Shown: positions 1-64,000 of the stretch, piece by piece
Numbering within the stretch: the first letter of the stretch is position 1
Layout: each line of letters begins with the position of its first letter
DNA from: Paludibacter sp. 47-17
Lineage (GTDB): Bacteria; Bacteroidota; Bacteroidia; Bacteroidales; Paludibacteraceae
Length of the DNA: 64,000 bases
Reading direction: 5' to 3'
Assembly (NCBI GenBank): GCA_001898935.1
Contig: MKVT01000019.1
Span: forward strand, 1-64,000
Made by a program: the position numbers and the translations under genes
The notes under the pieces: model-generated
Database searches by the model: none
What the model was told of the DNA's origin: nothing
Seen by the model: the letters and a program-made list of their open reading frames with translations, nothing else

Positions 1-222
1 GTAAAAATAATGTTTAGGGAACATAACAATAGCATTATAATAAGTGAAACGGGAACAGCAAAACCAAACCTTGTAATTTATGATGGTGTAGGAAAAATAT
101 GTTTTAAAGCCGACTTGCAAAATGATGTCCCCATGTCCATATCAGAATTGAGACCCGGCATTTATCTTCTTGTAATCCAGCTTGACTCTAACTTTATCAA
201 CGTAAAATTCAATAAAAAATAA
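1..222 (+). CDS. C-terminal fragment of a T9SS sorting-domain protein (5' truncated)
   Basis: The reading frame is open to the left edge of the window, so only the last 73 or so residues are visible. They look like a type A T9SS C-terminal sorting domain: a beta-strand-rich stretch with a 'YDGVGK' turn, then 'LRPGIYLLVIQ' and a lysine-rich end. Such domains send secreted proteins through the type IX system and are removed at the cell surface. The passenger domain lies outside the window and cannot be named. The next gene starts 4 bases after the stop, so the two are probably co-transcribed. The DNA is AT-rich like that neighbour. Confidence 0.6.
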   Translation, partial: VKIMFREHNNSIIISETGTAKPNLVIYDGVGKICFKADLQNDVPMSISELRPGIYLLVIQLDSNFINVKFNKK

Positions 223-226
223 TGAT

Positions 227-1585
227 ATGAAACGAATCATATTGATGTTATTATTATTCAATTTTGTGGTCCTAGATGTTCTTGATGCGCAAATCAGGTG
301 TGACCTTCTTTATGATACGATTAACAATGGTTATAGAGTAATGAGTAATGATCTGAATTGGTCAAACTATACTGATTATGACTGTAATAACACAACTATA
401 AAAGTAGTAAGGCTTACATTTCACATTATACAAAAAGAGGATGGATCAAACAACTTTCCCAACAACTCAACTAGTAATGAGTTTCTCAGTGTAAGTACAA
501 TGGAAACATTAAATAATTCGATGAGAGAAAATGCAGTAATGAACTTAGATGCACATCTAGCACCTTTCCAACCTGATACAAGGATCAGATTTGAACTAAC
601 AAATATTTATTATTGGAACGATGATTATGATAATGAGTATAGAACATATTACTCTAATTATTACAACAATGTTTACTATGTTTTATATGGCAATTACTTA
701 ACTGCTAAATATGTGACCAGCAGGCCCAATGTTATGTTTAAAGATAATTCTATACATGTATTCTTTTGTATGGGTGGATCTTCAGCTGGAGGACATACCA
801 CATTAGCTAGTTCAAAATGGATGGTACTAACTAACATGAGCACTAGTCATCCTGCATTCACATTTCGAACTATAAAGCATGAAATGGGACATATTATGGG
901 ATTAGAACACTCATGGATTGCTAATGATGGGTGTGATGATACTCCTCCAAATCCTAATTGCTGGGATCAACATAATTGTGATAGTGTGCATTCAAATAAC
1001 ACAATGGACTATAATAATTGTCAATGTGCTTTTACTCAATGTCAGATCAATAAAATGCATTATTATTTGCTGGGCAATGCAGGTGTTGTTAATGATTGTA
1101 TAAAAGGTGATTTAACCTTTGATAACCCGTATCTGCAATCTAACTCCGATTTTCTATGTAATGGTAATAATAATGTAAGCATAGTCAAAAGTCTTCCTTT
1201 TGGAGTTACCATGAACTGGTCTATAACTCCAACAATAAATAATGTTGTGACACAAAGCACGGGAAACACCTTTTCAATGTTCACAGATACACCTATTAAA
1301 GAAATTGGCCGGATAACATCTACGCTAAATTATGGCACCTTAGGCCATAATGATTTACAAAAAGATATTTATCTGAATGGGTTTGATGATGTAATTATTT
1401 CTGGTAATTACTTAAATAACAATATAGTTGGAAAGAATATTATTACAAATGGTCAATCAATAAAAATTCAGTCAGGAAATAATATCTTTTTTTATCATGA
1501 TGAATCTGTAGTACTAAACCCTGGTTTTGAGGTCGAATTAGGAGGGCAACTATCTATAGTAAAGAAATTTGATGAATGCAAATAA
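227..1585 (+). CDS. Secreted zinc metalloprotease, M43 (pappalysin/cytophagalysin)-like
   Basis: The 452-residue protein begins with a signal peptide (hydrophobic residues 3-16, ending near DAQ). Residues 218-228 read HEMGHIMGLEH, the extended HExxHxxGxxH zinc site of metzincins, and Met260 in 'NTMDY' fits the Met-turn. Cysteines around both motifs suggest disulfides, as in M43 proteases. The C-terminal 70 residues have 'NPGFEVELGG' and resemble the three-strand 'coathanger' end domain of many secreted Bacteroidota proteins, not a classical type A sorting tag. Likely role: extracellular peptide-bond hydrolysis. It follows the partial gene by 4 bases. The DNA is markedly more AT-rich than the catabolic block to its right, which may mean a separate origin. 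The catalytic family is fairly sure; the substrate is unknown. Confidence 0.8.
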   Translation: MKRIILMLLLFNFVVLDVLDAQIRCDLLYDTINNGYRVMSNDLNWSNYTDYDCNNTTIKVVRLTFHIIQKEDGSNNFPNNSTSNEFLSVSTMETLNNSMRENAVMNLDAHLAPFQPDTRIRFELTNIYYWNDDYDNEYRTYYSNYYNNVYYVLYGNYLTAKYVTSRPNVMFKDNSIHVFFCMGGSSAGGHTTLASSKWMVLTNMSTSHPAFTFRTIKHEMGHIMGLEHSWIANDGCDDTPPNPNCWDQHNCDSVHSNNTMDYNNCQCAFTQCQINKMHYYLLGNAGVVNDCIKGDLTFDNPYLQSNSDFLCNGNNNVSIVKSLPFGVTMNWSITPTINNVVTQSTGNTFSMFTDTPIKEIGRITSTLNYGTLGHNDLQKDIYLNGFDDVIISGNYLNNNIVGKNIITNGQSIKIQSGNNIFFYHDESVVLNPGFEVELGGQLSIVKKFDECK

Positions 1586-1656
1586 TGCTTTTTAAAGATT
1601 TTGAATAGATTTTACATCTCACACGGTATGTAAGCATTTTGAGCTATTAATACATG

Positions 1657-1684
1657 TTTGTTCGGTAAGATTTGTTCGGTAAGA
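1657..1684. repeat. Perfect 14-bp tandem duplication
   Basis: The 14-mer TTTGTTCGGTAAGA occurs twice back to back (1657-1670 and 1671-1684). It is a simple duplication, probably from replication slippage; no function is evident. Confidence 0.85.
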
Positions 1685-1741
1685 GGTATCAAAACTACAA
1701 TGAGCACTCCAAGAAGTTACAAATTATAATCTTTAAGTCTA

Positions 1742-1787
1742 AAAGAGCCATTTCTAACTCTGATAGTGAGTATTGAAATGGCTCTTT
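1742..1787 (+). terminator. Terminator-like hairpin after the metalloprotease gene
   Basis: Arms AAAGAGCCATTTC (1742-1754) and GAAATGGCTCTTT (1775-1787) are perfect 13-bp complements around a 20-base loop. The right arm ends in TTT, but no long T-run follows. It is the best candidate for ending the transcript of the protease gene 157 bases upstream. Confidence 0.6.
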
Positions 1788-1938
1788 ATGGGGATTTTGA
1801 GAGAGGTCAACTTTAAAATTAAAAGTTTCTTTCTTCTGAATTTGAGGTTTGACACACCCTCAAAAAGAATTATTTTTGTCTAAAGCCCGTAACGGTTATT
1901 TAGGACTAGCCACTGTCGCTCCACCGGCAATTTGAGTA

Positions 1939-1987
1939 CAGAGGCTTCTTTTTTCCGTCCTGTGTGGAAACAAAGAAGCTCTTTTTT
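1939..1987 (+). promoter_or_regulatory. Terminator/attenuator-like hairpin abutting the ATG at 1989
   Basis: The left arm (about 1940-1952, AGAGGCTTCTTT type) pairs with the right arm (1972-1981, AAAGAAGCTC) with one bulged G. Six T residues (1982-1987) follow, and the ATG comes one base later. This is the form of an intrinsic terminator, placed so that termination would occur just before the first codon. It could be the end of an upstream transcript or an attenuator controlling the catabolic genes. Confidence 0.5.
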
Positions 1988-1988
1988 A

Positions 1989-4718
1989 ATGAATATTCGT
2001 CTATTTTTTTTATCATTGTTGATTGCAGCTGCGGGCGTTGTGCAGGCTGGCTCCATCCATCTTATTATCGGTACCGACGCCGGAGAAAAAGAAAAATATG
2101 CTGCCGAAGCGCTGAGTAAACAGCTGACGGAATCGGGATATGTGGTAACAATGGGCAGCTACACCGGCAAACTGCCGCGCGTACAGCATATCGTGCTGGT
2201 GAACCGCGAGCAGGCATCGACGCCGGCTATCTTGAAAAAACTACGGATGGAGCTGCCTTCGGATATGAAAAAAGAAGGATTCCACATCCGTACCAACGGG
2301 AAAACCACCCTGGTGTGCGGTACCGATGGCAATGGTGTCATTTACGGCAGTCGCGAACTCATCGATCGTCTGCAGGACCCGGCCGAAGACGATTTTCCGG
2401 CCTGCCTTACCGATGCTCCCGAAATGGTATTGCGCGGCACCGCCATCGGAATTCAAAAGCCTTATTATCTGCCTGGTCGCACTGTATACGAATATCCCTA
2501 TACCCCCGAGGTATTCCCCTGGCTGTACGATAAAGCTCAGTGGATCGAATACCTGGATATGCTGGTGGCCAATCGCATGAATTCGCTGTACCTGTGGAAC
2601 GGGCACCCTTTCGCTTCGCTGGTACGCCTGAACGACTATCCCTTCGCGGTGGAAGTCGACGAGGCCACCTTCCGCAAAAACGAAGAAATCTTCTCCTTTC
2701 TAACCCACGAAGCCGGCAAACGCGGCATCTTCGTGATCCAGATGTTTTACAATATTATCGTTTCGAAACCTTTTGCCGAGCATTACGGAATTCCTACGCA
2801 GGAACGGCATGTGAAAATCACGCCCCTGTTGAAGGATTATACCCGCAAAAGCATCGCCGAATTTATACGCAAGTACCCGAATGTGGGTTTGCTCGTTTGC
2901 CTGGGCGAGGCCATGAGCACCATCGAGGATGATGTGATGTGGTTTACCGAAACCATTATCCCGGGTGTGAAGGACGGGTTGAAAACCCTGGGCCGTACCG
3001 ACGAGCCTCCTATTTTGCTGCGGGCTCACGACACCGATGCCCCGGCGGTGGTGCAGGCGGCGCTCCCCCTGTATAAGAATTTATACACCATGCACAAGTA
3101 TAATGGCGAGAGCCTGACGACCTACGAACCCCGCGGACCGTGGACAAAAATCCACACCGATTTGAGTTCGCTGGGAAGTGTACACATCAGCAATGTGCAT
3201 ATTCTGGCCAACCTCGAACCCTGGCGCTACGGATCGCCCTGGTTTATTCAAAAAACGGTGAATGCCATGCATACTATTCACGGAGCCAATGCCCTGCATC
3301 TGTATCCGCAGGCTTCGTACTGGGATTACCCCTATACGGCGGATAAATTGCCCGATGGAAGCCGGTTGAAACAAACCGAACGCGACTGGATCTGGTTCAA
3401 GGCCTGGGGACGGTATGCCTGGAAAGAAGGCCGGGAGCGGACGGAAGAAATCGCGTACTGGAACCGCCAGCTGGAAAGTTATTATGGCGTAAGCGAGCAG
3501 GAAGCGCGACATATTCAGACTGCTTACGACGAAACGGGCGAGATAGCCCCGAAACTCTTGCGGCGATTCGGCATCACCGAAGGCAACCGTCAGACTTTGT
3601 TGCTGGGGATGTTTATGAGCCAGCTGGTGAATCCGTATAAATACAAGATTTACCCCGGTTTTTACGAGAGTTGCGGTCCGGAGGGTGAAAAACTGATCGA
3701 ATACGTGGAGAGGAAGTGGAAAAACCTGCCGCATGAGGGCGAGCTGCCGCTGGATATAGTAGCACAAACCTTGGCACATGGCGACAGGGCGCTGGCAGCA
3801 ATGGAGCAGGTGAAAGGCGCTACACGGAATACGGCAGAACTGGAGCGGCTCCGCAACGACATCCGCTGTTACCGCGAATTTGCGCATTTCTTCGGCAACA
3901 AGGTGAAAGCTGCCGAGCTGGTGCTCGATTACCAGTGGGGAAAGGACATCGGCAAACTGGATGCTGCTATTCCTTTTCTGGAAGCGAGTTTGAAGCATTA
4001 CGAGCAATTGGTGGAGCTCACCCGCGACAGTTACTGGTATGCCAACAGCATGCAGACGGCACAGCGCCGCATTCCGATCGGAGGCGACGACGGCAAGAAT
4101 AAAACCTGGGAAGAATTGCTGGTGCATTATAAAAAAGAGCTGGCGAACTACCGGAACAACCTGGTGTTGCTGAAAGATAAGAGCAAGGGACAACCGGAGC
4201 GAACGCCGGAGACGCTGAAACCGGGGAAGGTAGAAGAATCGGGGGCGACAGCCGCAAAAACCCTTCTTCTCAAAAAAGGCATTTCACTTTATCCCGATAT
4301 TTCTTCCGAAATTCTTGAAATCGCTCCTGAACTGACCGGATTACAAGCCCGTAGTTTCACGGCTGAAGAACAAAAACAAGGCACTTCGCTTCAATTTAGC
4401 TGCGACAAACCGGTTAGCCTGCTCGTGGGTTATTTCCGCGACGACCAGAGCAAATATGCCAAGGCGCCCACGCTGGAAACCGATGCTTCGGCCAATTTGT
4501 ACGGTCAATCGGATCCGGTGATTACCAATGCCATTCGTTTTGCCGAACTGCCTGCCGTAAACGTACATGCCTACCGTTTTGATGCCGGACAACATCAGCT
4601 GAACTTGCCCCGCGGGTTGTTACTGGTGCTGGGTTTTACTTCCGATCTGCCACAGGTACGCAATGCCGGACTGGCCGGAACCGGCGAAGAAGAGACCATG
4701 GACTGGATGTTTTATTAA
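1989..4718 (+). CDS. Large secreted glycoside hydrolase-like protein (GH20/GH67-type N-domain plus barrel)
   Basis: From the ATG at 1989 the protein has 909 residues and a clean signal peptide (hydrophobic 4-16, cleavage near VQA). An upstream TTG at 1932 is in frame but would bury the signal behind 19 residues and read through a hairpin, so it is rejected. Residues about 20-125 form an alpha/beta domain like the non-catalytic N-domains of GH20, GH67 and GH84 enzymes ('YAAEALSKQL', 'GTDGNGVIYGSRELID'). Residues 130-500 look like a TIM barrel, with Glu307 in 'CLGEAMS' a candidate catalytic acid. The C-terminal part is helical, then beta-rich. I recall similar proteins being annotated as alpha-galacturonidases, but I cannot confirm that. 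It is followed after 8 bases by another hydrolase, so it opens an operon. Function as a secreted or periplasmic sugar hydrolase is inferred. Confidence 0.6.
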   Translation: MNIRLFFLSLLIAAAGVVQAGSIHLIIGTDAGEKEKYAAEALSKQLTESGYVVTMGSYTGKLPRVQHIVLVNREQASTPAILKKLRMELPSDMKKEGFHIRTNGKTTLVCGTDGNGVIYGSRELIDRLQDPAEDDFPACLTDAPEMVLRGTAIGIQKPYYLPGRTVYEYPYTPEVFPWLYDKAQWIEYLDMLVANRMNSLYLWNGHPFASLVRLNDYPFAVEVDEATFRKNEEIFSFLTHEAGKRGIFVIQMFYNIIVSKPFAEHYGIPTQERHVKITPLLKDYTRKSIAEFIRKYPNVGLLVCLGEAMSTIEDDVMWFTETIIPGVKDGLKTLGRTDEPPILLRAHDTDAPAVVQAALPLYKNLYTMHKYNGESLTTYEPRGPWTKIHTDLSSLGSVHISNVHILANLEPWRYGSPWFIQKTVNAMHTIHGANALHLYPQASYWDYPYTADKLPDGSRLKQTERDWIWFKAWGRYAWKEGRERTEEIAYWNRQLESYYGVSEQEARHIQTAYDETGEIAPKLLRRFGITEGNRQTLLLGMFMSQLVNPYKYKIYPGFYESCGPEGEKLIEYVERKWKNLPHEGELPLDIVAQTLAHGDRALAAMEQVKGATRNTAELERLRNDIRCYREFAHFFGNKVKAAELVLDYQWGKDIGKLDAAIPFLEASLKHYEQLVELTRDSYWYANSMQTAQRRIPIGGDDGKNKTWEELLVHYKKELANYRNNLVLLKDKSKGQPERTPETLKPGKVEESGATAAKTLLLKKGISLYPDISSEILEIAPELTGLQARSFTAEEQKQGTSLQFSCDKPVSLLVGYFRDDQSKYAKAPTLETDASANLYGQSDPVITNAIRFAELPAVNVHAYRFDAGQHQLNLPRGLLLVLGFTSDLPQVRNAGLAGTGEEETMDWMFY

Positions 4719-4726
4719 GAAGCAGG

Positions 4727-7700
4727 ATGAAGCAAGTTAAACACAGTGGTTTCGGGCGAGTGCAGGTGCTTGGGATGCTTCTGACGCTGGCGGTAACGGT
4801 TCAGGCCGGGACGCCCGAGAAAACACCTGCCCGCGAAGTTACGCAGGAAACCATGGCCCGCATTTACGAAGAAATCCGTACGCCCTACAAATACGGATTA
4901 GCCCTTGCTCCGGCCGACAACCGGCATAAAATCGACTGCCCCACCGTGTTCCGGAAAGACGGCAAATGGTACATGACGTATCTGGTGTACGACGGAAAAA
5001 GCGGCAAAGACGGTCGCGGTTACGAAACCTGGATGGCCGAGAGCGACAACCTGTTGGAATGGACCACCAGGGGACGCATTTTATCGTTCCGCGACGGATT
5101 CTGGGACGCCAGTCAGCGCGGTGGTTACCCGGCACTGCCCGACATGGAATGGGGAGGAAGTTATGAACTTCAGACCTATAGGAAGAAATATTGGATGACT
5201 TATATCGGCGGCGCCAATCCGGGCTACGAAACCGGTCCGCTGAAGATAGGCCTGGCCTGGACCTCGGCCCGCGATCTGCTGAATGCCAATGAATGGAAAG
5301 CGCAGGATAAACCCTTACTTTCGCCCGACGATGCCGATCGGCAATGGTTCGAAAACATCACCCTGTATAAAAGCACGGTGTATTACGACAAGGACAAAAC
5401 ACTCGGAAAACCCTTCGTAATGTTTTACAACGCAGGCGGAGTACACCCCGACACCAAGGTAAAGGCCGAGCGCATCGGCATCGCTTTGTCCGACAATATG
5501 AAAAACTGGACGCGTTATCCCGGCAATCCCGTGTTTACCCACGAAGAAGGAATCACCGGCGATGCCCATATCCAGAAAATAGGCGATGTATACGTTATGT
5601 TTTATTTCTCTGCCTTCCGTGCCGACCGGCCCTACAAAGCTTTCAACACTTTTGCGTGCAGTTACGATCTGGTAAACTGGTACGACTGGAAAGGCGACGA
5701 TTTGATCATTCCTTCGAAGGAGTACGATAATTTATTTGCCCATAAAAGTTATGTGGTGAAGCACGATGGCGTGGTGTATCATTTTTACTGCGCGGTGAAC
5801 CAACATGACCAGCGGGGCATAGCCGTGGCTACCAGCAGGCCGGCGGGAAGGTCGCAGCTTCGTTTTCCCGATCCCGAAATCACCGGACGACGAACCATTA
5901 TTTCCCTGGACAAGGATTGGGAAGTAGAACATCAGGAAAAAACCCGGCGGGTAAACATCCCCCACAACCTCGATGATTATTACGGATACCGTCAGTTGGT
6001 GCATGGCAATCTGCACGGCACCGCCACCTATCGCAAGCAATTCACGGCTCCGGCCATGGGAGCCGGTAAGCGCGCTTTCATCCGGTTCGAGGGAGTCGGC
6101 ACCTATGCCACGATACGACTGAACGGAAAGCAGTTGGGACGGCATCCGGTGGGACGCACCACACTTACGCTGGACATCAGTGAACCGTTAAAACCCGGCG
6201 CTACCAATCTGCTGGAGGTGGTAGCCGAACATCCGGAGATGATTTCCGACATGCCCTGGGTATGCGGGGGCTGTTCCAGCGAATGGGGATTCAGCGAAGG
6301 ATCGCAACCCTTTGGTATTTTCAGGCCGGTGACCCTGGAGATTACCGACCGGGTGCGGGTGGAACCCTTTGGTGTACACATCTGGCACAACGATGCGGTG
6401 GACAGCGTGTTTATCGACACCGAAATCAGGAACTACGGAAACGAAGCGGTTGAAATCGAACTGGTGAATAAACTCAACAACGACGACGGCATCGGATTCT
6501 TCAGACTGGCGCAGAAAGAAACCTTACAAGCGGGAGAAACACGGGTGATCAGGCAGTCGACCGCGGTAAAAGACCCTAAACGTTGGAGCACAGCCCGGCC
6601 TTATCTTTACCAGCTGGCCACCATGATTAAGCAAGGCGATGCCCTCACCACCGACGAAGTGACCACCCCTTTCGGATTCCGCACCATCAGTTGGCCCGTG
6701 AAGCGTAACGACGGCGACGGACGTTTTTACCTGAACGGCGAGCCTGTATTTATCAATGGGATTTGCGAGTACGAGCATCAGTTCGGACAGTCGCATGCCT
6801 TTTCGCGCGAGCAAATCAAAGCGCGGGTCGATCAGTTCCGGGCGCTGGGTTTCAATGCCTTCCGCGACGCCCATCAGCCTCACCATCTCGACTATCAGGC
6901 GCATTTCGACCGGCAGGGAATCCTTTTCTGGACACAACTATCGGCACATATCTGGTACGACACGCCTGAATTCCGCAGCATGTTCAAGGAGATGTTGCGC
7001 CGCTGGGTGAAGGAACGCCGGAACTCGCCCTCGGTGGTGATGTGGGGATTGCAAAACGAAAGTACCTTACCCGAGGCCTTTGCCCGGGAATGCAGCGAAA
7101 TGATCCGCGAGATGGATCCGACAGCACGCAGGATGCGGGTGATTACCACCTGCAACGGCGGGAGCGGAACCGATTGGAACGTGGTGCAAAACTGGAGCGG
7201 AACCTATGGCGGCAAGCCCGATAACTATGCACGCGAGTTGAGCCGGCCCGACCAGTTGCTGAACGGGGAATACGGAGCATGGCGCACCCTCGGATTTCAT
7301 CAGGAGCCACAACCCTTCAGGGCCGATGGCGACTGGACCGAAAGACGGGCCACGCAATTGCTGGAGCAAAAAATACGGTTGGCCGAATCGGTACGCGACA
7401 GCGTAAGCGGACAGTTTCAGTGGATCTACAGTTCGCACGACAATCCCGGACGGCGTCAGCCCGACGAAGCATTTCGCCGGATTGATAAAGTTGGCCCCTT
7501 CAACTACAAAGGACTGACGACACCCTGGGAAGAGCCCACCGATGCCTGGTACATGTACCGCTCCAATTACGTTTCGCCTGCCACCGACCCGATGGTGTAC
7601 CTGGTGTCGCACAGCTGGCACGACCGGTTTACCGCGCCCCGCAAAGCCACCCTCGAAGTGTATAGCAATTGCGACAGCGTGCGGCTTTACAACGATGCCC

Positions 7701-9076
7701 TGACTCAAAACGACACCCAACCCACTTTCCTCGGCACCAGACACAAAGGCGGCAAAGGAACCCATTTCAGTTGGGAGGATGTGGAAATCCGCTACAATGT
7801 GATACGGGCAGCAGCTTATTACAAAGGCAAAGTGGTAGCCGAAGATCTGCTGTATTACAAAGCGTTGGAAGAAGCGTCCGGGTTTGAACAATTAGCGGAC
7901 GGCAGCAGGACTCCAAGCGGACAAACCACCGTATCGGATAGCAAGCAACCAAAAGCTACCGGCAATTCTCTCTTAAAAGGAAATTCCTCCTTGCAGTATC
8001 TGTACCGCATCAATTGCGGAGGCGATGCCTACACCGACGAATTCGGACAACAGTGGTTACAGGACGACACTTTGTATTCCCGTTCGTGGGCACAACGTTT
8101 CGCCGGACTGAATCCTTTCCTGGCCAGTCAGCGCGTAACCCGCGACCCTATCCGGGGCTTACGCGACTGGGACTTGCTGGGCCATTTCCGCTTTGGCCGG
8201 CACGAGTTGAACTATAATTTTGCGGTGCCCAACGGCAACTATACTGTTGAATTGTATTTTACCGAACCCTGGCATGGCACAGGAGGAAGCGAAAAAACCG
8301 ACTGCGAAGGCTGGCGGATCTTTGATGTGGCCGTCAACGACTCGGTAGTACTCGACGACCTGGACATCTGGGCCGAAAGTGGTCATGACGGCGCCCTGAA
8401 AAAAACAATACAAACCCGTGTAACAGCTGGCAGGCTCACGATCAGCTTTCCGGAGGTAAAAGCAGGTCAGGCGCTCATTTCGGCAATTGCAATAGCCACC
8501 GGAACAGCTCCCGGTGCGCAAGGCAATGCACAGCCCGATGGTACTTCGACAAAGCACAGCGAAAAAACTCCGGCCCGGCAACACACAGCCGTCGGGAGCA
8601 CTACGCTTCCCGCCGGTTTCTGGTCGCAGGCCGATACCGACCGGACAGCCAAATTGCCGGCAGTAGAACTTCCCAACGAAGCCCCCACCCGGGCCAGTAT
8701 GCGTTATGAAGCCGAGAAAGCCGGCTTAAAGGGCCCGACAAAAGAAACAACCATCCGGAACCGAACCGGAATACAATGGACGCGATCGCAGGCTTCGTCG
8801 ATCAGCTGGACTGTGCAAACCGGACTCGCCCAGGTGTACGCCCTCCGGTTTCATTACCTCAACACCCGGTCAACGCCCATCGATGTAACGCTGAAGTTGG
8901 TAGCACCCAACGGCAACGTGATTCGCGAAAGCCGGCTCAGCTTCCCGCCGGCGCCCGAAAAATGGAGGATCGTAAATACTACCACCGGCACCTTTATCAA
9001 TGCCGGCGAATATCAACTGATACTTTCGGCCAACGACATGAACGGACTCGCGTTGGATGCTCTTGAAGTACAATAA
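4727..9076 (+). CDS. Multidomain hydrolase: GH43-like propeller + GH2 + malectin + CBM-like
   Basis: The 1449-residue protein has a signal peptide ending near VQA. Residues about 30-380 form a five-bladed propeller of the GH43/GH117 type, with Asp70 in 'KIDCPTVF', repeated 'W..MTY' and 'KPFVMFYNAGG' strands. Residues about 390-950 are a GH2 enzyme: a jelly-roll starting 'LDKDWEVEH', Glu778 in 'GLQNES' as acid/base and Glu848 in 'NGEYG' as likely nucleophile. Residues about 960-1055 look like the extra GH2 C-terminal beta domain, 1091-1256 like malectin ('YRINCGGDAY', 'FTEPW'), and 1324-1449 like a CBM6/35 domain ('MRYEAEKAG'). A low-complexity linker lies near 1256-1320. The protein should thus cleave two different linkages on one glycan while holding it with two binding modules. 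It sits 8 bases after the preceding hydrolase gene. Exact specificities are unknown. Confidence 0.8.
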   Translation: MKQVKHSGFGRVQVLGMLLTLAVTVQAGTPEKTPAREVTQETMARIYEEIRTPYKYGLALAPADNRHKIDCPTVFRKDGKWYMTYLVYDGKSGKDGRGYETWMAESDNLLEWTTRGRILSFRDGFWDASQRGGYPALPDMEWGGSYELQTYRKKYWMTYIGGANPGYETGPLKIGLAWTSARDLLNANEWKAQDKPLLSPDDADRQWFENITLYKSTVYYDKDKTLGKPFVMFYNAGGVHPDTKVKAERIGIALSDNMKNWTRYPGNPVFTHEEGITGDAHIQKIGDVYVMFYFSAFRADRPYKAFNTFACSYDLVNWYDWKGDDLIIPSKEYDNLFAHKSYVVKHDGVVYHFYCAVNQHDQRGIAVATSRPAGRSQLRFPDPEITGRRTIISLDKDWEVEHQEKTRRVNIPHNLDDYYGYRQLVHGNLHGTATYRKQFTAPAMGAGKRAFIRFEGVGTYATIRLNGKQLGRHPVGRTTLTLDISEPLKPGATNLLEVVAEHPEMISDMPWVCGGCSSEWGFSEGSQPFGIFRPVTLEITDRVRVEPFGVHIWHNDAVDSVFIDTEIRNYGNEAVEIELVNKLNNDDGIGFFRLAQKETLQAGETRVIRQSTAVKDPKRWSTARPYLYQLATMIKQGDALTTDEVTTPFGFRTISWPVKRNDGDGRFYLNGEPVFINGICEYEHQFGQSHAFSREQIKARVDQFRALGFNAFRDAHQPHHLDYQAHFDRQGILFWTQLSAHIWYDTPEFRSMFKEMLRRWVKERRNSPSVVMWGLQNESTLPEAFARECSEMIREMDPTARRMRVITTCNGGSGTDWNVVQNWSGTYGGKPDNYARELSRPDQLLNGEYGAWRTLGFHQEPQPFRADGDWTERRATQLLEQKIRLAESVRDSVSGQFQWIYSSHDNPGRRQPDEAFRRIDKVGPFNYKGLTTPWEEPTDAWYMYRSNYVSPATDPMVYLVSHSWHDRFTAPRKATLEVYSNCDSVRLYNDALTQNDTQPTFLGTRHKGGKGTHFSWEDVEIRYNVIRAAAYYKGKVVAEDLLYYKALEEASGFEQLADGSRTPSGQTTVSDSKQPKATGNSLLKGNSSLQYLYRINCGGDAYTDEFGQQWLQDDTLYSRSWAQRFAGLNPFLASQRVTRDPIRGLRDWDLLGHFRFGRHELNYNFAVPNGNYTVELYFTEPWHGTGGSEKTDCEGWRIFDVAVNDSVVLDDLDIWAESGHDGALKKTIQTRVTAGRLTISFPEVKAGQALISAIAIATGTAPGAQGNAQPDGTSTKHSEKTPARQHTAVGSTTLPAGFWSQADTDRTAKLPAVELPNEAPTRASMRYEAEKAGLKGPTKETTIRNRTGIQWTRSQASSISWTVQTGLAQVYALRFHYLNTRSTPIDVTLKLVAPNGNVIRESRLSFPPAPEKWRIVNTTTGTFINAGEYQLILSANDMNGLALDALEVQ

Positions 9077-9126
9077 TTCTTTTCAGCAATAGTGAATGTA
9101 AGCTCTAAAAAAAACCAGCAAAACAC

Positions 9127-11811
9127 ATGAAACACCTCTTTCTTTTGGCATTCTTAGCAGTGAGCACAGCTGCCTTCAACCAAAACGGCGCAATCCTCAT
9201 CACCGAATTTATGGCGGTTAATTCCAACGGCATCACCGACGAAGACGGACAACGATCGGACTGGATAGAGATTTACAACAATACTGCAGCAACCATCGAT
9301 CTGGCCGGATGGTCGCTCACCGACAAGGCCGACAACCTGCGTAAATGGATTTTCCCATCGGTAATGCTGGAGAAAAACAGTTACCTGATCGTATTTGCCT
9401 CCGAAAAAAACCGCCTGGATCCATCCGGGAAACTGCATACCAACTTTAAACTTTCCGGTTCGGGCGAATACCTGGCGGTGTGCACGCCCGAAGCGGCCGT
9501 TTCGCATGCGTATACACCAGCTTACCCGGGTCAGCGGAAGGATGTATCGTACGGCTTATATCACCAACAAGAAGTTTTTTTCGACACTCCAACCCCCGGC
9601 GCCGAGAACACAGCCGGCTCGGCTCCTTTTGCCCCGGTGTTTAGTGTCACCAGAGGTTATTACGACACTCCCTTCACCGTGGAACTGGGAGTAGCCGGCG
9701 GCCAGGGAACCGTGTATTACACCACCGACGGCACCCGTCCCACCGCTACCACCGGCAAAGCCTATACTGCGCCGGTTAGCATCGCCACTACTACGCCTTT
9801 GAGCGCCGTAGTGATCAACGCTGCAGGCATCAGCAGCGAAGTGGTAACCCACACCTACCTTTTTCTGCAGGATGTAATCAAACAGCCCAAAGCGCCGGCA
9901 GGGTATCCCACCGACTGGAAAGAATCGGATGCCGGAAGCTCCATCACGGCCGATTACGAAATGGATCCGCGTGTTACCGGAAATCCGGCCTATGCGTCGC
10001 GCATGGAGGCCTCGCTGAAATCGCTGCCGGTAATGCATATCGTAACCACGCCCGGCAATCTGTTTTCGAACGTCGAAAATGCCACTACCGGCGGAATTTA
10101 CATCTTTACGGGCCTGCCTCACACCGAAAGCAAAAGCTGGTCGAGGCCTACTTCGGTGGAATATTTCGATCCCGAAAACGAGCAGGAATTTCAGATCAAC
10201 TGCCGGCTGCAACTCCACGGCGGCAACAGCCGCCGGCCCACCAACAGTCCTAAACACGGATTCGAACTCAAATTCACTTCCGCCTACGGACCTTCGAAAC
10301 TTAATTTCGACATCTTCCGCGAGAAAGGAAGCGCGAAAGAATTCAACTCGCTCATTTTGAGAGCCGGATACAACAACACCTGGGTGAAAAATGCGGCGGC
10401 ACAACAAGTGCTCGGCCAGTATCTTCAGGATCCGTTTGCAAAGACCACCCAGCTGGACATGGGACAGGTGGGGCCCCGCGAACGCTTTGTACATCTCTAC
10501 CTGAACGGATTGTACTGGGGTGTTTACAACCTGGCCGAAGAAATTGACAAAGACTTTATGGAATCGTATTTCGGCGGCAGCGATGCCGATTACGATGTGG
10601 TAAAAGAGCAACAAACCACCACACCGACCGATGGAACGATGGCAGCCTGGAACAACCTGAAATCGCAGATCACAGGCGTGGGCTCCTCAATGGCCAATTA
10701 TTTCAAGATACAGGGCCGGAATGCCGACGGTAGCGTGAACAGCTCGTACCCTAACCTGCTCGATGTGGACAATTACATCGACTACATGCTGATCAATTAT
10801 TATATCGGCAACAAGGACTGGGATAAAAACAACTGGGCGGTGGGCCGGAACCGGGTAAGGAACAACGAAGGATTCCGCTTTTTCTGCTGGGATGCCGAAA
10901 CTTCGATGGTGGCGCTTACCGACAATCTGATCATTACCGGCACCTCGGGCAACCCGGCTGCATTTATGCAGTACCTGAAAAAGAACTCCGAATTTAAAGT
11001 AAAGATTGCCGACCGGATCAAGCAGCTGATGTTGGATCCGGGAGGGGCGCTTACACCAGCCGAAATTGCCAGACGGTATGATGCGCTGGCCGATGAAATC
11101 GAACTGGCGATGATCAGCGAATCGGCGCGGTGGAGCGACTGGTACACACCCTATACTCCTTATACGCTGAACGACCATTGGTTGCCTCGCAAGAACGACC
11201 TGATGACCAATTATTTCCCGCAGCGAACCGATGTCCTGTTGTCGCAACTCAAGGCGGCAGCGTTGTATCCTTCGGTTGATGCGCCGGTGTTTTCGCATGC
11301 CGGCGGAACATATTCCGAAGCGCTGAATCTACAGATCAGCGGCACGGGAGGAAGCATTTATTACACCACCGACGGAAGCGATCCGCGGGTAGCCGTTACA
11401 GGAGCAGTGGCGGGCAACAGTTACTCATCGGCCCTTCGTCTGGCCACCAACACTACGGTAAAAGCTCGTGTGAAAAGCAGCAGCGAATGGTCGGCCCTCA
11501 GCGAAGCCAGTTATATTTTCAACTCCGTCAACGGTATCGACGATCAGCCGGCACTTGCGGCGGTTTACACGGCCTGGCCCAATCCTTTCTCCGACGAAAT
11601 CCGCATCCGGGCAAGTCTGCCGGTGGGAGGTGAATTGACAGTCGATGTGTATAGTGTGGACGGACGCAGAATCACCCGGCTGTATGAAGGAGTGGCCGCC
11701 AGCGGCGACACGGAGATGGTGCTTGTGGGAGAGGGGTTGCAGAACGGCGTTTATTTGTGCAGGATGGTGTATGCCGGAACAGTGACAGTGCTGAAAGTGG
11801 TTAAGCGGTAA
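9127..11811 (+). CDS. Secreted lamin-tail / CotH-kinase protein with T9SS sorting domain
   Basis: Signal peptide at residues 1-17. Domains in order: lamin-tail domain at about 20-120 ('ILITEFMAVN', 'WIEIYNN', 'LAGWSLTD'); a chitobiase C-terminal-like repeat at about 170-245 ('TVYYTTDGTRPT'); a CotH-type kinase-like domain at about 300-690 ('LQLHGGNSRR', 'HGFELKF', 'LILRAGYNN'); a second chitobiase-like repeat at about 718-800 ('SIYYTTDGSDP'); and a type A T9SS domain from about 817, ending in 'VLKVVKR'. CotH is a protein kinase in Bacillus spore coats; homologues in secreted Bacteroidota proteins are mostly uncharacterised. At 894 residues it is one of the larger T9SS cargos here. It lies between hydrolase genes and reads the same way, so it may be a surface glycan-handling or scaffold protein. 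Domain calls are firm; the function is open. Confidence 0.85.
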   Translation: MKHLFLLAFLAVSTAAFNQNGAILITEFMAVNSNGITDEDGQRSDWIEIYNNTAATIDLAGWSLTDKADNLRKWIFPSVMLEKNSYLIVFASEKNRLDPSGKLHTNFKLSGSGEYLAVCTPEAAVSHAYTPAYPGQRKDVSYGLYHQQEVFFDTPTPGAENTAGSAPFAPVFSVTRGYYDTPFTVELGVAGGQGTVYYTTDGTRPTATTGKAYTAPVSIATTTPLSAVVINAAGISSEVVTHTYLFLQDVIKQPKAPAGYPTDWKESDAGSSITADYEMDPRVTGNPAYASRMEASLKSLPVMHIVTTPGNLFSNVENATTGGIYIFTGLPHTESKSWSRPTSVEYFDPENEQEFQINCRLQLHGGNSRRPTNSPKHGFELKFTSAYGPSKLNFDIFREKGSAKEFNSLILRAGYNNTWVKNAAAQQVLGQYLQDPFAKTTQLDMGQVGPRERFVHLYLNGLYWGVYNLAEEIDKDFMESYFGGSDADYDVVKEQQTTTPTDGTMAAWNNLKSQITGVGSSMANYFKIQGRNADGSVNSSYPNLLDVDNYIDYMLINYYIGNKDWDKNNWAVGRNRVRNNEGFRFFCWDAETSMVALTDNLIITGTSGNPAAFMQYLKKNSEFKVKIADRIKQLMLDPGGALTPAEIARRYDALADEIELAMISESARWSDWYTPYTPYTLNDHWLPRKNDLMTNYFPQRTDVLLSQLKAAALYPSVDAPVFSHAGGTYSEALNLQISGTGGSIYYTTDGSDPRVAVTGAVAGNSYSSALRLATNTTVKARVKSSSEWSALSEASYIFNSVNGIDDQPALAAVYTAWPNPFSDEIRIRASLPVGGELTVDVYSVDGRRITRLYEGVAASGDTEMVLVGEGLQNGVYLCRMVYAGTVTVLKVVKR

Positions 11812-11818
11812 AAATTGA

Positions 11819-15247
<3,429 letters not shown>

Positions 15248-15260
15248 ACTACTACATAAG

Positions 15261-16160
15261 ATGTCAAAACTAAAAGGAATTGTGCCGCCGCTGGTGACAC
15301 CGCTTATCAACAACACCACCATCGACACCGAAGGACTCGAACGGCTCATCGAACATGTTATCGCGGGAGGAGTACACGGAATTTTCATCCTGGGCACCAC
15401 CGGCGAAGCGCAAAGCATCAGCGTGGAGCTGCGCCACGAAATGATACGGCAGTCGGCGAAAATCCTCGACAGGCGCGTACCTTTGCTGGTCGGCATTTCG
15501 GACACCTCGCTCGAGGACAGCCTGTCGCTCGCACGCCTGGCAGCCGACTCGGGAGCCGATGCGGTGGTTTCGGCCCCGCCCTACTATTTTGCAACCGGAC
15601 AGGCGGAGTTGGCCGAGTTTTACGAACAACTGATTCCGGAACTTCCCTTGCCTGTCTTTCTGTACAATATGCCTACTCATACCAAGGTGTCGTTTGCACC
15701 GGCCACTATCCGTCGCATTGCCGCGCATCCGAAGGTAATCGGGTTTAAAGACAGTTCGGGAAGCGGGAGTTATTTTCAATCGGTAATGTATGCGATGCGC
15801 GACCGCGACGACTTCGCACTCTTCGTAGGGCCGGAAGAAATGATGGCCGAATCGGTATTGCTGGGTGCCGACGGCGGTGTCAACGGAGGAGCCAATATCT
15901 TCCCCTCCTTATATGTAGCTTTGTACAATGCCGCGGTAGCAAAAGACGTGGACAAGGTGCGCGAGTTGCATCGGAAGGTAATGCAGATCAGTGCCACCCT
16001 CTACACGGTAGGCAGTTACGGATCCAGTTATCTCAAAGGAGTAAAAACAGCCTTGTCGGAGCTGGGCATATGCAACGATTTTCTGGCTGCTCCGTTTAAT
16101 AAGTTTGATGAAGCCCACAAGGAGAAGATACGAACTGCGCTGACGGAATTAGCCCGCTGA
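15261..16160 (+). CDS. DapA-family aldolase (dihydrodipicolinate synthase / N-acetylneuraminate lyase family)
   Basis: The 299-residue protein from the ATG at 15261, 13 bases after the LacZ stop, has the usual length of the family; a longer frame starting at 15225 would overlap the LacZ gene and is rejected. It shows 'GIVPPLVTPL', 'GTTGEA', Tyr135 in 'YNMP', and Lys163 in 'IGFKDSSG' as the Schiff-base lysine. The family cleaves or makes 2-keto acids: dihydrodipicolinate, N-acetylneuraminate, or 2-keto-3-deoxy sugar acids. The neighbours are glycoside hydrolases and a sugar-type symporter, so breakdown of a 2-keto-3-deoxy sugar acid or a sialic-acid-like compound is more likely than lysine biosynthesis. 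Cytoplasmic, no signal peptide. Confidence 0.85.
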   Translation: MSKLKGIVPPLVTPLINNTTIDTEGLERLIEHVIAGGVHGIFILGTTGEAQSISVELRHEMIRQSAKILDRRVPLLVGISDTSLEDSLSLARLAADSGADAVVSAPPYYFATGQAELAEFYEQLIPELPLPVFLYNMPTHTKVSFAPATIRRIAAHPKVIGFKDSSGSGSYFQSVMYAMRDRDDFALFVGPEEMMAESVLLGADGGVNGGANIFPSLYVALYNAAVAKDVDKVRELHRKVMQISATLYTVGSYGSSYLKGVKTALSELGICNDFLAAPFNKFDEAHKEKIRTALTELAR

Positions 16161-16263
16161 TTGCAGGGCAGTTACCTACGAAAACCCTGATACCGGCGGC
16201 TTCACTGCGTTCAGCCTGACAATAGCTTTCGCACAGTACTTTATATTCTAAATTCATAGCATT

Positions 16264-17745
16264 ATGCCTTTATTCGATCTTCTTGTATTCATCGTTTTCA
16301 CCCTCGGCACCGTGCTGTTTGGCGGAAGTTTCGTTCGTAAAAACAAAAATGCCGCCGATTACACCAGCGGAAGCGGGAGTATGCCCGGATTCGTGGTGGG
16401 GATGTCGGTATTCGCCACCTACGTAAGCAGCATCAGTTTTCTGGCCTTACCCGGCAATGCCTATGCAGGCAACTGGAATTCGCTGGTATTTAGCTTCACC
16501 ATTCCCCTGGCAGCTATCGTGGCCGCCCGTTTTTTTGTACCCTTCTATCGCACCATCGAAAGTGTATCGGCTTATAGTTTTCTCGAAACCCGATTCGGCT
16601 ATTGGGCCCGGGCCTATGCGGCTATTTGTTATCTGCTCACGCAGGTAGCCCGAATCGGCTCGGTAATGTTCCTGATGGCGCTGCCGCTGCATACTTTGCT
16701 GGGCTGGAGCGTGAGCGGCATCATTCTGTTTACCGGAATTGCCGTTATTTTATATTCGATGATGGGAGGTATCAAAGCGGTGATCTGGACCGACGCCATA
16801 CAAGGCACCATTCTGATTATCGGCGCATTGGCCTGTGCGATTATTCTACTGGTTGAAATTCCGGGAGGTATTACCGAGTTGATCGAAAAAGGAAGGGCGG
16901 CTGGAAAATTCTCGTTGGGCTCCTTTGGCGCCGAACTCCATACTTCCACGTTTTGGGTAATGATTTTATACGGGACCTTCATCAATCTTCAGAATTTCGG
17001 CATCGATCAAAACTATATTCAGCGCTATAAATCGGCCAAAGACCTGAAAAGTGCCCGTTTTTCGGCTTTGTTCGGCGGATTGCTGTACCTGCCCGTCAGT
17101 TTCTTGTTTTTTATCATCGGTACCGCTCTGTTCGTATTTTACCAAAGCACTCCCCTGCCCCCGGATATCGCCAGCGATCAGGTTTTTCCGTATTTTATCG
17201 TGAAGGTATTGCCCGATGGAGCCACCGGTTTACTTATTGCAGCGATCTTTGCAGCAGGGATGAGCACCGTTTCGACCAGCATCAACAGTTCGGCAACCGT
17301 AATTTTCACCGATTTTATTACAAGGAAGCACGAAAAGGCCGCGTCCGACACGGCGATCACTCCACGGGGGAGAATGACCGAAGCAAAGCAGCTGAAAATA
17401 CTTCGCATCGCCTCTCTTCTCACCGGCCTCGCCGGGGTGGGTGTAGCCCTGGCCATGATGTCGGTAAAAAGCGCCCTCGATGCCTGGTGGAGCCTGGCCG
17501 GCATTTTCAGCGGCGGCATGCTCGGTTTATTCCTGCTGGGCTACCTGAGTCGCAAAGTGCGGAGCTGGCAGGCCATGGTAGGCGTAACCGTCGGAGTGCT
17601 GCTCATCGGCTGGATGAGCCTGAGCGGACAAACCCTGCTGCACAGTTACCTGACAACGGTGCTCGGAACGACAATCATCGTGGTAGTGGGCCTGGTATTG
17701 TTCCGGTTAACGGTGAAAAATCCGGCTGCCGATTTTTTAAAATAA
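16264..17745 (+). CDS. Sodium:solute symporter (SSS family)
   Basis: A 493-residue inner-membrane protein with about 13 hydrophobic segments. The N-terminal 'FGGSFVRKNKNAADYTSGSG', the 'ATYVSSISFLALPGNAYAGNW' segment of TM2 and the 'AGMSTVSTSINSSATV' segment are typical of the sodium:solute symporter family (SglT, PanF, sialic acid carriers). It probably imports the monosaccharide or sugar acid released by the upstream hydrolases using a sodium gradient. It is separated from the aldolase gene by 103 bases with no clear signal. The stop lies 5 bases before the -33 element of the next operon's promoter, so this is the last gene of the block. Confidence 0.88.
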   Translation: MPLFDLLVFIVFTLGTVLFGGSFVRKNKNAADYTSGSGSMPGFVVGMSVFATYVSSISFLALPGNAYAGNWNSLVFSFTIPLAAIVAARFFVPFYRTIESVSAYSFLETRFGYWARAYAAICYLLTQVARIGSVMFLMALPLHTLLGWSVSGIILFTGIAVILYSMMGGIKAVIWTDAIQGTILIIGALACAIILLVEIPGGITELIEKGRAAGKFSLGSFGAELHTSTFWVMILYGTFINLQNFGIDQNYIQRYKSAKDLKSARFSALFGGLLYLPVSFLFFIIGTALFVFYQSTPLPPDIASDQVFPYFIVKVLPDGATGLLIAAIFAAGMSTVSTSINSSATVIFTDFITRKHEKAASDTAITPRGRMTEAKQLKILRIASLLTGLAGVGVALAMMSVKSALDAWWSLAGIFSGGMLGLFLLGYLSRKVRSWQAMVGVTVGVLLIGWMSLSGQTLLHSYLTTVLGTTIIVVVGLVLFRLTVKNPAADFLK

Positions 17746-17750
17746 ATTAT

Positions 17751-17781
17751 TTTGTGCGTCCCATCAAATTAAATATCTTTG
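17751..17781 (+). promoter_or_regulatory. Bacteroidota-type promoter of the sigma factor gene
   Basis: TTTG at 17751-17754, a 19-base spacer, then TATCTTTG at 17774-17781. This matches the known Bacteroidota primary promoter (TTTG, 19-21 bases, TAnnTTTG) at every defined position. The start codon of the ECF sigma gene is 55 bases after the -7 box. Confidence 0.75.
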
Positions 17782-17836
17782 TCTGCACTTTTCTGGAATT
17801 AATCACAAAATTGACATAAAAAATTTTCATTTGCAG

Positions 17837-18418
17837 ATGGATAACGATTCTGATTGGTTGAAGAAGATGTCCAAAGATGATATGGATGCTTTTTCGTATA
17901 TATTCAGAAAGTATTATAAGGATTTGGTTTTGTTCGGAGGAGCTTATCTGGCAAATAGACAAACATGCGAGGATATTGTTCAAAATATATTTTTACGATT
18001 GTGGGGTAACCGCAAAAATATCAGCATCGAAACTTCCTTAAAGTCATTTCTGTTAAAATCGGTTCAAAATGCATGTCTCGATGAGTTAAGACATAAAAAA
18101 ATCATAAGAACACATGAAACATACACAAAAACCTTCGGGACTACTTTTGACGTAGATACGGTCGATTATGTGCTTTATTCGGATTTACACAATCACTTAC
18201 TACACTCCTTGGATGAGCTACCTCACACGTATCGTGAGGTATTCGAAATGAATCGTTTTGAAGGTTTAACGTATAAAGAAATTGCAATCAAACTGGACGT
18301 TTCGGAAAGGACGGTCGAAGTACGTATCGGCAAAGCCTTAGCGTTATTACGACGGTACCTGAAAGAGTTTCTAAGCGTCTTGGTTTTTACCAGGTTGTTA
18401 AACTTAGTGAATTTATAG
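17837..18418 (+). CDS. ECF RNA polymerase sigma factor (Bacteroidota PUL type)
   Basis: 193 residues from the ATG at 17837; an in-frame TTG six bases earlier is less likely. Sigma region 2 covers about 10-85 ('FSYIFRKYYKDLVLFGGAYL', 'EDIVQNIFLRLW'), and region 4 about 120-180 ('LPHTYREVFEMNRFEGLTYKEIAIKLDVSERTVEVRIGKAL' forms a helix-turn-helix). It should direct RNA polymerase to the SusC/SusD genes downstream when released by the FecR protein encoded next, 72 bases on. It has its own well-formed promoter. Confidence 0.92.
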   Translation: MDNDSDWLKKMSKDDMDAFSYIFRKYYKDLVLFGGAYLANRQTCEDIVQNIFLRLWGNRKNISIETSLKSFLLKSVQNACLDELRHKKIIRTHETYTKTFGTTFDVDTVDYVLYSDLHNHLLHSLDELPHTYREVFEMNRFEGLTYKEIAIKLDVSERTVEVRIGKALALLRRYLKEFLSVLVFTRLLNLVNL

Positions 18419-18490
18419 ATGTAAAATTAATTCTGAAACGTCGTTAGATCGTAATTAAGGTTTAAAAGGACACAGGCAGTTGTTGGCAAA

Positions 18491-19525
18491 ATGCAGAACA
18501 TTGAAAAAATAATTATTAAATCATTTTCAGGAGAAATTACTCAGGAAGAGAAAACCCTGTTGAGAAATTGGTTGAATGCAGGCGATGAGAACGAACAATA
18601 TTATGCACAGTTAAAGAACATCTGGCAAGTATCGGGAGTGAAATTTACTCCCGACGAGATCGATGCTGAGAAAGCTGCAAATCTTGTTCTGGAAAAAATT
18701 AACAACAAGGCCTCCTTATCCCGGAACAGGAGCTTATCGCTATTAGTATGGTGGCAACGTGTTGCAGCCATCATCGTGTTACCGCTGTTGTTCGCATTGG
18801 TGTATTTACTCGGCAGCAAAGGATGGGCTGACGATACGGAGATGGTTTATCAGGAAGTTATGTCGCCGCCCGGCACCTGTTCGAAAGTCAAGCTGGCCGA
18901 CGGAACAACCGTTTGGCTGAACGCACAAAGCGTACTGAAATATCCTGTTGTTTTTCAGGAAGATAAACGAGAAGTCTTTCTTGCGGGCGAAGCCTATTTC
19001 GAAGTACGATCGGACAAACGACATCCATTTATTGTAAAAACAAAAGTGATGGATATCAAAGCGACCGGAACGGCATTCAATGTGGAGGCGTTTGATTCGG
19101 AAAACATCACAGCTGTGACCCTTATCGAGGGAAAGGTAAAGGTCAATATCAAAGGGCAGAAAGGGTTGGACATGACACCGAATCAACGTATCAGTTATGA
19201 CAACAAGATTGATTCGTATCATATCGAAACTGTAAATCCGTATAAATGGTATGCATGGAAAGACGGAGTGCTGATGTTCAGAGACGATCCGTTGGAATAT
19301 GTTTTCAAACGAATAGGATTGACCTATAACATCCATATCGAGGTCAAGGATAAGAAATTAGCCGAACACCCCTACCGGGCAACATTTGAAGGAGAATCGA
19401 TTGATGAAATTTTAAGACTGATAAAAATGACGGCTCCGATCGAATATGTTACCGAGGAGCGGATCATGACACAAAACGACTCGTACAGTAAAAGGAAAAT
19501 CGAAGTTTATAGGGTGAAAAAATAG
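18491..19525 (+). CDS. FecR-family anti-sigma factor
   Basis: 344 residues: a cytoplasmic N-terminal helical part (1-75) to hold the sigma factor, one membrane segment at about 78-101 ('VAAIIVLPLLFALVYLLG'), then a periplasmic FecR domain ('TCSKVKLADGTTVWLNAQSVLKYP', 'REVFLAGEAYFEV', 'PFIVKT') and a C-terminal DUF4974-like domain ('WKDGVLMFRDDPLEYVFKRI'). It should read the signal from the STN domain of the SusC receptor encoded at 19784 and release the sigma factor encoded upstream. A strong terminator follows the gene, so sigma/anti-sigma expression is separate from susC expression. Confidence 0.92.
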   Translation: MQNIEKIIIKSFSGEITQEEKTLLRNWLNAGDENEQYYAQLKNIWQVSGVKFTPDEIDAEKAANLVLEKINNKASLSRNRSLSLLVWWQRVAAIIVLPLLFALVYLLGSKGWADDTEMVYQEVMSPPGTCSKVKLADGTTVWLNAQSVLKYPVVFQEDKREVFLAGEAYFEVRSDKRHPFIVKTKVMDIKATGTAFNVEAFDSENITAVTLIEGKVKVNIKGQKGLDMTPNQRISYDNKIDSYHIETVNPYKWYAWKDGVLMFRDDPLEYVFKRIGLTYNIHIEVKDKKLAEHPYRATFEGESIDEILRLIKMTAPIEYVTEERIMTQNDSYSKRKIEVYRVKK

Positions 19526-19547
19526 ATTGAATCAGTATAAACAACCA

Positions 19548-19590
19548 GCCCACTCAAAAAAAATAATTTTTTTGATGTGGGCTTTTCTTT
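19548..19590 (+). terminator. Rho-independent terminator after fecR-like gene
   Basis: GCCCACTCAAAAAAAA (19548-19563) pairs with TTTTTTTGATGTGGGC (19567-19582) with one bulged base. A T-rich tail (TTTTCTTTT) follows. The form is classical and it separates the regulatory pair from susC. Confidence 0.8.
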
Positions 19591-19783
19591 TACAAACGTC
19601 TTTAAACCAGAGAGGATAAAAATGGTTTGTCAAAACCGGTTTATCATCCGCCAAAAAAACCAACATATAAATAATACCAATTACGCTTTATGACTACATC
19701 AACAGACCGTCCACCTCCCTAAACTCAGCTCTTATTACGCACTTCCAACTAATTAAATCGATCATCAATTTAAATCAGGATAT

Positions 19784-22700
19784 ATGAATTTAACACAACA
19801 AAAGTCCGCAATACACCAAAATCACATGTTAAACAAAGGGTCCTTTTTCAACTTTTTATCAATAACTTTTTTTCTGTGTTTGTTCCCGGTCTTCCATCCG
19901 GTGTATGCACAGGATGCTGAAAAACTCTCGATCAACGTAAAAAACACGTCGTTGGAGGAAGTTATGAATCTTATCGAAAGCCAATCGAAATACAGGTTTC
20001 TGTTTAATAAGCAACTGATCAATGTGAATCGTAAAGTCTCTGTCAACTACAACAGCAAAGATATTAAACCCATTCTGAGCCAGCTGTTCCGCAATACGCC
20101 CGACACCTTTAGCATCAACGGCAATCAAATTGTCCTCACTGTCAAGTCGGATAATGCGCAGAAAACAGCCCCTGTAAAAAAGATCGATATCTCCGGCAAG
20201 GTGGTGGATGTAAAAGGCGAGGGCTTTATCGGAGCAACCCTGAAAATCAAGGGAACTTCGTCGGGAACGGTAAGCAATGTCGATGGTTCCTTCGCACTTC
20301 GGGTCGACGAGAATGCTATTCTGATTGTGTCGTACATTGGGTACCTGACCCAGGAAATTAAGGTGAATGGGAAGAAAGTGTTCCGCATTGTAATGGAAGA
20401 GGATAAAAAGATGCTGGACGAGGTGGTGGTGGTGGGTTATGGTACGATGAAAAAAAGTGATCTGACAGGAGCTGTAAGTTCGGTAAAAACAGAGGATTTG
20501 ACCATTACTTCCGATGCTAGTATTGGTCAGTTGCTGAAAGGAAAAGCTGCCGGCGTCACCGCCATATCCACGAGCGCCCAACCCGGTGGAGGCGTCAGGA
20601 TATTAATCCGGGGTGCAGCCTCGATTGATGCAAGCAACGAACCGCTGTATGTCATTGACGGATTTCCGATCTCCAACGATTCGCCCGAACCCGGGAACGG
20701 CACCCAGTACTCCTACGGAAGCCGTAGTCATTTGAATTCGCTCAACCCCAATGACATTGAATCGATCGAGATCCTGAAGGATGCTTCGGCCACTGCCATA
20801 TATGGTGCCAGGGCTGCCAATGGCGTGGTACTTATCACCACTAAACGGGGTAAAAGCGGGTTGAAACTGAATTATAGCGGAAGCTATACCGCACAATACA
20901 TCGACAAGCCTTTTGAAGTGTACGATGCCACCAATTATATGATTCAAACGAATCAGATTCTCAGGGAACGATGGCTTCGCGAAAAAAAATTGTATCCGTA
21001 CGGAACAACCGATCCGTCGACTGTACCGGCATTTTCGGGACAGCGTTTCACGCAGGACCAAATCGACAATGCAGGGAAAGGTACTAACTGGTGGAATCAG
21101 ATCATGCGTCCGGGCAACGTGCAAAACCACAATGTATCCATTACGTTCGGTAACGAAAAAATGCGCTCGTATGTTTCGCTGGGGTTGTATAACAACAAGG
21201 GAGTTGTGCAGGGATCGGCTATCGAACGTATCTCGAGTAAAATAAATCTCGACTACACGATTAATAAATACCTACAAGCCGGGCTTTCGTATATGGGTGC
21301 TATTATCAATAATAATAACGTGCAGATGGGTGAAGGTGAATGGGGCGATTCCAATATGATTATGTCGGCATTGCTCTACGACCCCTCTGTGCCGATTAAA
21401 GATGAAGATGGCAACTACAGCGAGATGAGCTGGTACGCTAATTTGCCTAACCCCGTGTCGTACCAGGAAGTGAGTGATAAAACCAAACAAACCCGGAATC
21501 TGTCCAATTTTTATTTGCAGATCGAACCGGTTAAGAATATGCAGATTAAATCGTCGATAGGATATGACGGACAGTCGAGCGTCAGGGAGACCTATTTCCC
21601 GAAGGTATTCTTATTGGGAAAAAACAAAGACGGGCAAGCTTCCATAGGACAGGCCAGTCGCGAAGATATGCTTTTCAATACCGTAGCAACCTATACTTTT
21701 GATGTGGAAACAAAGCACAAAGTCGTTCTTATGGCGGGCTACGAATACCAACAGTTCAATGCTAACGGTCATTCGCTCGGTGCATCCGACTTTTTTACAG
21801 ATGCTTTTTTGTACAACAATATCGGTGTGGCAAATCAGGAAAAGTATGCCATCGGTTCTTACAGAAACAGAGAAGTACTGGCATCCTACTTCGGGCGGAT
21901 GAATTATAATTTTCTTGAAAGGTATTTGCTTACGCTCAACCTGCGTTACGATGGTAGCGATAAGTTCGGAAAAAACAACAAGTGGGGTTTTTTCCCGTCG
22001 GCCTCGGTAGGTTGGAGGCTTTCGGAAGAGAAATTCATGAAAGGGTTCGAACAGCTTTCGAACCTTAAAGTAAGGATCAGTTACGGACAAACAGGCAACA
22101 GTAGTATCGGCAGCAATGCCTTTGCATTTTACGATCCCAGTTCAAACCGTTTTGCCTTCGACAGTTCTCCCGTTACAGGCGTCGAATTGAGCCAAATCGA
22201 AAATAACGACCTGAAATGGGAGACAACAACGGAATTAAACCTGGGACTGGATTTCGGTTTTTTTAACAGTCGAATCTCCGGTAGTTTCGAATTTTTCAAC
22301 AAAACGATCAGCGATTTGCTGGGTTCCCGCGACCTACGTTCGTGGATGGTGGTTCCTACGGTATCGGCCAATCTGGGGCAAACCCAGAGTCGTGGTATTG
22401 AGTTAACTTTGAACACAGTTAACATAAAAACTCATGATTTTCAATGGAGTACCGATTTCACATTCACACGTTACCGCGACAGATGGAAAGAACGTAGCCC
22501 GGACGTGGTGCTGAGCCCATGGCAGAAAGTCGACGATCCTATTCGGGCCATTTACTATTGGCAAACCGACGGAATCATACAAATAGGAGAAACCGTCGAT
22601 CATATGCCGAACGCTGTTCCCGGCAATGCAAAAGTAAAGGATGTAAATGGATTTGATGAAAATATGAACTACACAGGTTATCCTGATGGAATCATCAATG

Positions 22701-23209
22701 AAGCCGATATCGTATTTTTAGGCACCTCGGATCCCGATTTTTCAGTGGGACTCAACAATACATTTAAACACAAAGGCTTCGATCTGAACATCTACACTTA
22801 TGGTGTTTTTAACCAATTGGCATTCAATGGCGTAAAAAGAAAATATATCGGTTACAGCAGCCATATGGTGGAAGACGGAACAAACCTGTGGGTAGAAGCC
22901 TCCAAACGCTGGTCGTCCGAAAATCCCAATGGTATTTATCCAAGCGATGCTACCAACTCATACATGGGAGCCGATGCCTGGACACTCGAAGATGCCACCT
23001 TCGTCCGTATCAAAAACATCACCCTGGGCTATAACTTTCCAAAACAATTGTTGACGAAAGAAATCAGAAGCGTAAGGGTATATGCCGATGTTCAAAATCC
23101 ATTTTTATTTACCGGATGGGAAGGAATGGATCCTGAAATAGCCGGATCCAATAAGGCTCCCTATCCCAATCAGCGTTCATATTCCATCGGTGTTAACTTA
23201 GAATTTTAA
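19784..23209 (+). CDS. SusC/RagA-type TonB-dependent transporter with STN signalling domain
   Basis: A 1141-residue outer-membrane receptor. A long N-terminus leads into a signal peptide ending near VYAQ. An STN (secretin/TonB N-terminal) domain follows at about 45-106 ('ISLNVKNTSLEEV'-like strand and 'YRFLFNKQLI'), then a carboxypeptidase-like regulatory domain at about 133-210 and the SusC TonB box/plug start 'DEVVVVGYG' near residue 212. The rest is the 22-strand barrel, ending in an aromatic-rich strand ('YSIGVNLEF'). With the SusD partner encoded 14 bases later it should import oligosaccharides. The STN domain marks it as the sensor of the upstream sigma/FecR circuit. Confidence 0.95.
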   Translation: MNLTQQKSAIHQNHMLNKGSFFNFLSITFFLCLFPVFHPVYAQDAEKLSINVKNTSLEEVMNLIESQSKYRFLFNKQLINVNRKVSVNYNSKDIKPILSQLFRNTPDTFSINGNQIVLTVKSDNAQKTAPVKKIDISGKVVDVKGEGFIGATLKIKGTSSGTVSNVDGSFALRVDENAILIVSYIGYLTQEIKVNGKKVFRIVMEEDKKMLDEVVVVGYGTMKKSDLTGAVSSVKTEDLTITSDASIGQLLKGKAAGVTAISTSAQPGGGVRILIRGAASIDASNEPLYVIDGFPISNDSPEPGNGTQYSYGSRSHLNSLNPNDIESIEILKDASATAIYGARAANGVVLITTKRGKSGLKLNYSGSYTAQYIDKPFEVYDATNYMIQTNQILRERWLREKKLYPYGTTDPSTVPAFSGQRFTQDQIDNAGKGTNWWNQIMRPGNVQNHNVSITFGNEKMRSYVSLGLYNNKGVVQGSAIERISSKINLDYTINKYLQAGLSYMGAIINNNNVQMGEGEWGDSNMIMSALLYDPSVPIKDEDGNYSEMSWYANLPNPVSYQEVSDKTKQTRNLSNFYLQIEPVKNMQIKSSIGYDGQSSVRETYFPKVFLLGKNKDGQASIGQASREDMLFNTVATYTFDVETKHKVVLMAGYEYQQFNANGHSLGASDFFTDAFLYNNIGVANQEKYAIGSYRNREVLASYFGRMNYNFLERYLLTLNLRYDGSDKFGKNNKWGFFPSASVGWRLSEEKFMKGFEQLSNLKVRISYGQTGNSSIGSNAFAFYDPSSNRFAFDSSPVTGVELSQIENNDLKWETTTELNLGLDFGFFNSRISGSFEFFNKTISDLLGSRDLRSWMVVPTVSANLGQTQSRGIELTLNTVNIKTHDFQWSTDFTFTRYRDRWKERSPDVVLSPWQKVDDPIRAIYYWQTDGIIQIGETVDHMPNAVPGNAKVKDVNGFDENMNYTGYPDGIINEADIVFLGTSDPDFSVGLNNTFKHKGFDLNIYTYGVFNQLAFNGVKRKYIGYSSHMVEDGTNLWVEASKRWSSENPNGIYPSDATNSYMGADAWTLEDATFVRIKNITLGYNFPKQLLTKEIRSVRVYADVQNPFLFTGWEGMDPEIAGSNKAPYPNQRSYSIGVNLEF

Positions 23210-23223
23210 TAACTCTGCATAAA

Positions 23224-24729
23224 ATGAAAAAACATCTTTATACAATTATCATAGCTGCTTTGCTTGTTGGGCTTCCCTCTTGCGAAGGGAATCTTGAACC
23301 TGAAGTTTATAATCGATTATCGCCCGGCAATTATCCTGAAACGGAGGAAGATTATCTGACATTGGTGAATAATATTTACGGACAATTCAGGTATAATAAT
23401 GCCTGGTATCGTTACTCCTGCGATCCGCAATCACGCCTGATTCTGGGGGAGATCGGCACCGACGAATTGTACATACCCTGGGAGTGGGCGCAACGTCCTC
23501 AGTCGACTTTCGATTTTAATCCGGGCTACGATTTGTTTCATAATTTTTATACCAGAATGGTGCCTTCGGTCACTAAGGCTACTTATACCCTGGCGTTGAT
23601 TGAAGAGTCGGATTTAGAGGAACAGATGAAAAACAGATTAATGTCGGAAGTAATATGCTGCAGGGCGCAATGGTTGTACGATTTAGGTTCCTTCTACGGT
23701 CCACCTCCGGTGGTGCTCGACAAAGAGAAAGCGAAAAATCCGAAGGAACTGTACTTTCCGCCCCGTTTGTCGGAAGAGGATTATCTGGCTTTTGTAGAAG
23801 CCGATATTACCTATGCCATGAAACACCTCCCTGTAAAGTATGAATCCGGAGCCGACTATGGAAGATACACAAAGGGGGCTGCCGCCAGTATCCTGATGAA
23901 GATGTACATGCAGCACAAGCGTTTTGAAGATGCGGTGAAAATATCCGATAGCATTCTGACCTACGGCTATGGTCTTGTAAGCGAGTATTCAAAAATATGG
24001 GACATCAGCAACGAGAAGAATGAAGAATGCATTTTTGTGCTGACAGCCCCGAGCAAAGAACATGTAAATGCCAATATCTACAGGGCACATGTCCTGCCAT
24101 CCGACTGGGTTTCATTAACCGGAGCCAAGGTGGTTGCCTATGATGGATACCGTGTCCCATGGGCTATCTACGACAAGTTTGACAAGGAAGATAATCGCTT
24201 GTCGACCTTGATTAAGGATTATTATATCCTGAGAAATAAAGTTCCGACACTGGTAGATGGCCGGAAAACCGGACGTTTGCGCAACGGAGCAATCCCTCTG
24301 AAATATGGTGAAGATCCGGCATCGGACGGATTATTCTGCGGTACCGATGTGGTTTTGATCCGATATGCCGATATCTTGTTACTCCGCGCCGAAGCTCTCA
24401 ATGAACTCCACGGACCTAATCAGGAATCGATCGACCTGATTAACCGGATTCGCGATCGCGCCTTCAACAATAATCCGGCAAAAAGGGTGAATCTGGCGAT
24501 GTTTGCCGACAAACAAAGTCTGAAGGACTATATTCTTCAGGAACGTCAGTTTGAACTGTTGTTTGAGGGAGAACGGCGGGCCGACCTTATCAGGCACGAT
24601 AAATATATAAAACAAGCTCAGGACAGAGGAGTGACCAATGCGCAGCCCCATCATGTACGTTACCCGCTGCCAAGCTTTATTATCATTGAAGGACAAGGAA
24701 ACATCAAACAAAATTACGGCTATAATTAA
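23224..24729 (+). CDS. SusD/RagB-type outer-membrane glycan-binding lipoprotein
   Basis: 501 residues with a lipobox (LPSC, Cys20), so it is lipid-anchored at the cell surface. The family's landmarks are present: TPR-like helices ('EVICCRAQWLYDLGSFYGPPPVV', 'AASILMKMYM'), 'VLIRYADILLLRAEALNEL' and the C-terminal 'LQERQFELLFEGERRADLIR'. It forms the lid of the SusC barrel encoded just upstream and captures the glycan. Spacing of 14 bases shows co-transcription. Confidence 0.94.
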   Translation: MKKHLYTIIIAALLVGLPSCEGNLEPEVYNRLSPGNYPETEEDYLTLVNNIYGQFRYNNAWYRYSCDPQSRLILGEIGTDELYIPWEWAQRPQSTFDFNPGYDLFHNFYTRMVPSVTKATYTLALIEESDLEEQMKNRLMSEVICCRAQWLYDLGSFYGPPPVVLDKEKAKNPKELYFPPRLSEEDYLAFVEADITYAMKHLPVKYESGADYGRYTKGAAASILMKMYMQHKRFEDAVKISDSILTYGYGLVSEYSKIWDISNEKNEECIFVLTAPSKEHVNANIYRAHVLPSDWVSLTGAKVVAYDGYRVPWAIYDKFDKEDNRLSTLIKDYYILRNKVPTLVDGRKTGRLRNGAIPLKYGEDPASDGLFCGTDVVLIRYADILLLRAEALNELHGPNQESIDLINRIRDRAFNNNPAKRVNLAMFADKQSLKDYILQERQFELLFEGERRADLIRHDKYIKQAQDRGVTNAQPHHVRYPLPSFIIIEGQGNIKQNYGYN

Positions 24730-24786
24730 CGCTTTCTATTATCATAAAACAACTAAAAATCAGTATTAATTTTAAATTATCTAGTC

Positions 24787-25866
24787 ATGAAAAAAAACTA
24801 TTTATTTTTAATTGCTTTGGTATTCTCGGTATCATTGTACGCACAGCAAATCACAGGCCTGCAGGTTCTGGAGGTATTGGCAAGTGACGACTTTGAAGAT
24901 GATGCAGCATGGGTCAATTTTGATCAGCAAACAGGTATTGATGTGAAACTGAACAATGCATTAGGCGGCACCCAGGAGTTTAACTGGTCGAACGATTGGG
25001 GTGGCGCCTGTGTGCATGGTGGAAAAAGTGCAGTGAGTGGAAATAATTGTATTCAGTTGCATTGGGGTGGCACAGTCAGATTACAGGGATTTGAAATCAA
25101 CCCCGACAAAGTATATCAACTGGAAGTAATGGTGCATCCTCTGGGTGGAAAATCAGGAGAATGGAACAACTGGGGAGCTGTGCACCTGTTTATCTTCGAT
25201 CAGTCGAACGTATGGCAGACACAGGGCGTCAGAGTGAGAATAAGTAATAATGGCGAAGGGGGAAGTCCTGCCTTGCTGGCACTTGATGTCTGGGAAGGAG
25301 AGCAGGGAACGGAACGTCCGGTGAATCTTCTTCAATTTTCAGATAAATGGACGGAATACACGGTTGATGATGCAAAAGACGGCACACCCAATTTCTGGAT
25401 ACCCTTAAAGCTTGTTTTCAAAGGTGAAGGATCGGTTGAAAAACCACTCATCATCGATTTTTATCTGAATAATAAATTTGTCGCCACACAAACATTTGAT
25501 GATATTTACTGGCTCGGCGATAGTATGATCGGTATTCAAAACGGATCAGACAATGCAGATGTCTGCCGGTATGATAATATCAAATTATCGGTACTAGGAC
25601 TGGGAACAGGCCTGGAACAAACCCTTGCGGAAAAAATTTCAGTTGCTCAGTTAACCGACGGCAATCTGCAGATTGACAGTGAAATGCATGGAGAAAATAT
25701 TGTCTACACGGTGTATAATATCTCCGGAATTGCACTGAAGAAAGGTAATCTTTCGAACCGGATTACAGTAGTTAATTCGGACGATCTGACTTCAGGAGTG
25801 TATATCGTACAGGTAAAGGATAATCACAGCGGAAATTCGACCACGACTCGTACCATCATAAAATAG
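24787..25866 (+). CDS. Secreted protein with C-terminal T9SS sorting domain, unknown beta-sandwich
   Basis: 359 residues with a signal peptide (residues 1-19). Residues about 30-275 look like a beta-sandwich rich in Trp and Gly ('DAAWVNFDQQTG', 'GGKSAVSGNNCIQLHWGGTVRLQGFEI', 'VCRYDNIKLSVLG'), the build of carbohydrate-binding modules and laminin-G-like domains, but no family is recognised. The last 75 residues are a type A sorting domain ('VYNISGIALKKGNL', 'LTSGVYIVQVKD'). Its place after susCD suggests a surface glycan-binding protein. A hairpin terminator follows directly. Confidence 0.7.
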   Translation: MKKNYLFLIALVFSVSLYAQQITGLQVLEVLASDDFEDDAAWVNFDQQTGIDVKLNNALGGTQEFNWSNDWGGACVHGGKSAVSGNNCIQLHWGGTVRLQGFEINPDKVYQLEVMVHPLGGKSGEWNNWGAVHLFIFDQSNVWQTQGVRVRISNNGEGGSPALLALDVWEGEQGTERPVNLLQFSDKWTEYTVDDAKDGTPNFWIPLKLVFKGEGSVEKPLIIDFYLNNKFVATQTFDDIYWLGDSMIGIQNGSDNADVCRYDNIKLSVLGLGTGLEQTLAEKISVAQLTDGNLQIDSEMHGENIVYTVYNISGIALKKGNLSNRITVVNSDDLTSGVYIVQVKDNHSGNSTTTRTIIK

Positions 25867-25873
25867 TAAGCTA

Positions 25874-25926
25874 AGCCGAGCCGGTCCGATCGGTTACTTT
25901 CAGACCGACTCGGCTGTTATAATTTA
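25874..25926 (+). terminator. Hairpin terminator
   Basis: AGCCGAGCCGGTC (25874-25886) pairs with GACCGACTCGGCT (25903-25915) with a single mismatch around a 16-base loop. An AT-rich tract (TTATAATTTATTTTT) follows. It would stop or reduce transcription before the beta-helix gene, which starts 18 bases after the right arm, so the downstream enzymes may be expressed at a lower level than susCD. Confidence 0.7.
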
Positions 25927-25932
25927 TTTTTC

Positions 25933-27954
25933 ATGCAAAAATCTGTCTTCTTAATATTTCTTTCTATCCTACTATCCTACAGCATTTTCTCTCAGGAGTT
26001 GAATCTGAATGAGCGATGCCAGGCACTGCTCTCAAATCCGGAGACAGGAATGGTACCATCGGTCGACGGGACTTTCGACGCTGCTGTGGCCGAACGAAAC
26101 ACCAAAGCGATCACAACCGCCCTGAGCCGTTTGGGGAAAACGCAGGATTTGTTACTGCCGGAGGGAATTTATTACGTTACTACTATTCTTGTTCCTAAAA
26201 CAATAAGAGATTGTACGATAGCCGGTGCCGGCATTGGGACGACTACGTTGATACGTACCCCTTTTTCCTGGGATAACAATACGCAAGGCGATTGTCCGCT
26301 TCGCACCGAGGTTTTTTTGGCTGAATACGTAACCGGATTCGAATTGCGCGATATGACCCTCGACGGGAGCAGTCAGTTTATGGCTATATCGGGCTATGGA
26401 CAATGGAATACGGCTACAGGAGAATTCTCGAACGGTCTGCCTCAATTTCCAACCTATAAAACCAACGATTCTTACACAGCTTCTGCCGGAAGCCTGGTAT
26501 CCATCCGGTTAAGCAACGATATCGCTTTCGAGGGGGTAGAGTTTAAGAATGGATATGGCTGGTGTATTCTGTTAGGTAAAATCAACGGATTCACTATGCG
26601 GAATTCCATCATTGACACGGGTAATTTATCCACCGAATTCAAGGGACATTTTAATGCACCGCCCAATAATCAGGTAATGCATATGCATACCTCGCAGGAT
26701 GGACTCCACTTGGTAAACGTAAGTAATGTGTTGATCGAATATAACGATATACATTCCGAGGACTCGGCAATTGCCATTGAATTCAATCCTTCGTGGAACT
26801 GGGGTGGATATGATATTGTAGAAAATGTGGTTGTACGAAATAATTACGTGAGCACTATAAGTCCTTCCGATCCGGAGAAATTAATGAACGACGACGATGT
26901 ACTATACGGGACAGGGCTGGCTGATGCATGGATGGGACAAAGTGCGGTGGATATTTTTTACAATGAACATTTTGATGCACAAGGCACTAGCTATTACGAC
27001 GGCAGGACATATTTCAGGAATATCGAGATCAGTGAAAATGCTTTTGAGAACGTGCGGCAGGGGGTACGATGTGGCTTCTTTATCGGCGCTTCATTAGGGC
27101 ATTTTAATCACCGGATATTTAATCTTACCATAAAAAACAACACACCTGAATACAGGGCAGGAAGAAACAAGGACAGGCCGGCCGGTATCCGTAATGTATT
27201 TAAAAACACGCATGCCAATTCGTGGAATAAATCGGGAGGGGCCGGTATTGCGGTACGTTATACCGACTCTCTCACTATTTCGAACAACCACATCGAAAAT
27301 TGTGTCGGAGGACTGGGGATCAGTATCGAAAACGTGACGGATTTTACGATTGTAAACAACTATATTGATAAAATCTCGGGCAAAAGTCTCGGCGATCTGG
27401 GATCGCAGTGGAACGGAGGCGAAGGTATCAGGATAAACAACCGCTATCTGACAAGCGATCCGAATATGGATAAGGGCTATTTTAACGCAGGTTATTTTCG
27501 GGTAGAAGGCAACAGGATCGGAGAGGTCGAAACCACTAAGATCGCGGTGCTTACGACCAAAAACGGGACGATTAAATTAGACGCAAATCACGACCTGAAC
27601 GGTATAGCATTGTGCGCACTGGAAAATGGAATATACAGGGCCAATGTAACGGGAATCGACTGGGGTGGCGAATGCAGCACATCCGTAGGCGGGATCTCCG
27701 GCAATCAGCCCGATTTTATATTGCATCCCGGCAATCTCGTTTCCGGCGATCTGATTATAGAACCGGCTCAGCCCATCGCTGAAAACGCAATGGTTGATTT
27801 ATTCAACATGCAAGGAAAAAACATCTACACCAATATTTTATCTGCCGGGTCGACTTTAGTGCCGATGCACCATTTATCCAACGGAATATACTTGTTATCG
27901 GTGGATGGACAAAAGGAAAAACAACTTATAAAAATTATAAAACAAAAAAAATGA
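25933..27954 (+). CDS. Secreted right-handed parallel beta-helix protein with T9SS domain
   Basis: 673 residues with a signal peptide (1-20). The middle (about 70-560) has repeated short strands with N-rich turns ('NHIENCVGGLGISIENVTDFTIVNN', 'VVRNNYVSTI', 'NIEISENAFENV'), the pattern of a pectate-lyase-type beta-helix. The C-terminus (about 590-673) is a T9SS sorting domain ('VDLFNMQGKNIYTNIL', 'LSNGIYLLSVDGQKEKQLIKI'). It may be a polysaccharide lyase or hydrolase, or a glycan-binding helix; catalytic residues could not be assigned. Its stop overlaps the next start by ATGA, so the two are translationally coupled. Confidence 0.75.
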   Translation: MQKSVFLIFLSILLSYSIFSQELNLNERCQALLSNPETGMVPSVDGTFDAAVAERNTKAITTALSRLGKTQDLLLPEGIYYVTTILVPKTIRDCTIAGAGIGTTTLIRTPFSWDNNTQGDCPLRTEVFLAEYVTGFELRDMTLDGSSQFMAISGYGQWNTATGEFSNGLPQFPTYKTNDSYTASAGSLVSIRLSNDIAFEGVEFKNGYGWCILLGKINGFTMRNSIIDTGNLSTEFKGHFNAPPNNQVMHMHTSQDGLHLVNVSNVLIEYNDIHSEDSAIAIEFNPSWNWGGYDIVENVVVRNNYVSTISPSDPEKLMNDDDVLYGTGLADAWMGQSAVDIFYNEHFDAQGTSYYDGRTYFRNIEISENAFENVRQGVRCGFFIGASLGHFNHRIFNLTIKNNTPEYRAGRNKDRPAGIRNVFKNTHANSWNKSGGAGIAVRYTDSLTISNNHIENCVGGLGISIENVTDFTIVNNYIDKISGKSLGDLGSQWNGGEGIRINNRYLTSDPNMDKGYFNAGYFRVEGNRIGEVETTKIAVLTTKNGTIKLDANHDLNGIALCALENGIYRANVTGIDWGGECSTSVGGISGNQPDFILHPGNLVSGDLIIEPAQPIAENAMVDLFNMQGKNIYTNILSAGSTLVPMHHLSNGIYLLSVDGQKEKQLIKIIKQKK

Positions 27955-29759
27955 TGGCAATACGATTGAACCTGCGATTTCTTACATTAATAGCTGTCCT
28001 TTGCAGTATGTTCTTTACGGTGGGATGTAAGGATGCAGAAGTGCCCGACGGCATACAGGGGGTCTCGGTAAGTGCAACAACACTTACCATGGGAATCGGG
28101 AAAACCCGTCAGGTTTATGCTTCGGCATTTCCTCACATGCCCGAAGGCGATCAGATCAGATGGTCGGTGGAAAACCCGGCAATAGCTACTGTTGAAGATA
28201 AAGGAACGCATAACGGCATAAGTATGGCAACGATTACTGCTGTAGGATTAGGCAAAGTTGTGGTGATAGCCGAATCGGTAACCGACGGGACTAAAACAGC
28301 AGAAATTGAAGTGGATGTGGTTGAATTTACATTTGAGGATCTGGCAAAAGGTATGGATTATCAATCGGATGAATTGATGACCTACAGCGTACCCGACGGA
28401 TATCCTCAGGAAGGAACTCCGCTGTTCAATGTTGCCATCAACACCAAATTCACAGGCGTTTATACCGATATAAATGCATGGCAGAAACTAGTAAGTTTCG
28501 CTTACTTCGATTTTAATCCGAGCAAGGAAGCAGAAGTGGAAATTACGACGACAAAATCATTCGGGAGTTATAAAATACTGCCGGAATCGGCCAACATAAC
28601 TTCGACCCGGGAAGGGAACGTCATTCGTTTTAAAGTAACAGAAGCATATCAGAACCTCTCGCTTGTATTTGACAACAACTATAAGGGCAATACCCTTCAT
28701 CTTTTTGCCAATGCCATCGATACTGATGCGCCCACCGCATCGAACGATAACCTTATTTATTTCGGGCCGGGATACCATGATCTGGCCAAAACCCATGGCG
28801 GACGGGTAGTGACCGGCAACAAGGATGTGTATATTGCCGGTGGGGCTGTGGTGAATGGAGCGATGGTGGTAAGTGGCAACGGAAATCACGTGAGCGGTCA
28901 TGGAATAATGATGAAGACAAGCCCGAACGACCTGGTACTGATAGCCAATTATGCCAGAAATGCGGTGATTGAAGGAATCATCGTTTGTAGTCACCGGAAC
29001 GGAGGATGGACCGTAGGAATGCATGAAGCTTCGAATATCACGGTACAAAATGTGAAAGTGGTAAGTACACGTTATGCCAGCACCGATGGATTCGACATTG
29101 TAAACTCCAACAATGTGACAATGAAAAACACCTTTATACGTTCGTGCGACGACGGGATTGCCATTAAGGGACTGATCAACAAGATACCATCGCTGTGTCC
29201 TCCAAATGAAAAAATGCTTTTCGAGAAGCTTCAGATATGGAATGACTGCAACAACGCGATGTGTTTAGGAGCCGAAACCAGGGCAAAGCAGTATGAAGAT
29301 ATCCATTTTAAAGACATCGATGTACTGTTTTCATACGACGACCGGGATCATCACGCTACCCTCGATGAACGATCGGTAATGAGCATCGTATGCCTGGAAG
29401 GTACCTACTTCAGGAACATCAGCTGGGAGGACATTCGTGTGAACCGGTGTGAAAGGTTGATTTGCCAGACATTTAAAGACGATTTCTGGTTTGGTTCAAT
29501 CAAGGGCAACCAAAGTACCGAAGGTGGTATCGATGGAGTTACTTACAAGAATATCACCGTAGCTTCGAATAGCGGAAGTAAAATTGCCAATGAGATCTTG
29601 CTCAACGGTTGGTTCAAAGATGGAACGCCCACTAAAACAATCAATAATGTTGTTTTCGAGAATGTAACCATTGAAGGGAAACGGGTGGACAACGAAAGCG
29701 CCATTAAAACAAACAATACTCCGGAACAGCAATTAGTCACCAACTTAATTTTTAAATAA
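27951..29759 (+). CDS. Lipoprotein with Ig-like (BIG2) domain and GH28/GH49-like beta-helix
   Basis: 602 residues. The lipobox is FTVGC (Cys26). Residues about 30-122 are a bacterial Ig-like group 2 domain ('GVSVSATTLTMGIGKTRQVYAS'), about 130-250 a beta-sandwich, and about 255-602 a beta-helix. Asp379 in 'STDGFD' and Asp400/Asp401 in 'SCDDGIAIKG' are 21-22 residues apart, the same pattern as the catalytic aspartates of polygalacturonases (GH28) and close to that of GH49 dextranases. It should cut a glycan backbone or terminal uronic/galactosyl unit at the cell surface. Residues about 130-602 are clearly homologous to the last third of the giant enzyme at 30739. ATGA overlap with the gene before; 1 base to the gene after. 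Confidence 0.75.
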   Translation: MMAIRLNLRFLTLIAVLCSMFFTVGCKDAEVPDGIQGVSVSATTLTMGIGKTRQVYASAFPHMPEGDQIRWSVENPAIATVEDKGTHNGISMATITAVGLGKVVVIAESVTDGTKTAEIEVDVVEFTFEDLAKGMDYQSDELMTYSVPDGYPQEGTPLFNVAINTKFTGVYTDINAWQKLVSFAYFDFNPSKEAEVEITTTKSFGSYKILPESANITSTREGNVIRFKVTEAYQNLSLVFDNNYKGNTLHLFANAIDTDAPTASNDNLIYFGPGYHDLAKTHGGRVVTGNKDVYIAGGAVVNGAMVVSGNGNHVSGHGIMMKTSPNDLVLIANYARNAVIEGIIVCSHRNGGWTVGMHEASNITVQNVKVVSTRYASTDGFDIVNSNNVTMKNTFIRSCDDGIAIKGLINKIPSLCPPNEKMLFEKLQIWNDCNNAMCLGAETRAKQYEDIHFKDIDVLFSYDDRDHHATLDERSVMSIVCLEGTYFRNISWEDIRVNRCERLICQTFKDDFWFGSIKGNQSTEGGIDGVTYKNITVASNSGSKIANEILLNGWFKDGTPTKTINNVVFENVTIEGKRVDNESAIKTNNTPEQQLVTNLIFK

Positions 29760-29760
29760 A

Positions 29761-30702
29761 ATGCATATCATTTTGAAAAACAGCGCATTAACGATCACGA
29801 TATTGTTAATGTTGACTTCCTGTGCTGCAAAGGAAGCCTATATATTCTCTTATTTCAAAGGGAACGGAGAAGATGGATTACACCTGGCTTACAGTGAAGA
29901 TGGTTACCATTGGACCAATTTGTCGGAGGAATCTTTTTTAACCCCTGTTCTGAGCAATGATAAACTGATGCGCGACCCCTGTATTATTACCGGGGGCGAT
30001 GGCCGGTTTCACATGGTATGGACTGTCAGCTGGACCGAGAACGGAATCGGTTATGCTTCGTCGGACGATTTGATTCACTGGTCGGAACAGTTGTTCATAC
30101 CTGTTATGGCACACGAGGATGGAGTACGGAACTGTTGGGCTCCTGAAATTACTTATGACAGAATCAACGATGAATATATGATTTACTGGTCGTCGACGAT
30201 TACAGGTCGTTTTACCGATAAAAACCAGAGCAGTGAAGAAAGTTACAATCATCGTATTTATTATGTTACAACCAAGGATTTTATTACTTTCTCGGAAACA
30301 AAGTTGTTGTACGATCAGGGTTTTAATACAATTGATGCTTCGATTGTATTCCATGAAGGAAAATACCTGATGTTTATCAAAGACGAGACTTTGTCGCCCG
30401 TTCAAAAGAACATACGTATCGCTTCTGCCGATCAGCTGACAGGCCCTTACTCTAAGGCATCGGAGCCGCTTACAGGTCCGTATTGGGCCGAAGGTCCCAC
30501 ATCGGTAAAGATCGGTGACACATGGCTGGTTTATTTTGACAAGTACAAGGAAGGTCGTTTCGGAGCCATACGTTCAAATGACCTTAAAACCTGGGAAGAC
30601 ATCTCGGACCGGATTTCTTTACCTGATAGTATTCGTCATGGCAGTATACTCGAAGTCTCCCCTGAAATCATAGAAAACATCAAGAAAAGTGTGAACCGGT
30701 AA
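29761..30702 (+). CDS. GH43-like beta-propeller lipoprotein
   Basis: 313 residues with a lipobox (LTSC, Cys21). The body is a single five-bladed propeller: 'AYIFSYFKGNGEDGLHLAYSEDGYHW', 'MRDPCIITGGDGRFHMVWT', 'CWAPEITYDRINDEYMIYWSS', 'TIDASIVFHEGKYLMFIKDE' and 'YWAEGPTSVKIGDTWLVYFDKY'. The 'RDPCI' aspartate, the 'APEI' glutamate and the 'EGPT' glutamate fit the family's three acids. Similar proteins act on arabinosides, xylosides or galactosides. It starts 1 base after the preceding gene's stop, so it is in the same transcript. Confidence 0.8.
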   Translation: MHIILKNSALTITILLMLTSCAAKEAYIFSYFKGNGEDGLHLAYSEDGYHWTNLSEESFLTPVLSNDKLMRDPCIITGGDGRFHMVWTVSWTENGIGYASSDDLIHWSEQLFIPVMAHEDGVRNCWAPEITYDRINDEYMIYWSSTITGRFTDKNQSSEESYNHRIYYVTTKDFITFSETKLLYDQGFNTIDASIVFHEGKYLMFIKDETLSPVQKNIRIASADQLTGPYSKASEPLTGPYWAEGPTSVKIGDTWLVYFDKYKEGRFGAIRSNDLKTWEDISDRISLPDSIRHGSILEVSPEIIENIKKSVNR

Positions 30703-30738
30703 TTTCAGTCCTGAATTTATAGTTTGAAAAAAGTATTC

Positions 30739-33700
30739 ATGAAAAAGATCATATTCCTGATAGCCTTTATCGGCTTTGTTTTGAACGTGCAGGCAAAAAT
30801 TGTTCTCCCGGCCATTTTCGGAGATAATATGGTGTTGCAGCAACAATCGGATGTTTCAATCTGGGGATGGGGTAAGCCTGCCGAAACAGTGAAGATTGTG
30901 CCGGGTTGGCAGACGGGCGATACTGTCGCCGTAAAGGTATCGGGGGAAGGTGTGTGGCGCGCCAGGATTCGTACCATCGGAGCAGGAGGACCTTATACCC
31001 TGCAGGTATTTGTGTCGGCAACAGACAAAACAGTAGTTAACAATGTTATGCTGGGCGAGGTCTGGTTGTGTAGCGGGCAGTCGAATATGGGCTGGTCGGC
31101 AGCCGAAAACCTCGTGAATAAAGAAGCGGAAATCGCAGCAGCCAATCATCCCGACATACGTATTTTTCACGTGCCGGCACGAACCGCGACTTCACCTCAG
31201 GTGAATTGTGATGCGCAATGGGCCGGGTGTACCCCAACCACCATGCAACGTACCAGCGCGGTAGGTTACTTCTTTGCCCGCCGGTTGAAAGAATACCTGA
31301 ATGTCCCCGTCGGCATTATCGTGGCGGCATGGGGTGGAACTCCCTATGAAACTTGGACAAAAAAGGAGTTGATCGACAGCCATCCCTTGCTGAAAGTGTA
31401 TGCTCCTGTAAACGAAAACGAGTGGCGTCCGAACCTGCCGGGCAGCTGCTACAACCAGATGATTCATCCTCTCGTACCTTATTCCATTTCAGGCGCTATC
31501 TGGTATCAGGGTGAAACCAATGTGGGGCATCCTTATTATGCGACGGGACTTCAAACCATGATCAACGGATGGCGTACCGATTTCGGGAAGGAATTCCCTT
31601 TTTACCTCGTGCAGATAGCTCCTTATACGTATAACTCGACCTTTAACGAACCTGCATTGCTTCGCGAGCAACAGGAGTTGGTTACGAAATCAGTGCCTCG
31701 TACGGGTATGGTTGTGGTTTCCGATCTGGTGCACGACATTAAAGATATTCACCCCATCGATAAACAAAACGTAGGACTGAGGTTAGCCAATCTGGCCCTG
31801 GCCGAGACCTACCATCAACCGGTGCGGGGATATCTGAGTCCTGTTTTCAACTCCATGCGTATTGAAAAAGGGAAGGCGATAATCACATTCGACAATGCTC
31901 AGGACGGACTGATGGTGAAAGGGAAAAAGATCACCGGATTGAAAATAGCCGGTGCGGATAAGAAGTTTGTGGAGGCAGAGGGTACTGTCCGGGGCAATAA
32001 ACTGGTTGTAGCTTCACCTAAAGTGAAACAACCTGTTCACGTGACCTTCTGCTTCGACGACGCTACGGTAGGCAATCTGTTTTCGAAAGCAGGTTTGCCT
32101 GTAGCTCCTTTCAGAACTAAGCCGGTCAATCCGGCATCGGAACTCATCGTAAGCAGTCCCGATACGCTGCTAAAGGTTAAAGTGTTATCAGAAAAAGGAA
32201 GGTTGTATTATACTGCCTCCTACAATGGGAAAACCATTCTCGAAGACTCTCCTTTAGGATTAATTACCAGCACCGGCGATTTCAGCAAGGAGATGAAATT
32301 GGTTCACTCGAGCTATGAAAAGCTGGATGAAACCTACACGCTTCAACGGGCGAAAAAGAGTGCATTTCATTACAAGGCTAATCAGCTGAAATGTACCTTC
32401 TCCAATACAAACGACCAACAGATGGAACTTATCTTTCATGTAAGCAATAACGATATCGCATTTTGCTACGCGTTAAAAGATAAGGGAGAAAGCGCTGCTT
32501 GTATCGTTGAAAAAGAAATTACCGGATTTAATTTTCCGTCGGAAACAACTACTTTCCTTACTCCGCAGGCCGCTCCCATGACGTTCTGGAAGCGTACGAA
32601 ACCAAGCTATGAAGAAGAGTATGCGGCCGATGAACCTATAGGCACACCTTCGAAATACGGGCTGGGGTATACTTTTCCCGGATTGTTTCGTGTGGGTGAA
32701 CATTGGGCTTTGGTATCGGAAACCGGAGTAACAGGAGCTTACTGTGCCTCGCGCCTGAGTGAGGCAACAAGCGATGGTATTTATACGGTGGTTTTTCCGG
32801 ATGAAAGAGAAAATAATGGCATCGGTAATGCATCGCCTGTTGTCTCCCTGCCGGCAACCACCCCCTGGCGTACTATCACGATAGCCGACCATCTGAAACC
32901 GATCGTGGAAACCACCATCCCCTTCGATGTTGTACAGCCTTTGTATGAGCCCTCGATAGAGTATAAATCCGGACGTTCGACCTGGAGTTGGATCATGTGG
33001 CAGGACGAAAGCATGAATTGGAACGATCAGGTCGCTTATATTGATTTCGCCGCTTTGATGGGCTACGAATATATATTGATGGATGCACTTTGGGATGAAA
33101 GAATAGGTTACGACGGGATGGAAAAACTAGTTAACTATGCACGTTCTAAGGGTGTTGATGTGTTCTTGTGGTACAATTCCAACGGGGTGTGGAACGACGC
33201 TCCGCAAAGCCCGAAAAACAAGCTGAATACTGCACTGGCCCGTAAGCAAGAGATGAAGTGGTTGAAACAAGCCGGGGTGAAAGGGCTGAAAGTCGATTTT
33301 TTCGGGGGAGATAAGCAGCAAACCATGCAGTTGTATCAAGATATACTGGCGGATGCGAACGAGCACGGGCTGATGATTATTTTTCATGGCTGCACGCTTC
33401 CCCGCGGGTGGGAACGAATGTATCCCAACTTTGTCGGAAGTGAGGCGGTGCTGGCTTCCGAGAATCTTATCTTTACGCAGCATGCCTGTGATACGGAGGC
33501 TTATAATGCCACCTTGCATCCATTTATCCGCAACGCGGTGGGTAGCATGGAGTTTGGACCCGTATTGTTGAATGAACGCCTCAACCGGAACAATGACGGC
33601 GGCACTATTCGACGTACCACCGATATATTTCAAATTGCGACCGCAGTGTTGTTTCAAAGTCCTGTGCAAATGTTCGCCATTGCTCCGAACAACCTTACCG

Positions 33701-35487
33701 ATGCCCCCTGGTTTGTCATGGATTTTATGATGAGCGTTCCAACGACCTGGGACGAAACGGTATTTATCGACGGCTATCCGGGTAAATATTGTGTTTTAGC
33801 ACGCCGCAGTGGAGAAAAATGGTACGTGACGGGTGTTAATGCACAGAAAGAGCTATGCCGCATTAAAGTAAAACTGCCTATGCTCGAGGGTAAAACCTTT
33901 ATGAAATATTACGACGATAAGGATCGAAAGGCACATGCTGAAAGGATGACCTTGCACCAAGGTGAAGAGGTAATCCTGGAAATCCAGCCCGATGGAGGCA
34001 TTGTTCTGGCAACACCTTACGAACAACTGTGGAATTCAGAGCAAAGTAAGAATGCCGATTTTCAACAGAAGGCGACCGGTGAGCATTTTTCATCATCAAC
34101 ACTCCAAACGTATGTAGTACCCGATGCGTATCCTCAGGAGGGAGCTGCACTTTATACCGTAGCTGTCAATGGTAAATACACGGGAGTTTACACGGATCTG
34201 AATGCGTGGAAAGAGTTGGTAAGCTTTGGCTATTTCGACTTCAAGCAGGGAAATGAGGTTGAAATCAGGGTGACGGCAGCCAAACCCTTCTCGGGCTATA
34301 AAATTCTACCCGAATCGAATCCGATCCGTTCGCAACGCGAGGGACAAACGATTAGTTTTACATTAAAAGATGCCGATCGTTTTCTTTCCATCGTTTTTGA
34401 TGATGATTACAAAGGAAGCACCCTGCATCTGTTTGCCAATTCTATCGACCAGAATGCGCCTGTGAAGGGGGATAATCAGTTAATTTATTTTGGTCCGGGA
34501 TACCATCAACTAGAGTCGCCGTTGAAAATCCCGGCAGGTACTGATGTATATATTGCCGGCGGTGCGGTTGTGAATGGAAATATCGAGCTGAGAAATAATC
34601 AGGGAAGCAGTATAAAAGGAAGAGGTATTTTAATGAGTACGGTTCCGGGTGGACTGGTATTGGGTGTAAGTCATAGTTCCGACATTCAACTCGAGGGAAT
34701 AATTGTTTGCAGTCACCGGAATCCGGGCTGGACAGTAGGACTTCATCAGGTATCCAACGCCAGGGCTGATAAGCTCAAAATTGTCAGTCCGAGATATGCC
34801 AGTACCGACGGTTTCGACATCTCCAATTCTAATCATATCCGAATAAGGAACTGTTTTGTCAGAACCTGCGATGATGCAATTGCGATTAAAGGGCTGGTGA
34901 AAGGGAGCCCGGCAGATTGTCCTCCGAATGAGCATCTTTACTTTGAAAATCTGCAGCTCTGGAACGATTGCAACAACGCGATGTGTCTGGGAGCCGAAAC
35001 ACGTGCCAGCAAGTATGAAAATATACATTTCAGCAATATTGATGTACTTTCTTCCTATGACGACAAATATCATCACGGAAAACTCGACGAACGTGCGGTG
35101 ATGACCATTGTCAGTCTCGAGGGGACTTATTTTAACAATATTAGCTGGGAAAACATCCGCGTCAACAGGTGCGAACGGTTGATTTGCCTTACATTTAAAG
35201 ATCAGTTCTGGTTTGGATCTATCCAGGGAGACCAAAGTACCGAAGGGGGAATCGAAAATGTTGTATTTAAAAATATTTCCGTTGCGTCGAACAGCGGGAG
35301 TGGCATTGCAAACGAAATACTTCTGACAGGCTGGTTGAAAGAAAACGAGCCTACAAAAACGATTCAGAATATTTCATTCACCAACGTCACTGTTGAAGGC
35401 AAACCTATTATGAGCGAAAAAGACATTAAAACAAACAATACACCTGCGAACCAATTGGTGCAAAACATTCGATTTTCGTACCCTTAA
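30739..35487 (+). CDS. Three-enzyme fusion: SGNH/SASA esterase + GH97 + GH28-like beta-helix
   Basis: From the ATG at 30739 (a TTG 15 bases earlier is in frame) the protein has 1582 residues and a signal peptide ending near VQA. Residues about 20-465 are a sialate-O-acetylesterase-type SGNH hydrolase: Ser115 in 'CSGQSNMGW', 'IWYQGETN', and a D-x-x-H-like 'DIHP'. Residues about 470-1095 are GH97: beta-sandwich, barrel, beta domain, with Asp853 in 'GLKVDFFGG' as nucleophile and Glu902 in 'FVGSEAV'. The Asp nucleophile marks the retaining, alpha-galactosidase-like branch. Residues about 1105-1582 repeat the beta-sandwich/beta-helix of the gene at 27951, with Asp1357, Asp1378 and Asp1379 conserved. 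Each part is near full family length and there is no stop or frameshift. It would deacetylate, remove alpha-galactosyl units and cut the backbone of one substrate. Last gene of the locus. Confidence 0.85.
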   Translation: MKKIIFLIAFIGFVLNVQAKIVLPAIFGDNMVLQQQSDVSIWGWGKPAETVKIVPGWQTGDTVAVKVSGEGVWRARIRTIGAGGPYTLQVFVSATDKTVVNNVMLGEVWLCSGQSNMGWSAAENLVNKEAEIAAANHPDIRIFHVPARTATSPQVNCDAQWAGCTPTTMQRTSAVGYFFARRLKEYLNVPVGIIVAAWGGTPYETWTKKELIDSHPLLKVYAPVNENEWRPNLPGSCYNQMIHPLVPYSISGAIWYQGETNVGHPYYATGLQTMINGWRTDFGKEFPFYLVQIAPYTYNSTFNEPALLREQQELVTKSVPRTGMVVVSDLVHDIKDIHPIDKQNVGLRLANLALAETYHQPVRGYLSPVFNSMRIEKGKAIITFDNAQDGLMVKGKKITGLKIAGADKKFVEAEGTVRGNKLVVASPKVKQPVHVTFCFDDATVGNLFSKAGLPVAPFRTKPVNPASELIVSSPDTLLKVKVLSEKGRLYYTASYNGKTILEDSPLGLITSTGDFSKEMKLVHSSYEKLDETYTLQRAKKSAFHYKANQLKCTFSNTNDQQMELIFHVSNNDIAFCYALKDKGESAACIVEKEITGFNFPSETTTFLTPQAAPMTFWKRTKPSYEEEYAADEPIGTPSKYGLGYTFPGLFRVGEHWALVSETGVTGAYCASRLSEATSDGIYTVVFPDERENNGIGNASPVVSLPATTPWRTITIADHLKPIVETTIPFDVVQPLYEPSIEYKSGRSTWSWIMWQDESMNWNDQVAYIDFAALMGYEYILMDALWDERIGYDGMEKLVNYARSKGVDVFLWYNSNGVWNDAPQSPKNKLNTALARKQEMKWLKQAGVKGLKVDFFGGDKQQTMQLYQDILADANEHGLMIIFHGCTLPRGWERMYPNFVGSEAVLASENLIFTQHACDTEAYNATLHPFIRNAVGSMEFGPVLLNERLNRNNDGGTIRRTTDIFQIATAVLFQSPVQMFAIAPNNLTDAPWFVMDFMMSVPTTWDETVFIDGYPGKYCVLARRSGEKWYVTGVNAQKELCRIKVKLPMLEGKTFMKYYDDKDRKAHAERMTLHQGEEVILEIQPDGGIVLATPYEQLWNSEQSKNADFQQKATGEHFSSSTLQTYVVPDAYPQEGAALYTVAVNGKYTGVYTDLNAWKELVSFGYFDFKQGNEVEIRVTAAKPFSGYKILPESNPIRSQREGQTISFTLKDADRFLSIVFDDDYKGSTLHLFANSIDQNAPVKGDNQLIYFGPGYHQLESPLKIPAGTDVYIAGGAVVNGNIELRNNQGSSIKGRGILMSTVPGGLVLGVSHSSDIQLEGIIVCSHRNPGWTVGLHQVSNARADKLKIVSPRYASTDGFDISNSNHIRIRNCFVRTCDDAIAIKGLVKGSPADCPPNEHLYFENLQLWNDCNNAMCLGAETRASKYENIHFSNIDVLSSYDDKYHHGKLDERAVMTIVSLEGTYFNNISWENIRVNRCERLICLTFKDQFWFGSIQGDQSTEGGIENVVFKNISVASNSGSGIANEILLTGWLKENEPTKTIQNISFTNVTVEGKPIMSEKDIKTNNTPANQLVQNIRFSYP

Positions 35488-35602
35488 CGTTGGCTTACTT
35501 TAAAATCGAGGTACAAACCGACTTTTAACTGGTTGATTTATGATGGTACTCCTTGTAATCAATGGCAGGGAAAATGTTGGCAGCATTGGGACCAATTTCA
35601 GT

Positions 35603-35634
35603 AAAGGCCACCCGGATTTCTCCGGATGGCCTTT
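35603..35634. terminator. Bidirectional terminator between convergent genes
   Basis: AAAGGCCACCCGGA (35603-35616) and TCCGGATGGCCTTT (35621-35634) pair with one G-T wobble around a TTTC loop, with A- and T-rich flanks of the stem. It lies between the end of the giant enzyme gene (+) and the end of the DUF4374 gene (-), so it can serve both. Confidence 0.75.
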
Positions 35635-35667
35635 GCTGCTAATTAACACACTATAATTTCGTTTCGT

Positions 35668-36954
35668 TTAAAATATCCCGATGTAAAATTGCCCTGCGGC
35701 TCCTTTGAGTGTGGCGCCGGTGGTAAATCCATCGGGCGAAGTGGAGGCAGGGTCGAACATATAGATATTTCCGTCGGTGCCTACCGGAGCCAGGGCCATG
35801 TAGAACTTGCCATCGTTGCCTTTTACACTGTACTGGTATTGTTGTAACCACAAAGCGCCGGGAATGTTCATTTTAATAGCGGTTCCGTTGTACAAATCCA
35901 CGCGGGCTACACCCCAGGCCGCAGCTGCGGCGCCGTTGCCTTTTGCAAGATCATAATAAGGGACATATCCTATTCCGTTTCCTACATAGAACCATCCGTT
36001 GGAAGCCACCTGAATCCCCAATCCTAATTTTTCGGAAAGGTTGAACACGAAGCTATTGTCGTAATCGTTGTTCTTGATTTTCAGGATAAAGGCGGGCGAT
36101 CCGGCAATCTGGTAGATATCGCCTTTTTCGTCGGCATGGGCTACCGGGGTGCGGTATCCGTAGGTCGAACCTTGCGCTACCGTCGAAGTGATTACCTTCG
36201 GATTGGTAAGCGAAGGATAATCCACTACAATACTCATCGCACCATAAGGCAGATTCACATTTTTGCCGGTAGCAGCGTCGTATTTACGTTTGGCTACCCC
36301 ATAAAATGCTTTGCCGTTTTTCACAACCGGAGCATCGATACGCCATACGTGCAGGTTTTTAGCCGAATCGTCGGCATTTCTGGGGATTTCAAAACGTTCT
36401 ACCGCTCCCATCGCCATTTTATTTTCCAGATCGATGGAAACCAGGTAGGCCGTGGCAGCCGTGTACGAATAGTCGGCGCCGGCTGCATCCGTGTATTTAT
36501 GTTCGGTAATAACGTTGTGCAACAAGGCCGCATCGTCGTCGACCTTGGTCCAGCGGGGGTGTGTGGTTCCGATGGCATATTGAACATTGGTTTCGTTTAT
36601 TTTGGTGTACGATTGTCCGCCTTCCACCGAAAACTTAGCCACCGTGCCGCCGCCATAATTCAAATTATACAGGTATTTGCCGTCGTTGGAAGCATACACC
36701 CGGGCGGTACGGGTCGACGGCACTTCAAAACCGTAGCCGTCGAAACTGATGGTTCCTTTGGTGAGGTCGGGAACGGCCTGACTCAGGGTGCCATCGTCGC
36801 CCCCTTCACCAATCGCCATTACCACGTGGAAAAAGGCTTTTCCATCCTGATTCGCGTTTTTTTTGTCGTCGATTTCGTCGTCGCAACTTACCAAACTTAT
36901 GAGTGCTATCGCCATAAAAAGGCCGAAAAATCGGCTGAGAATATTCGTTTTCAT
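35668..36954 (-). CDS. DUF4374 surface lipoprotein, XusB-like siderophore-binding candidate
   Basis: 428 residues with a lipobox (LVSC, Cys24) followed by Asp/Glu-rich residues, as in surface-exposed Bacteroidota lipoproteins. The body is a repeated four-strand pattern ('KYLYNLNYGGGTVAKFSVEG', 'WFYVGNGIGYVPYYDLAKG', 'KFYMALAPVGTDGNIYMFDP'), a beta-propeller of the DUF4374 family. As I recall, the Bacteroides thetaiotaomicron member XusB captures enterobactin-type siderophores for the TonB receptor XusA. Here the receptor gene lies 54 bases upstream on the same strand, the same pairing. Function by analogy only. Confidence 0.75.
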   Translation of the reverse strand: MKTNILSRFFGLFMAIALISLVSCDDEIDDKKNANQDGKAFFHVVMAIGEGGDDGTLSQAVPDLTKGTISFDGYGFEVPSTRTARVYASNDGKYLYNLNYGGGTVAKFSVEGGQSYTKINETNVQYAIGTTHPRWTKVDDDAALLHNVITEHKYTDAAGADYSYTAATAYLVSIDLENKMAMGAVERFEIPRNADDSAKNLHVWRIDAPVVKNGKAFYGVAKRKYDAATGKNVNLPYGAMSIVVDYPSLTNPKVITSTVAQGSTYGYRTPVAHADEKGDIYQIAGSPAFILKIKNNDYDNSFVFNLSEKLGLGIQVASNGWFYVGNGIGYVPYYDLAKGNGAAAAAWGVARVDLYNGTAIKMNIPGALWLQQYQYSVKGNDGKFYMALAPVGTDGNIYMFDPASTSPDGFTTGATLKGAAGQFYIGIF

Positions 36955-37008
36955 ACAGTAATAAATATTTAAAAATTGGTTGAATAATAATCGTTACAGA
37001 ATCTTGAT

Positions 37009-39426
37009 TTAATGGAGTTTATACGATAATTTTGCATAAATTGCCCTGCCGGGTTTCTGAAGCGCCCAATTGTCGAAGGCCTGGGCATTCAGTAAATTTT
37101 TCCCGTTCACACTGAAGGTGAACCGCTGACCGGGGAAGCTGTACATAAGCCCGAGGTCGTGAATCATCTGGGTAGGAATCACAGCCTTACCTGCCCCGCC
37201 TATGCTTTCCCAGTTGCGGAAAAACTCGTGTACATAGCCGAAATTATAGTTGAGTTTCAGGCTGGAATTCTGTTGGAAAATGTCGCCGAAGTCGTACTCG
37301 GCATAAGTATTGGACGTGAAATAGGGAGCATTGCGAAGCCGGTCGCCGTAGTAACTGTATTCCACGCCATGCGAATCGTACCGCAGGTTGTAGCGGGCGT
37401 TAAAGAGCGAGAGGTTGAAGTTGACCGTCAGCTTTTTACGGCAATCGTAATTCATTTCCAGGTCGAACCCCCGGCTCAGGATCTGCCCCAGGTTTTCGAA
37501 CGAGTAGTTGCCGGTAGCCGAGCTCTCGGCGCCGCGCATAATCATGTCGCGGATATCGCGGAAAAAGAAGTTGAGTTCGGAGCGCAGGTGATGGTGCTGC
37601 TTTTCGACCAGCGTAGCGTTCATTCCCAGGTTGAAATTATTGGCCCGCTCGGGAAGCAGGTTATAGGCCGCATTTACATTATCGGAGGTATTACCGAGCA
37701 ACTCGGTACTCTCGGGCAGGCGAACCGCTTTTTCGTACGATGTCAGCAGATTGATTCCAGGCTTGAGCGCATACGAAAGCGCGAACCCATAACCGTTGTT
37801 GTGCACCGATTTATCTACGCGCGAAGAAGTCAGCACATTGTTCACTTTCACCGGATCGGCCAGACTCACCTCTTGCAGATACAGTTTCCAGAAGGTCGAA
37901 ACTTTCAGTTTATCTTCCAGCAAACGGGCATCGTAGGTAAGCCCCACGATTTGCTTGGTCAGGTAGCGCGTTTCGGTCAGTTCCTGTTCGGCGACAGGTA
38001 ACAGCGGATCCGCAACATCACGGGTAAAACGGTTGAGCAGGTAATTGGCACTCAGGCGATGACCTTTCACTAGTTCGTAGGCCATATTGACTCTTCCTGC
38101 CAACGTACGTTCGGTATTATTGGCAAGTGTAGCCTTTCCGGCTTCTCCCCCACCCACGTTCCAGGTATAATAATCCTGAGTACGTTCGTTCCAAAGCCGG
38201 TTTCCCAGCCAATTGTAAATATAAGGTACGGTATCGTTCACCCAGCGCCGGCCTTCGGTGAACGACACAAACGCATTCACATCCAGTTGATCAGCGATAG
38301 CCCTTTTGTCGTACTTCAGGTTCAGCATGCGGGTGGCCTGACCGGTACGGCGATTGCCATACACCACCTCCATGGTCCCTCCGTGCTGCACATCCTTGTC
38401 CATATCCGAAAGCAGCATACCCACCAGGAAACGATCGGCCCATTTCACATTCGTAAATCCCACATCGGCATTCATTCCGTACGACTGATAACTATCGTGG
38501 AACCGGCGCGCTTTCACGTACTGAAGCGACCAGGAGGGAGGTTCCGACACAAACACCTGATCGCCCCAGACTTCATAATTATTATCGGTATAATTATAAA
38601 AAGCCGAACCCAATACGGTAAACCCCGTCGAATCGTTGCGGTAATTGGCGTTGATATTGGCCTGATGAGTATTGAACGAGCCGAACGAATACGATGCCAC
38701 CACCGAGTTTTTCGAACGGATATTCTTTTTCAGCACCACATTGATGGCCCCACCCAGGGCATCTTCGGAAAGATGGGCAGGCACGACACCCTTGTACACC
38801 TCGATCCGTTCGATTTGTTCGGGAGCCAGGCTGCTGAGCGAAAACGACGAACCATAGTTCCGCACCGGAATACCATCGATAAACACCCGCACCGAGTTGC
38901 CCGACAATCCGTTAATAGTAAACTGATTGGCCGACCCCATCCCTCCGTTCTGACGAATCCGGACCCCGGCCGTACGGTCGAGCAGCTCCATGGTTTGTAC
39001 CGACTGAAGCGCCATTTGCTGCGTTTCGACCACCCCCACCGAATAGCCGCTGCTTTTAAGTACCTGCGTTTTCGATTGCGCTTTCACTTCCACCTCCTCC
39101 AATTGTTTAGTAGTAGAAGTAGCCATGAGTTCGATTCCAAAACGAAGCTTTTCGACTTTCAGCTCCACGTTCACCACTTTAATATCGCTGCCGAAAGGTT
39201 TTACGATGATGGCATGATTTCCAAACGGAACATTCTCGAGCAGGTAGTGCCCGTTTTCGTCGGAGATACCGTAGATATTCGTGTTATTCAGATTGAGCAC
39301 CACGTTTTCGGCCGGAGTACCGTCGGTATAGGTAACACGGCCGAAGATGACACCGGTGGTAGCTGCCGCAGCTAAACAACTCATCGTCAACAAAAGGGCA
39401 AGTATAGTGAATCGGGAGATATTCAT
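37009..39426 (-). CDS. TonB-dependent receptor, siderophore/XusA-like
   Basis: 805 residues from the ATG at 39426 (10 residues shorter than the longest frame; this start gives a clean signal peptide 'RFTILALLLTMSCLAAA'). Residues about 20-105 are a carboxypeptidase-like regulatory domain ('VIFGRVTYTDGTPAENVVLNLNNTNIYGISDENG'). The plug follows ('LLDRTAGVRIRQNGG', 'GAINVVLKK'), then a barrel ending in 'AIYAKLSYKLH'. There is no STN domain and no SusD partner, and it is shorter than SusC, so it fits an iron-siderophore or haem receptor. Its promoter region is shared with the divergent ankyrin gene. Confidence 0.88.
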   Translation of the reverse strand: MNISRFTILALLLTMSCLAAAATTGVIFGRVTYTDGTPAENVVLNLNNTNIYGISDENGHYLLENVPFGNHAIIVKPFGSDIKVVNVELKVEKLRFGIELMATSTTKQLEEVEVKAQSKTQVLKSSGYSVGVVETQQMALQSVQTMELLDRTAGVRIRQNGGMGSANQFTINGLSGNSVRVFIDGIPVRNYGSSFSLSSLAPEQIERIEVYKGVVPAHLSEDALGGAINVVLKKNIRSKNSVVASYSFGSFNTHQANINANYRNDSTGFTVLGSAFYNYTDNNYEVWGDQVFVSEPPSWSLQYVKARRFHDSYQSYGMNADVGFTNVKWADRFLVGMLLSDMDKDVQHGGTMEVVYGNRRTGQATRMLNLKYDKRAIADQLDVNAFVSFTEGRRWVNDTVPYIYNWLGNRLWNERTQDYYTWNVGGGEAGKATLANNTERTLAGRVNMAYELVKGHRLSANYLLNRFTRDVADPLLPVAEQELTETRYLTKQIVGLTYDARLLEDKLKVSTFWKLYLQEVSLADPVKVNNVLTSSRVDKSVHNNGYGFALSYALKPGINLLTSYEKAVRLPESTELLGNTSDNVNAAYNLLPERANNFNLGMNATLVEKQHHHLRSELNFFFRDIRDMIMRGAESSATGNYSFENLGQILSRGFDLEMNYDCRKKLTVNFNLSLFNARYNLRYDSHGVEYSYYGDRLRNAPYFTSNTYAEYDFGDIFQQNSSLKLNYNFGYVHEFFRNWESIGGAGKAVIPTQMIHDLGLMYSFPGQRFTFSVNGKNLLNAQAFDNWALQKPGRAIYAKLSYKLH

Positions 39427-39453
39427 TTTCGAGAAGTAAGAATTTCGATGCTG

Positions 39454-39485
39454 CAAAGTAATTTCAAATTAAAGGGGTCCGCAAT
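39454..39485 (-). promoter_or_regulatory. Candidate promoter of the TonB receptor operon
   Basis: Reading on the - strand: ATTG (39485-39482), 20 bases, TTACTTTGC (39461-39453). Compared with TTTG-N19-21-TAnnTTTG there is one mismatch in each box. The -7 box is 27 bases from the start codon at 39426. Confidence 0.5.
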
Positions 39486-39537
39486 CACTAAAAGTAATGA
39501 AAATGCCCGGTTACAATTCACTAAATATGGTGATTGC
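39481..39537. promoter_or_regulatory. Inverted repeat overlapping both divergent -33 boxes
   Basis: GCAATCAC (39481-39488) and GTGATTGC (39530-39537) are perfect 8-bp inverted copies. Each contains the ATTG that would serve as the -33 element of one of the two divergent promoters. A dimeric regulator could bind here and control both arms of the iron cluster, but the repeats may simply be the promoter elements themselves. Confidence 0.5.
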
Positions 39538-39564
39538 AGCAGCGTCGGAGCGTAACGATATTTG
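39533..39564 (+). promoter_or_regulatory. Candidate promoter of the ankyrin-DUF2271-PepSY genes
   Basis: ATTG (39533-39536), a 20-base spacer, GATATTTG (39557-39564): one mismatch in each box from the Bacteroidota consensus, with the same spacing as the divergent promoter on the other strand. The start codon is at 39634. Confidence 0.5.
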
Positions 39565-39572
39565 TAACATCG

Positions 39573-39597
39573 AATCAGCTGTAAACTTCAGCTGATT
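39573..39597. promoter_or_regulatory. Perfect inverted repeat in the leader of the ankyrin gene
   Basis: AATCAGCTG (39573-39581) and CAGCTGATT (39589-39597) are perfect 9-bp complements around a 7-base centre, just downstream of the candidate -7 box. It could be an operator or a leader hairpin. Confidence 0.5.
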
Positions 39598-39633
39598 GAT
39601 TCGACAGCAACTCTTTAATACATCTAATTGTAA

Positions 39634-41205
39634 ATGAGAAAATTAAGTACTTTAACGCTGGTTTTCACCGCTCTCTTCCTACAAGCGCAAACCGGCAACA
39701 AGCTTCACGATCCGAATTTCTGGAGGGCCAATCCTTCGTTGAACGAAGTAAAACAAACCATTGCAGAAGGGAATAACCCGGTTGCTATGAACGCGATGGA
39801 TTTCGACGCCGTATCGTTGGCCATCAACAACAACGCTTCGGCCGAGGTGATTGCCCATTTATTACAACTGGAAGGCAATCCGGTTACCAAAACCACCAAT
39901 CATATGCGCACCTACCTGCATTGGGCATCGGCGCGGGGGAATGCGGCCGTTGTACAGCTATTGCTTGAAAAAGGATCGGATGTGGCAGCAGCCGATTCGC
40001 ATGGCGACAGTCCGCTGCAGTTCGCAGCCAATTTCGGCATGAACCAACCCGCCATTTTCGATCTCTACCTGAAAGCCGGGGTGGATTTAAAACAACGCAA
40101 CAAAAACGGAGCAACCTACATGATGTTGGGTATCCCTCACGACTCCACCTTTGCCCTCACCGATTACCTGTCCAGCAAAGGACTATCGCTTAACGACACC
40201 GACAACAGCGGGGCCACCCTGTTCGACTACGCTGCCCGTACCGGCAATATAGGTACGCTGAAAGCCTTGCGGACAAAGGGAGTGAAAGCCACCGGGAAAG
40301 CGTTACTGTTGGCAGCACAAGGTACCCGTCGCGCCGCCAACGGCGTGGAGGTTTTTAAGTATTTGCTCGAAGAAGTGAAACTGAAACCCACCGTTACCGA
40401 TGAAGAGGGAAACACCCTGCTTCATTTGGTAGCCCGGAAAGCCAATCAACTGCCGGTTGTCGATTACCTGATGGGCAAAGGACTGAATCCCAACACACCG
40501 AACAAAGAAGGAAGCAATATGCTGATAATGGCCGCAGGAGGCAGCGACAGCGAACTGATACATTTACTGTTGCATAAAACACCCGATGTCAATACGAAAA
40601 ACAGCAAAGGCGAATCGGCATTAACAACAGCGGTTAATTCGGGAAGTACCGAAATTGTGCGGATGCTGCTCGGACACAAGGCCGATGTTCAGGTGCGCGA
40701 TGTGAAAGGCAATCACCTGGGATATTATCTGGTACAATCGTACCGGCCGGCGCGGGGAACAGCACCGGGCAATGCAAGGCCAGCTCCGGCAGCCACAACA
40801 ACTTCGGCCAACCGACCGGCTCCTGCTTCGGCCAACCGGACTCCCAACATTCCTTCCGACGACTTTACCGAAAAAATGAAACTGCTGATTTCCAGCGGCC
40901 TCAACATTACCCAGCCGATGGCCGACAAAAGCACCTTGTATCATATCGCCGCTCAAAAGGAAGATATCGAACTGTTTCGCAAGCTCAGCACCCTGACCAT
41001 CGACATCAATGCCAAAAACTCGGAAGAAATGACCGTATTGCATAAAATTGCGCTCACGGCCCACAACGATCAGTTACTGAAATACCTGATCGAAAAAGGA
41101 GCCGATAAATCCATCACCACCGAATTTGGCGAAACGGCCTACGATCTGGCAGCTGCCAACGAATATTTAATCAACGCAAAAACCGATATTACATTTTTGA
41201 AATAA
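39634..41205 (+). CDS. Exported ankyrin-repeat protein
   Basis: 523 residues with a signal peptide (1-18, ending near LQAQ). From about residue 50 it has many ankyrin repeats ('NHMRTYLHWASARGNAAVVQLLLEKGSDVAAADSHGDSPLQFAA', 'ATLFDYAARTGNIGTLKALRTKG', 'SALTTAVNSGSTEIVRMLLGHKADVQVRD'), broken by a Pro/Ala/Thr-rich linker at about 372-405. It is presumably periplasmic and a binding partner for other proteins. The DUF2271 gene begins 1 base after its stop. Exported ankyrin proteins next to TonB receptors, DUF2271 and PepSY proteins suggest an accessory role in metal or haem uptake; no direct function is known to me. Confidence 0.8.
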   Translation: MRKLSTLTLVFTALFLQAQTGNKLHDPNFWRANPSLNEVKQTIAEGNNPVAMNAMDFDAVSLAINNNASAEVIAHLLQLEGNPVTKTTNHMRTYLHWASARGNAAVVQLLLEKGSDVAAADSHGDSPLQFAANFGMNQPAIFDLYLKAGVDLKQRNKNGATYMMLGIPHDSTFALTDYLSSKGLSLNDTDNSGATLFDYAARTGNIGTLKALRTKGVKATGKALLLAAQGTRRAANGVEVFKYLLEEVKLKPTVTDEEGNTLLHLVARKANQLPVVDYLMGKGLNPNTPNKEGSNMLIMAAGGSDSELIHLLLHKTPDVNTKNSKGESALTTAVNSGSTEIVRMLLGHKADVQVRDVKGNHLGYYLVQSYRPARGTAPGNARPAPAATTTSANRPAPASANRTPNIPSDDFTEKMKLLISSGLNITQPMADKSTLYHIAAQKEDIELFRKLSTLTIDINAKNSEEMTVLHKIALTAHNDQLLKYLIEKGADKSITTEFGETAYDLAAANEYLINAKTDITFLK

Positions 41206-41206
41206 T

Positions 41207-41674
41207 ATGAAATCTTTTAAAATAGCTTTTTTCCTTTTAGTTGCAAGCACTACGCTCACGGCCAACACTTACCGGTGCATGATACAAATGAATGCCTACA
41301 AAGGCGAAAGTGCCTACGTGGTAGCATCGCTTATCAATCCGCAGGGCAAGTACGAACGTACCCTGGCCATACTGGGTCCCGATAAAAAATGGTGGGACAG
41401 TCTCACCGAATGGTACAAAGCCCAGCAGGTGAAAGCTGAAAAACTCGATGCTATTTCGGGCGCCTCCATCAAAGGTGGCGACCGTCGCATTATCAGCTTT
41501 ACCATCGACGACAAAATAATGAACAAAGGCTATAAACTGCGTTTCGAATCGTCGGTAGAAGACCAGAAGTACGTGGTAGATGATGTGGAAATCCCGCTTA
41601 CGACGGCTCAGCTCACCACAAAAGCCAATGGAAAAACCTATATTAAACTGGTCAAAATCAACAAAGCTAATTAG
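41207..41674 (+). CDS. DUF2271-family periplasmic protein
   Basis: 155 residues with a signal peptide (1-19). 'RCMIQMNAYKGESAYVVASLINPQGKYERTLAILGPDKKWWDSLTEWYKAQ' and 'DAISGASIKGGDRRIISFTIDDK' fit the small periplasmic DUF2271 family, which is often found beside PepSY-domain membrane proteins. It starts 1 base after the ankyrin gene stop. The last base of its stop codon is the first base of a 45-bp repeat array. Confidence 0.75.
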   Translation: MKSFKIAFFLLVASTTLTANTYRCMIQMNAYKGESAYVVASLINPQGKYERTLAILGPDKKWWDSLTEWYKAQQVKAEKLDAISGASIKGGDRRIISFTIDDKIMNKGYKLRFESSVEDQKYVVDDVEIPLTTAQLTTKANGKTYIKLVKINKAN

Positions 41675-41912
41675 CGAAGCGTTCCCATTAGGCGCCAGCG
41701 GAGCGCGCCGTACAATCAGCGAAGCGTATCCATTAGGCGCCAGCGGAGCGCGCCGTACAATCAGCGAAGCGTTCCCATTAGGCGCCAGCGGAGCGCGCCG
41801 TACAATCGCGAAGCGATTCCATTAGGCGCCAGCGGAGCGCGCCGTACAATCGCGAAGCGTTCCCATTAAGCGCCAGCGGAGCGCGCCGTACAATCAGCGA
41901 AGCGTACCCATT
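41674..41912. repeat. Tandem array of five 44-45 bp units plus a 16-bp partial unit
   Basis: Units are 41674-41718, 41719-41763, 41764-41807, 41808-41851 and 41852-41896, then 16 bases (41897-41912) of a sixth unit, directly followed by the ATG at 41913. Units differ at a few bases, mainly after GCGAAGCG. Each starts with GCGAAGC, a sequence known to form a very stable mini-hairpin, and contains GGCGC...GCGCC inverted arms. There are no spacers, so it is not a CRISPR array. The array exactly fills the gap between two genes of one operon. Confidence 0.95.
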
Positions 41913-43511
41913 ATGTTAAAAACCTCCTGGCGGCTGGCGCACCTTGCACTTGCCGTCGTTACATTTATATCCCTCTTCATCGCATCGCTCACCGGAGTGG
42001 TGCTGGCGTTGCATGCGGTAAACGAACGCTCGGCAGCTACCCGCGAAACCATGCCCGGCGATTCGCTCGACAAACCCATCACACCGGAAGAATTAAGCCA
42101 GGCAACATTCGCCAATCTCGCCGAATACCTGTCTTTTTTAAAATCCAAGCACCCGGGACTTACTGCCGTCGACATCAACAAGTACGATCAGGTAATTATC
42201 GAAACCACCGACGAATCATTGAACCAGCAGCGATTCATGATTCATCCTGCAGACGGACGCATCCTTAGCTCCGAACGCATCGACCCACCCTTCATTCAAT
42301 GGAACCTATCGCTTCACCGCTCGCTCTTTCTCCACGAAACCGGTCGGTTCATCGTCGGAATCGTCTCCTTTTTATTCATCATCATCATTATTTCCGGAGT
42401 ATTATTGATCCTGAAGCGTCAGAAAAAACTGCGGAAATTCTTCCGGAAGCCCAAAGGCGGAAGCCGTACGGCTAAGTGGCATGTGCGACTCGGACAACTC
42501 TTTTTCATCCCGTTGTTGATTACTGCGCTTACAGGCACTTATCTGTTCATGCAGCGCTTCCAGCTATTACCCGAAAAACCGGCTGTAACCACTTCCTACC
42601 TTGCGGGAACCGGCGGTCACCAAACGGGAACCGGCGATCTGCAGGACGGCCTCACAGAACAGCTTCCGGAATCCACAACCGAAAAACGACAATTGGCCGG
42701 TTTTCCCGCTCTGCAGACCATTAAAGTCGATCAACTGAAACGTGCGGTATTCCCCTTCTTCGACGATCCCGAAGAATATTACACCCTGCAACTCGCCGAT
42801 CGCGAGCTGGTGATTCACCCATACAGCGGAACCCTGGTAGAAGAAACGCGCTACCCGTTTCACGCCCTGCTCGGACAACTCAGTTCCGAACTGCACACTG
42901 GTTCGGGCAACAGCATCTGGGCCATCCTATTAGCCCTTGCCTCCCTGAGCATCATCGGTTTCATGCTTACCGGCTTTGCCATTACCTATCAACGCCTTTT
43001 CAAGCGCCGGAAAAACCAGGCGAAACCGGCTGAGGCCGAAATCGTGATTCTTACCGGAACCGAAAACGGCAGCACACGCCGCTTTGCCGAAGCCATCCAC
43101 CAACAGCTCGCCGCCGGAGGATTCAAAGTGTATTCCGACGACATGAGCCGTTACACCACCTTTCCGGCCGCGCGCCACCTCCTCCTCTTCACCTGTACCT
43201 ATGGCGAAGGCGAAGCACCGTCGAGCGCCCACCGCTTCGAAAAACGACTCGTCAACCATCCTCAGGAACACGCCGTCTCATTTTCGGTGATTGGTTTCGG
43301 CTCCCGCCACTACCCCGATTACTGCGCCTTTGCCTTCCGCACCCACGAACTTCTCAACCGGCAATCCTGGGCCCGGCCGGCAATCGCCGTACATACCGTG
43401 AACAAACGCTCCGCTTCGGAATTTGCCAACTGGGCCGCCGCGTGGAGCGAAGCAAGCGGGATCAGACTGGAAAGTTCGCAGGAGAGCTATAAGTTCAGGA
43501 AAACCCGTTAA
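41913..43511 (+). CDS. PepSY membrane protein fused to flavodoxin (putative ferric/haem reductase)
   Basis: 532 residues. Membrane segments at about 8-33, 150-172, 193-212 and 328-352. Between the first two lies a periplasmic PepSY-type domain ('FANLAEYLSFLKSKHPGLTAVDIN'). Histidines at the membrane edges ('WRLAHLALAV', 'LHRSLFLHETGRF', 'WHVRLGQLFF', 'SSELHTGSG') could hold haem. Residues about 374-525 are a flavodoxin domain ('ILTGTENGSTRRFAEAI', 'TYGEGEAPSSA', 'VIGFGSRHYPDYCAF') like the FMN domain of sulfite or P450 reductases. The arrangement suggests electron transfer across the inner membrane to reduce siderophore iron or haem. It resembles XusC (PepSY) with an added flavodoxin. The start lies immediately after the repeat array. 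Confidence 0.85.
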   Translation: MLKTSWRLAHLALAVVTFISLFIASLTGVVLALHAVNERSAATRETMPGDSLDKPITPEELSQATFANLAEYLSFLKSKHPGLTAVDINKYDQVIIETTDESLNQQRFMIHPADGRILSSERIDPPFIQWNLSLHRSLFLHETGRFIVGIVSFLFIIIIISGVLLILKRQKKLRKFFRKPKGGSRTAKWHVRLGQLFFIPLLITALTGTYLFMQRFQLLPEKPAVTTSYLAGTGGHQTGTGDLQDGLTEQLPESTTEKRQLAGFPALQTIKVDQLKRAVFPFFDDPEEYYTLQLADRELVIHPYSGTLVEETRYPFHALLGQLSSELHTGSGNSIWAILLALASLSIIGFMLTGFAITYQRLFKRRKNQAKPAEAEIVILTGTENGSTRRFAEAIHQQLAAGGFKVYSDDMSRYTTFPAARHLLLFTCTYGEGEAPSSAHRFEKRLVNHPQEHAVSFSVIGFGSRHYPDYCAFAFRTHELLNRQSWARPAIAVHTVNKRSASEFANWAAAWSEASGIRLESSQESYKFRKTR

Positions 43512-43723
43512 AGGAGCCTCGCACACAAAATTTTCCCGATTTCAAGGAAGGACGGCAACCCTCTTTTCTCGTCGATCGGCACGAGCAGTTCTACATCCGG
43601 AATTGCCGGAATGAGCAGTACTATTATCCGGCTCTACCAAAAGCGCCCGATGATTTATTTCAGGTTTGACGCCCGGACGGAAATCGCCGGCGATGTTATT
43701 TTTTTGCTAAATATCAAACTTGC

Positions 43724-43766
43724 TTTTCGGAGAAACTATAAAAAGTTGTAAGTTTGCAGCAAACTT
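43724..43766 (+). promoter_or_regulatory. Promoter with palindrome before the second ECF sigma gene
   Basis: TAAGTTTGC at 43749-43757 matches the TAnnTTTGC -7 box exactly. The -33 position has only a weak TTTT (43724-43727). The -7 box lies inside a 17-bp palindrome, AAGTTTGC-A-GCAAACTT (43750-43766). The ATG at 43773 is only 15 bases after the box, so the transcript would have almost no leader. Confidence 0.55.
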
Positions 43767-43772
43767 TTTATA

Positions 43773-44354
43773 ATGTCGGGGTTTCTCACACTTGAACAAC
43801 AGTATATTCACGAACTGAACAGAGGATCGTATCGTGCTTTCGACGCACTGTACACCCTGTATGCGCGAAGGTTGTATGCTTTTGCCCTGAAAATGACAAA
43901 ATCGCCGGCCGATGCCCGCGAGATTGTGCAGGATACTTTTGTACGTTTGTGGCAAAACCGCGAGAATGTGCTACCCGAAGAGTCGTTTCAAGCTTACCTT
44001 TTTACCATCGCCAGGAATGCCATTTTCAACAAAATGCGCAGCCTGATCAATTCACCCGTATTTGTCGATTATATCGATTACATGAATGAAGCAGCGGTTT
44101 CGGAAGACACGACTACTTCCACCCTCGAATTCGATGAATTCCGCCGCAAACTCGAAGCGGCCAAAAAATCGCTTTCCGATACACAGCTGAAGGTTTTTGA
44201 GCTCAGCAAGGAATGGGCGCTTTCACATGCCGAAATTGCCGGCCGGCTCAATCTGAGCGAGCAAACCGTAAAAAACCAGCTTTCGATTGCACTGAAAATC
44301 CTCCGAAAAAAGCTGTCCGACAGTGCCGGAATGTTTGCTCTTTTCTTTCTGTAA
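43773..44354 (+). CDS. ECF RNA polymerase sigma factor (Bacteroidota PUL type)
   Basis: 193 residues. Region 2 lies at about 15-85 ('FDALYTLYARRLYAFALKMTKSPADAREIVQDTFVRLWQNR') and region 4 at about 130-185 ('LSDTQLKVFELSKEWALSHAEIAGRLNLSEQTVKNQLSIALKILRKKL'). It is followed after 123 bases by its FecR partner gene. It should activate the SusCD operon at 45510 onward. Confidence 0.92.
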   Translation: MSGFLTLEQQYIHELNRGSYRAFDALYTLYARRLYAFALKMTKSPADAREIVQDTFVRLWQNRENVLPEESFQAYLFTIARNAIFNKMRSLINSPVFVDYIDYMNEAAVSEDTTTSTLEFDEFRRKLEAAKKSLSDTQLKVFELSKEWALSHAEIAGRLNLSEQTVKNQLSIALKILRKKLSDSAGMFALFFL

Positions 44355-44392
44355 CACCCCAACTTATTCCTGAAATTCGCTTTTTCGTTGCT

Positions 44393-44432
44393 TTTAATTT
44401 TAAAAATATGTTTTACAACATATAAAATTAAA
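44393..44432. promoter_or_regulatory. AT-rich imperfect inverted repeat between sigma and fecR-like genes
   Basis: TTTAATTTTA...TATGTT pairs with AACATATAAAATTAAA, with a few unpaired A residues in the left arm. It may be a weak terminator or operator before the FecR gene. No other signal is clear in the 123-base gap. Confidence 0.4.
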
Positions 44433-44477
44433 GGTACGTTTCCAATGTCTCAGTGTATAACTAAATAGAAGTATAGT

Positions 44478-45485
44478 ATGAAAACTAAAAAAATGACCGA
44501 TTTAGTAACAAAATATTACGAGAACCAGCTTTCGGCGGATGAACTTTCGGCGCTGAAGGAAAGTATTAATGCGGCATCGGACGAAGAGCTCGAAAAAACC
44601 CTGAGTGCACTGTGGCAACAGGAAACAGGGAACTTTGCCGACGAAGACACAATTCTCGGAATCAAGCAGGACATCGACCGGTTGAACGCGCGGCAAAAAT
44701 GGCAGCGCAGGAAGCTGATGCGTATCTTATCCAGAGCTGCGGCCATCATTGCCGTACCCCTGATTGCTGCGTTCACCATCAACCTGCTCGACCGGCTTCC
44801 CGCACCTGCGGCCAGCGATATGATAGTGGCGGTTGGTCCGGGCGAAAAAGTGAATATTGTATTACCCGACGGTACCCGGGTAAAATTAAACTCCGAAACC
44901 ACCCTGAACTACAGCATCAACGATTTCAACCGCAAATCGCGCGAGATCGATCTCAGGGGAGAAGCCTATTTCGAAGTGGCCCGCAACGAACGGAAGCCAT
45001 TTATAATCAAAACCAACTCGCTCGATGTGAAGGTATTAGGCACGGTCTTCAACCTGCAGGCGCGGGAGGACGAGCTCACCACCGAAATCGATTTGCTGGA
45101 AGGCGAAGTGGCACTGACTTCTACCACCACCCACCAGCAGGTACGATTGTATGCCAGCCAGCGGGCGGTGCTCGACAAAAGCACCGGTTCCATACGGATT
45201 ATTAAAAATGCTCCGCCAGTGGGCGCTGCCTGGGTAAAAGGGGAACTGGTATTCCACGCAACCCCGGTACGCAATGTATTTAAGGCCATCGAACGCAATT
45301 ACGGAGTAAGCATTCATTTGGATAAGGAAGATACTATTGACAACGACCTGTTTACCGGCCGATTCTCGACAGGCAATCTGAATGAAACGCTCGATATACT
45401 GAAAATGCACTATCGTTTCAATTATCAGATTAAAGGGAATGAAGTGGCCATCAGTAATTTCCGGCTGAATCAACGTAAAAATTAA
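44478..45485 (+). CDS. FecR-family anti-sigma factor
   Basis: 335 residues: cytoplasmic part 1-80, membrane segment at about 84-108 ('AAAIIAVPLIAAFTINLL'), periplasmic FecR domain ('EKVNIVLPDGTRVKLNSETTLNYS', 'REIDLRGEAYFEVARNERKPFIIKT') and a DUF4974-like end ('ELVFHATPVRNVFKAIERNYGV'). It pairs with the sigma factor upstream and the STN-containing SusC encoded 24 bases downstream. Unlike the first locus, no terminator separates FecR from SusC, so they can be one transcript. Confidence 0.92.
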   Translation: MKTKKMTDLVTKYYENQLSADELSALKESINAASDEELEKTLSALWQQETGNFADEDTILGIKQDIDRLNARQKWQRRKLMRILSRAAAIIAVPLIAAFTINLLDRLPAPAASDMIVAVGPGEKVNIVLPDGTRVKLNSETTLNYSINDFNRKSREIDLRGEAYFEVARNERKPFIIKTNSLDVKVLGTVFNLQAREDELTTEIDLLEGEVALTSTTTHQQVRLYASQRAVLDKSTGSIRIIKNAPPVGAAWVKGELVFHATPVRNVFKAIERNYGVSIHLDKEDTIDNDLFTGRFSTGNLNETLDILKMHYRFNYQIKGNEVAISNFRLNQRKN

Positions 45486-45509
45486 TACTTCATAAAACAC
45501 GAATCGAAT

Positions 45510-48500
45510 ATGAGTTACAAAGGAAACGGACTGTTGTTGATTATTTGTTTGCTGTTCCTGATCGTACAGGGCAGCAGGGCGCAGACCAGAACCATCAGCG
45601 TGGATGTTAAAAACGCCAGTCTGGAGCAAGTATTGAGCCTGATCGAAAAGCAATCGGACTATAAAATATCGTACCGCAACAGCATTCTGGACCGGAGCCC
45701 GGATATCACCCTGAAACGCGAAAATGTGGCGGTGGAAGAACTGTTACAGACGATACTCACACCCAAGGGATTAAAATACAATATCGCAGCCGGCAATTCC
45801 ATCGTGATTACCCGCGACGACGCTTCGCTCCGCCAATCGGCACCTGTCGGCCGGCGCATCACCGGACTCGTTACCGATGACAAAGGAGTACCTGCCATAG
45901 GAGCCAATATTTCGGTCAAAGGATCTACTACCGGAACAGTAACCGATATCGACGGTAAATTTGAACTGGAAGCTCCTTCTAATGCTTCGCTTGTGGTGAG
46001 CTACATCGGTTATTATACCGAAACCCTCGAAATCCGCGATCGCTCTCACATAGCCGTTCGGCTCCGTGAAGATACACGTCTGCTCGATGAGGTAGTAGTG
46101 GTGGGTTATGGTACACAGAAAAAAGTAAACCTCACCGGCTCGGTGGCCATGATTACTGCCGATGAACTTAATTCGAGGCCGGTATCGAGTGTAAGCAGCG
46201 GTCTGCAGGGACTCCTGTCGGGTGTTACGGTGGTGAATGCAACCGGCCAGCCCGGAGCCAACAGCACCAGTATCCGGATTCGCGGGTTGGGAACCATCGG
46301 TAATGCCAATCCGCTGATTCTGGTCGATGGTGTCGAAGGTGATATGAATAACCTGAACCCCGAAGACATTCAGAGCGTATCGGTACTGAAGGACGCTGCC
46401 TCTGCTTCGATCTATGGCGCCCGTGCGGCTAACGGCGTCATTCTGGTTACCACTAAAAAACTGAACACCAAGGATCAGGCCCCCACCATTTCGTTGAATG
46501 CTTATTATGGTTCGCAAACGCCTACCCGGTTGCCACGTATGGCCGACGCCCTCGAATTTATGACGCTCGACAACGAAGCGCGTACCAATGTAGGAACGGG
46601 TATTGCCTGGATGGATTACCACTTCAATCACGTACAGAACGGAACAGCTCCGAACTATTTCGGCAATACCGACTGGATCTCGGCGGTACTGAGCAGCAAC
46701 GCCCCGCAGCAAAACTACGCGGTAAACGTAAATGGGAACCTGGGACGGTCGGGTTATTTAATGTCGTACCGTTATTTCGATCAGGCCGGACTTACAGTAG
46801 GAAATTCAACCGGCGAAGAGCGCCATAACCTTCGTTTCAAAGTCGACTCGCGCCTGCTCGACAAAGTCGAAATCAGTTCCAACATCGGCTATACGATGCG
46901 TAATGTAGTATCGCCCGTGGGTTCGCTTACCAGTGGTGGCGGCGCCATTTATACGGCCATGCGTATTGCTCCCAACGTCCCGGTTTATTACACCGATGGC
47001 TCGTGGGCCTACGGAGGTGGCAATACCAATCCGGTGGCTATCCTGTACGACGGAGGCACCACAACCCTCGATGCCGACGAGATGTCGTTGATGAGTACGG
47101 CAAAGATCGAGTTACTAAAAGGCTGGGATCTGTCGGCCACCTACAGCATGGTGAACCGCAATTCCCTGGCGGAGGTATTACGCAAATCGATTCCTTTTGT
47201 GAATCCCGAAACGCCCGAAAGTCCCGTCTACATCTTTAACAATCCCAACAGTCTGAATCTCACCGACGTGCGTCAACGGCAGCAAACCCTGATCGTACAA
47301 TCCAATTTCGATCTGAATTTCGGGAAACACACCCTTTCAGGAGTAGGCGGCTTCTCGCAGGAGTGGTCGGTGTTCCGTAGTTTTGAAGCTTCGCGGATCA
47401 ACCTCATTACCGAGCTGAATCCGACCCTTAACCTGGGATCGAAGGAAGGTATGAGTAATACCGGAAGCGCTTCTCAATGGGCCATCCGTTCAGGCTTTGG
47501 CCGGTTGAATTACAATTACGACGAACGATACCTGGTCGAGTTTAACCTGCGTTACGATCTGTCGTCGCGCTTTCATCGTTCCAACCGGGGAGGACTTTTT
47601 CCCTCTTTTTCGGGAGCATGGCGGATTACCGAAGAAGAATTCATGAAGTTCTCGAGGGATATCTTTGATAATATAAAAGTGCGTATGTCGTGGGGGATGC
47701 TGGGTAACCAATACGTGGGTTCTACCGACTATCCTTATTTATCGGTACTCAACGAAATCACCGGTTTGCCCGCTATCGGCACACTGGGTACTACGGGATA
47801 TACACAAACTACCCTTGCCAACCCTCTCCTCACCTGGGAGAAAATCGACATGCTCGACGTAGGCATCGACTTCACCTTGCTCAAAAACCGCCTGAACATC
47901 ACTTTTGACGTGTACAACAAAAACACGAACGGAATACTGTTGCAGCTCAACTATCCCAGCCAGATCGGCGCCCGCCCGTCGGAGCAAAACGTAGGTTCGG
48001 TGAATAACCGCGGTTGGGAAACCGACATCAGCTGGCGCGATAAGATCGGAAAACTGCGTTACGGCGTGTCGTTCAATCTCTCGGATGTAAAGAATAAAAT
48101 TACCGATCTGGGAGAGACTTCACCCGATTTAAGCTCGTACCAGATCCGGCAGGTAGGATTCCCTATCGATGCTTTCTACGGTTATATTGCTGAAGGGCTG
48201 ATGACACCCGACGATTTTAAGGTATATGATGCGGATGAAAATAAATATTACAGTCCGAAAGTGCCCGTAGTAATGGGCCCCGATTACCAGCCCGGAGATA
48301 TCAAATACCGCGACATCAGCGGTCCGAACAACGAGCCCGACGGACGCATTTCGCCCGAATACGACCGGGTAGTGCTGGGGAGTGCTATTCCACGTTACAC
48401 CTACAGTCTGAAAGCCGATCTGGCCTACAACGACATTGACTTCTCGTTTGCGTTGCAGGGAGTGGGACAAGCCAATGGTTACCTGACCGGCTCGGCGCGT

Positions 48501-48875
48501 CATGCTTTTCAGGATATGGCGGCTTATCCTCAAAAGATTCACCTGGAACGCTATAGTGCCGCAAATCCCGATCCGGATGCAAGCTATCCCCGGTTGACCT
48601 ACAATACCGATTTCAATCAGTCGACCTTTTCGACCTACTGGATGGAAGATGCTTCTTATCTGCGGTTGAAAAATGTGCAGATCGGTTACACCTTACCGGC
48701 GGAATGGACCCGGAAAGCCCGGATCGAAAAGTGCCGCTTTTACGCGTCGGGCGACAACCTGCTTACCCTGAGCAATTTCTTCTACGCCTACGATCCCGAA
48801 ACGCCTATTTCGCGGGGCGGATATTATCCACAGATAAAAACCTTCGTGGTAGGAGTAAACCTTACATTTCAATAA
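45510..48875 (+). CDS. SusC/RagA-type TonB-dependent transporter with STN signalling domain
   Basis: 1121 residues with a signal peptide ending near SRAQ. The STN domain is at about 30-95 ('ISVDVKNASLEQVLSLIEKQ', 'YKISYRNSIL'), the regulatory domain at about 116-192 ('ITGLVTDDKGVPAIGANISVKG'), the plug begins 'DEVVVVGYG' near 193, and the barrel ends in 'FVVGVNLTFQ'. It is the outer-membrane channel and the sensor for the FecR/sigma pair. The cargo is not known; the locus has EEP enzymes rather than glycoside hydrolases. Confidence 0.95.
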   Translation: MSYKGNGLLLIICLLFLIVQGSRAQTRTISVDVKNASLEQVLSLIEKQSDYKISYRNSILDRSPDITLKRENVAVEELLQTILTPKGLKYNIAAGNSIVITRDDASLRQSAPVGRRITGLVTDDKGVPAIGANISVKGSTTGTVTDIDGKFELEAPSNASLVVSYIGYYTETLEIRDRSHIAVRLREDTRLLDEVVVVGYGTQKKVNLTGSVAMITADELNSRPVSSVSSGLQGLLSGVTVVNATGQPGANSTSIRIRGLGTIGNANPLILVDGVEGDMNNLNPEDIQSVSVLKDAASASIYGARAANGVILVTTKKLNTKDQAPTISLNAYYGSQTPTRLPRMADALEFMTLDNEARTNVGTGIAWMDYHFNHVQNGTAPNYFGNTDWISAVLSSNAPQQNYAVNVNGNLGRSGYLMSYRYFDQAGLTVGNSTGEERHNLRFKVDSRLLDKVEISSNIGYTMRNVVSPVGSLTSGGGAIYTAMRIAPNVPVYYTDGSWAYGGGNTNPVAILYDGGTTTLDADEMSLMSTAKIELLKGWDLSATYSMVNRNSLAEVLRKSIPFVNPETPESPVYIFNNPNSLNLTDVRQRQQTLIVQSNFDLNFGKHTLSGVGGFSQEWSVFRSFEASRINLITELNPTLNLGSKEGMSNTGSASQWAIRSGFGRLNYNYDERYLVEFNLRYDLSSRFHRSNRGGLFPSFSGAWRITEEEFMKFSRDIFDNIKVRMSWGMLGNQYVGSTDYPYLSVLNEITGLPAIGTLGTTGYTQTTLANPLLTWEKIDMLDVGIDFTLLKNRLNITFDVYNKNTNGILLQLNYPSQIGARPSEQNVGSVNNRGWETDISWRDKIGKLRYGVSFNLSDVKNKITDLGETSPDLSSYQIRQVGFPIDAFYGYIAEGLMTPDDFKVYDADENKYYSPKVPVVMGPDYQPGDIKYRDISGPNNEPDGRISPEYDRVVLGSAIPRYTYSLKADLAYNDIDFSFALQGVGQANGYLTGSARHAFQDMAAYPQKIHLERYSAANPDPDASYPRLTYNTDFNQSTFSTYWMEDASYLRLKNVQIGYTLPAEWTRKARIEKCRFYASGDNLLTLSNFFYAYDPETPISRGGYYPQIKTFVVGVNLTFQ

Positions 48876-48893
48876 TCAGACAAACAAATTGGT

Positions 48894-50579
48894 ATGAGAA
48901 AATACATCTTTCTATTCGTGACACTGCTTGCTCTTAGTTCATGCAACGACGATTTTCTGGAGCGACCTCCGCTGGATACCCTTACCAACGATAATTTCTG
49001 GCAAAACGAAGCGCACCTGCGCAGTGCCGCCAACTCGCTCTACTCGGCCCTTAGTGGTAAAGATTTGCTCAATATGTTCGAATCGATGGGCGAAACGGCT
49101 CCGTGGGCCATCACTACTGCCTACCGTACCATCGGAGGCGGAAATTATTCCACCGACATTGCTCAGGTCAACAACATCTGGGTCAGGGCCTATTACAACA
49201 TCGGCCGGTGCAATTATTTTCTGAACAATTACCGGCGCGCCTCAACTGTAACCGAAGCTGTACGTGAACGTTATGCCGCCGAAGCCTTGTTTTTCAGGGC
49301 CTACGATTACTGGCTGCTCACCACGCTTTTTGGTGATGTTCCCTATATCACCGGCGAACTCAATGTGTATTCGCCCGATGTGTTCCGGGGCCGCGATGCA
49401 AAAGCAGCCATCATCGACAGCATTGCTGCCGACCTGGAGCGAAGCTACAAAAACCTACCGGCCTTTATTCAGCCGGCTTCTGCCGAATTCGGACGCATCT
49501 CGCAGGGAGCAGCGCTTACCCTTCTTTCGAGGATTTACCTGTACAACGAACGCTGGAATGAAGCTGCCGGTGCGGCACGCAGAGCCATGAACCTGGGATA
49601 CAGCTTGTATACTACGGGCAATAAGGCCAACGATTACCGCAACCTGTTCAATTTTACCGGACGAGCGTCGCGGGTGGGCTCCAACCGTGAAACGATTCTG
49701 GCTTATGTGTATAATTTCGATCTGGGAGAAGATGCCCGTACTTCGCACAACCTGTCGCGGGAGCTCTGGGTGCCGAACGACTATTCGCGCTTTACTCCTA
49801 CCAAACGGATGATCGAAACCTGGCTGACGGCCGATGGTAAGGTGTGGAATCCGGCATCGGTATCGACCTACGAGGAGGTATTCGAAAACCGCGATCCCCG
49901 TATGAAACAGTCGGTGTTGCCTCCCAATACTGCCTGGGAAGGCCGGAAGGATGGAAATCCCAATAATACAAATTCTGCCGTTTTCACCTATCCGAAGTTT
50001 TCCAACGATAAAGACGGATGTATGACCTATTCGGGTTATTATCTGTACAAATACGTGGAGCCTTCGAAGGTAGGACAAGTGAGTCAGGATGATAACGATA
50101 TTATTTACTTCCGCTATGCCGAGGTATTGCTCAACTATGCCGAAGCGCGCGAAAGAGCAGGAGCTCTTACGCAGGCTACACTCGACAGTACCATTAATCT
50201 GCTGCGCGACCGGGTGGGGATGGTACCGATGCAACTGTCGGCACTACCGGCCGGATCGGATATCCGGAAGGAAATCCGCCGCGAACGTACGGTGGAACTC
50301 TTTTTCGAAGGGCACCGCTACCCCGATCTGATTCGCTGGCGAGAAGCTGAAGTATTGGGCGAAGATTTGCTCGGCGTTAATCGCCGCTGGCTCGATCCGG
50401 CAAAATTGCCTGCAGGCATACTGAATACCCTTAAATGGAAAAATGTGGGCGGCGACCAGTACCTGATCATTGAGTCAGGACGTACGTTCAATCCGGCCAA
50501 GCATTACCTGTTGTCGTTGCCTTTTACCCAAATGCAGCGCAATCCCAACCTCCGGCCCAATAATCCGGGCTGGGATTGA
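48894..50579 (+). CDS. SusD/RagB-type outer-membrane binding lipoprotein
   Basis: 561 residues with a lipobox (LSSC, Cys17). Family landmarks: 'CNDDFLERPPLDTLTNDNFW', 'ERYAAEALFFRAYDYWLLTTLFGDVPYIT', 'IIYFRYAEVLLNYAEARERAG', 'IRRERTVELFFEGHRYPDLIRW'. It starts 18 bases after susC and should cap that transporter. Confidence 0.94.
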   Translation: MRKYIFLFVTLLALSSCNDDFLERPPLDTLTNDNFWQNEAHLRSAANSLYSALSGKDLLNMFESMGETAPWAITTAYRTIGGGNYSTDIAQVNNIWVRAYYNIGRCNYFLNNYRRASTVTEAVRERYAAEALFFRAYDYWLLTTLFGDVPYITGELNVYSPDVFRGRDAKAAIIDSIAADLERSYKNLPAFIQPASAEFGRISQGAALTLLSRIYLYNERWNEAAGAARRAMNLGYSLYTTGNKANDYRNLFNFTGRASRVGSNRETILAYVYNFDLGEDARTSHNLSRELWVPNDYSRFTPTKRMIETWLTADGKVWNPASVSTYEEVFENRDPRMKQSVLPPNTAWEGRKDGNPNNTNSAVFTYPKFSNDKDGCMTYSGYYLYKYVEPSKVGQVSQDDNDIIYFRYAEVLLNYAEARERAGALTQATLDSTINLLRDRVGMVPMQLSALPAGSDIRKEIRRERTVELFFEGHRYPDLIRWREAEVLGEDLLGVNRRWLDPAKLPAGILNTLKWKNVGGDQYLIIESGRTFNPAKHYLLSLPFTQMQRNPNLRPNNPGWD

Positions 50580-50648
50580 TAAAAAACAACGCTTCCCTAT
50601 GATGACACGGAAATTGCTCCCGAACAGAACAAATCAATTTATATCGTA

Positions 50649-51437
50649 ATGAAATTACCACGTTCTAAAATAATCTGTAAATTCAGTCTTTTACTGGTAT
50701 TAATACTGGCAACACACCCGGGTATGGCTCAACAGCTTTCACTCCGGATTATGTCGATGAACATCAAAGAGGGAGGTAAACCTGCCGGTTTCGATGCATT
50801 GGCTTATGCCGGCTGTATCCGTGAGTACAATCCCGACGTGGTGGTATTTCAGGAAATGGACAATTTCACCACCCGCAACGGGAAAAAGGATTTACTCACC
50901 GAACTGGCTGCCGAACTGGGAATGTTCCCTTATTTCGGGAAAGCATTCACCTATGCCACCGGCGACTTTGGCAATGCTATTTTATCCAAATACCCTTTTT
51001 ACAATGCCCGGACCATCTCCTCGCGTCCGGCCGGAGCCAACGAAATGCGGGCTTGTTCGTGGATCGACATTCTGCTTCCCGGAAAACGTAAGGTAAGGGT
51101 GGGAGTTACCCATCTGGATGTAGCCAGCGATGAGCAGGTGCGCATCAGCATGCTGGCCACCATCAATACGCAGATGCTGACCGACAATAGCCTCCCGACC
51201 CTGCTGGCCGGCGATTTTAATGCGACGCCCGACTCCGAAACATTGAATTATGCCCGCTTCCGCTGGCAGGACATTGGTGACGGTACCGGCAATACCATTT
51301 CGAGTACCAATCCAACCAAACGTATCGATTATGTGATGGGCTATCCCAAAAGCTGGGTACGGAAAAGCTACCAGGTGGTGTGCTTCCCTCATTTGTCCGA
51401 TCATTGTTTTATCGTAGCCGATGTCGAACACCCGTAA
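50649..51437 (+). CDS. Secreted endonuclease/exonuclease/phosphatase (EEP) family enzyme, copy 1
   Basis: 262 residues with a signal peptide (hydrophobic 12-22, ending near MAQQ). All EEP active-site motifs are present in order: 'MSMNIKEG' (Asn), 'VVFQEMD' (Glu), 'VTHLD' (His), 'AGDFNATP' (Asp/Asn), 'RIDYVMG' (Asp) and 'LSDHCFI' (Asp-His). The family hydrolyses phosphodiesters or phosphomonoesters in DNA, sphingomyelin or inositol phosphates, with a divalent metal. It is 69 bases after susD and 12 bases before the next gene. It is likely periplasmic or surface-located; the substrate is unknown. Confidence 0.85.
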   Translation: MKLPRSKIICKFSLLLVLILATHPGMAQQLSLRIMSMNIKEGGKPAGFDALAYAGCIREYNPDVVVFQEMDNFTTRNGKKDLLTELAAELGMFPYFGKAFTYATGDFGNAILSKYPFYNARTISSRPAGANEMRACSWIDILLPGKRKVRVGVTHLDVASDEQVRISMLATINTQMLTDNSLPTLLAGDFNATPDSETLNYARFRWQDIGDGTGNTISSTNPTKRIDYVMGYPKSWVRKSYQVVCFPHLSDHCFIVADVEHP

Positions 51438-51449
51438 AATGTATAGCAG

Positions 51450-52226
51450 ATGAACCTACAATATTTGTTTCAATGGATGATGCTGCCGGTAGTGTTGCTG
51501 GCTTCCTGCAAAGACCCCGTCCCCGACACCGGCTTTGTGGCTCCCGATCCGCCGGCCGAGGTCAACGATCGGAACCTGATTAGTCTGGAATTTTATTCGC
51601 GGCTCAACGATGAAACCCTCTTCGGACCGGATGGATACCAACCGGTTGTGGAGCGCATCAACACCACTACCTCAGCGCTGGCGTATTTTTTCGATCGTTC
51701 CGATGCATGGATCGGACAAAAATCGTCTGTCGTGGACATAGCCCTGAAAACCAAAACCAAATCGTTTTTTGTGCAAAACAATCTTAGCGCTGCCTCTGTC
51801 GAAGGTACCGGTATAATTGTTCGTCCCATTATCAACGCTTTCGAAGGTTTCGTGGCTCCCGACACCCTTTTTGCCGGAGGATGTACCCTGATAGCTCCGT
51901 TGGGACAACCGGTTACAGTAACCCTGATGACCTGCAGAATAAATGGGAAACAGCAATTCCGGCCACTGGTCAACAACCTGGGCGACGGACTGAAAACCAA
52001 CCGGGTGCTGATCGGGGTTATCAGCAATGCGTCGGCAGAAGAGTTCGGCCGGTATTTGAAATACAACCTGAAAGATTTTCGGTTATCGTTGTATAAACCG
52101 GGTGATTCTTCATCGGATTACCAGCTTTTTTTTCTTACTCCGCTGAATTTCGTTTTCCGCGGGGCTGTGGCTTCCACGGTTGGAACAGTGCCCATGTATG
52201 AATGTACAATTGAATACTTACGTTAA
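51450..52226 (+). CDS. Lipoprotein of unknown family in the EEP locus
   Basis: 258 residues. The lipobox LLASC (Cys20) makes it a lipoprotein. The mature part is beta-rich, without a family I recognise. Its place between susD/EEP and a second EEP, and its size, suggest a SusE/F-like or surface binding role. The stop codon overlaps the next ATG (TAATG), so the two are translationally coupled. Confidence 0.7.
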   Translation: MNLQYLFQWMMLPVVLLASCKDPVPDTGFVAPDPPAEVNDRNLISLEFYSRLNDETLFGPDGYQPVVERINTTTSALAYFFDRSDAWIGQKSSVVDIALKTKTKSFFVQNNLSAASVEGTGIIVRPIINAFEGFVAPDTLFAGGCTLIAPLGQPVTVTLMTCRINGKQQFRPLVNNLGDGLKTNRVLIGVISNASAEEFGRYLKYNLKDFRLSLYKPGDSSSDYQLFFLTPLNFVFRGAVASTVGTVPMYECTIEYLR

Positions 52227-53011
52227 TGAATAGAAGGATGAAAAAAGGATTTTGGATAAGCCTTGTGGGATGGATGCTGGCGGCGCAGCTGCTGGCTCAA
52301 TCGACTCAATTGAAGGTAATGACGTATAACCTGCGTTTTGGCGAGCTCGCATCGCTGGAGGAGATGGCTGCTTATATCAGCAATCAGCAGCCCGATCTGG
52401 TAGCGTTGCAGGAATGCGATTGGAAAACGACGCGGACACGCGCCCCCAAACAGGCCGGAAAAGCATTTGTCAACGAACTGGCCTATCATACCGGACTTTT
52501 CGGACTGTATGGAAAAGCCATCCATTATGCCGGCGGTTATTATGGGGTAGGTATTCTTTCGCGGTATCCGATCATTCGCTCCGAGCGGGTATATCTTCCC
52601 AATCCCAAACCTGAAAAAGAACAGCGCGTACTGCTGATCGCCGACATCGAATTGCCCGATCATTCGGTGGTGACTTTTATCTCCACCCATCTGGAAGTTT
52701 CGTCGGAAAAAACCCGCATAGCACAGATTGAGTTCATCAACAAAAAAGTGAAAGAGCTGCAAACGCCGGTGATTCTGGCCGGCGATTTTAATGCCATTCC
52801 ATCATCGAAGGAGATAAAAACAGGATTTGCACATTGGTTCAACGCCTCCGACACTACCTTCACCTATGCCAGTAATAAACCCGAAATTAAAATTGATTAT
52901 ATCTACGGCCTGCCCAAGCACAGGTTCAAGATACTGAAAACCAGCACCGACAACCGTTGTATGCTGTCCGACCATTTCCCGGTACTATCCGTTATTGAAC
53001 TAAAAAAATAA
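52226..53011 (+). CDS. Secreted EEP-family enzyme, copy 2
   Basis: 261 residues from the ATG at 52226; an ATG four codons later (52238) is also possible. Signal peptide to about LLAQ. Motifs in order: 'VMTYNLRFG', 'ALQECDW', 'STHLEVSS', 'AGDFNAIP', 'KIDYIYG' and 'LSDHFPV'. It is clearly related to the copies at 50649 and 60039 but quite different in sequence, so not a recent duplication. Likely a metal-dependent phosphodiesterase or phosphatase outside the cytoplasm. Confidence 0.85.
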   Translation: MNRRMKKGFWISLVGWMLAAQLLAQSTQLKVMTYNLRFGELASLEEMAAYISNQQPDLVALQECDWKTTRTRAPKQAGKAFVNELAYHTGLFGLYGKAIHYAGGYYGVGILSRYPIIRSERVYLPNPKPEKEQRVLLIADIELPDHSVVTFISTHLEVSSEKTRIAQIEFINKKVKELQTPVILAGDFNAIPSSKEIKTGFAHWFNASDTTFTYASNKPEIKIDYIYGLPKHRFKILKTSTDNRCMLSDHFPVLSVIELKK

Positions 53012-53048
53012 TCCGACAATACAATTACTAATACAAAATTCATAGTTT

Positions 53049-54311
53049 ATGAAAAAGCTCAATTTCTTATTTCTGATCCTTTTATCGGTATCGTTTGTGT
53101 TTATTTCCTGCGATAAAGACGATGTGAAGGAAGCCAACGTGCAGTTTACCCTTGAAAAAACAGCACTCGATGCTGTTACATTTGCCGAACCGGTTATCGT
53201 TAAAGGAACCATTACAGCCGACAAGGCGATTACCGGCATTTATCTTACGGGAGTTAAAAAGGAAGAAAATGTGTATGTAGCCAAGGGAGATCCACAGGAG
53301 TACAAAGCCAACGGACAGACAACCGTAAAGCTCGATATGGAATATTTTGTCGACAGTAAGGAAATTACGCATATCGAAATAAAAGTTGCGGTGGGCGATG
53401 CTTCCAAAAACGCATACATCAGCGTAGCGTCGGTAACCGGCGAAGCAAAAGGTTCGGCGTTTCTCGGACAGGTAATCCTGCGTGCCGACACCATGGTATG
53501 GAATGCCGAAAACCGTCCCGACGTGTATACCACTCCCAACACCGGTGCCGAAGCGAAAACAGCTTCTTTCTTTTCTATTCACGGAGTAACGATCAATGGC
53601 GTTAAAAAACACGTTCTTACCGGCGACGAGCTGCGCTCGGTTCAGGGATTGAACGCTAGTTTTGCCTTTGTGAATGTATTGCAGAATACGGCTAATAAAG
53701 CCTACATCGGCAGCCAGCGCGGTTATATGTTTACGAATATGTGGCCATCGCAGTTGGGTGGCGGCACCACAGGCCGTCAGTGCGACCTCTATGAAATTGG
53801 AGGAAAAGCGATTCGCCTTGCCAATGTCGATACCACCTCATTCCGTATCGTAACCGGTTCGTGGATTGGCAACGACTGGAACGAAGCCCGGTATAAATTC
53901 GTGGATTCTCTTTTCCTGGTGATTGCCGACGAAGCCACTTCGGAGGCTGCAAAGTTGAAAGCTTACCATCAGTTGGGTAAGATACAGACTACCCTCGACA
54001 ATGCCACACTGGGCGAACAAAACAATCCGACCAACCTGGGAACTCTAAATTTTGCCCGTCGCAGGGCCAATGCCGGCACTTCGGGTACTACTGCTATGGT
54101 GGAACAGTTCCGCGCCGGCGACTATATCGTATTGAAAAATATTAAAGGCGGTAAGCTGTACTACGGAATTATGCAGATTGTGCAAATGTACGACGATACC
54201 CAGGCTTTTGTGAATGTAGAAGGCGTAGGTCAGAAAATCGGTCAGGAAGAAGCCAAACAACTCTTCCACAAACCTCTGATCCTGAATGTAAAAGTACAAA
54301 CACAACTCTGA
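53049..54311 (+). CDS. Lipoprotein of unknown family, possible surface binding protein
   Basis: 420 residues with a lipobox (FISC, Cys21) followed by DKDD, typical of surface-exported lipoproteins. Residues 30-140 look like an Ig-type beta-sandwich ('QFTLEKTALDAVTFAEPVIVKGTITAD'). The rest is of a kind I do not recognise ('MFTNMWPSQLGGGTTGRQCDLYE', 'FRAGDYIVLKNIKGGKLYYGIMQIVQ'). Position and build fit a surface substrate-binding protein of the locus. Confidence 0.65.
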   Translation: MKKLNFLFLILLSVSFVFISCDKDDVKEANVQFTLEKTALDAVTFAEPVIVKGTITADKAITGIYLTGVKKEENVYVAKGDPQEYKANGQTTVKLDMEYFVDSKEITHIEIKVAVGDASKNAYISVASVTGEAKGSAFLGQVILRADTMVWNAENRPDVYTTPNTGAEAKTASFFSIHGVTINGVKKHVLTGDELRSVQGLNASFAFVNVLQNTANKAYIGSQRGYMFTNMWPSQLGGGTTGRQCDLYEIGGKAIRLANVDTTSFRIVTGSWIGNDWNEARYKFVDSLFLVIADEATSEAAKLKAYHQLGKIQTTLDNATLGEQNNPTNLGTLNFARRRANAGTSGTTAMVEQFRAGDYIVLKNIKGGKLYYGIMQIVQMYDDTQAFVNVEGVGQKIGQEEAKQLFHKPLILNVKVQTQL

Positions 54312-54342
54312 TCGTTCAACCGGGATAAAAAATCGCATCACC

Positions 54343-55665
54343 ATGAGTATCCTCTCCATTTCAGTTTTGGTTATTCTCAGCATCGTGCTCATTATCGTGC
54401 TTACATCCATAGTCAGGCTCAATGCTTTTCTATCGCTGTTTGTCACGGCCCTGCTGCTGGCGGTAGCCACCCTACCCGATCGTTCGGTAGTGGAGATACT
54501 TCAACAAGGCTTTGGCTCTACTCTGTCGTCGATAGGCTTCCTCATCATTTTCGGAGCTATCATTGCCGTGGTGCTCGACCAAACGGGGGGTGCCGTGAGT
54601 ATTGCGACATCTATCCTGAGAAAAACAGGCGCTCACAAGGCAGCTCCGGCCATCGGAATCACAGGTTTCGTAACCGGACTGCCCATTTTTTGCGATTCGG
54701 GTTACATTATTCTGAGCGGACTCAGCGGTTCGTTCAGTGCAAAAGGGAAAGTGGCCCTGCCCCTGATTGCATTTGTGCTGGCAACGTCCCTCTATTCGGT
54801 TCATTGCCTGGTGCCAACGCATCCGGGGGCGCTTGCCGCTTCGGGTATCATGAATGCTAACTTGGGATACCTCATACTGCTCGGTACCTTATTTGCCATC
54901 CCGGCTACTCTCACGGCTTACTGGTGGATCAGGTGGAGAACCGGCAGGCAATTGATGCAGGAACCTATGGTACCCGCCACACCCGATGAACGGGAGCTTC
55001 CGCCGGTATGCCTGGCCTTGCTGCCTGTGCTGACTCCCATTCTGCTGATTGCCGTCCGCTCCTTGCTCACGATCTTCGATGCCGGGGATGCGAACATGAT
55101 TACCCGGGTACTGTCATTTATCGGGCAACCGGTGATGGCCCTGTTCACGGGAGTCGTGCTGAGCTTCCCGCTCCTGGGCAAGCCCTCTGTCGACAAGCTG
55201 AATCAGCTGCTCGAAAGCGCCCTTCAGAAGGCAGGCCCTATCCTCATCGTGACCGCTGCCGGTGGCATGTTGGGAATGGTAATCAAGGAAACGGGCGTAG
55301 GAGCTTATGCCGGATCGCTGCTGCTTCATACAGGCATCGGGCTGGCCGTGCCTTTTCTGATTGCTTTTCTGATGAAAACAGCCCAGGGTTCGTCCACTGT
55401 TGCCATTATTACTGCCGCGTCGCTGGTGGTGCCGATGTTACCGTCGCTGGGACTCGATTCGGAAAACGGGAAACTCCTCGCGATGCTGGCAATGGGCGGT
55501 GGCTCGATGATGGTTTCGCATGCCAACGATTCCTACTTCTGGGTGGTATCCCGCTTTTCGGGAGTAAATGTCGACACCACGCTCCGGATTTATTCATCGG
55601 CAACGGTGGTAATGGGTGTGACGGTGTTTTTGCTGGTGTGGATAAGTTCATTTCTGATGTTGTAA
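54343..55665 (+). CDS. GntP-family permease (gluconate/glycerate-type)
   Basis: 440 residues, nearly all hydrophobic, with about 12 membrane segments. 'GFGSTLSSIGFLIIFGAIIAVVLDQTGGA', 'GFVTGLPIFCDSGYIILSGLSGSFS', 'LVPTHPGALAASGIMNANLG' and 'GSMMVSHANDSYFWVVSRFSGV' are the classical GntP-family segments. The family carries gluconate, D-serine or other small hydroxy acids with protons. The next gene, 3 bases on, is a glycerate 2-kinase, so glycerate (or a close hydroxy acid) is the likely cargo. Confidence 0.88.
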   Translation: MSILSISVLVILSIVLIIVLTSIVRLNAFLSLFVTALLLAVATLPDRSVVEILQQGFGSTLSSIGFLIIFGAIIAVVLDQTGGAVSIATSILRKTGAHKAAPAIGITGFVTGLPIFCDSGYIILSGLSGSFSAKGKVALPLIAFVLATSLYSVHCLVPTHPGALAASGIMNANLGYLILLGTLFAIPATLTAYWWIRWRTGRQLMQEPMVPATPDERELPPVCLALLPVLTPILLIAVRSLLTIFDAGDANMITRVLSFIGQPVMALFTGVVLSFPLLGKPSVDKLNQLLESALQKAGPILIVTAAGGMLGMVIKETGVGAYAGSLLLHTGIGLAVPFLIAFLMKTAQGSSTVAIITAASLVVPMLPSLGLDSENGKLLAMLAMGGGSMMVSHANDSYFWVVSRFSGVNVDTTLRIYSSATVVMGVTVFLLVWISSFLML

Positions 55666-55668
55666 ACG

Positions 55669-56994
55669 ATGCGAACAACAGCGGAACATATTTTCCGGGC
55701 AGGCGTGAAGGCGGTAATGCCCGATCAGCTCATCCGATCACAGGTTTTTCTTTCGGAAGGAATACTTACGATTTGCGGCGAAGCCTATACGCTCTGTAAC
55801 TTCCGCAATATCTATCTGTTGGGCGCAGGAAAAGCTTCGGCGCTGATGGCCCGGGAGATTGAAAATGTGCTGGGAGATGGCATCACGGGTGGAGTTATCG
55901 TTACCAAATATGGTCATGGATGCAGCCTGAAGCATGTCGAATGTATCGAAGCCGCCCACCCGGTGCCCGATGCCAACAGCTTTGCCGCAGCTGAGTCGAT
56001 GCTGGCTGTTGCCGAGCGGGCAACAGAAAACGATCTGGTAATCTGCCTGTTGTCGGGAGGCGCTTCTTCGCTGATGGCTGATTTGCCCGGCGACCTTACG
56101 CCCGATGCATTACAGCAGACCAATGCCTTGCTGGTAAACTCCGGTGCATCGATAGCCGAGATTAATACGGTACGCAAACACCTTTCGAAGCTGAAGGGTG
56201 GTCGGCTGGCACAAACCGTATTTCCCGCATACTGTGTTGGTCTGATACTTTCGGATGTGGTGGGCGACAGTATGGAAGTGATTGCTTCGGGCCCCACAAC
56301 CCCCGACACCACGAGCTTTGCAGATGCTTTTACCGTATTGCAACGCTATCGGCTGACGGATATGCTGCCGGAAGCAGTCGTCAGCAGGATCAAAAAAGGG
56401 ATGGCCGGAGAAATCGGTGAAACACCCGATGTCCATCACCCCTGTTTTGCCCGGGTGAAGAACTATAGTATCGGCAACAACCGAAAGGCGCTCGAAGCCT
56501 CGGCCCGGGCAGCTGCAGACCTGGGTTTTGCCCCGGCCATTGTCACCGACAGCCTGCAGGGTGATTACCAAGCCGTAGCCCGCTTTCTGCTCGGACAAAT
56601 CGCCCCTACTGCTTCAATGGAAAGGCCTGCCTGCCTGTTGTTTGGAGGAGAACCCACCGTAAAGGTCACCGGGCAGGGACTGGGAGGACGCAATCAGCAC
56701 CTGGCGCTGTACCTGGCTACTTTGTTACACGAAGGCCGCGAACATGCGCCGCAAAACATTACGATACTGTGCGCCGGAACCGATGGCACCGACGGACCAA
56801 CCGATGCAGCAGGCGCCGTGGTCGATGCCTACAGTCTGCAGGAAGCCCTGAAACGCGACGATGCTCCGCAGAACTACCTCGACAATGCCGATAGTTACCG
56901 TTTTTTTGAAACCTACGGAGGCCATATCCTTACCGGGAATACGCAAACCAATGTCATGGATATCATCATTATACTTTACAATTACCCACTTTAA
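55669..56994 (+). CDS. Glycerate 2-kinase (GckA/TtuD, MOFRL family)
   Basis: 441 residues, the usual length. N-terminal DUF4147-type domain with 'GAGKASALMAREIE', 'CIEAAHPVPD', 'CLLSGGASSLMADLP', 'NTVRKHLSKLKGGRLA', 'LILSDVVGDSMEVIASGPTTPD'; C-terminal MOFRL domain with 'LLFGGEPTVKVTGQGLGGRNQHLALYLA' and 'LCAGTDGTDGPTDAAGAVVD'. It phosphorylates glycerate to 2-phosphoglycerate, which enters lower glycolysis. The gene is coupled to the permease gene 3 bases upstream. Cytoplasmic. Some relatives were first named hydroxypyruvate reductase. Confidence 0.9.
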   Translation: MRTTAEHIFRAGVKAVMPDQLIRSQVFLSEGILTICGEAYTLCNFRNIYLLGAGKASALMAREIENVLGDGITGGVIVTKYGHGCSLKHVECIEAAHPVPDANSFAAAESMLAVAERATENDLVICLLSGGASSLMADLPGDLTPDALQQTNALLVNSGASIAEINTVRKHLSKLKGGRLAQTVFPAYCVGLILSDVVGDSMEVIASGPTTPDTTSFADAFTVLQRYRLTDMLPEAVVSRIKKGMAGEIGETPDVHHPCFARVKNYSIGNNRKALEASARAAADLGFAPAIVTDSLQGDYQAVARFLLGQIAPTASMERPACLLFGGEPTVKVTGQGLGGRNQHLALYLATLLHEGREHAPQNITILCAGTDGTDGPTDAAGAVVDAYSLQEALKRDDAPQNYLDNADSYRFFETYGGHILTGNTQTNVMDIIIILYNYPL

Positions 56995-57006
56995 AAACAA
57001 CTGATC

Positions 57007-58482
57007 ATGAGAACAAAAACGTTACTTTTTAGTTTATTCGTTGCAATGGGACTGCAGATACAGGCAGCTACCCTTACCGTTACCAACAACAATGCCTCCG
57101 GAGCGGGCTCCTTTGCACAAGCCTTTACCGATGCGGTGGACGGCGATATTATTGTGTTCAATTTTGACGGAACCGAACTGTCGCTCTCTGATGCCATCCC
57201 GATGAAAAGCATTACCATCGATGGTTTCAATACCTTTAACGGATATAAAATGGTGCTGAAACAGACGACTGCCTCCAAAAGTTTCTTTACGCTCACTTCA
57301 GGCATCACCGCTACTTTCAAGGACATCGTATTCGACGGTACCGGGATATTGGGCAACACCGCTCTTACCGCTGCCAACGGTTCGACCCTGAATATCGACG
57401 GATGTATCTTTAAAAACATCAACGCACAGGCCAATAACGGTGGCGCAGCACGTATTCAGGGAGTAGCTACCATTACGAGTTCGTTGTTTGAAAACAATAT
57501 TACCGGCGGTGGTTACGGCGGCGGAGCGCTTTGTATCTACAACGCGGCTACCGTTACAATCGACCAGTGCAGCTTTGTGGGAAACACTTCAAATGCCAGC
57601 GGTAACAGCGGAGGAGGTGCCATCGTGGCAAGAGGAACGGTAGCTACTGCCTGCAATGTAACCATTACCAATTCTACTTTTGCCAACAATTATTCCGGCA
57701 AAACAGGGGGAGCCATCCTATCCTCGGTTCAGAGTTCTACGGCGTATACCGCCAACGTTACTGCCGTTAACTGTACCTTTACCGGCAACCAGGGCGACGG
57801 GGCTATCAGTGCGTTGACCACTGCCAACGGTTTTGCAAATGTATTTCTGGTAAATGCGCTGGTGGTTAACAATATAAATGTTGCCGGCGATGCCTATTCC
57901 GATCTGCTCGAAACAGCTGGTTCCAACCCGGCTACGGTTGTAAAGATCGATCCTTACCATGTCATGTACACCACTGCATCGGCCACCGTGGTTACCAACG
58001 GCCGTAATTGCATTCAGGTGGCCGACCCTGCCACTGCTGAGATTTTCAAATCGCTCGAAACTTTTGCAACAAACTACAAACGTCCGGTGCTTTCCGAAAT
58101 CAGCGGCAATAAAATAGCCGAACTCATTACCGGTAGTCTGGCTCTCAATGCCGGTGTTGCAACACTTGCCGGCTACACCATTCCTTCGGTCGACCAGCTG
58201 GGAGCTACCCGTCCGGCAACTCCCTCCATAGGTGCCGTTGAATATGTTACCGGAACAACAGTTGTTTCGGAACACGAAGACGATAAGCTTACAGTACGGA
58301 TTGAGGGTCGTACAGTGGCCTTTACCGGTATCGAGGGAAATCAGGAACTGCTGGTGTATTCGATGGGAGGGCAACTGACCGGCCGGTATACCATCGGCAA
58401 CGAAGAACCGGTTCAGCTTACACAGCCGGGGCTTGTGCTGATGAAGATTCAGAACAACACGTACAAGGTTGTCGTACGATAA
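57007..58482 (+). CDS. Secreted beta-helix protein with C-terminal sorting-like domain
   Basis: 491 residues with a signal peptide (1-20, ending near IQA). Residues about 25-330 are a right-handed beta-helix of the polymorphic/CSLREA-like kind ('SIDGCIFKNI'-type turns, 'GGGALCIYNAATVTIDQCSF', 'NSTFANNYSGKTGGAIL', 'NCTFTGNQGDGAI'). The last 65 residues ('VRIEGRTVAFTGIEGNQELLVYSMGGQLTGRY', 'VLMKIQNNTYKVVVR') look like a T9SS type A domain. No catalytic site is visible. It may bind the substrate or the cell surface. It starts 12 bases after the kinase gene. Confidence 0.75.
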   Translation: MRTKTLLFSLFVAMGLQIQAATLTVTNNNASGAGSFAQAFTDAVDGDIIVFNFDGTELSLSDAIPMKSITIDGFNTFNGYKMVLKQTTASKSFFTLTSGITATFKDIVFDGTGILGNTALTAANGSTLNIDGCIFKNINAQANNGGAARIQGVATITSSLFENNITGGGYGGGALCIYNAATVTIDQCSFVGNTSNASGNSGGGAIVARGTVATACNVTITNSTFANNYSGKTGGAILSSVQSSTAYTANVTAVNCTFTGNQGDGAISALTTANGFANVFLVNALVVNNINVAGDAYSDLLETAGSNPATVVKIDPYHVMYTTASATVVTNGRNCIQVADPATAEIFKSLETFATNYKRPVLSEISGNKIAELITGSLALNAGVATLAGYTIPSVDQLGATRPATPSIGAVEYVTGTTVVSEHEDDKLTVRIEGRTVAFTGIEGNQELLVYSMGGQLTGRYTIGNEEPVQLTQPGLVLMKIQNNTYKVVVR

Positions 58483-58495
58483 CTCTTGTATTCAA

Positions 58496-58553
58496 CACAC
58501 GAAACATGCAGAATCGCTGTTCACCAACAGAAGGATGAGGCATGTTTCGTGTG
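58496..58553. terminator. Long nested hairpin after the beta-helix gene
   Basis: CACACGAAACATGC (58496-58509) and GCATGTTTCGTGTG (58540-58553) are perfect 14-bp complements. Inside the 30-base loop CTGTT (58517-58521) pairs with AACAG (58526-58530). There is no T-run after it, so it may be a transcript-stabilising or regulatory structure rather than a plain terminator. Confidence 0.6.
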
Positions 58554-58617
58554 CCTACAAACGGATTGTGGTCTTTCGGGGCACAAACGACATGATATAA
58601 CTAAATGATAATTTACA

Positions 58618-60033
58618 ATGAACAGACTTGATTTTTTAAAGCGGATGGCCTGGGCGCTGGGCGGAGCAACCGTGCTGGGAGCCGACACGACCCTTTTGCA
58701 TGCCGCTCCGAGTGATAAGAATATTATGCCCCGGCAGGGAGAAGCATTCGATGAGTTTAAGGCCGATATTCAGGGATTGGATGCGCGGGTGGATAAACCG
58801 GTTACGGTTATCATTATTGGCGCCGGGGGACGTGGAAATGCCTATGCCACGTATGCAAAGCGGTTTCCATCGGCAATGCGTATTGTAGGCGTCTCCGACA
58901 TCAACGAAAGCCGGCGGAAGAAAATGGCCGATGCCTTCTCCGTTAAAAAAGAAAATCAGTTCGGCGATTTTTCCGAAGTGTTTAAACGGCCCAGGCTCGC
59001 CGATGCGGTTGTCATCAGCACCCCCGACGACGTACATTATGCACCCTGTATGCTGGCGCTCGAAAAAGGTTACCAGGTATTGCTCGAAAAGCCGATAGCT
59101 CCTACCGAAAAAGAATGTACCGACATCCTGGCTGCCGCCAAAAAACACGACCGCATCGTGGCAGTATGCCATGTGTTGCGGTATGCTCCCTATTTTATAG
59201 CGCTCAAACAGGCAGTCGACTCGGGAGTGATTGGCGATGTGGTTTCGGTGCAACACCTCGAACCCATCCTGTTCGACCATATGGCGCACTCCTATGTGCG
59301 GGGCAACTGGCACAATTCGAAAGAAACCACCCCGATTATTCTGGCGAAATCCTGTCACGACCTGGACATTATCCGCTGGCTGGTGGGTAAACCCTGTACA
59401 CAGATTTCGGCCGACGGAAGCCTGAGCTACTTCAAGGCATCACGCATGCCGGCCGGTGCTCCTGCCTTCTGTACCGATGGTTGTCCGCACGAGTCGACCT
59501 GCCCGTATTCGGCCATCGACATCTATGTGCGCCGCAAACGTATGCTCAAAGTGTTCGATTTACCGGAAGAAAAAGATGAATTGATCCTCGAAAAACTGCG
59601 TACCACCAACTATGGCCGGTGTGTGTTCCGTTGCAACAACGATCAGCCCGATCATTACGTAAGTACGATGGTGTTCGAAGGCGATGTTACCGCCTCGTTC
59701 AACATGGAAGCATTTACGTCCTATTCGGGCCGGCGTACCCGCATCATGGGTACACAGGGCGATATTGTGGGCGACATGACCGAATTTGTGATTACCGACT
59801 TCCGTACGAAGAAAAAAACGGTATGGAACCAAAAGGTAGAAGAACTGGAAGCCTATAAGGATGCCGGCCACGGTGGTGGTGATCTCGGTTTGGTTCGCGA
59901 TTTCGTGAAGGCTGTAGCGGCCGGAAATGCCTCCTTGCTTTCGAGCAGTATCGATGCCTCGGTCGAAAGCCATGTGATGGGATTCCGGGCCGAAGAAAGC
60001 CGTCGGTCGATGAAAAAAATAGCAATCCACTAA
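58618..60033 (+). CDS. Gfo/Idh/MocA-family oxidoreductase with degenerate Tat-like leader
   Basis: 471 residues. Rossmann motif 'VIIIGAGGRGNAYA' at about 62-75, 'VGVSDI', 'VISTPDDVHY', 'LLEKPIAPTEKE' (conserved lysine) and 'KSCHDLDIIRWL' (conserved histidine) place it firmly in the NAD(P)-dependent sugar/inositol dehydrogenase family. The N-terminus (NRLDFLKRMAWALGGATVLGADTTLLHA) looks like the RRxFLK twin-arginine leader of many Bacteroidota members, but the second arginine is Leu. Four cysteines in 'CTDGCPHESTC' and nearby may bind metal. It probably oxidises a sugar or polyol from the locus. Export is uncertain. The next gene starts 5 bases after its stop. Confidence 0.85.
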   Translation: MNRLDFLKRMAWALGGATVLGADTTLLHAAPSDKNIMPRQGEAFDEFKADIQGLDARVDKPVTVIIIGAGGRGNAYATYAKRFPSAMRIVGVSDINESRRKKMADAFSVKKENQFGDFSEVFKRPRLADAVVISTPDDVHYAPCMLALEKGYQVLLEKPIAPTEKECTDILAAAKKHDRIVAVCHVLRYAPYFIALKQAVDSGVIGDVVSVQHLEPILFDHMAHSYVRGNWHNSKETTPIILAKSCHDLDIIRWLVGKPCTQISADGSLSYFKASRMPAGAPAFCTDGCPHESTCPYSAIDIYVRRKRMLKVFDLPEEKDELILEKLRTTNYGRCVFRCNNDQPDHYVSTMVFEGDVTASFNMEAFTSYSGRRTRIMGTQGDIVGDMTEFVITDFRTKKKTVWNQKVEELEAYKDAGHGGGDLGLVRDFVKAVAAGNASLLSSSIDASVESHVMGFRAEESRRSMKKIAIH

Positions 60034-60038
60034 ATGCA

Positions 60039-61049
60039 ATGAAAATAAATCGGTTCTGGATTGCTCTGGTTTTGTTCCCGGTGTTGGCGAATGCCGGGAA
60101 CATTACCTTTATGACGTATAACCTGCTCACGAATAGCGGATTGAACTTTCAATCGCTGCGCATTGCCCGCCACGCACAGCTTATTGCAGCTACCGGAGCC
60201 GATGTGGTGGCTGTGCAGGAAGTAGTGGGAGCGGCCAATTTCAACACCCTGAAAAACAATTCTGGACTATCGGGGTCGTGGTTCGACATAGCAGGAAACG
60301 GATACGGCATTGGTGTGCTCTGGAATCCGGCCTTAGGAAACCCCACCCTAACCAATGTGAAGGTAAACCCCACACCCGGTTCCACCGACAAGGAAAGCCG
60401 CGCCTACATCATTGCCGAATTTCCCCATTTTTACTTTATCTCCACCCATTACAGCCTCAATGCCGTCGATCGCGACACCATGACGGCCCGCATGATCCGT
60501 TTTGCCAACCAGGCCGGAAAAACGGTGTTCGTAGCCGGCGATTTTAATGCTCAGCCCACCTACCGGGCAATGGTCACCTTTAAGAACAACCATTTTGCGA
60601 TTCTGAACGATCTTGCTGAATACACCTATCCCAGCTCAGCACCCGCTTCGGTTATCGACATGATACTCGGTTACCGGAAAAACAGTACCGATGCCCCATA
60701 TACCGTTGTTTCACGGGGCATTCCCGTACCTCCCGCCGGCCTGGTGCTGAAAGATATTTCCGATCACCTGCCCTACCTGGTCAAAGTAAATCTTCAGGCA
60801 GAAGCCCCCAACGCTACTCCTGCACCTCCCACCGCATCCATCCGCCTTGGTATGCTCGGCCGCAAGCTGAGCATCAGTTCACCCGGCAATCCCCTGCACA
60901 TCGAGGTATATACCCTCAACGGTTCATGCATAACCCGGCTTAGCACCCACAGCAATGCCGACATCGACTTAGCTCCCGGCTCGGGGAGTTTATTGATTGT
61001 ATCGGTCAATGGGGAAAGGTATAAGGTGGGGAGAAGCAGCGAAGAGTGA
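60039..61049 (+). CDS. EEP-family enzyme, copy 3, with C-terminal sorting domain
   Basis: 336 residues with a signal peptide (1-18). EEP motifs: 'FMTYNLLTNS', 'AVQEVVG', 'STHYSLN', 'AGDFNAQP', 'VIDMILGY' and 'ISDHLPYLV'. Residues about 270-336 are an added T9SS-like tail ('LHIEVYTLNGSCITRLS', 'GSLLIVSVNGERYKV'), which the other two copies lack. This copy should be sent to the cell surface or medium, so it may make the first cut in the polymer. Co-transcribed with the oxidoreductase gene 5 bases upstream; last gene of the locus. Confidence 0.83.
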   Translation: MKINRFWIALVLFPVLANAGNITFMTYNLLTNSGLNFQSLRIARHAQLIAATGADVVAVQEVVGAANFNTLKNNSGLSGSWFDIAGNGYGIGVLWNPALGNPTLTNVKVNPTPGSTDKESRAYIIAEFPHFYFISTHYSLNAVDRDTMTARMIRFANQAGKTVFVAGDFNAQPTYRAMVTFKNNHFAILNDLAEYTYPSSAPASVIDMILGYRKNSTDAPYTVVSRGIPVPPAGLVLKDISDHLPYLVKVNLQAEAPNATPAPPTASIRLGMLGRKLSISSPGNPLHIEVYTLNGSCITRLSTHSNADIDLAPGSGSLLIVSVNGERYKVGRSSEE

Positions 61050-61161
61050 TGTCGTGGTGGATGAGAAGATAGAATGCGTTTATGCTCAACAGAGAAAGTT
61101 TTAGACATACTCGTTCTGCAAATAAAATTAACAAACAAGTCCAAATATGAATAGTATTTTG

Positions 61162-61169
61162 TAGTTTTG
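61162..61169 (+). promoter_or_regulatory. Possible -7 box upstream of hsdM
   Basis: TAGTTTTG at 61162-61169 matches TAnnTTTG, 32 bases before the ATG. No TTTG is found at the expected -33 distance, so the call rests on one box. Confidence 0.35.
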
Positions 61170-61201
61170 TGGGATTGAATTGAGAGAACAAAAACTATAA
61201 A

Positions 61202-63661
61202 ATGGCTATCAAAAAATCGGAGTTATACAGCACTCTTTGGAAAAGCTGTGATGAATTGCGTGGAGGAATGGATGCCAGCCAGTACAAAGACTATGTGCTG
61301 GTGGTTTTGTTTGTAAAATACGTAAGCGATAAATATAAAAACGATCCGGATTCGTTGATAGAAATTCCCGAAGGATGCGGTTTCGATGATTTTGTAGCGC
61401 TGAAAGGAAAATCGAATATCGGAGAAGAAATCAACAAGAAAATGGCTGCCCTGGCTGAGGCCAATGATTTAAGCGGCGTGATCAATGTGGCCGATTTCTG
61501 TGATGAGCAAAAACTCGGTAAAGGCAAGGATTTGGTCGATACGGTGAGTAATCTGATTGGAGTGTTTCAATCCTCCGGATTGGATTTTGGGAAGAACCGC
61601 GCCAACGACGACGACCTGATGGGCGATGCCTACGAGTACCTGATGAAACATTTCGCCAGCGAGAGCGGCAAAAGCAAGGGACAGTTTTACACGCCTGCCG
61701 AAGTTAGCCGGGTGATGGCCAAAGTAATAGGCCTGCAAAACACCAACAGCAAGAAAACCACTATTTACGACCCTGCCTGTGGATCAGGCTCTTTGCTGCT
61801 CCGGGCTTTGTCGGAGACACCCCACGGTGCTACACTTTACGGACAAGAAAAGGACAGCGCCACGGTTGGTTTGGCCAAGATGAATATGATTTTGCATGGC
61901 GAAGAGCTGGCAGATATCCGGCAGGGCGATACCATCAACAATCCGCAGTTTAAATCGGCAGATGACAGTAGTGCCCTGGCTACATACGATTTTGTGGTCG
62001 CCAATCCACCTTTCTCCACCAAGTCATGGCTGAAAAGTGCCAAGGAAGAAGATGAATTCGGCCGGTGGAACAGCACCATCGGCGTGCCACCTGAGAAAAA
62101 CGGCGATTATGCCTTTTTGCTGCATATTATCCGTAGTCTGAACCGCAACGGACAGGGAGCCTGTATTTTACCGCACGGTGTATTGTTCAGGGGAAATGCA
62201 GAAGCAACGATTCGTAAATACATCGTTGAAAAAGGCTATATCAAAGGTATTATCGGTTTACCTGCCAACCTGTTTTATGGTACCGGTATTCCAGCCTGTA
62301 TCATTGTGCTCGATAAAAAAGATGCTGCCAATCGCAAAGGCATTTTTATGATTGATGCCAAGGCAGGATATGCTAAGGATGGTCCTAAAAACCGACTGCG
62401 TGAGCAGGATGTGCGCCGCATTGTGGATGTGTGGCATGCGCATAAGCCGGTGGCACATTTCGCCCGTTTCGTGGAGAAGGAAGAAATTGTGCGCAACGAT
62501 TATAATTTAAACCTGCCCCGCTACATTGAATCGGAAGATGCTGAAATTCTGCAGGACATCGAAGCACATCTCCGGGGAGGGTTGCCGCAACACGACATCG
62601 AACAACTGCAGCATTACTGGGATGCCTGTCCGGCGCTGAAAGATACATTGTTTGCGCCCATTACCGACCGACCGGGCTATTTCCGGCTACTGTGCGATAA
62701 GTCGTTGATACGTGAAACCGTACAGCAGCACCCCGATTTTGTGGCGCAAACTGTAGTCTATCAAACTCACTTCAACGAATGGAAAACACAGGTGTTACCC
62801 ATGCTCGAAAGTATGGGTGCCGATACCCGTCCCGCGAAACTGATACAGGAAATCAGTGACCTCTTGCTGGAGAAATTCAGGGGTGATGTGTTGCTCGTAG
62901 AATCCTACGATGTATATGAACAATTGATGACCTACTGGAACGAAACCATGCAGGACGACAGCTATCTGATTGTAGCTGAAGGCTGGAAAGCAACCTTATA
63001 CACGCCGCAACCGGCAGCCAAAAAGGATAAAGAAGGTAACCTGAAAGCCGTTAAGCAAAAAGTACCAGTTACGCCCGAAGATGTTGTATGCGATTTATTG
63101 CCCGTTTCGATTGTCATCGATACATACTTTTCCGAGCTCAAAGCATTGACTATTGCTGCCGAAGAAAAAATAGCCGAAAATGAAACAGCGTTAAGCGAGC
63201 TGCTCGCAGAAGAAGCCGATAATTATCTCGACAGCACCAACTTTGCCAACGATACCATTAACGACGGCAATGTAAAGAAACGCATCCACGACCTGAAAGG
63301 TACACCCGATGCAGAAGCCGAAATTACTGTGCTCGAAAAATACCTGCAATTGAAAGAAGACATAGCCGATGCGAAACGGGTATTGAAAGTTATCAAAGGC
63401 GATTTGTTGAAGAAGTTGACTGACAAATACAATGCGTTAACCGAAACAGAAACCCGCTCATTAGTCATTGAGAAAAAGTGGTTCGCCACCCTATCCGAAC
63501 GCCTCAACACCGAGATGCAGCAAATCAGCCAGAACCTCACTACCCGTGTAAGCGAACTGGCCGAACGCTACGAGCAAACGCTTACGGAAATTGACTGGGA
63601 GATTGTGGAGTTGGAGGAAAAAGTAAAGGGTCATTTGCAAAAAATGGGATTTATGCTGTAA
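61202..63661 (+). CDS. hsdM: Type I restriction-modification DNA methyltransferase subunit HsdM
   Basis: 819 residues. An HsdM N-terminal helical domain ('LYSTLWKSCDELRGGMDASQYKDYVLVVLFVKYVSDKY') leads into the N6-adenine methyltransferase: 'KGQFYTPAEVSRVM', motif I 'DPACGSGSLLLRA' (Asp190) and motif IV 'NPPF' (Asn268-Phe271). After about residue 480 come a 150-residue extra domain and a long charged helical region (about 640-800) that looks coiled-coil. E. coli HsdM has about 530 residues; longer forms like this one exist. It methylates host DNA with HsdS, whose gene starts 3 bases later. hsdR is not in the window. Confidence 0.93.
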   Translation: MAIKKSELYSTLWKSCDELRGGMDASQYKDYVLVVLFVKYVSDKYKNDPDSLIEIPEGCGFDDFVALKGKSNIGEEINKKMAALAEANDLSGVINVADFCDEQKLGKGKDLVDTVSNLIGVFQSSGLDFGKNRANDDDLMGDAYEYLMKHFASESGKSKGQFYTPAEVSRVMAKVIGLQNTNSKKTTIYDPACGSGSLLLRALSETPHGATLYGQEKDSATVGLAKMNMILHGEELADIRQGDTINNPQFKSADDSSALATYDFVVANPPFSTKSWLKSAKEEDEFGRWNSTIGVPPEKNGDYAFLLHIIRSLNRNGQGACILPHGVLFRGNAEATIRKYIVEKGYIKGIIGLPANLFYGTGIPACIIVLDKKDAANRKGIFMIDAKAGYAKDGPKNRLREQDVRRIVDVWHAHKPVAHFARFVEKEEIVRNDYNLNLPRYIESEDAEILQDIEAHLRGGLPQHDIEQLQHYWDACPALKDTLFAPITDRPGYFRLLCDKSLIRETVQQHPDFVAQTVVYQTHFNEWKTQVLPMLESMGADTRPAKLIQEISDLLLEKFRGDVLLVESYDVYEQLMTYWNETMQDDSYLIVAEGWKATLYTPQPAAKKDKEGNLKAVKQKVPVTPEDVVCDLLPVSIVIDTYFSELKALTIAAEEKIAENETALSELLAEEADNYLDSTNFANDTINDGNVKKRIHDLKGTPDAEAEITVLEKYLQLKEDIADAKRVLKVIKGDLLKKLTDKYNALTETETRSLVIEKKWFATLSERLNTEMQQISQNLTTRVSELAERYEQTLTEIDWEIVELEEKVKGHLQKMGFML

Positions 63662-63664
63662 GCT

Positions 63665-64000
63665 ATGGAAGATAGTAAAAAAACATATTTAGATACAGAG
63701 TTTGGGAAAATACCTTCTGATTGGGTTTATTGTACTTTTAAAGATGTATTAAATACTTTTTCTAGTGGAGCAACACCTTACAGAGCAATTCCCGAATACT
63801 ACAAAGGAAAAATCAGATGGATATCCAGTGGAGAACTAAACTATAATGTTATTTATGATACAATAGAACACATTTCAGAAACTGCGGTAAAAAATACAAA
63901 TTTAAAAATGCATGAATCGGGTACATTTCTAATGGCTATTACTGGCCTTGAAGCAGAAGGTACCAGAGGTAGGTGTGCAATAGTAGGTGCACCGTCAACC
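63665..64000 (+). CDS. hsdS: Type I restriction-modification specificity subunit HsdS (3' truncated by window)
   Basis: The 112 visible residues run open to the window edge. 'FGKIPSDWVYCTFKDVLNTFSSGATP', 'YYKGKIRWISSGELN', 'ISETAVKNTNLKM' and 'GTFLMAITGLEAEGTRGRCAIVG' are the start of a target recognition domain of HsdS, which sets the DNA sequence recognised. It starts 3 bases after hsdM. The DNA is clearly more AT-rich than hsdM, as is common where recognition domains have been exchanged by recombination. Confidence 0.88.
   Translation, partial: MEDSKKTYLDTEFGKIPSDWVYCTFKDVLNTFSSGATPYRAIPEYYKGKIRWISSGELNYNVIYDTIEHISETAVKNTNLKMHESGTFLMAITGLEAEGTRGRCAIVGAPST

Follow-up and report, generated by a model that had tools for sequence, protein, structure and literature searches.

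A SusCD locus of Paludibacter with EEP-family enzymes and glycerate genes: gene content in relatives suggests a match to a clostridial surface polymer

Gene content of the locus

The question raised by this locus is what a SusCD system might take up when its hydrolases are EEP-family enzymes and a glycerate permease and kinase accompany them. The window (the 64,000-nt stretch of Paludibacter sp. 47-17 DNA analysed here) contains 13 genes of the locus, all in the same orientation (plus strand) and separated by gaps of −1 to 135 bp. All ORFs lay at the coordinates given in a preliminary description of this DNA, and Pfam assignments agreed with its gene list, including the regulatory and transport module. 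This module consists of an ECF sigma factor (43773..44354; Sigma70_r2 3.3e-17, r4_2 3.6e-9), a FecR anti-sigma factor (44478..45485; FecR 1.4e-20, FecR_C 1.2e-15), a SusC-like TonB-dependent transporter with an STN signalling domain (45510..48875; Plug 1.3e-20, STN 1.7e-9, CarbopepD_reg_2) and a SusD-like lipoprotein (48894..50579; SusD_RagB 2.5e-45). The SusC and SusD genes are adjacent, with 18 bp between them, and SusC is 59–86% identical to its counterparts in the LipB-bearing relatives described below. Promoter and terminator scans gave results little above those of shuffled sequences (26 versus 19.8, and 27 versus 21.1) and were not relied on.

Three EEP-family enzymes are encoded downstream: EEP1 (50649..51437; Exo_endo_phos 1.7e-21), a proposed phosphodiesterase/phosphatase, EEP2 (52226..53011; 2.1e-23) and EEP3 (60039..61049; 2.8e-15). 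They had been described as having intact active-site motifs, and QE, TH, GDFNA and SDH were indeed present in all three, while IDY was found in EEP1 and EEP2 and replaced by IDM in EEP3; these motifs we take to be catalytic. The whole genome (4.18 Mb) holds eight Exo_endo_phos matches, seven of them above the cut-off, and three lie in this locus. The nearest solved structures were an uncharacterised EEP protein (4ruw, 9.8e-6) followed by TDP2, nocturnin and exonuclease III (E 6e-5 to 1e-3); the substrate specificity of the EEPs cannot be read from their sequences.

The two lipoproteins encoded among these enzymes had been considered to be of unknown kind. This holds for LipB (53049..54311), a proposed surface glycan-binding protein that belongs to no Pfam family (only sub-threshold, chance-level matches were obtained) and whose AlphaFold model has a mean pLDDT of 45.3, being confident only at about residues 30–130. 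LipA (51450..52226) matched no Pfam family at E 1 either; its AlphaFold model (pLDDT 84.8), however, had TDP2 as its best Foldseek match (E 2.2e-8, TM 0.55, rmsd 5.9 Å; TM about 0.55 and rmsd 5–6 Å among the top hits). No EEP catalytic motif, and no histidine, was invariant among eight LipA sequences. Profile comparison detected no sequence similarity to EEP1 or EEP2, so it is the predicted fold that places LipA among the EEPs. On this prediction, LipA adds a fourth EEP-fold protein to the locus, one without conserved catalytic motifs and possibly a glycan-binding pseudoenzyme.

The GntP-family permease (54343..55665; GntP_permease 3.9e-85), a proposed glycerate importer, scored below the NCBIfam cut-off for gluconate:H+ symporters (245 versus 293 bits). 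The following gene encodes a DUF4147/MOFRL glycerate 2-kinase (55669..56994; DUF4147 2.6e-79, MOFRL 1.5e-36) that matches PDB 2b8n, ‘glycerate kinase, putative’ (1.3e-81). Genes for glycerate uptake and phosphorylation thus appear to be present, the glycerate specificity of both products being proposed. Next comes a beta-helix-like protein (57007..58482) whose sole match was choice_anch_Q (NCBIfam, 1.1e-5); its relative in genome G551 matches Beta_helix (1.2e-9). The Gfo/Idh/MocA enzyme (58618..60033; GFO_IDH_MocA 3e-22) had UDP-GlcNAc 3-dehydrogenase as its best NCBIfam match (3.8e-32; 112 bits, cut-off 450). A comparison with GH109-like NAD-dependent glycosidases gave only general Gfo/Idh/MocA proteins among the best 60 of its 71 matches to solved structures. 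No GH, PL or CE family was recognised in the window locus (Pfam, 13 proteins; NCBIfam, 10 of those).

Two versions of the locus in related genomes

The order SusC-SusD-EEP1-LipA-EEP2-LipB was found in all nine genomes with a full-length LipB, as far as their contigs reach; the window belongs to this rare locus. LipB is 42–95% identical in the eight other genomes. Within the genus it was detected in 6 of 48 genomes, within the order in 3 of 393 (one by a 36-residue match) and within family f9 in 2 of 199, and LipA was detected in 6 of 200 of the family, the window's own genome being included in the genus, order and family counts; among 395 genomes of the class, only short N-terminal LipB matches were found apart from that genome. 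Conservation of the EEP, permease and kinase genes with this susCD pair had been set beforehand as a test. EEP1 and EEP2 were present in 9/9 LipB loci, and EEP1 proteins from seven loci formed a single clade (support 99/95). The permease directly follows LipB in the window and in four other Paludibacter genomes. The permease–kinase pair was present on every Paludibacteraceae contig long enough for both (the window, G973, G105 and G028); the contigs of G194, G976 and G148 stop within the permease gene. The family f9 genome G563 has a decayed pair, with a remnant of a PF02595 kinase next to a GntP-like piece; in G983, of the same family, neither gene was seen within the 32 kb read.

The statement that the locus contains no glycoside hydrolase, or other polysaccharidase among its unknown proteins, held for the window in profile searches. 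It did not extend to its relatives, since in four of the nine genomes LipB is followed by GH89 genes: GH89a and GH89b in G105, G028 and G563, and GH89a alone in G983. The relatives' two GH89 proteins carry NAGLU_N, NAGLU and NAGLU_C domains. The presence of GH89 in the same operon of relatives leads us to reread the window copy as one from which these genes were lost or in which they were never present. The window genome has a single GH89, encoded on a different contig, with 29% identity to GH89a and 33% to GH89b. Further, the G105 locus includes a glucosamine-6-phosphate deaminase, the G563 operon a sulfatase with an SGSH_C domain, and in G105 and G028 the beta-helix protein is fused to EEP3 (ORFs L021 9641–11845 and L029 9440–11623).

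A second, rearranged version was found in four genomes (G551, G488, G307 and G257). All four have SusCD, an EEP of their own, an EEP2-type EEP, GH89a (60–62% identity) and a second GH89; their glycerate kinase belongs to a different family (PF02595), and their GntP-family permease is a distant one; three have EEP3 and the beta-helix protein, and three (G551, G488 and G307) an HGSNAT-like protein in the operon. Window EEP3 groups with EEP3 of the second version, in a clade of six EEP3 proteins (support 100/99). The EEP2-type proteins of the second version (45–49% identical to window EEP2) are no closer to it than some lone EEPs (47–48% in G458, G468 and G464), and the tree leaves their placement undecided. 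In G257, an EEP2-type domain and GH89a form one 952-aa frame (L085 7415–10273).

Two GH89 proteins are thus encoded at seven loci (G105, G028, G563, G551, G488, G307 and G257) and one in G983. These eight GH89a loci, which represent few lineages (G105 and G028 are of one family, G563 and G983 of another, and G551, G488 and G307 of one genus, besides G257), were compared with 20 control loci, one each from 20 of the 25 other genomes with a GH89 match; G456, G318, G486, G398 and G482, and second loci of the same genomes, lie outside this set, and five controls are short (3–12 kb; L136, L137, L143, L147 and L150). To score the roles of neighbours, every role query was run by six-frame tblastn. 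Because the GH89a loci had been located via LipA, LipB or EEP2, adjacency to an EEP is built into the comparison; adjacency to a kinase is not. Kinase and permease were found at six of the eight GH89a loci, with a remnant at a seventh, versus 0/20 controls. That the same enzymes are accompanied by kinases of two families argues that glycerate is a real product. GH89a scored 1275–1476 bits versus ≤836 for other Bacteroidales GH89. In the second version, the second GH89 shares only 36–37% identity with GH89b, and three unrelated SusCD controls (L144, L145 and L146) hold GH89 proteins at 50–54% to GH89b, so only GH89a is special to the locus. HGSNAT-like proteins constitute weak evidence, since HGSNAT_cat proteins occur in 9/10 of the locus genomes and lie beside GH89 in 2/20 controls (L137 and L145; a third, L151, is weak). 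None is encoded at the window locus, the window genome having such proteins elsewhere, and G983 has a DUF5009-like protein below the cut-off.

A close relative of the Gfo/Idh/MocA enzyme (86–94%) was present in three of the six genomes that have the locus but no GH89 there (the window's, G973 and G194, in the last on a separate small contig). It was absent from G148, G976 and G550, these GH89-less genomes being 75–92% complete, the window's own excepted, and it was found at none of the GH89a loci. G551 carries two homologues (57–61%) outside its locus; the count excludes G122, in which the locus contig breaks off ahead of the relevant point. The pattern is suggestive only: the enzyme may be a candidate NAD-dependent stand-in for the missing GH89.

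Candidate substrates

The preliminary description had proposed a phosphodiester-containing or glycerate-releasing polymer, a view that the analysis supports. Among the substrates it listed, a teichoic-like polymer fits best; DNA and phosphoinositide gained no support, because the relatives add alpha-N-acetylglucosaminidases and a glycerate kinase. Alpha-GlcNAc, a phosphodiester and glyceric acid together point to lipoteichoic acid (LTA) of the Clostridioides difficile type. This LTA is reported to contain GlcNAc-alpha-1,3-GlcNAc, 6-P-6 bridges and glyceric acid on C1, with 15% GlcN at one position (PMC10642750), the GlcNAc being linked alpha-1,2 to glyceric acid (PMC6972965); anti-LTA sera also recognise C. 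butyricum, C. subterminale and C. bifermentans (PMC5974105). The repeat of the proposed substrate is 6)-GlcNAc-alpha-1,3-[P-6]-GlcNAc-alpha-1,2-glyceric acid. We consider the chances about even that the locus is a SusCD system for the glyceric-acid LTA of C. difficile and serologically related clostridia, or for a close chemical cousin. Taken together, the predicted enzymes of the window and its relatives correspond component by component to this clostridial surface polymer, which suggests feeding on the coats of neighbours. The reading builds on gene content, synteny, the EEP–GH89 fusion, the two glycerate-kinase families and the published LTA structure; the enzyme activities, protein locations, substrate and sequence of steps are inferred from these.

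For such an LTA, SusD, LipA (as a dead EEP fold) and LipB would bind the polymer at the cell surface, the EEP enzymes would cleave the 6-P-6 phosphodiesters and remove the phosphate, and SusC would import the pieces. In relatives, the two GH89 enzymes would release the alpha-1,3-linked GlcNAc first and the alpha-GlcNAc attached to glyceric acid second; in some of these relatives an HGSNAT-like enzyme would have re-acetylated GlcN beforehand. GntP would move glycerate into the cytoplasm, where the kinase would convert it to phosphoglycerate for glycolysis, and GlcNAc would proceed to glucosamine-6-phosphate deaminase. The window locus contains candidates for the phosphodiesterase (three EEPs with conserved motifs) and lacks the two alpha-N-acetylglucosaminidase candidates; there the Gfo/Idh/MocA enzyme, or genes elsewhere, would open the alpha-GlcNAc bonds. 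We noticed no enzyme that would act on D-alanine esters or on the glycolipid anchor. The sulfatase of the G563 operon is not called for by LTA. The boldest form of the proposal, a Bacteroidales uptake system for clostridial LTA in which the EEPs are glycan phosphodiesterases, LipA a dead binder, and GH89 has been replaced in Paludibacter by a Gfo/Idh/MocA alpha-N-acetylglucosaminidase of a new kind, we regard as rather doubtful.

Since the gene set requires just alpha-GlcNAc or GlcN, a phosphodiester and glycerate, another glycan with these elements is a less likely alternative; the mechanism would be the same and the source organism different. It could be an undescribed surface polymer or the Thermus/Deinococcus-type phosphoglycolipid, in which alpha-GlcNAc is carried on glyceric acid with a phosphodiester to diacylglycerol. 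Neither Thermus nor Deinococcus would be expected to live in anaerobic digesters or guts, which counts against the lipid. Glucosamine at O-3 and the phosphodiester at O-2 of glyceric acid are reported for it (PMC3398001), but SusCD with two different GH89 enzymes would better suit a polymer with two alpha-GlcNAc bonds than a one-bond lipid. Phosphate scavenging, with the EEPs freeing phosphate from diverse phosphodiesters and carbon use being secondary, seems unlikely. Three EEPs and no recognised glycosidase in the window would agree with it, as would the Flavobacterium SusCD clusters with phosphodiesterases that are induced by phosphate depletion (PMC8115612). These PusCD clusters, however, accompany PhoA-type and other phosphatases, phosphonate enzymes and inner-membrane organophosphate transporters (PMC8115612), and among the 13 locus proteins there were no phosphate or organophosphate transporters, PhoX/PafA/PhoA-type phosphatases or phosphonate enzymes. 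Moreover, the glycerate kinase and permease, the GH89 of relatives and the glucosamine-6-phosphate deaminase of G105 point to carbon use, and the ECF/FecR pair upstream of SusC also speaks against scavenging.

GH89, HGSNAT-like proteins and the SGSH_C sulfatase recall the lysosomal heparan pathway, yet degradation of a heparan-sulfate-like or mucin-type alpha-GlcN(Ac) glycan, with the EEPs doing an unrelated job, is more improbable still. It would leave the glycerate kinase and GntP without explanation, and it accords poorly with the EEP fused to GH89a in G257. No polysaccharide lyase scored above the cut-off among the proteins scanned (a subset of ORFs); the GH127-like protein of G488 gave a sub-threshold GH88 match. 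Of the three Paludibacter relatives that have names, one is a reactor MAG according to its title, and no host appears in the titles of the other two. Least credible of all, and hardly probable, is the degradation of extracellular DNA, phosphoinositides or sphingolipids by DNase- or sphingomyelinase-like EEPs. Superfamily membership and weak similarity to TDP2, exonuclease III and a PGAP2IP nuclease-like domain favour it, and a sub-threshold inositol dehydrogenase match of the Gfo/Idh/MocA enzyme (92 versus 355 bits) is mild evidence on the same side. Nevertheless, no nucleoside, deoxyribose or ceramide enzyme was found among the proteins scanned, and it is alpha-N-acetylglucosaminidase and glycerate kinase that recur in relatives. 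Plant GIPC sphingolipids, GPI anchors and methanogen glucosaminyl-inositol lipids, all of which combine alpha-GlcN with inositol phosphate, were considered once GH89 appeared and set aside because they hold no glycerate.

Were the LTA reading true, the locus would be a lipoteichoic-acid uptake locus in Bacteroidota and a direct route to eating Gram-positive neighbours. It would also provide enzymes that act on a polymer under study as a C. difficile vaccine antigen, and glycan phosphodiester cleavage would be added to the EEP superfamily. Vaccine work has already yielded synthetic LTA repeat units (PMC6972965).

Relation to known systems

Titles and the opening parts of abstracts, from papers mostly available without subscription, described no PUL for lipoteichoic acid. 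The window resembles a SusCD-type PUL in having ECF sigma, FecR, STN-type SusC, SusD, lipoproteins and hydrolases on one strand. It differs in that its hydrolases are EEP-family enzymes with no recognised CAZyme, and in including a glycerate permease and kinase. A co-located glycan-degrading CAZyme, by which PULs are judged, was not recognised in the window and is present in G105, G028, G563 and G983; GH89 alpha-N-acetylglucosaminidases (NAGLU) are likewise found in relatives' loci and absent from that of the window. With the EEP superfamily (DNase I, TDP2, exonuclease III, INPP5), EEP1–EEP3 share Exo_endo_phos and the conserved motifs; they have no close solved relative, and a glycan phosphodiester is their proposed substrate. 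LipA shares the predicted fold but not the motifs. Finally, the PusCD system of Flavobacterium also has a SusCD pair beside predicted phosphodiesterases, together with other phosphatase families and phosphonate and organophosphate functions (PMC8115612), whereas the window and its relatives combine SusCD with EEP, glycerate and, in the relatives, GlcNAc functions.

Gene content and distribution of the locus

The locus at positions 43773-61049 of the window (1-64000 of contig C19) in Paludibacter sp. 47-17 (genome of 4.18 Mb; its named close relatives are three Paludibacter sp. MAGs) comprises thirteen genes in a single orientation, with intergenic gaps of -1 to 135 bp; the gene list of the preliminary description was borne out in full. 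The first eight genes encode an ECF sigma factor, FecR, an STN-type SusC, SusD, the EEP-family protein EEP1 (50649..51437), LipA (51450..52226), EEP2 (52226..53011) and LipB (53049..54311). They are followed, 31 bp after LipB, by genes for a GntP permease, a glycerate 2-kinase (DUF4147/MOFRL), a beta-helix-like protein, a Gfo/Idh/MocA enzyme (GfoIdh; 58618..60033) and EEP3 (60039..61049). Inspection of the N-termini by eye predicts the EEPs to be secreted, and LipA and LipB to be lipoproteins. The gene directly downstream encodes a type I DNA methylase, and a type I restriction-modification cluster with methylase, specificity and restriction subunits adjoins the locus there (61202-63661, and stretch L030, G000:C19:61000-80000). 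PADLOC matches to HEC-01A/HEC-01B and PDC-S65 (SIR2-like) are scattered within this cluster, which together with them is a defence island.

At the family level, LipA occurred in 6 of 200 genomes, and at the genus level LipB occurred in 6 of 48, the host's own included in each case, so the locus is a rare accessory one. Full-length LipB was present in nine genomes: the window, G105, G028, G148, G194, G973 and G976 (Paludibacteraceae), and G563 and G983 (family f9). Three stretches identical letter for letter to contigs of G194, G976 and G973 (L015, L016 and L017, respectively) were each counted once. The order SusC-SusD-EEP1-LipA-EEP2-LipB, hereafter the first version, was the same in all nine as far as the contigs extend. 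The permease directly follows LipB in the window, G194, G973, G976 and G148, while two alpha-N-acetylglucosaminidase (GH89) genes, GH89a and GH89b, follow it in G105, G028 and G563, and GH89a alone in G983. The lack of a glycoside hydrolase previously described therefore holds for the window locus but not for the locus family, being a trait of one Paludibacter group. The G105 cluster ends with glucosamine-6-phosphate deaminase genes.

EEP3 is fused to one beta-helix copy in G105 and G028, where separate beta-helix copies persist (fusion and separate copies together at L021, 7982-11845, and L029, 9440-13288, respectively); the two copies of G105 appear near-identical by eye across long stretches, which suggests a recent duplication. 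A SusCD-EEP1-LipA-EEP2 locus was also met in G550 through the EEP2 profile search. In that genome (L079, G550:C2, 1-2349), EEP2 has downstream of it, oriented alike, an ECF gene (57% identity to that of the window) and a SusC fragment, which suggests that the contig ends in another copy of the locus.

A rearranged version and GH89 controls

The EEP2 profile matched 24 of 393 genomes of the order at 1e-40. The window and G563 aside, neighbourhoods were read in 20 of these, leaving out G343 and G532. Fifteen contained an EEP without GH89, glycerate kinase or GntP-type permease; among them, G464 had SusC/SusD-like genes nearby and G468 an HGSNAT-like gene, which lies 2 kb from the EEP2-type gene on the opposite strand, without SusCD or GH89 (L083, G468:C71, 6667-10389). 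In G483 (L098, G483:C47, 3329-14116) an EEP gene lies among several ORFs matching the G563 sulfatase. Four genomes, G551, G488 and G307 (family f109) and G257 (f59), carried a rearranged PUL, the second version, with the order ECF-FecR-SusC-SusD-EEP-EEP2-EEP3-beta-helix-GH89a-glycerate kinase-GntP-type permease-HGSNAT-like-second GH89. G488 and G307 additionally contain a GH127-like gene (Pfam scan on the G488 copy); the G488 protein sits between EEPs (L081, 7107-9116), and no similar ORF was seen in G551. Within the 19.5 kb read, G257 showed no EEP3, beta-helix or HGSNAT-like genes, and its EEP2-type domain and GH89a form a single open frame of 952 aa.

Second-version GH89a was 60-62% identical to that of G105. 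In a GH89 search of 324 genomes, the GH89a matches of G488, G307 and G257, all three adjoining EEPs, scored 1275-1476 bits, the next best scoring 836. The kinases of the two versions belong to separate Pfam families, each described as glycerate kinase: PF02595 (4.5e-141) in the second version and DUF4147/MOFRL in Paludibacteraceae, with no cross-match by tblastn. The permeases of both are GntP-family by Pfam, yet did not match each other by tblastn at 1e-8. Kinase and permease accompany GH89a in six of eight loci; neither was seen in G983. In G563, an open frame downstream of the sulfatase matches PF02595 positions 47-146 of 372 (1.3e-26) and then continues into a GntP-like piece (50% over 155 aa); this remnant reads as a decayed copy.

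A control set of 20 GH89 loci elsewhere in the order was drawn from 20 of the 25 remaining genomes that matched in the same search. Neither kinase and neither permease was present in any of them, and one of the 20 had EEP genes. This locus (L153, G258:C14, 72-16019), possibly a different EEP and GH89 system, combines SusCD with two EEP proteins (Por_Secre_tail in one of them), a GH89 from another clade and two more long ORFs; it lacks glycerate kinase and GntP. In second-version loci, the second GH89 was only 36-37% identical to GH89b, whereas three unrelated SusCD loci of the control set hold nearer relatives of GH89b (50-54%), and HGSNAT-like genes adjoin GH89 in two of the 20 controls; these comparisons count against specificity. 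The informative set is GH89a, EEP, kinase and permease.

EEP proteins, LipA and GfoIdh

In a tree of 37 EEP sequences, EEP3 of Paludibacteraceae and f109 formed one clade (support 100/99) and EEP1 from seven first-version loci another (99/95); second-version loci contributed a further clade with their first EEP (100/100). The tree did not separate the branches of the EEP2 group, and second-version EEP2 (45-49% identical to window EEP2) was no closer to it than the lone EEPs of G458, G468 and G464 (47-48%); it is therefore named EEP2-type rather than an orthologue.

The AlphaFold model of LipA (pLDDT 84.8) retrieved EEP-type enzymes throughout the 50 Foldseek matches listed, with TDP2 at the top (E 2.2e-8, TM 0.55), followed by ANGEL2, SHIP2/INPP5, DNase I and APE1. 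Since the EEP motifs lack conservation in LipA, it is proposed from this model to be a dead EEP that may serve in binding. Profile comparison of LipA with EEP1 and EEP2 gave no link. Among the proteins on the nearest relative's contig, LipB was the most conserved (95%, versus 79-91% for LipA, EEP2, GntP and EEP1).

The sole GH89 of the host genome lies outside the locus and is not close to GH89a or GH89b. GfoIdh is present at the window and G973 loci, and G194 has it on a fragment apart from the locus; all three lack GH89 at the locus, and none of the GH89a loci has GfoIdh. NAD-dependent glycosidases with a Gfo/Idh/MocA fold exist. The best curated match of GfoIdh, UDP-GlcNAc 3-dehydrogenase, fell far below the cut-off. 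Because three other GH89-less genomes (G148, G976 and G550) also lack GfoIdh, its replacing GH89 in window-type loci is only a lead.

Predicted substrate and related systems

The gene set of the locus family points to a target glycan in which alpha-GlcNAc, a phosphodiester and glycerate occur together, perhaps along with free GlcN. The kinase, GH89a and EEP3 evidence makes such a glycan the probable substrate. The phosphodiester-containing or glycerate-releasing polymer proposed earlier is thus supported in part and narrowed, to a glycan bearing both, with alpha-GlcNAc added. On the same evidence, we give about even chances to one particular candidate, clostridial glyceric-acid lipoteichoic acid. 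That of C. difficile is reported to consist of GlcNAc-alpha-1,3-GlcNAc repeats linked by 6-P-6 phosphodiester bridges; one GlcNAc bears glyceric acid at C1, and the other position holds ∼15% GlcN (PMC10642750), the glyceric acid linkage being alpha-1,2 (PMC6972965). Antisera to it are reported to react with C. butyricum, C. subterminale and C. bifermentans, and not with C. perfringens, C. sporogenes, C. barati or C. botulinum (PMC5974105, citing Cox 2013); on that account the polymer, or a similar one, would not be limited to C. difficile.

A rival target is chemistry of the Thermus acidic glycolipid type, for which alpha-GlcNAc, glyceric acid and a phosphodiester are likewise described (PMC3398001). 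GH89, the HGSNAT-like genes and the SGSH_C-bearing sulfatase of G563 suggest degradation of a heparan-like glycan, but this reading would leave the EEPs and glycerate without explanation. With a glycan containing phosphodiester, alpha-GlcNAc and glycerate as its target, the locus would be a PUL whose predicted substrate belongs to a new class. The nearest published idea found, and an alternative reading of the locus, is the Flavobacterium PusCD phosphate system, which joins SusCD with phosphodiesterases, although its gene content, as described in PMC8115612, is unlike that of this locus.
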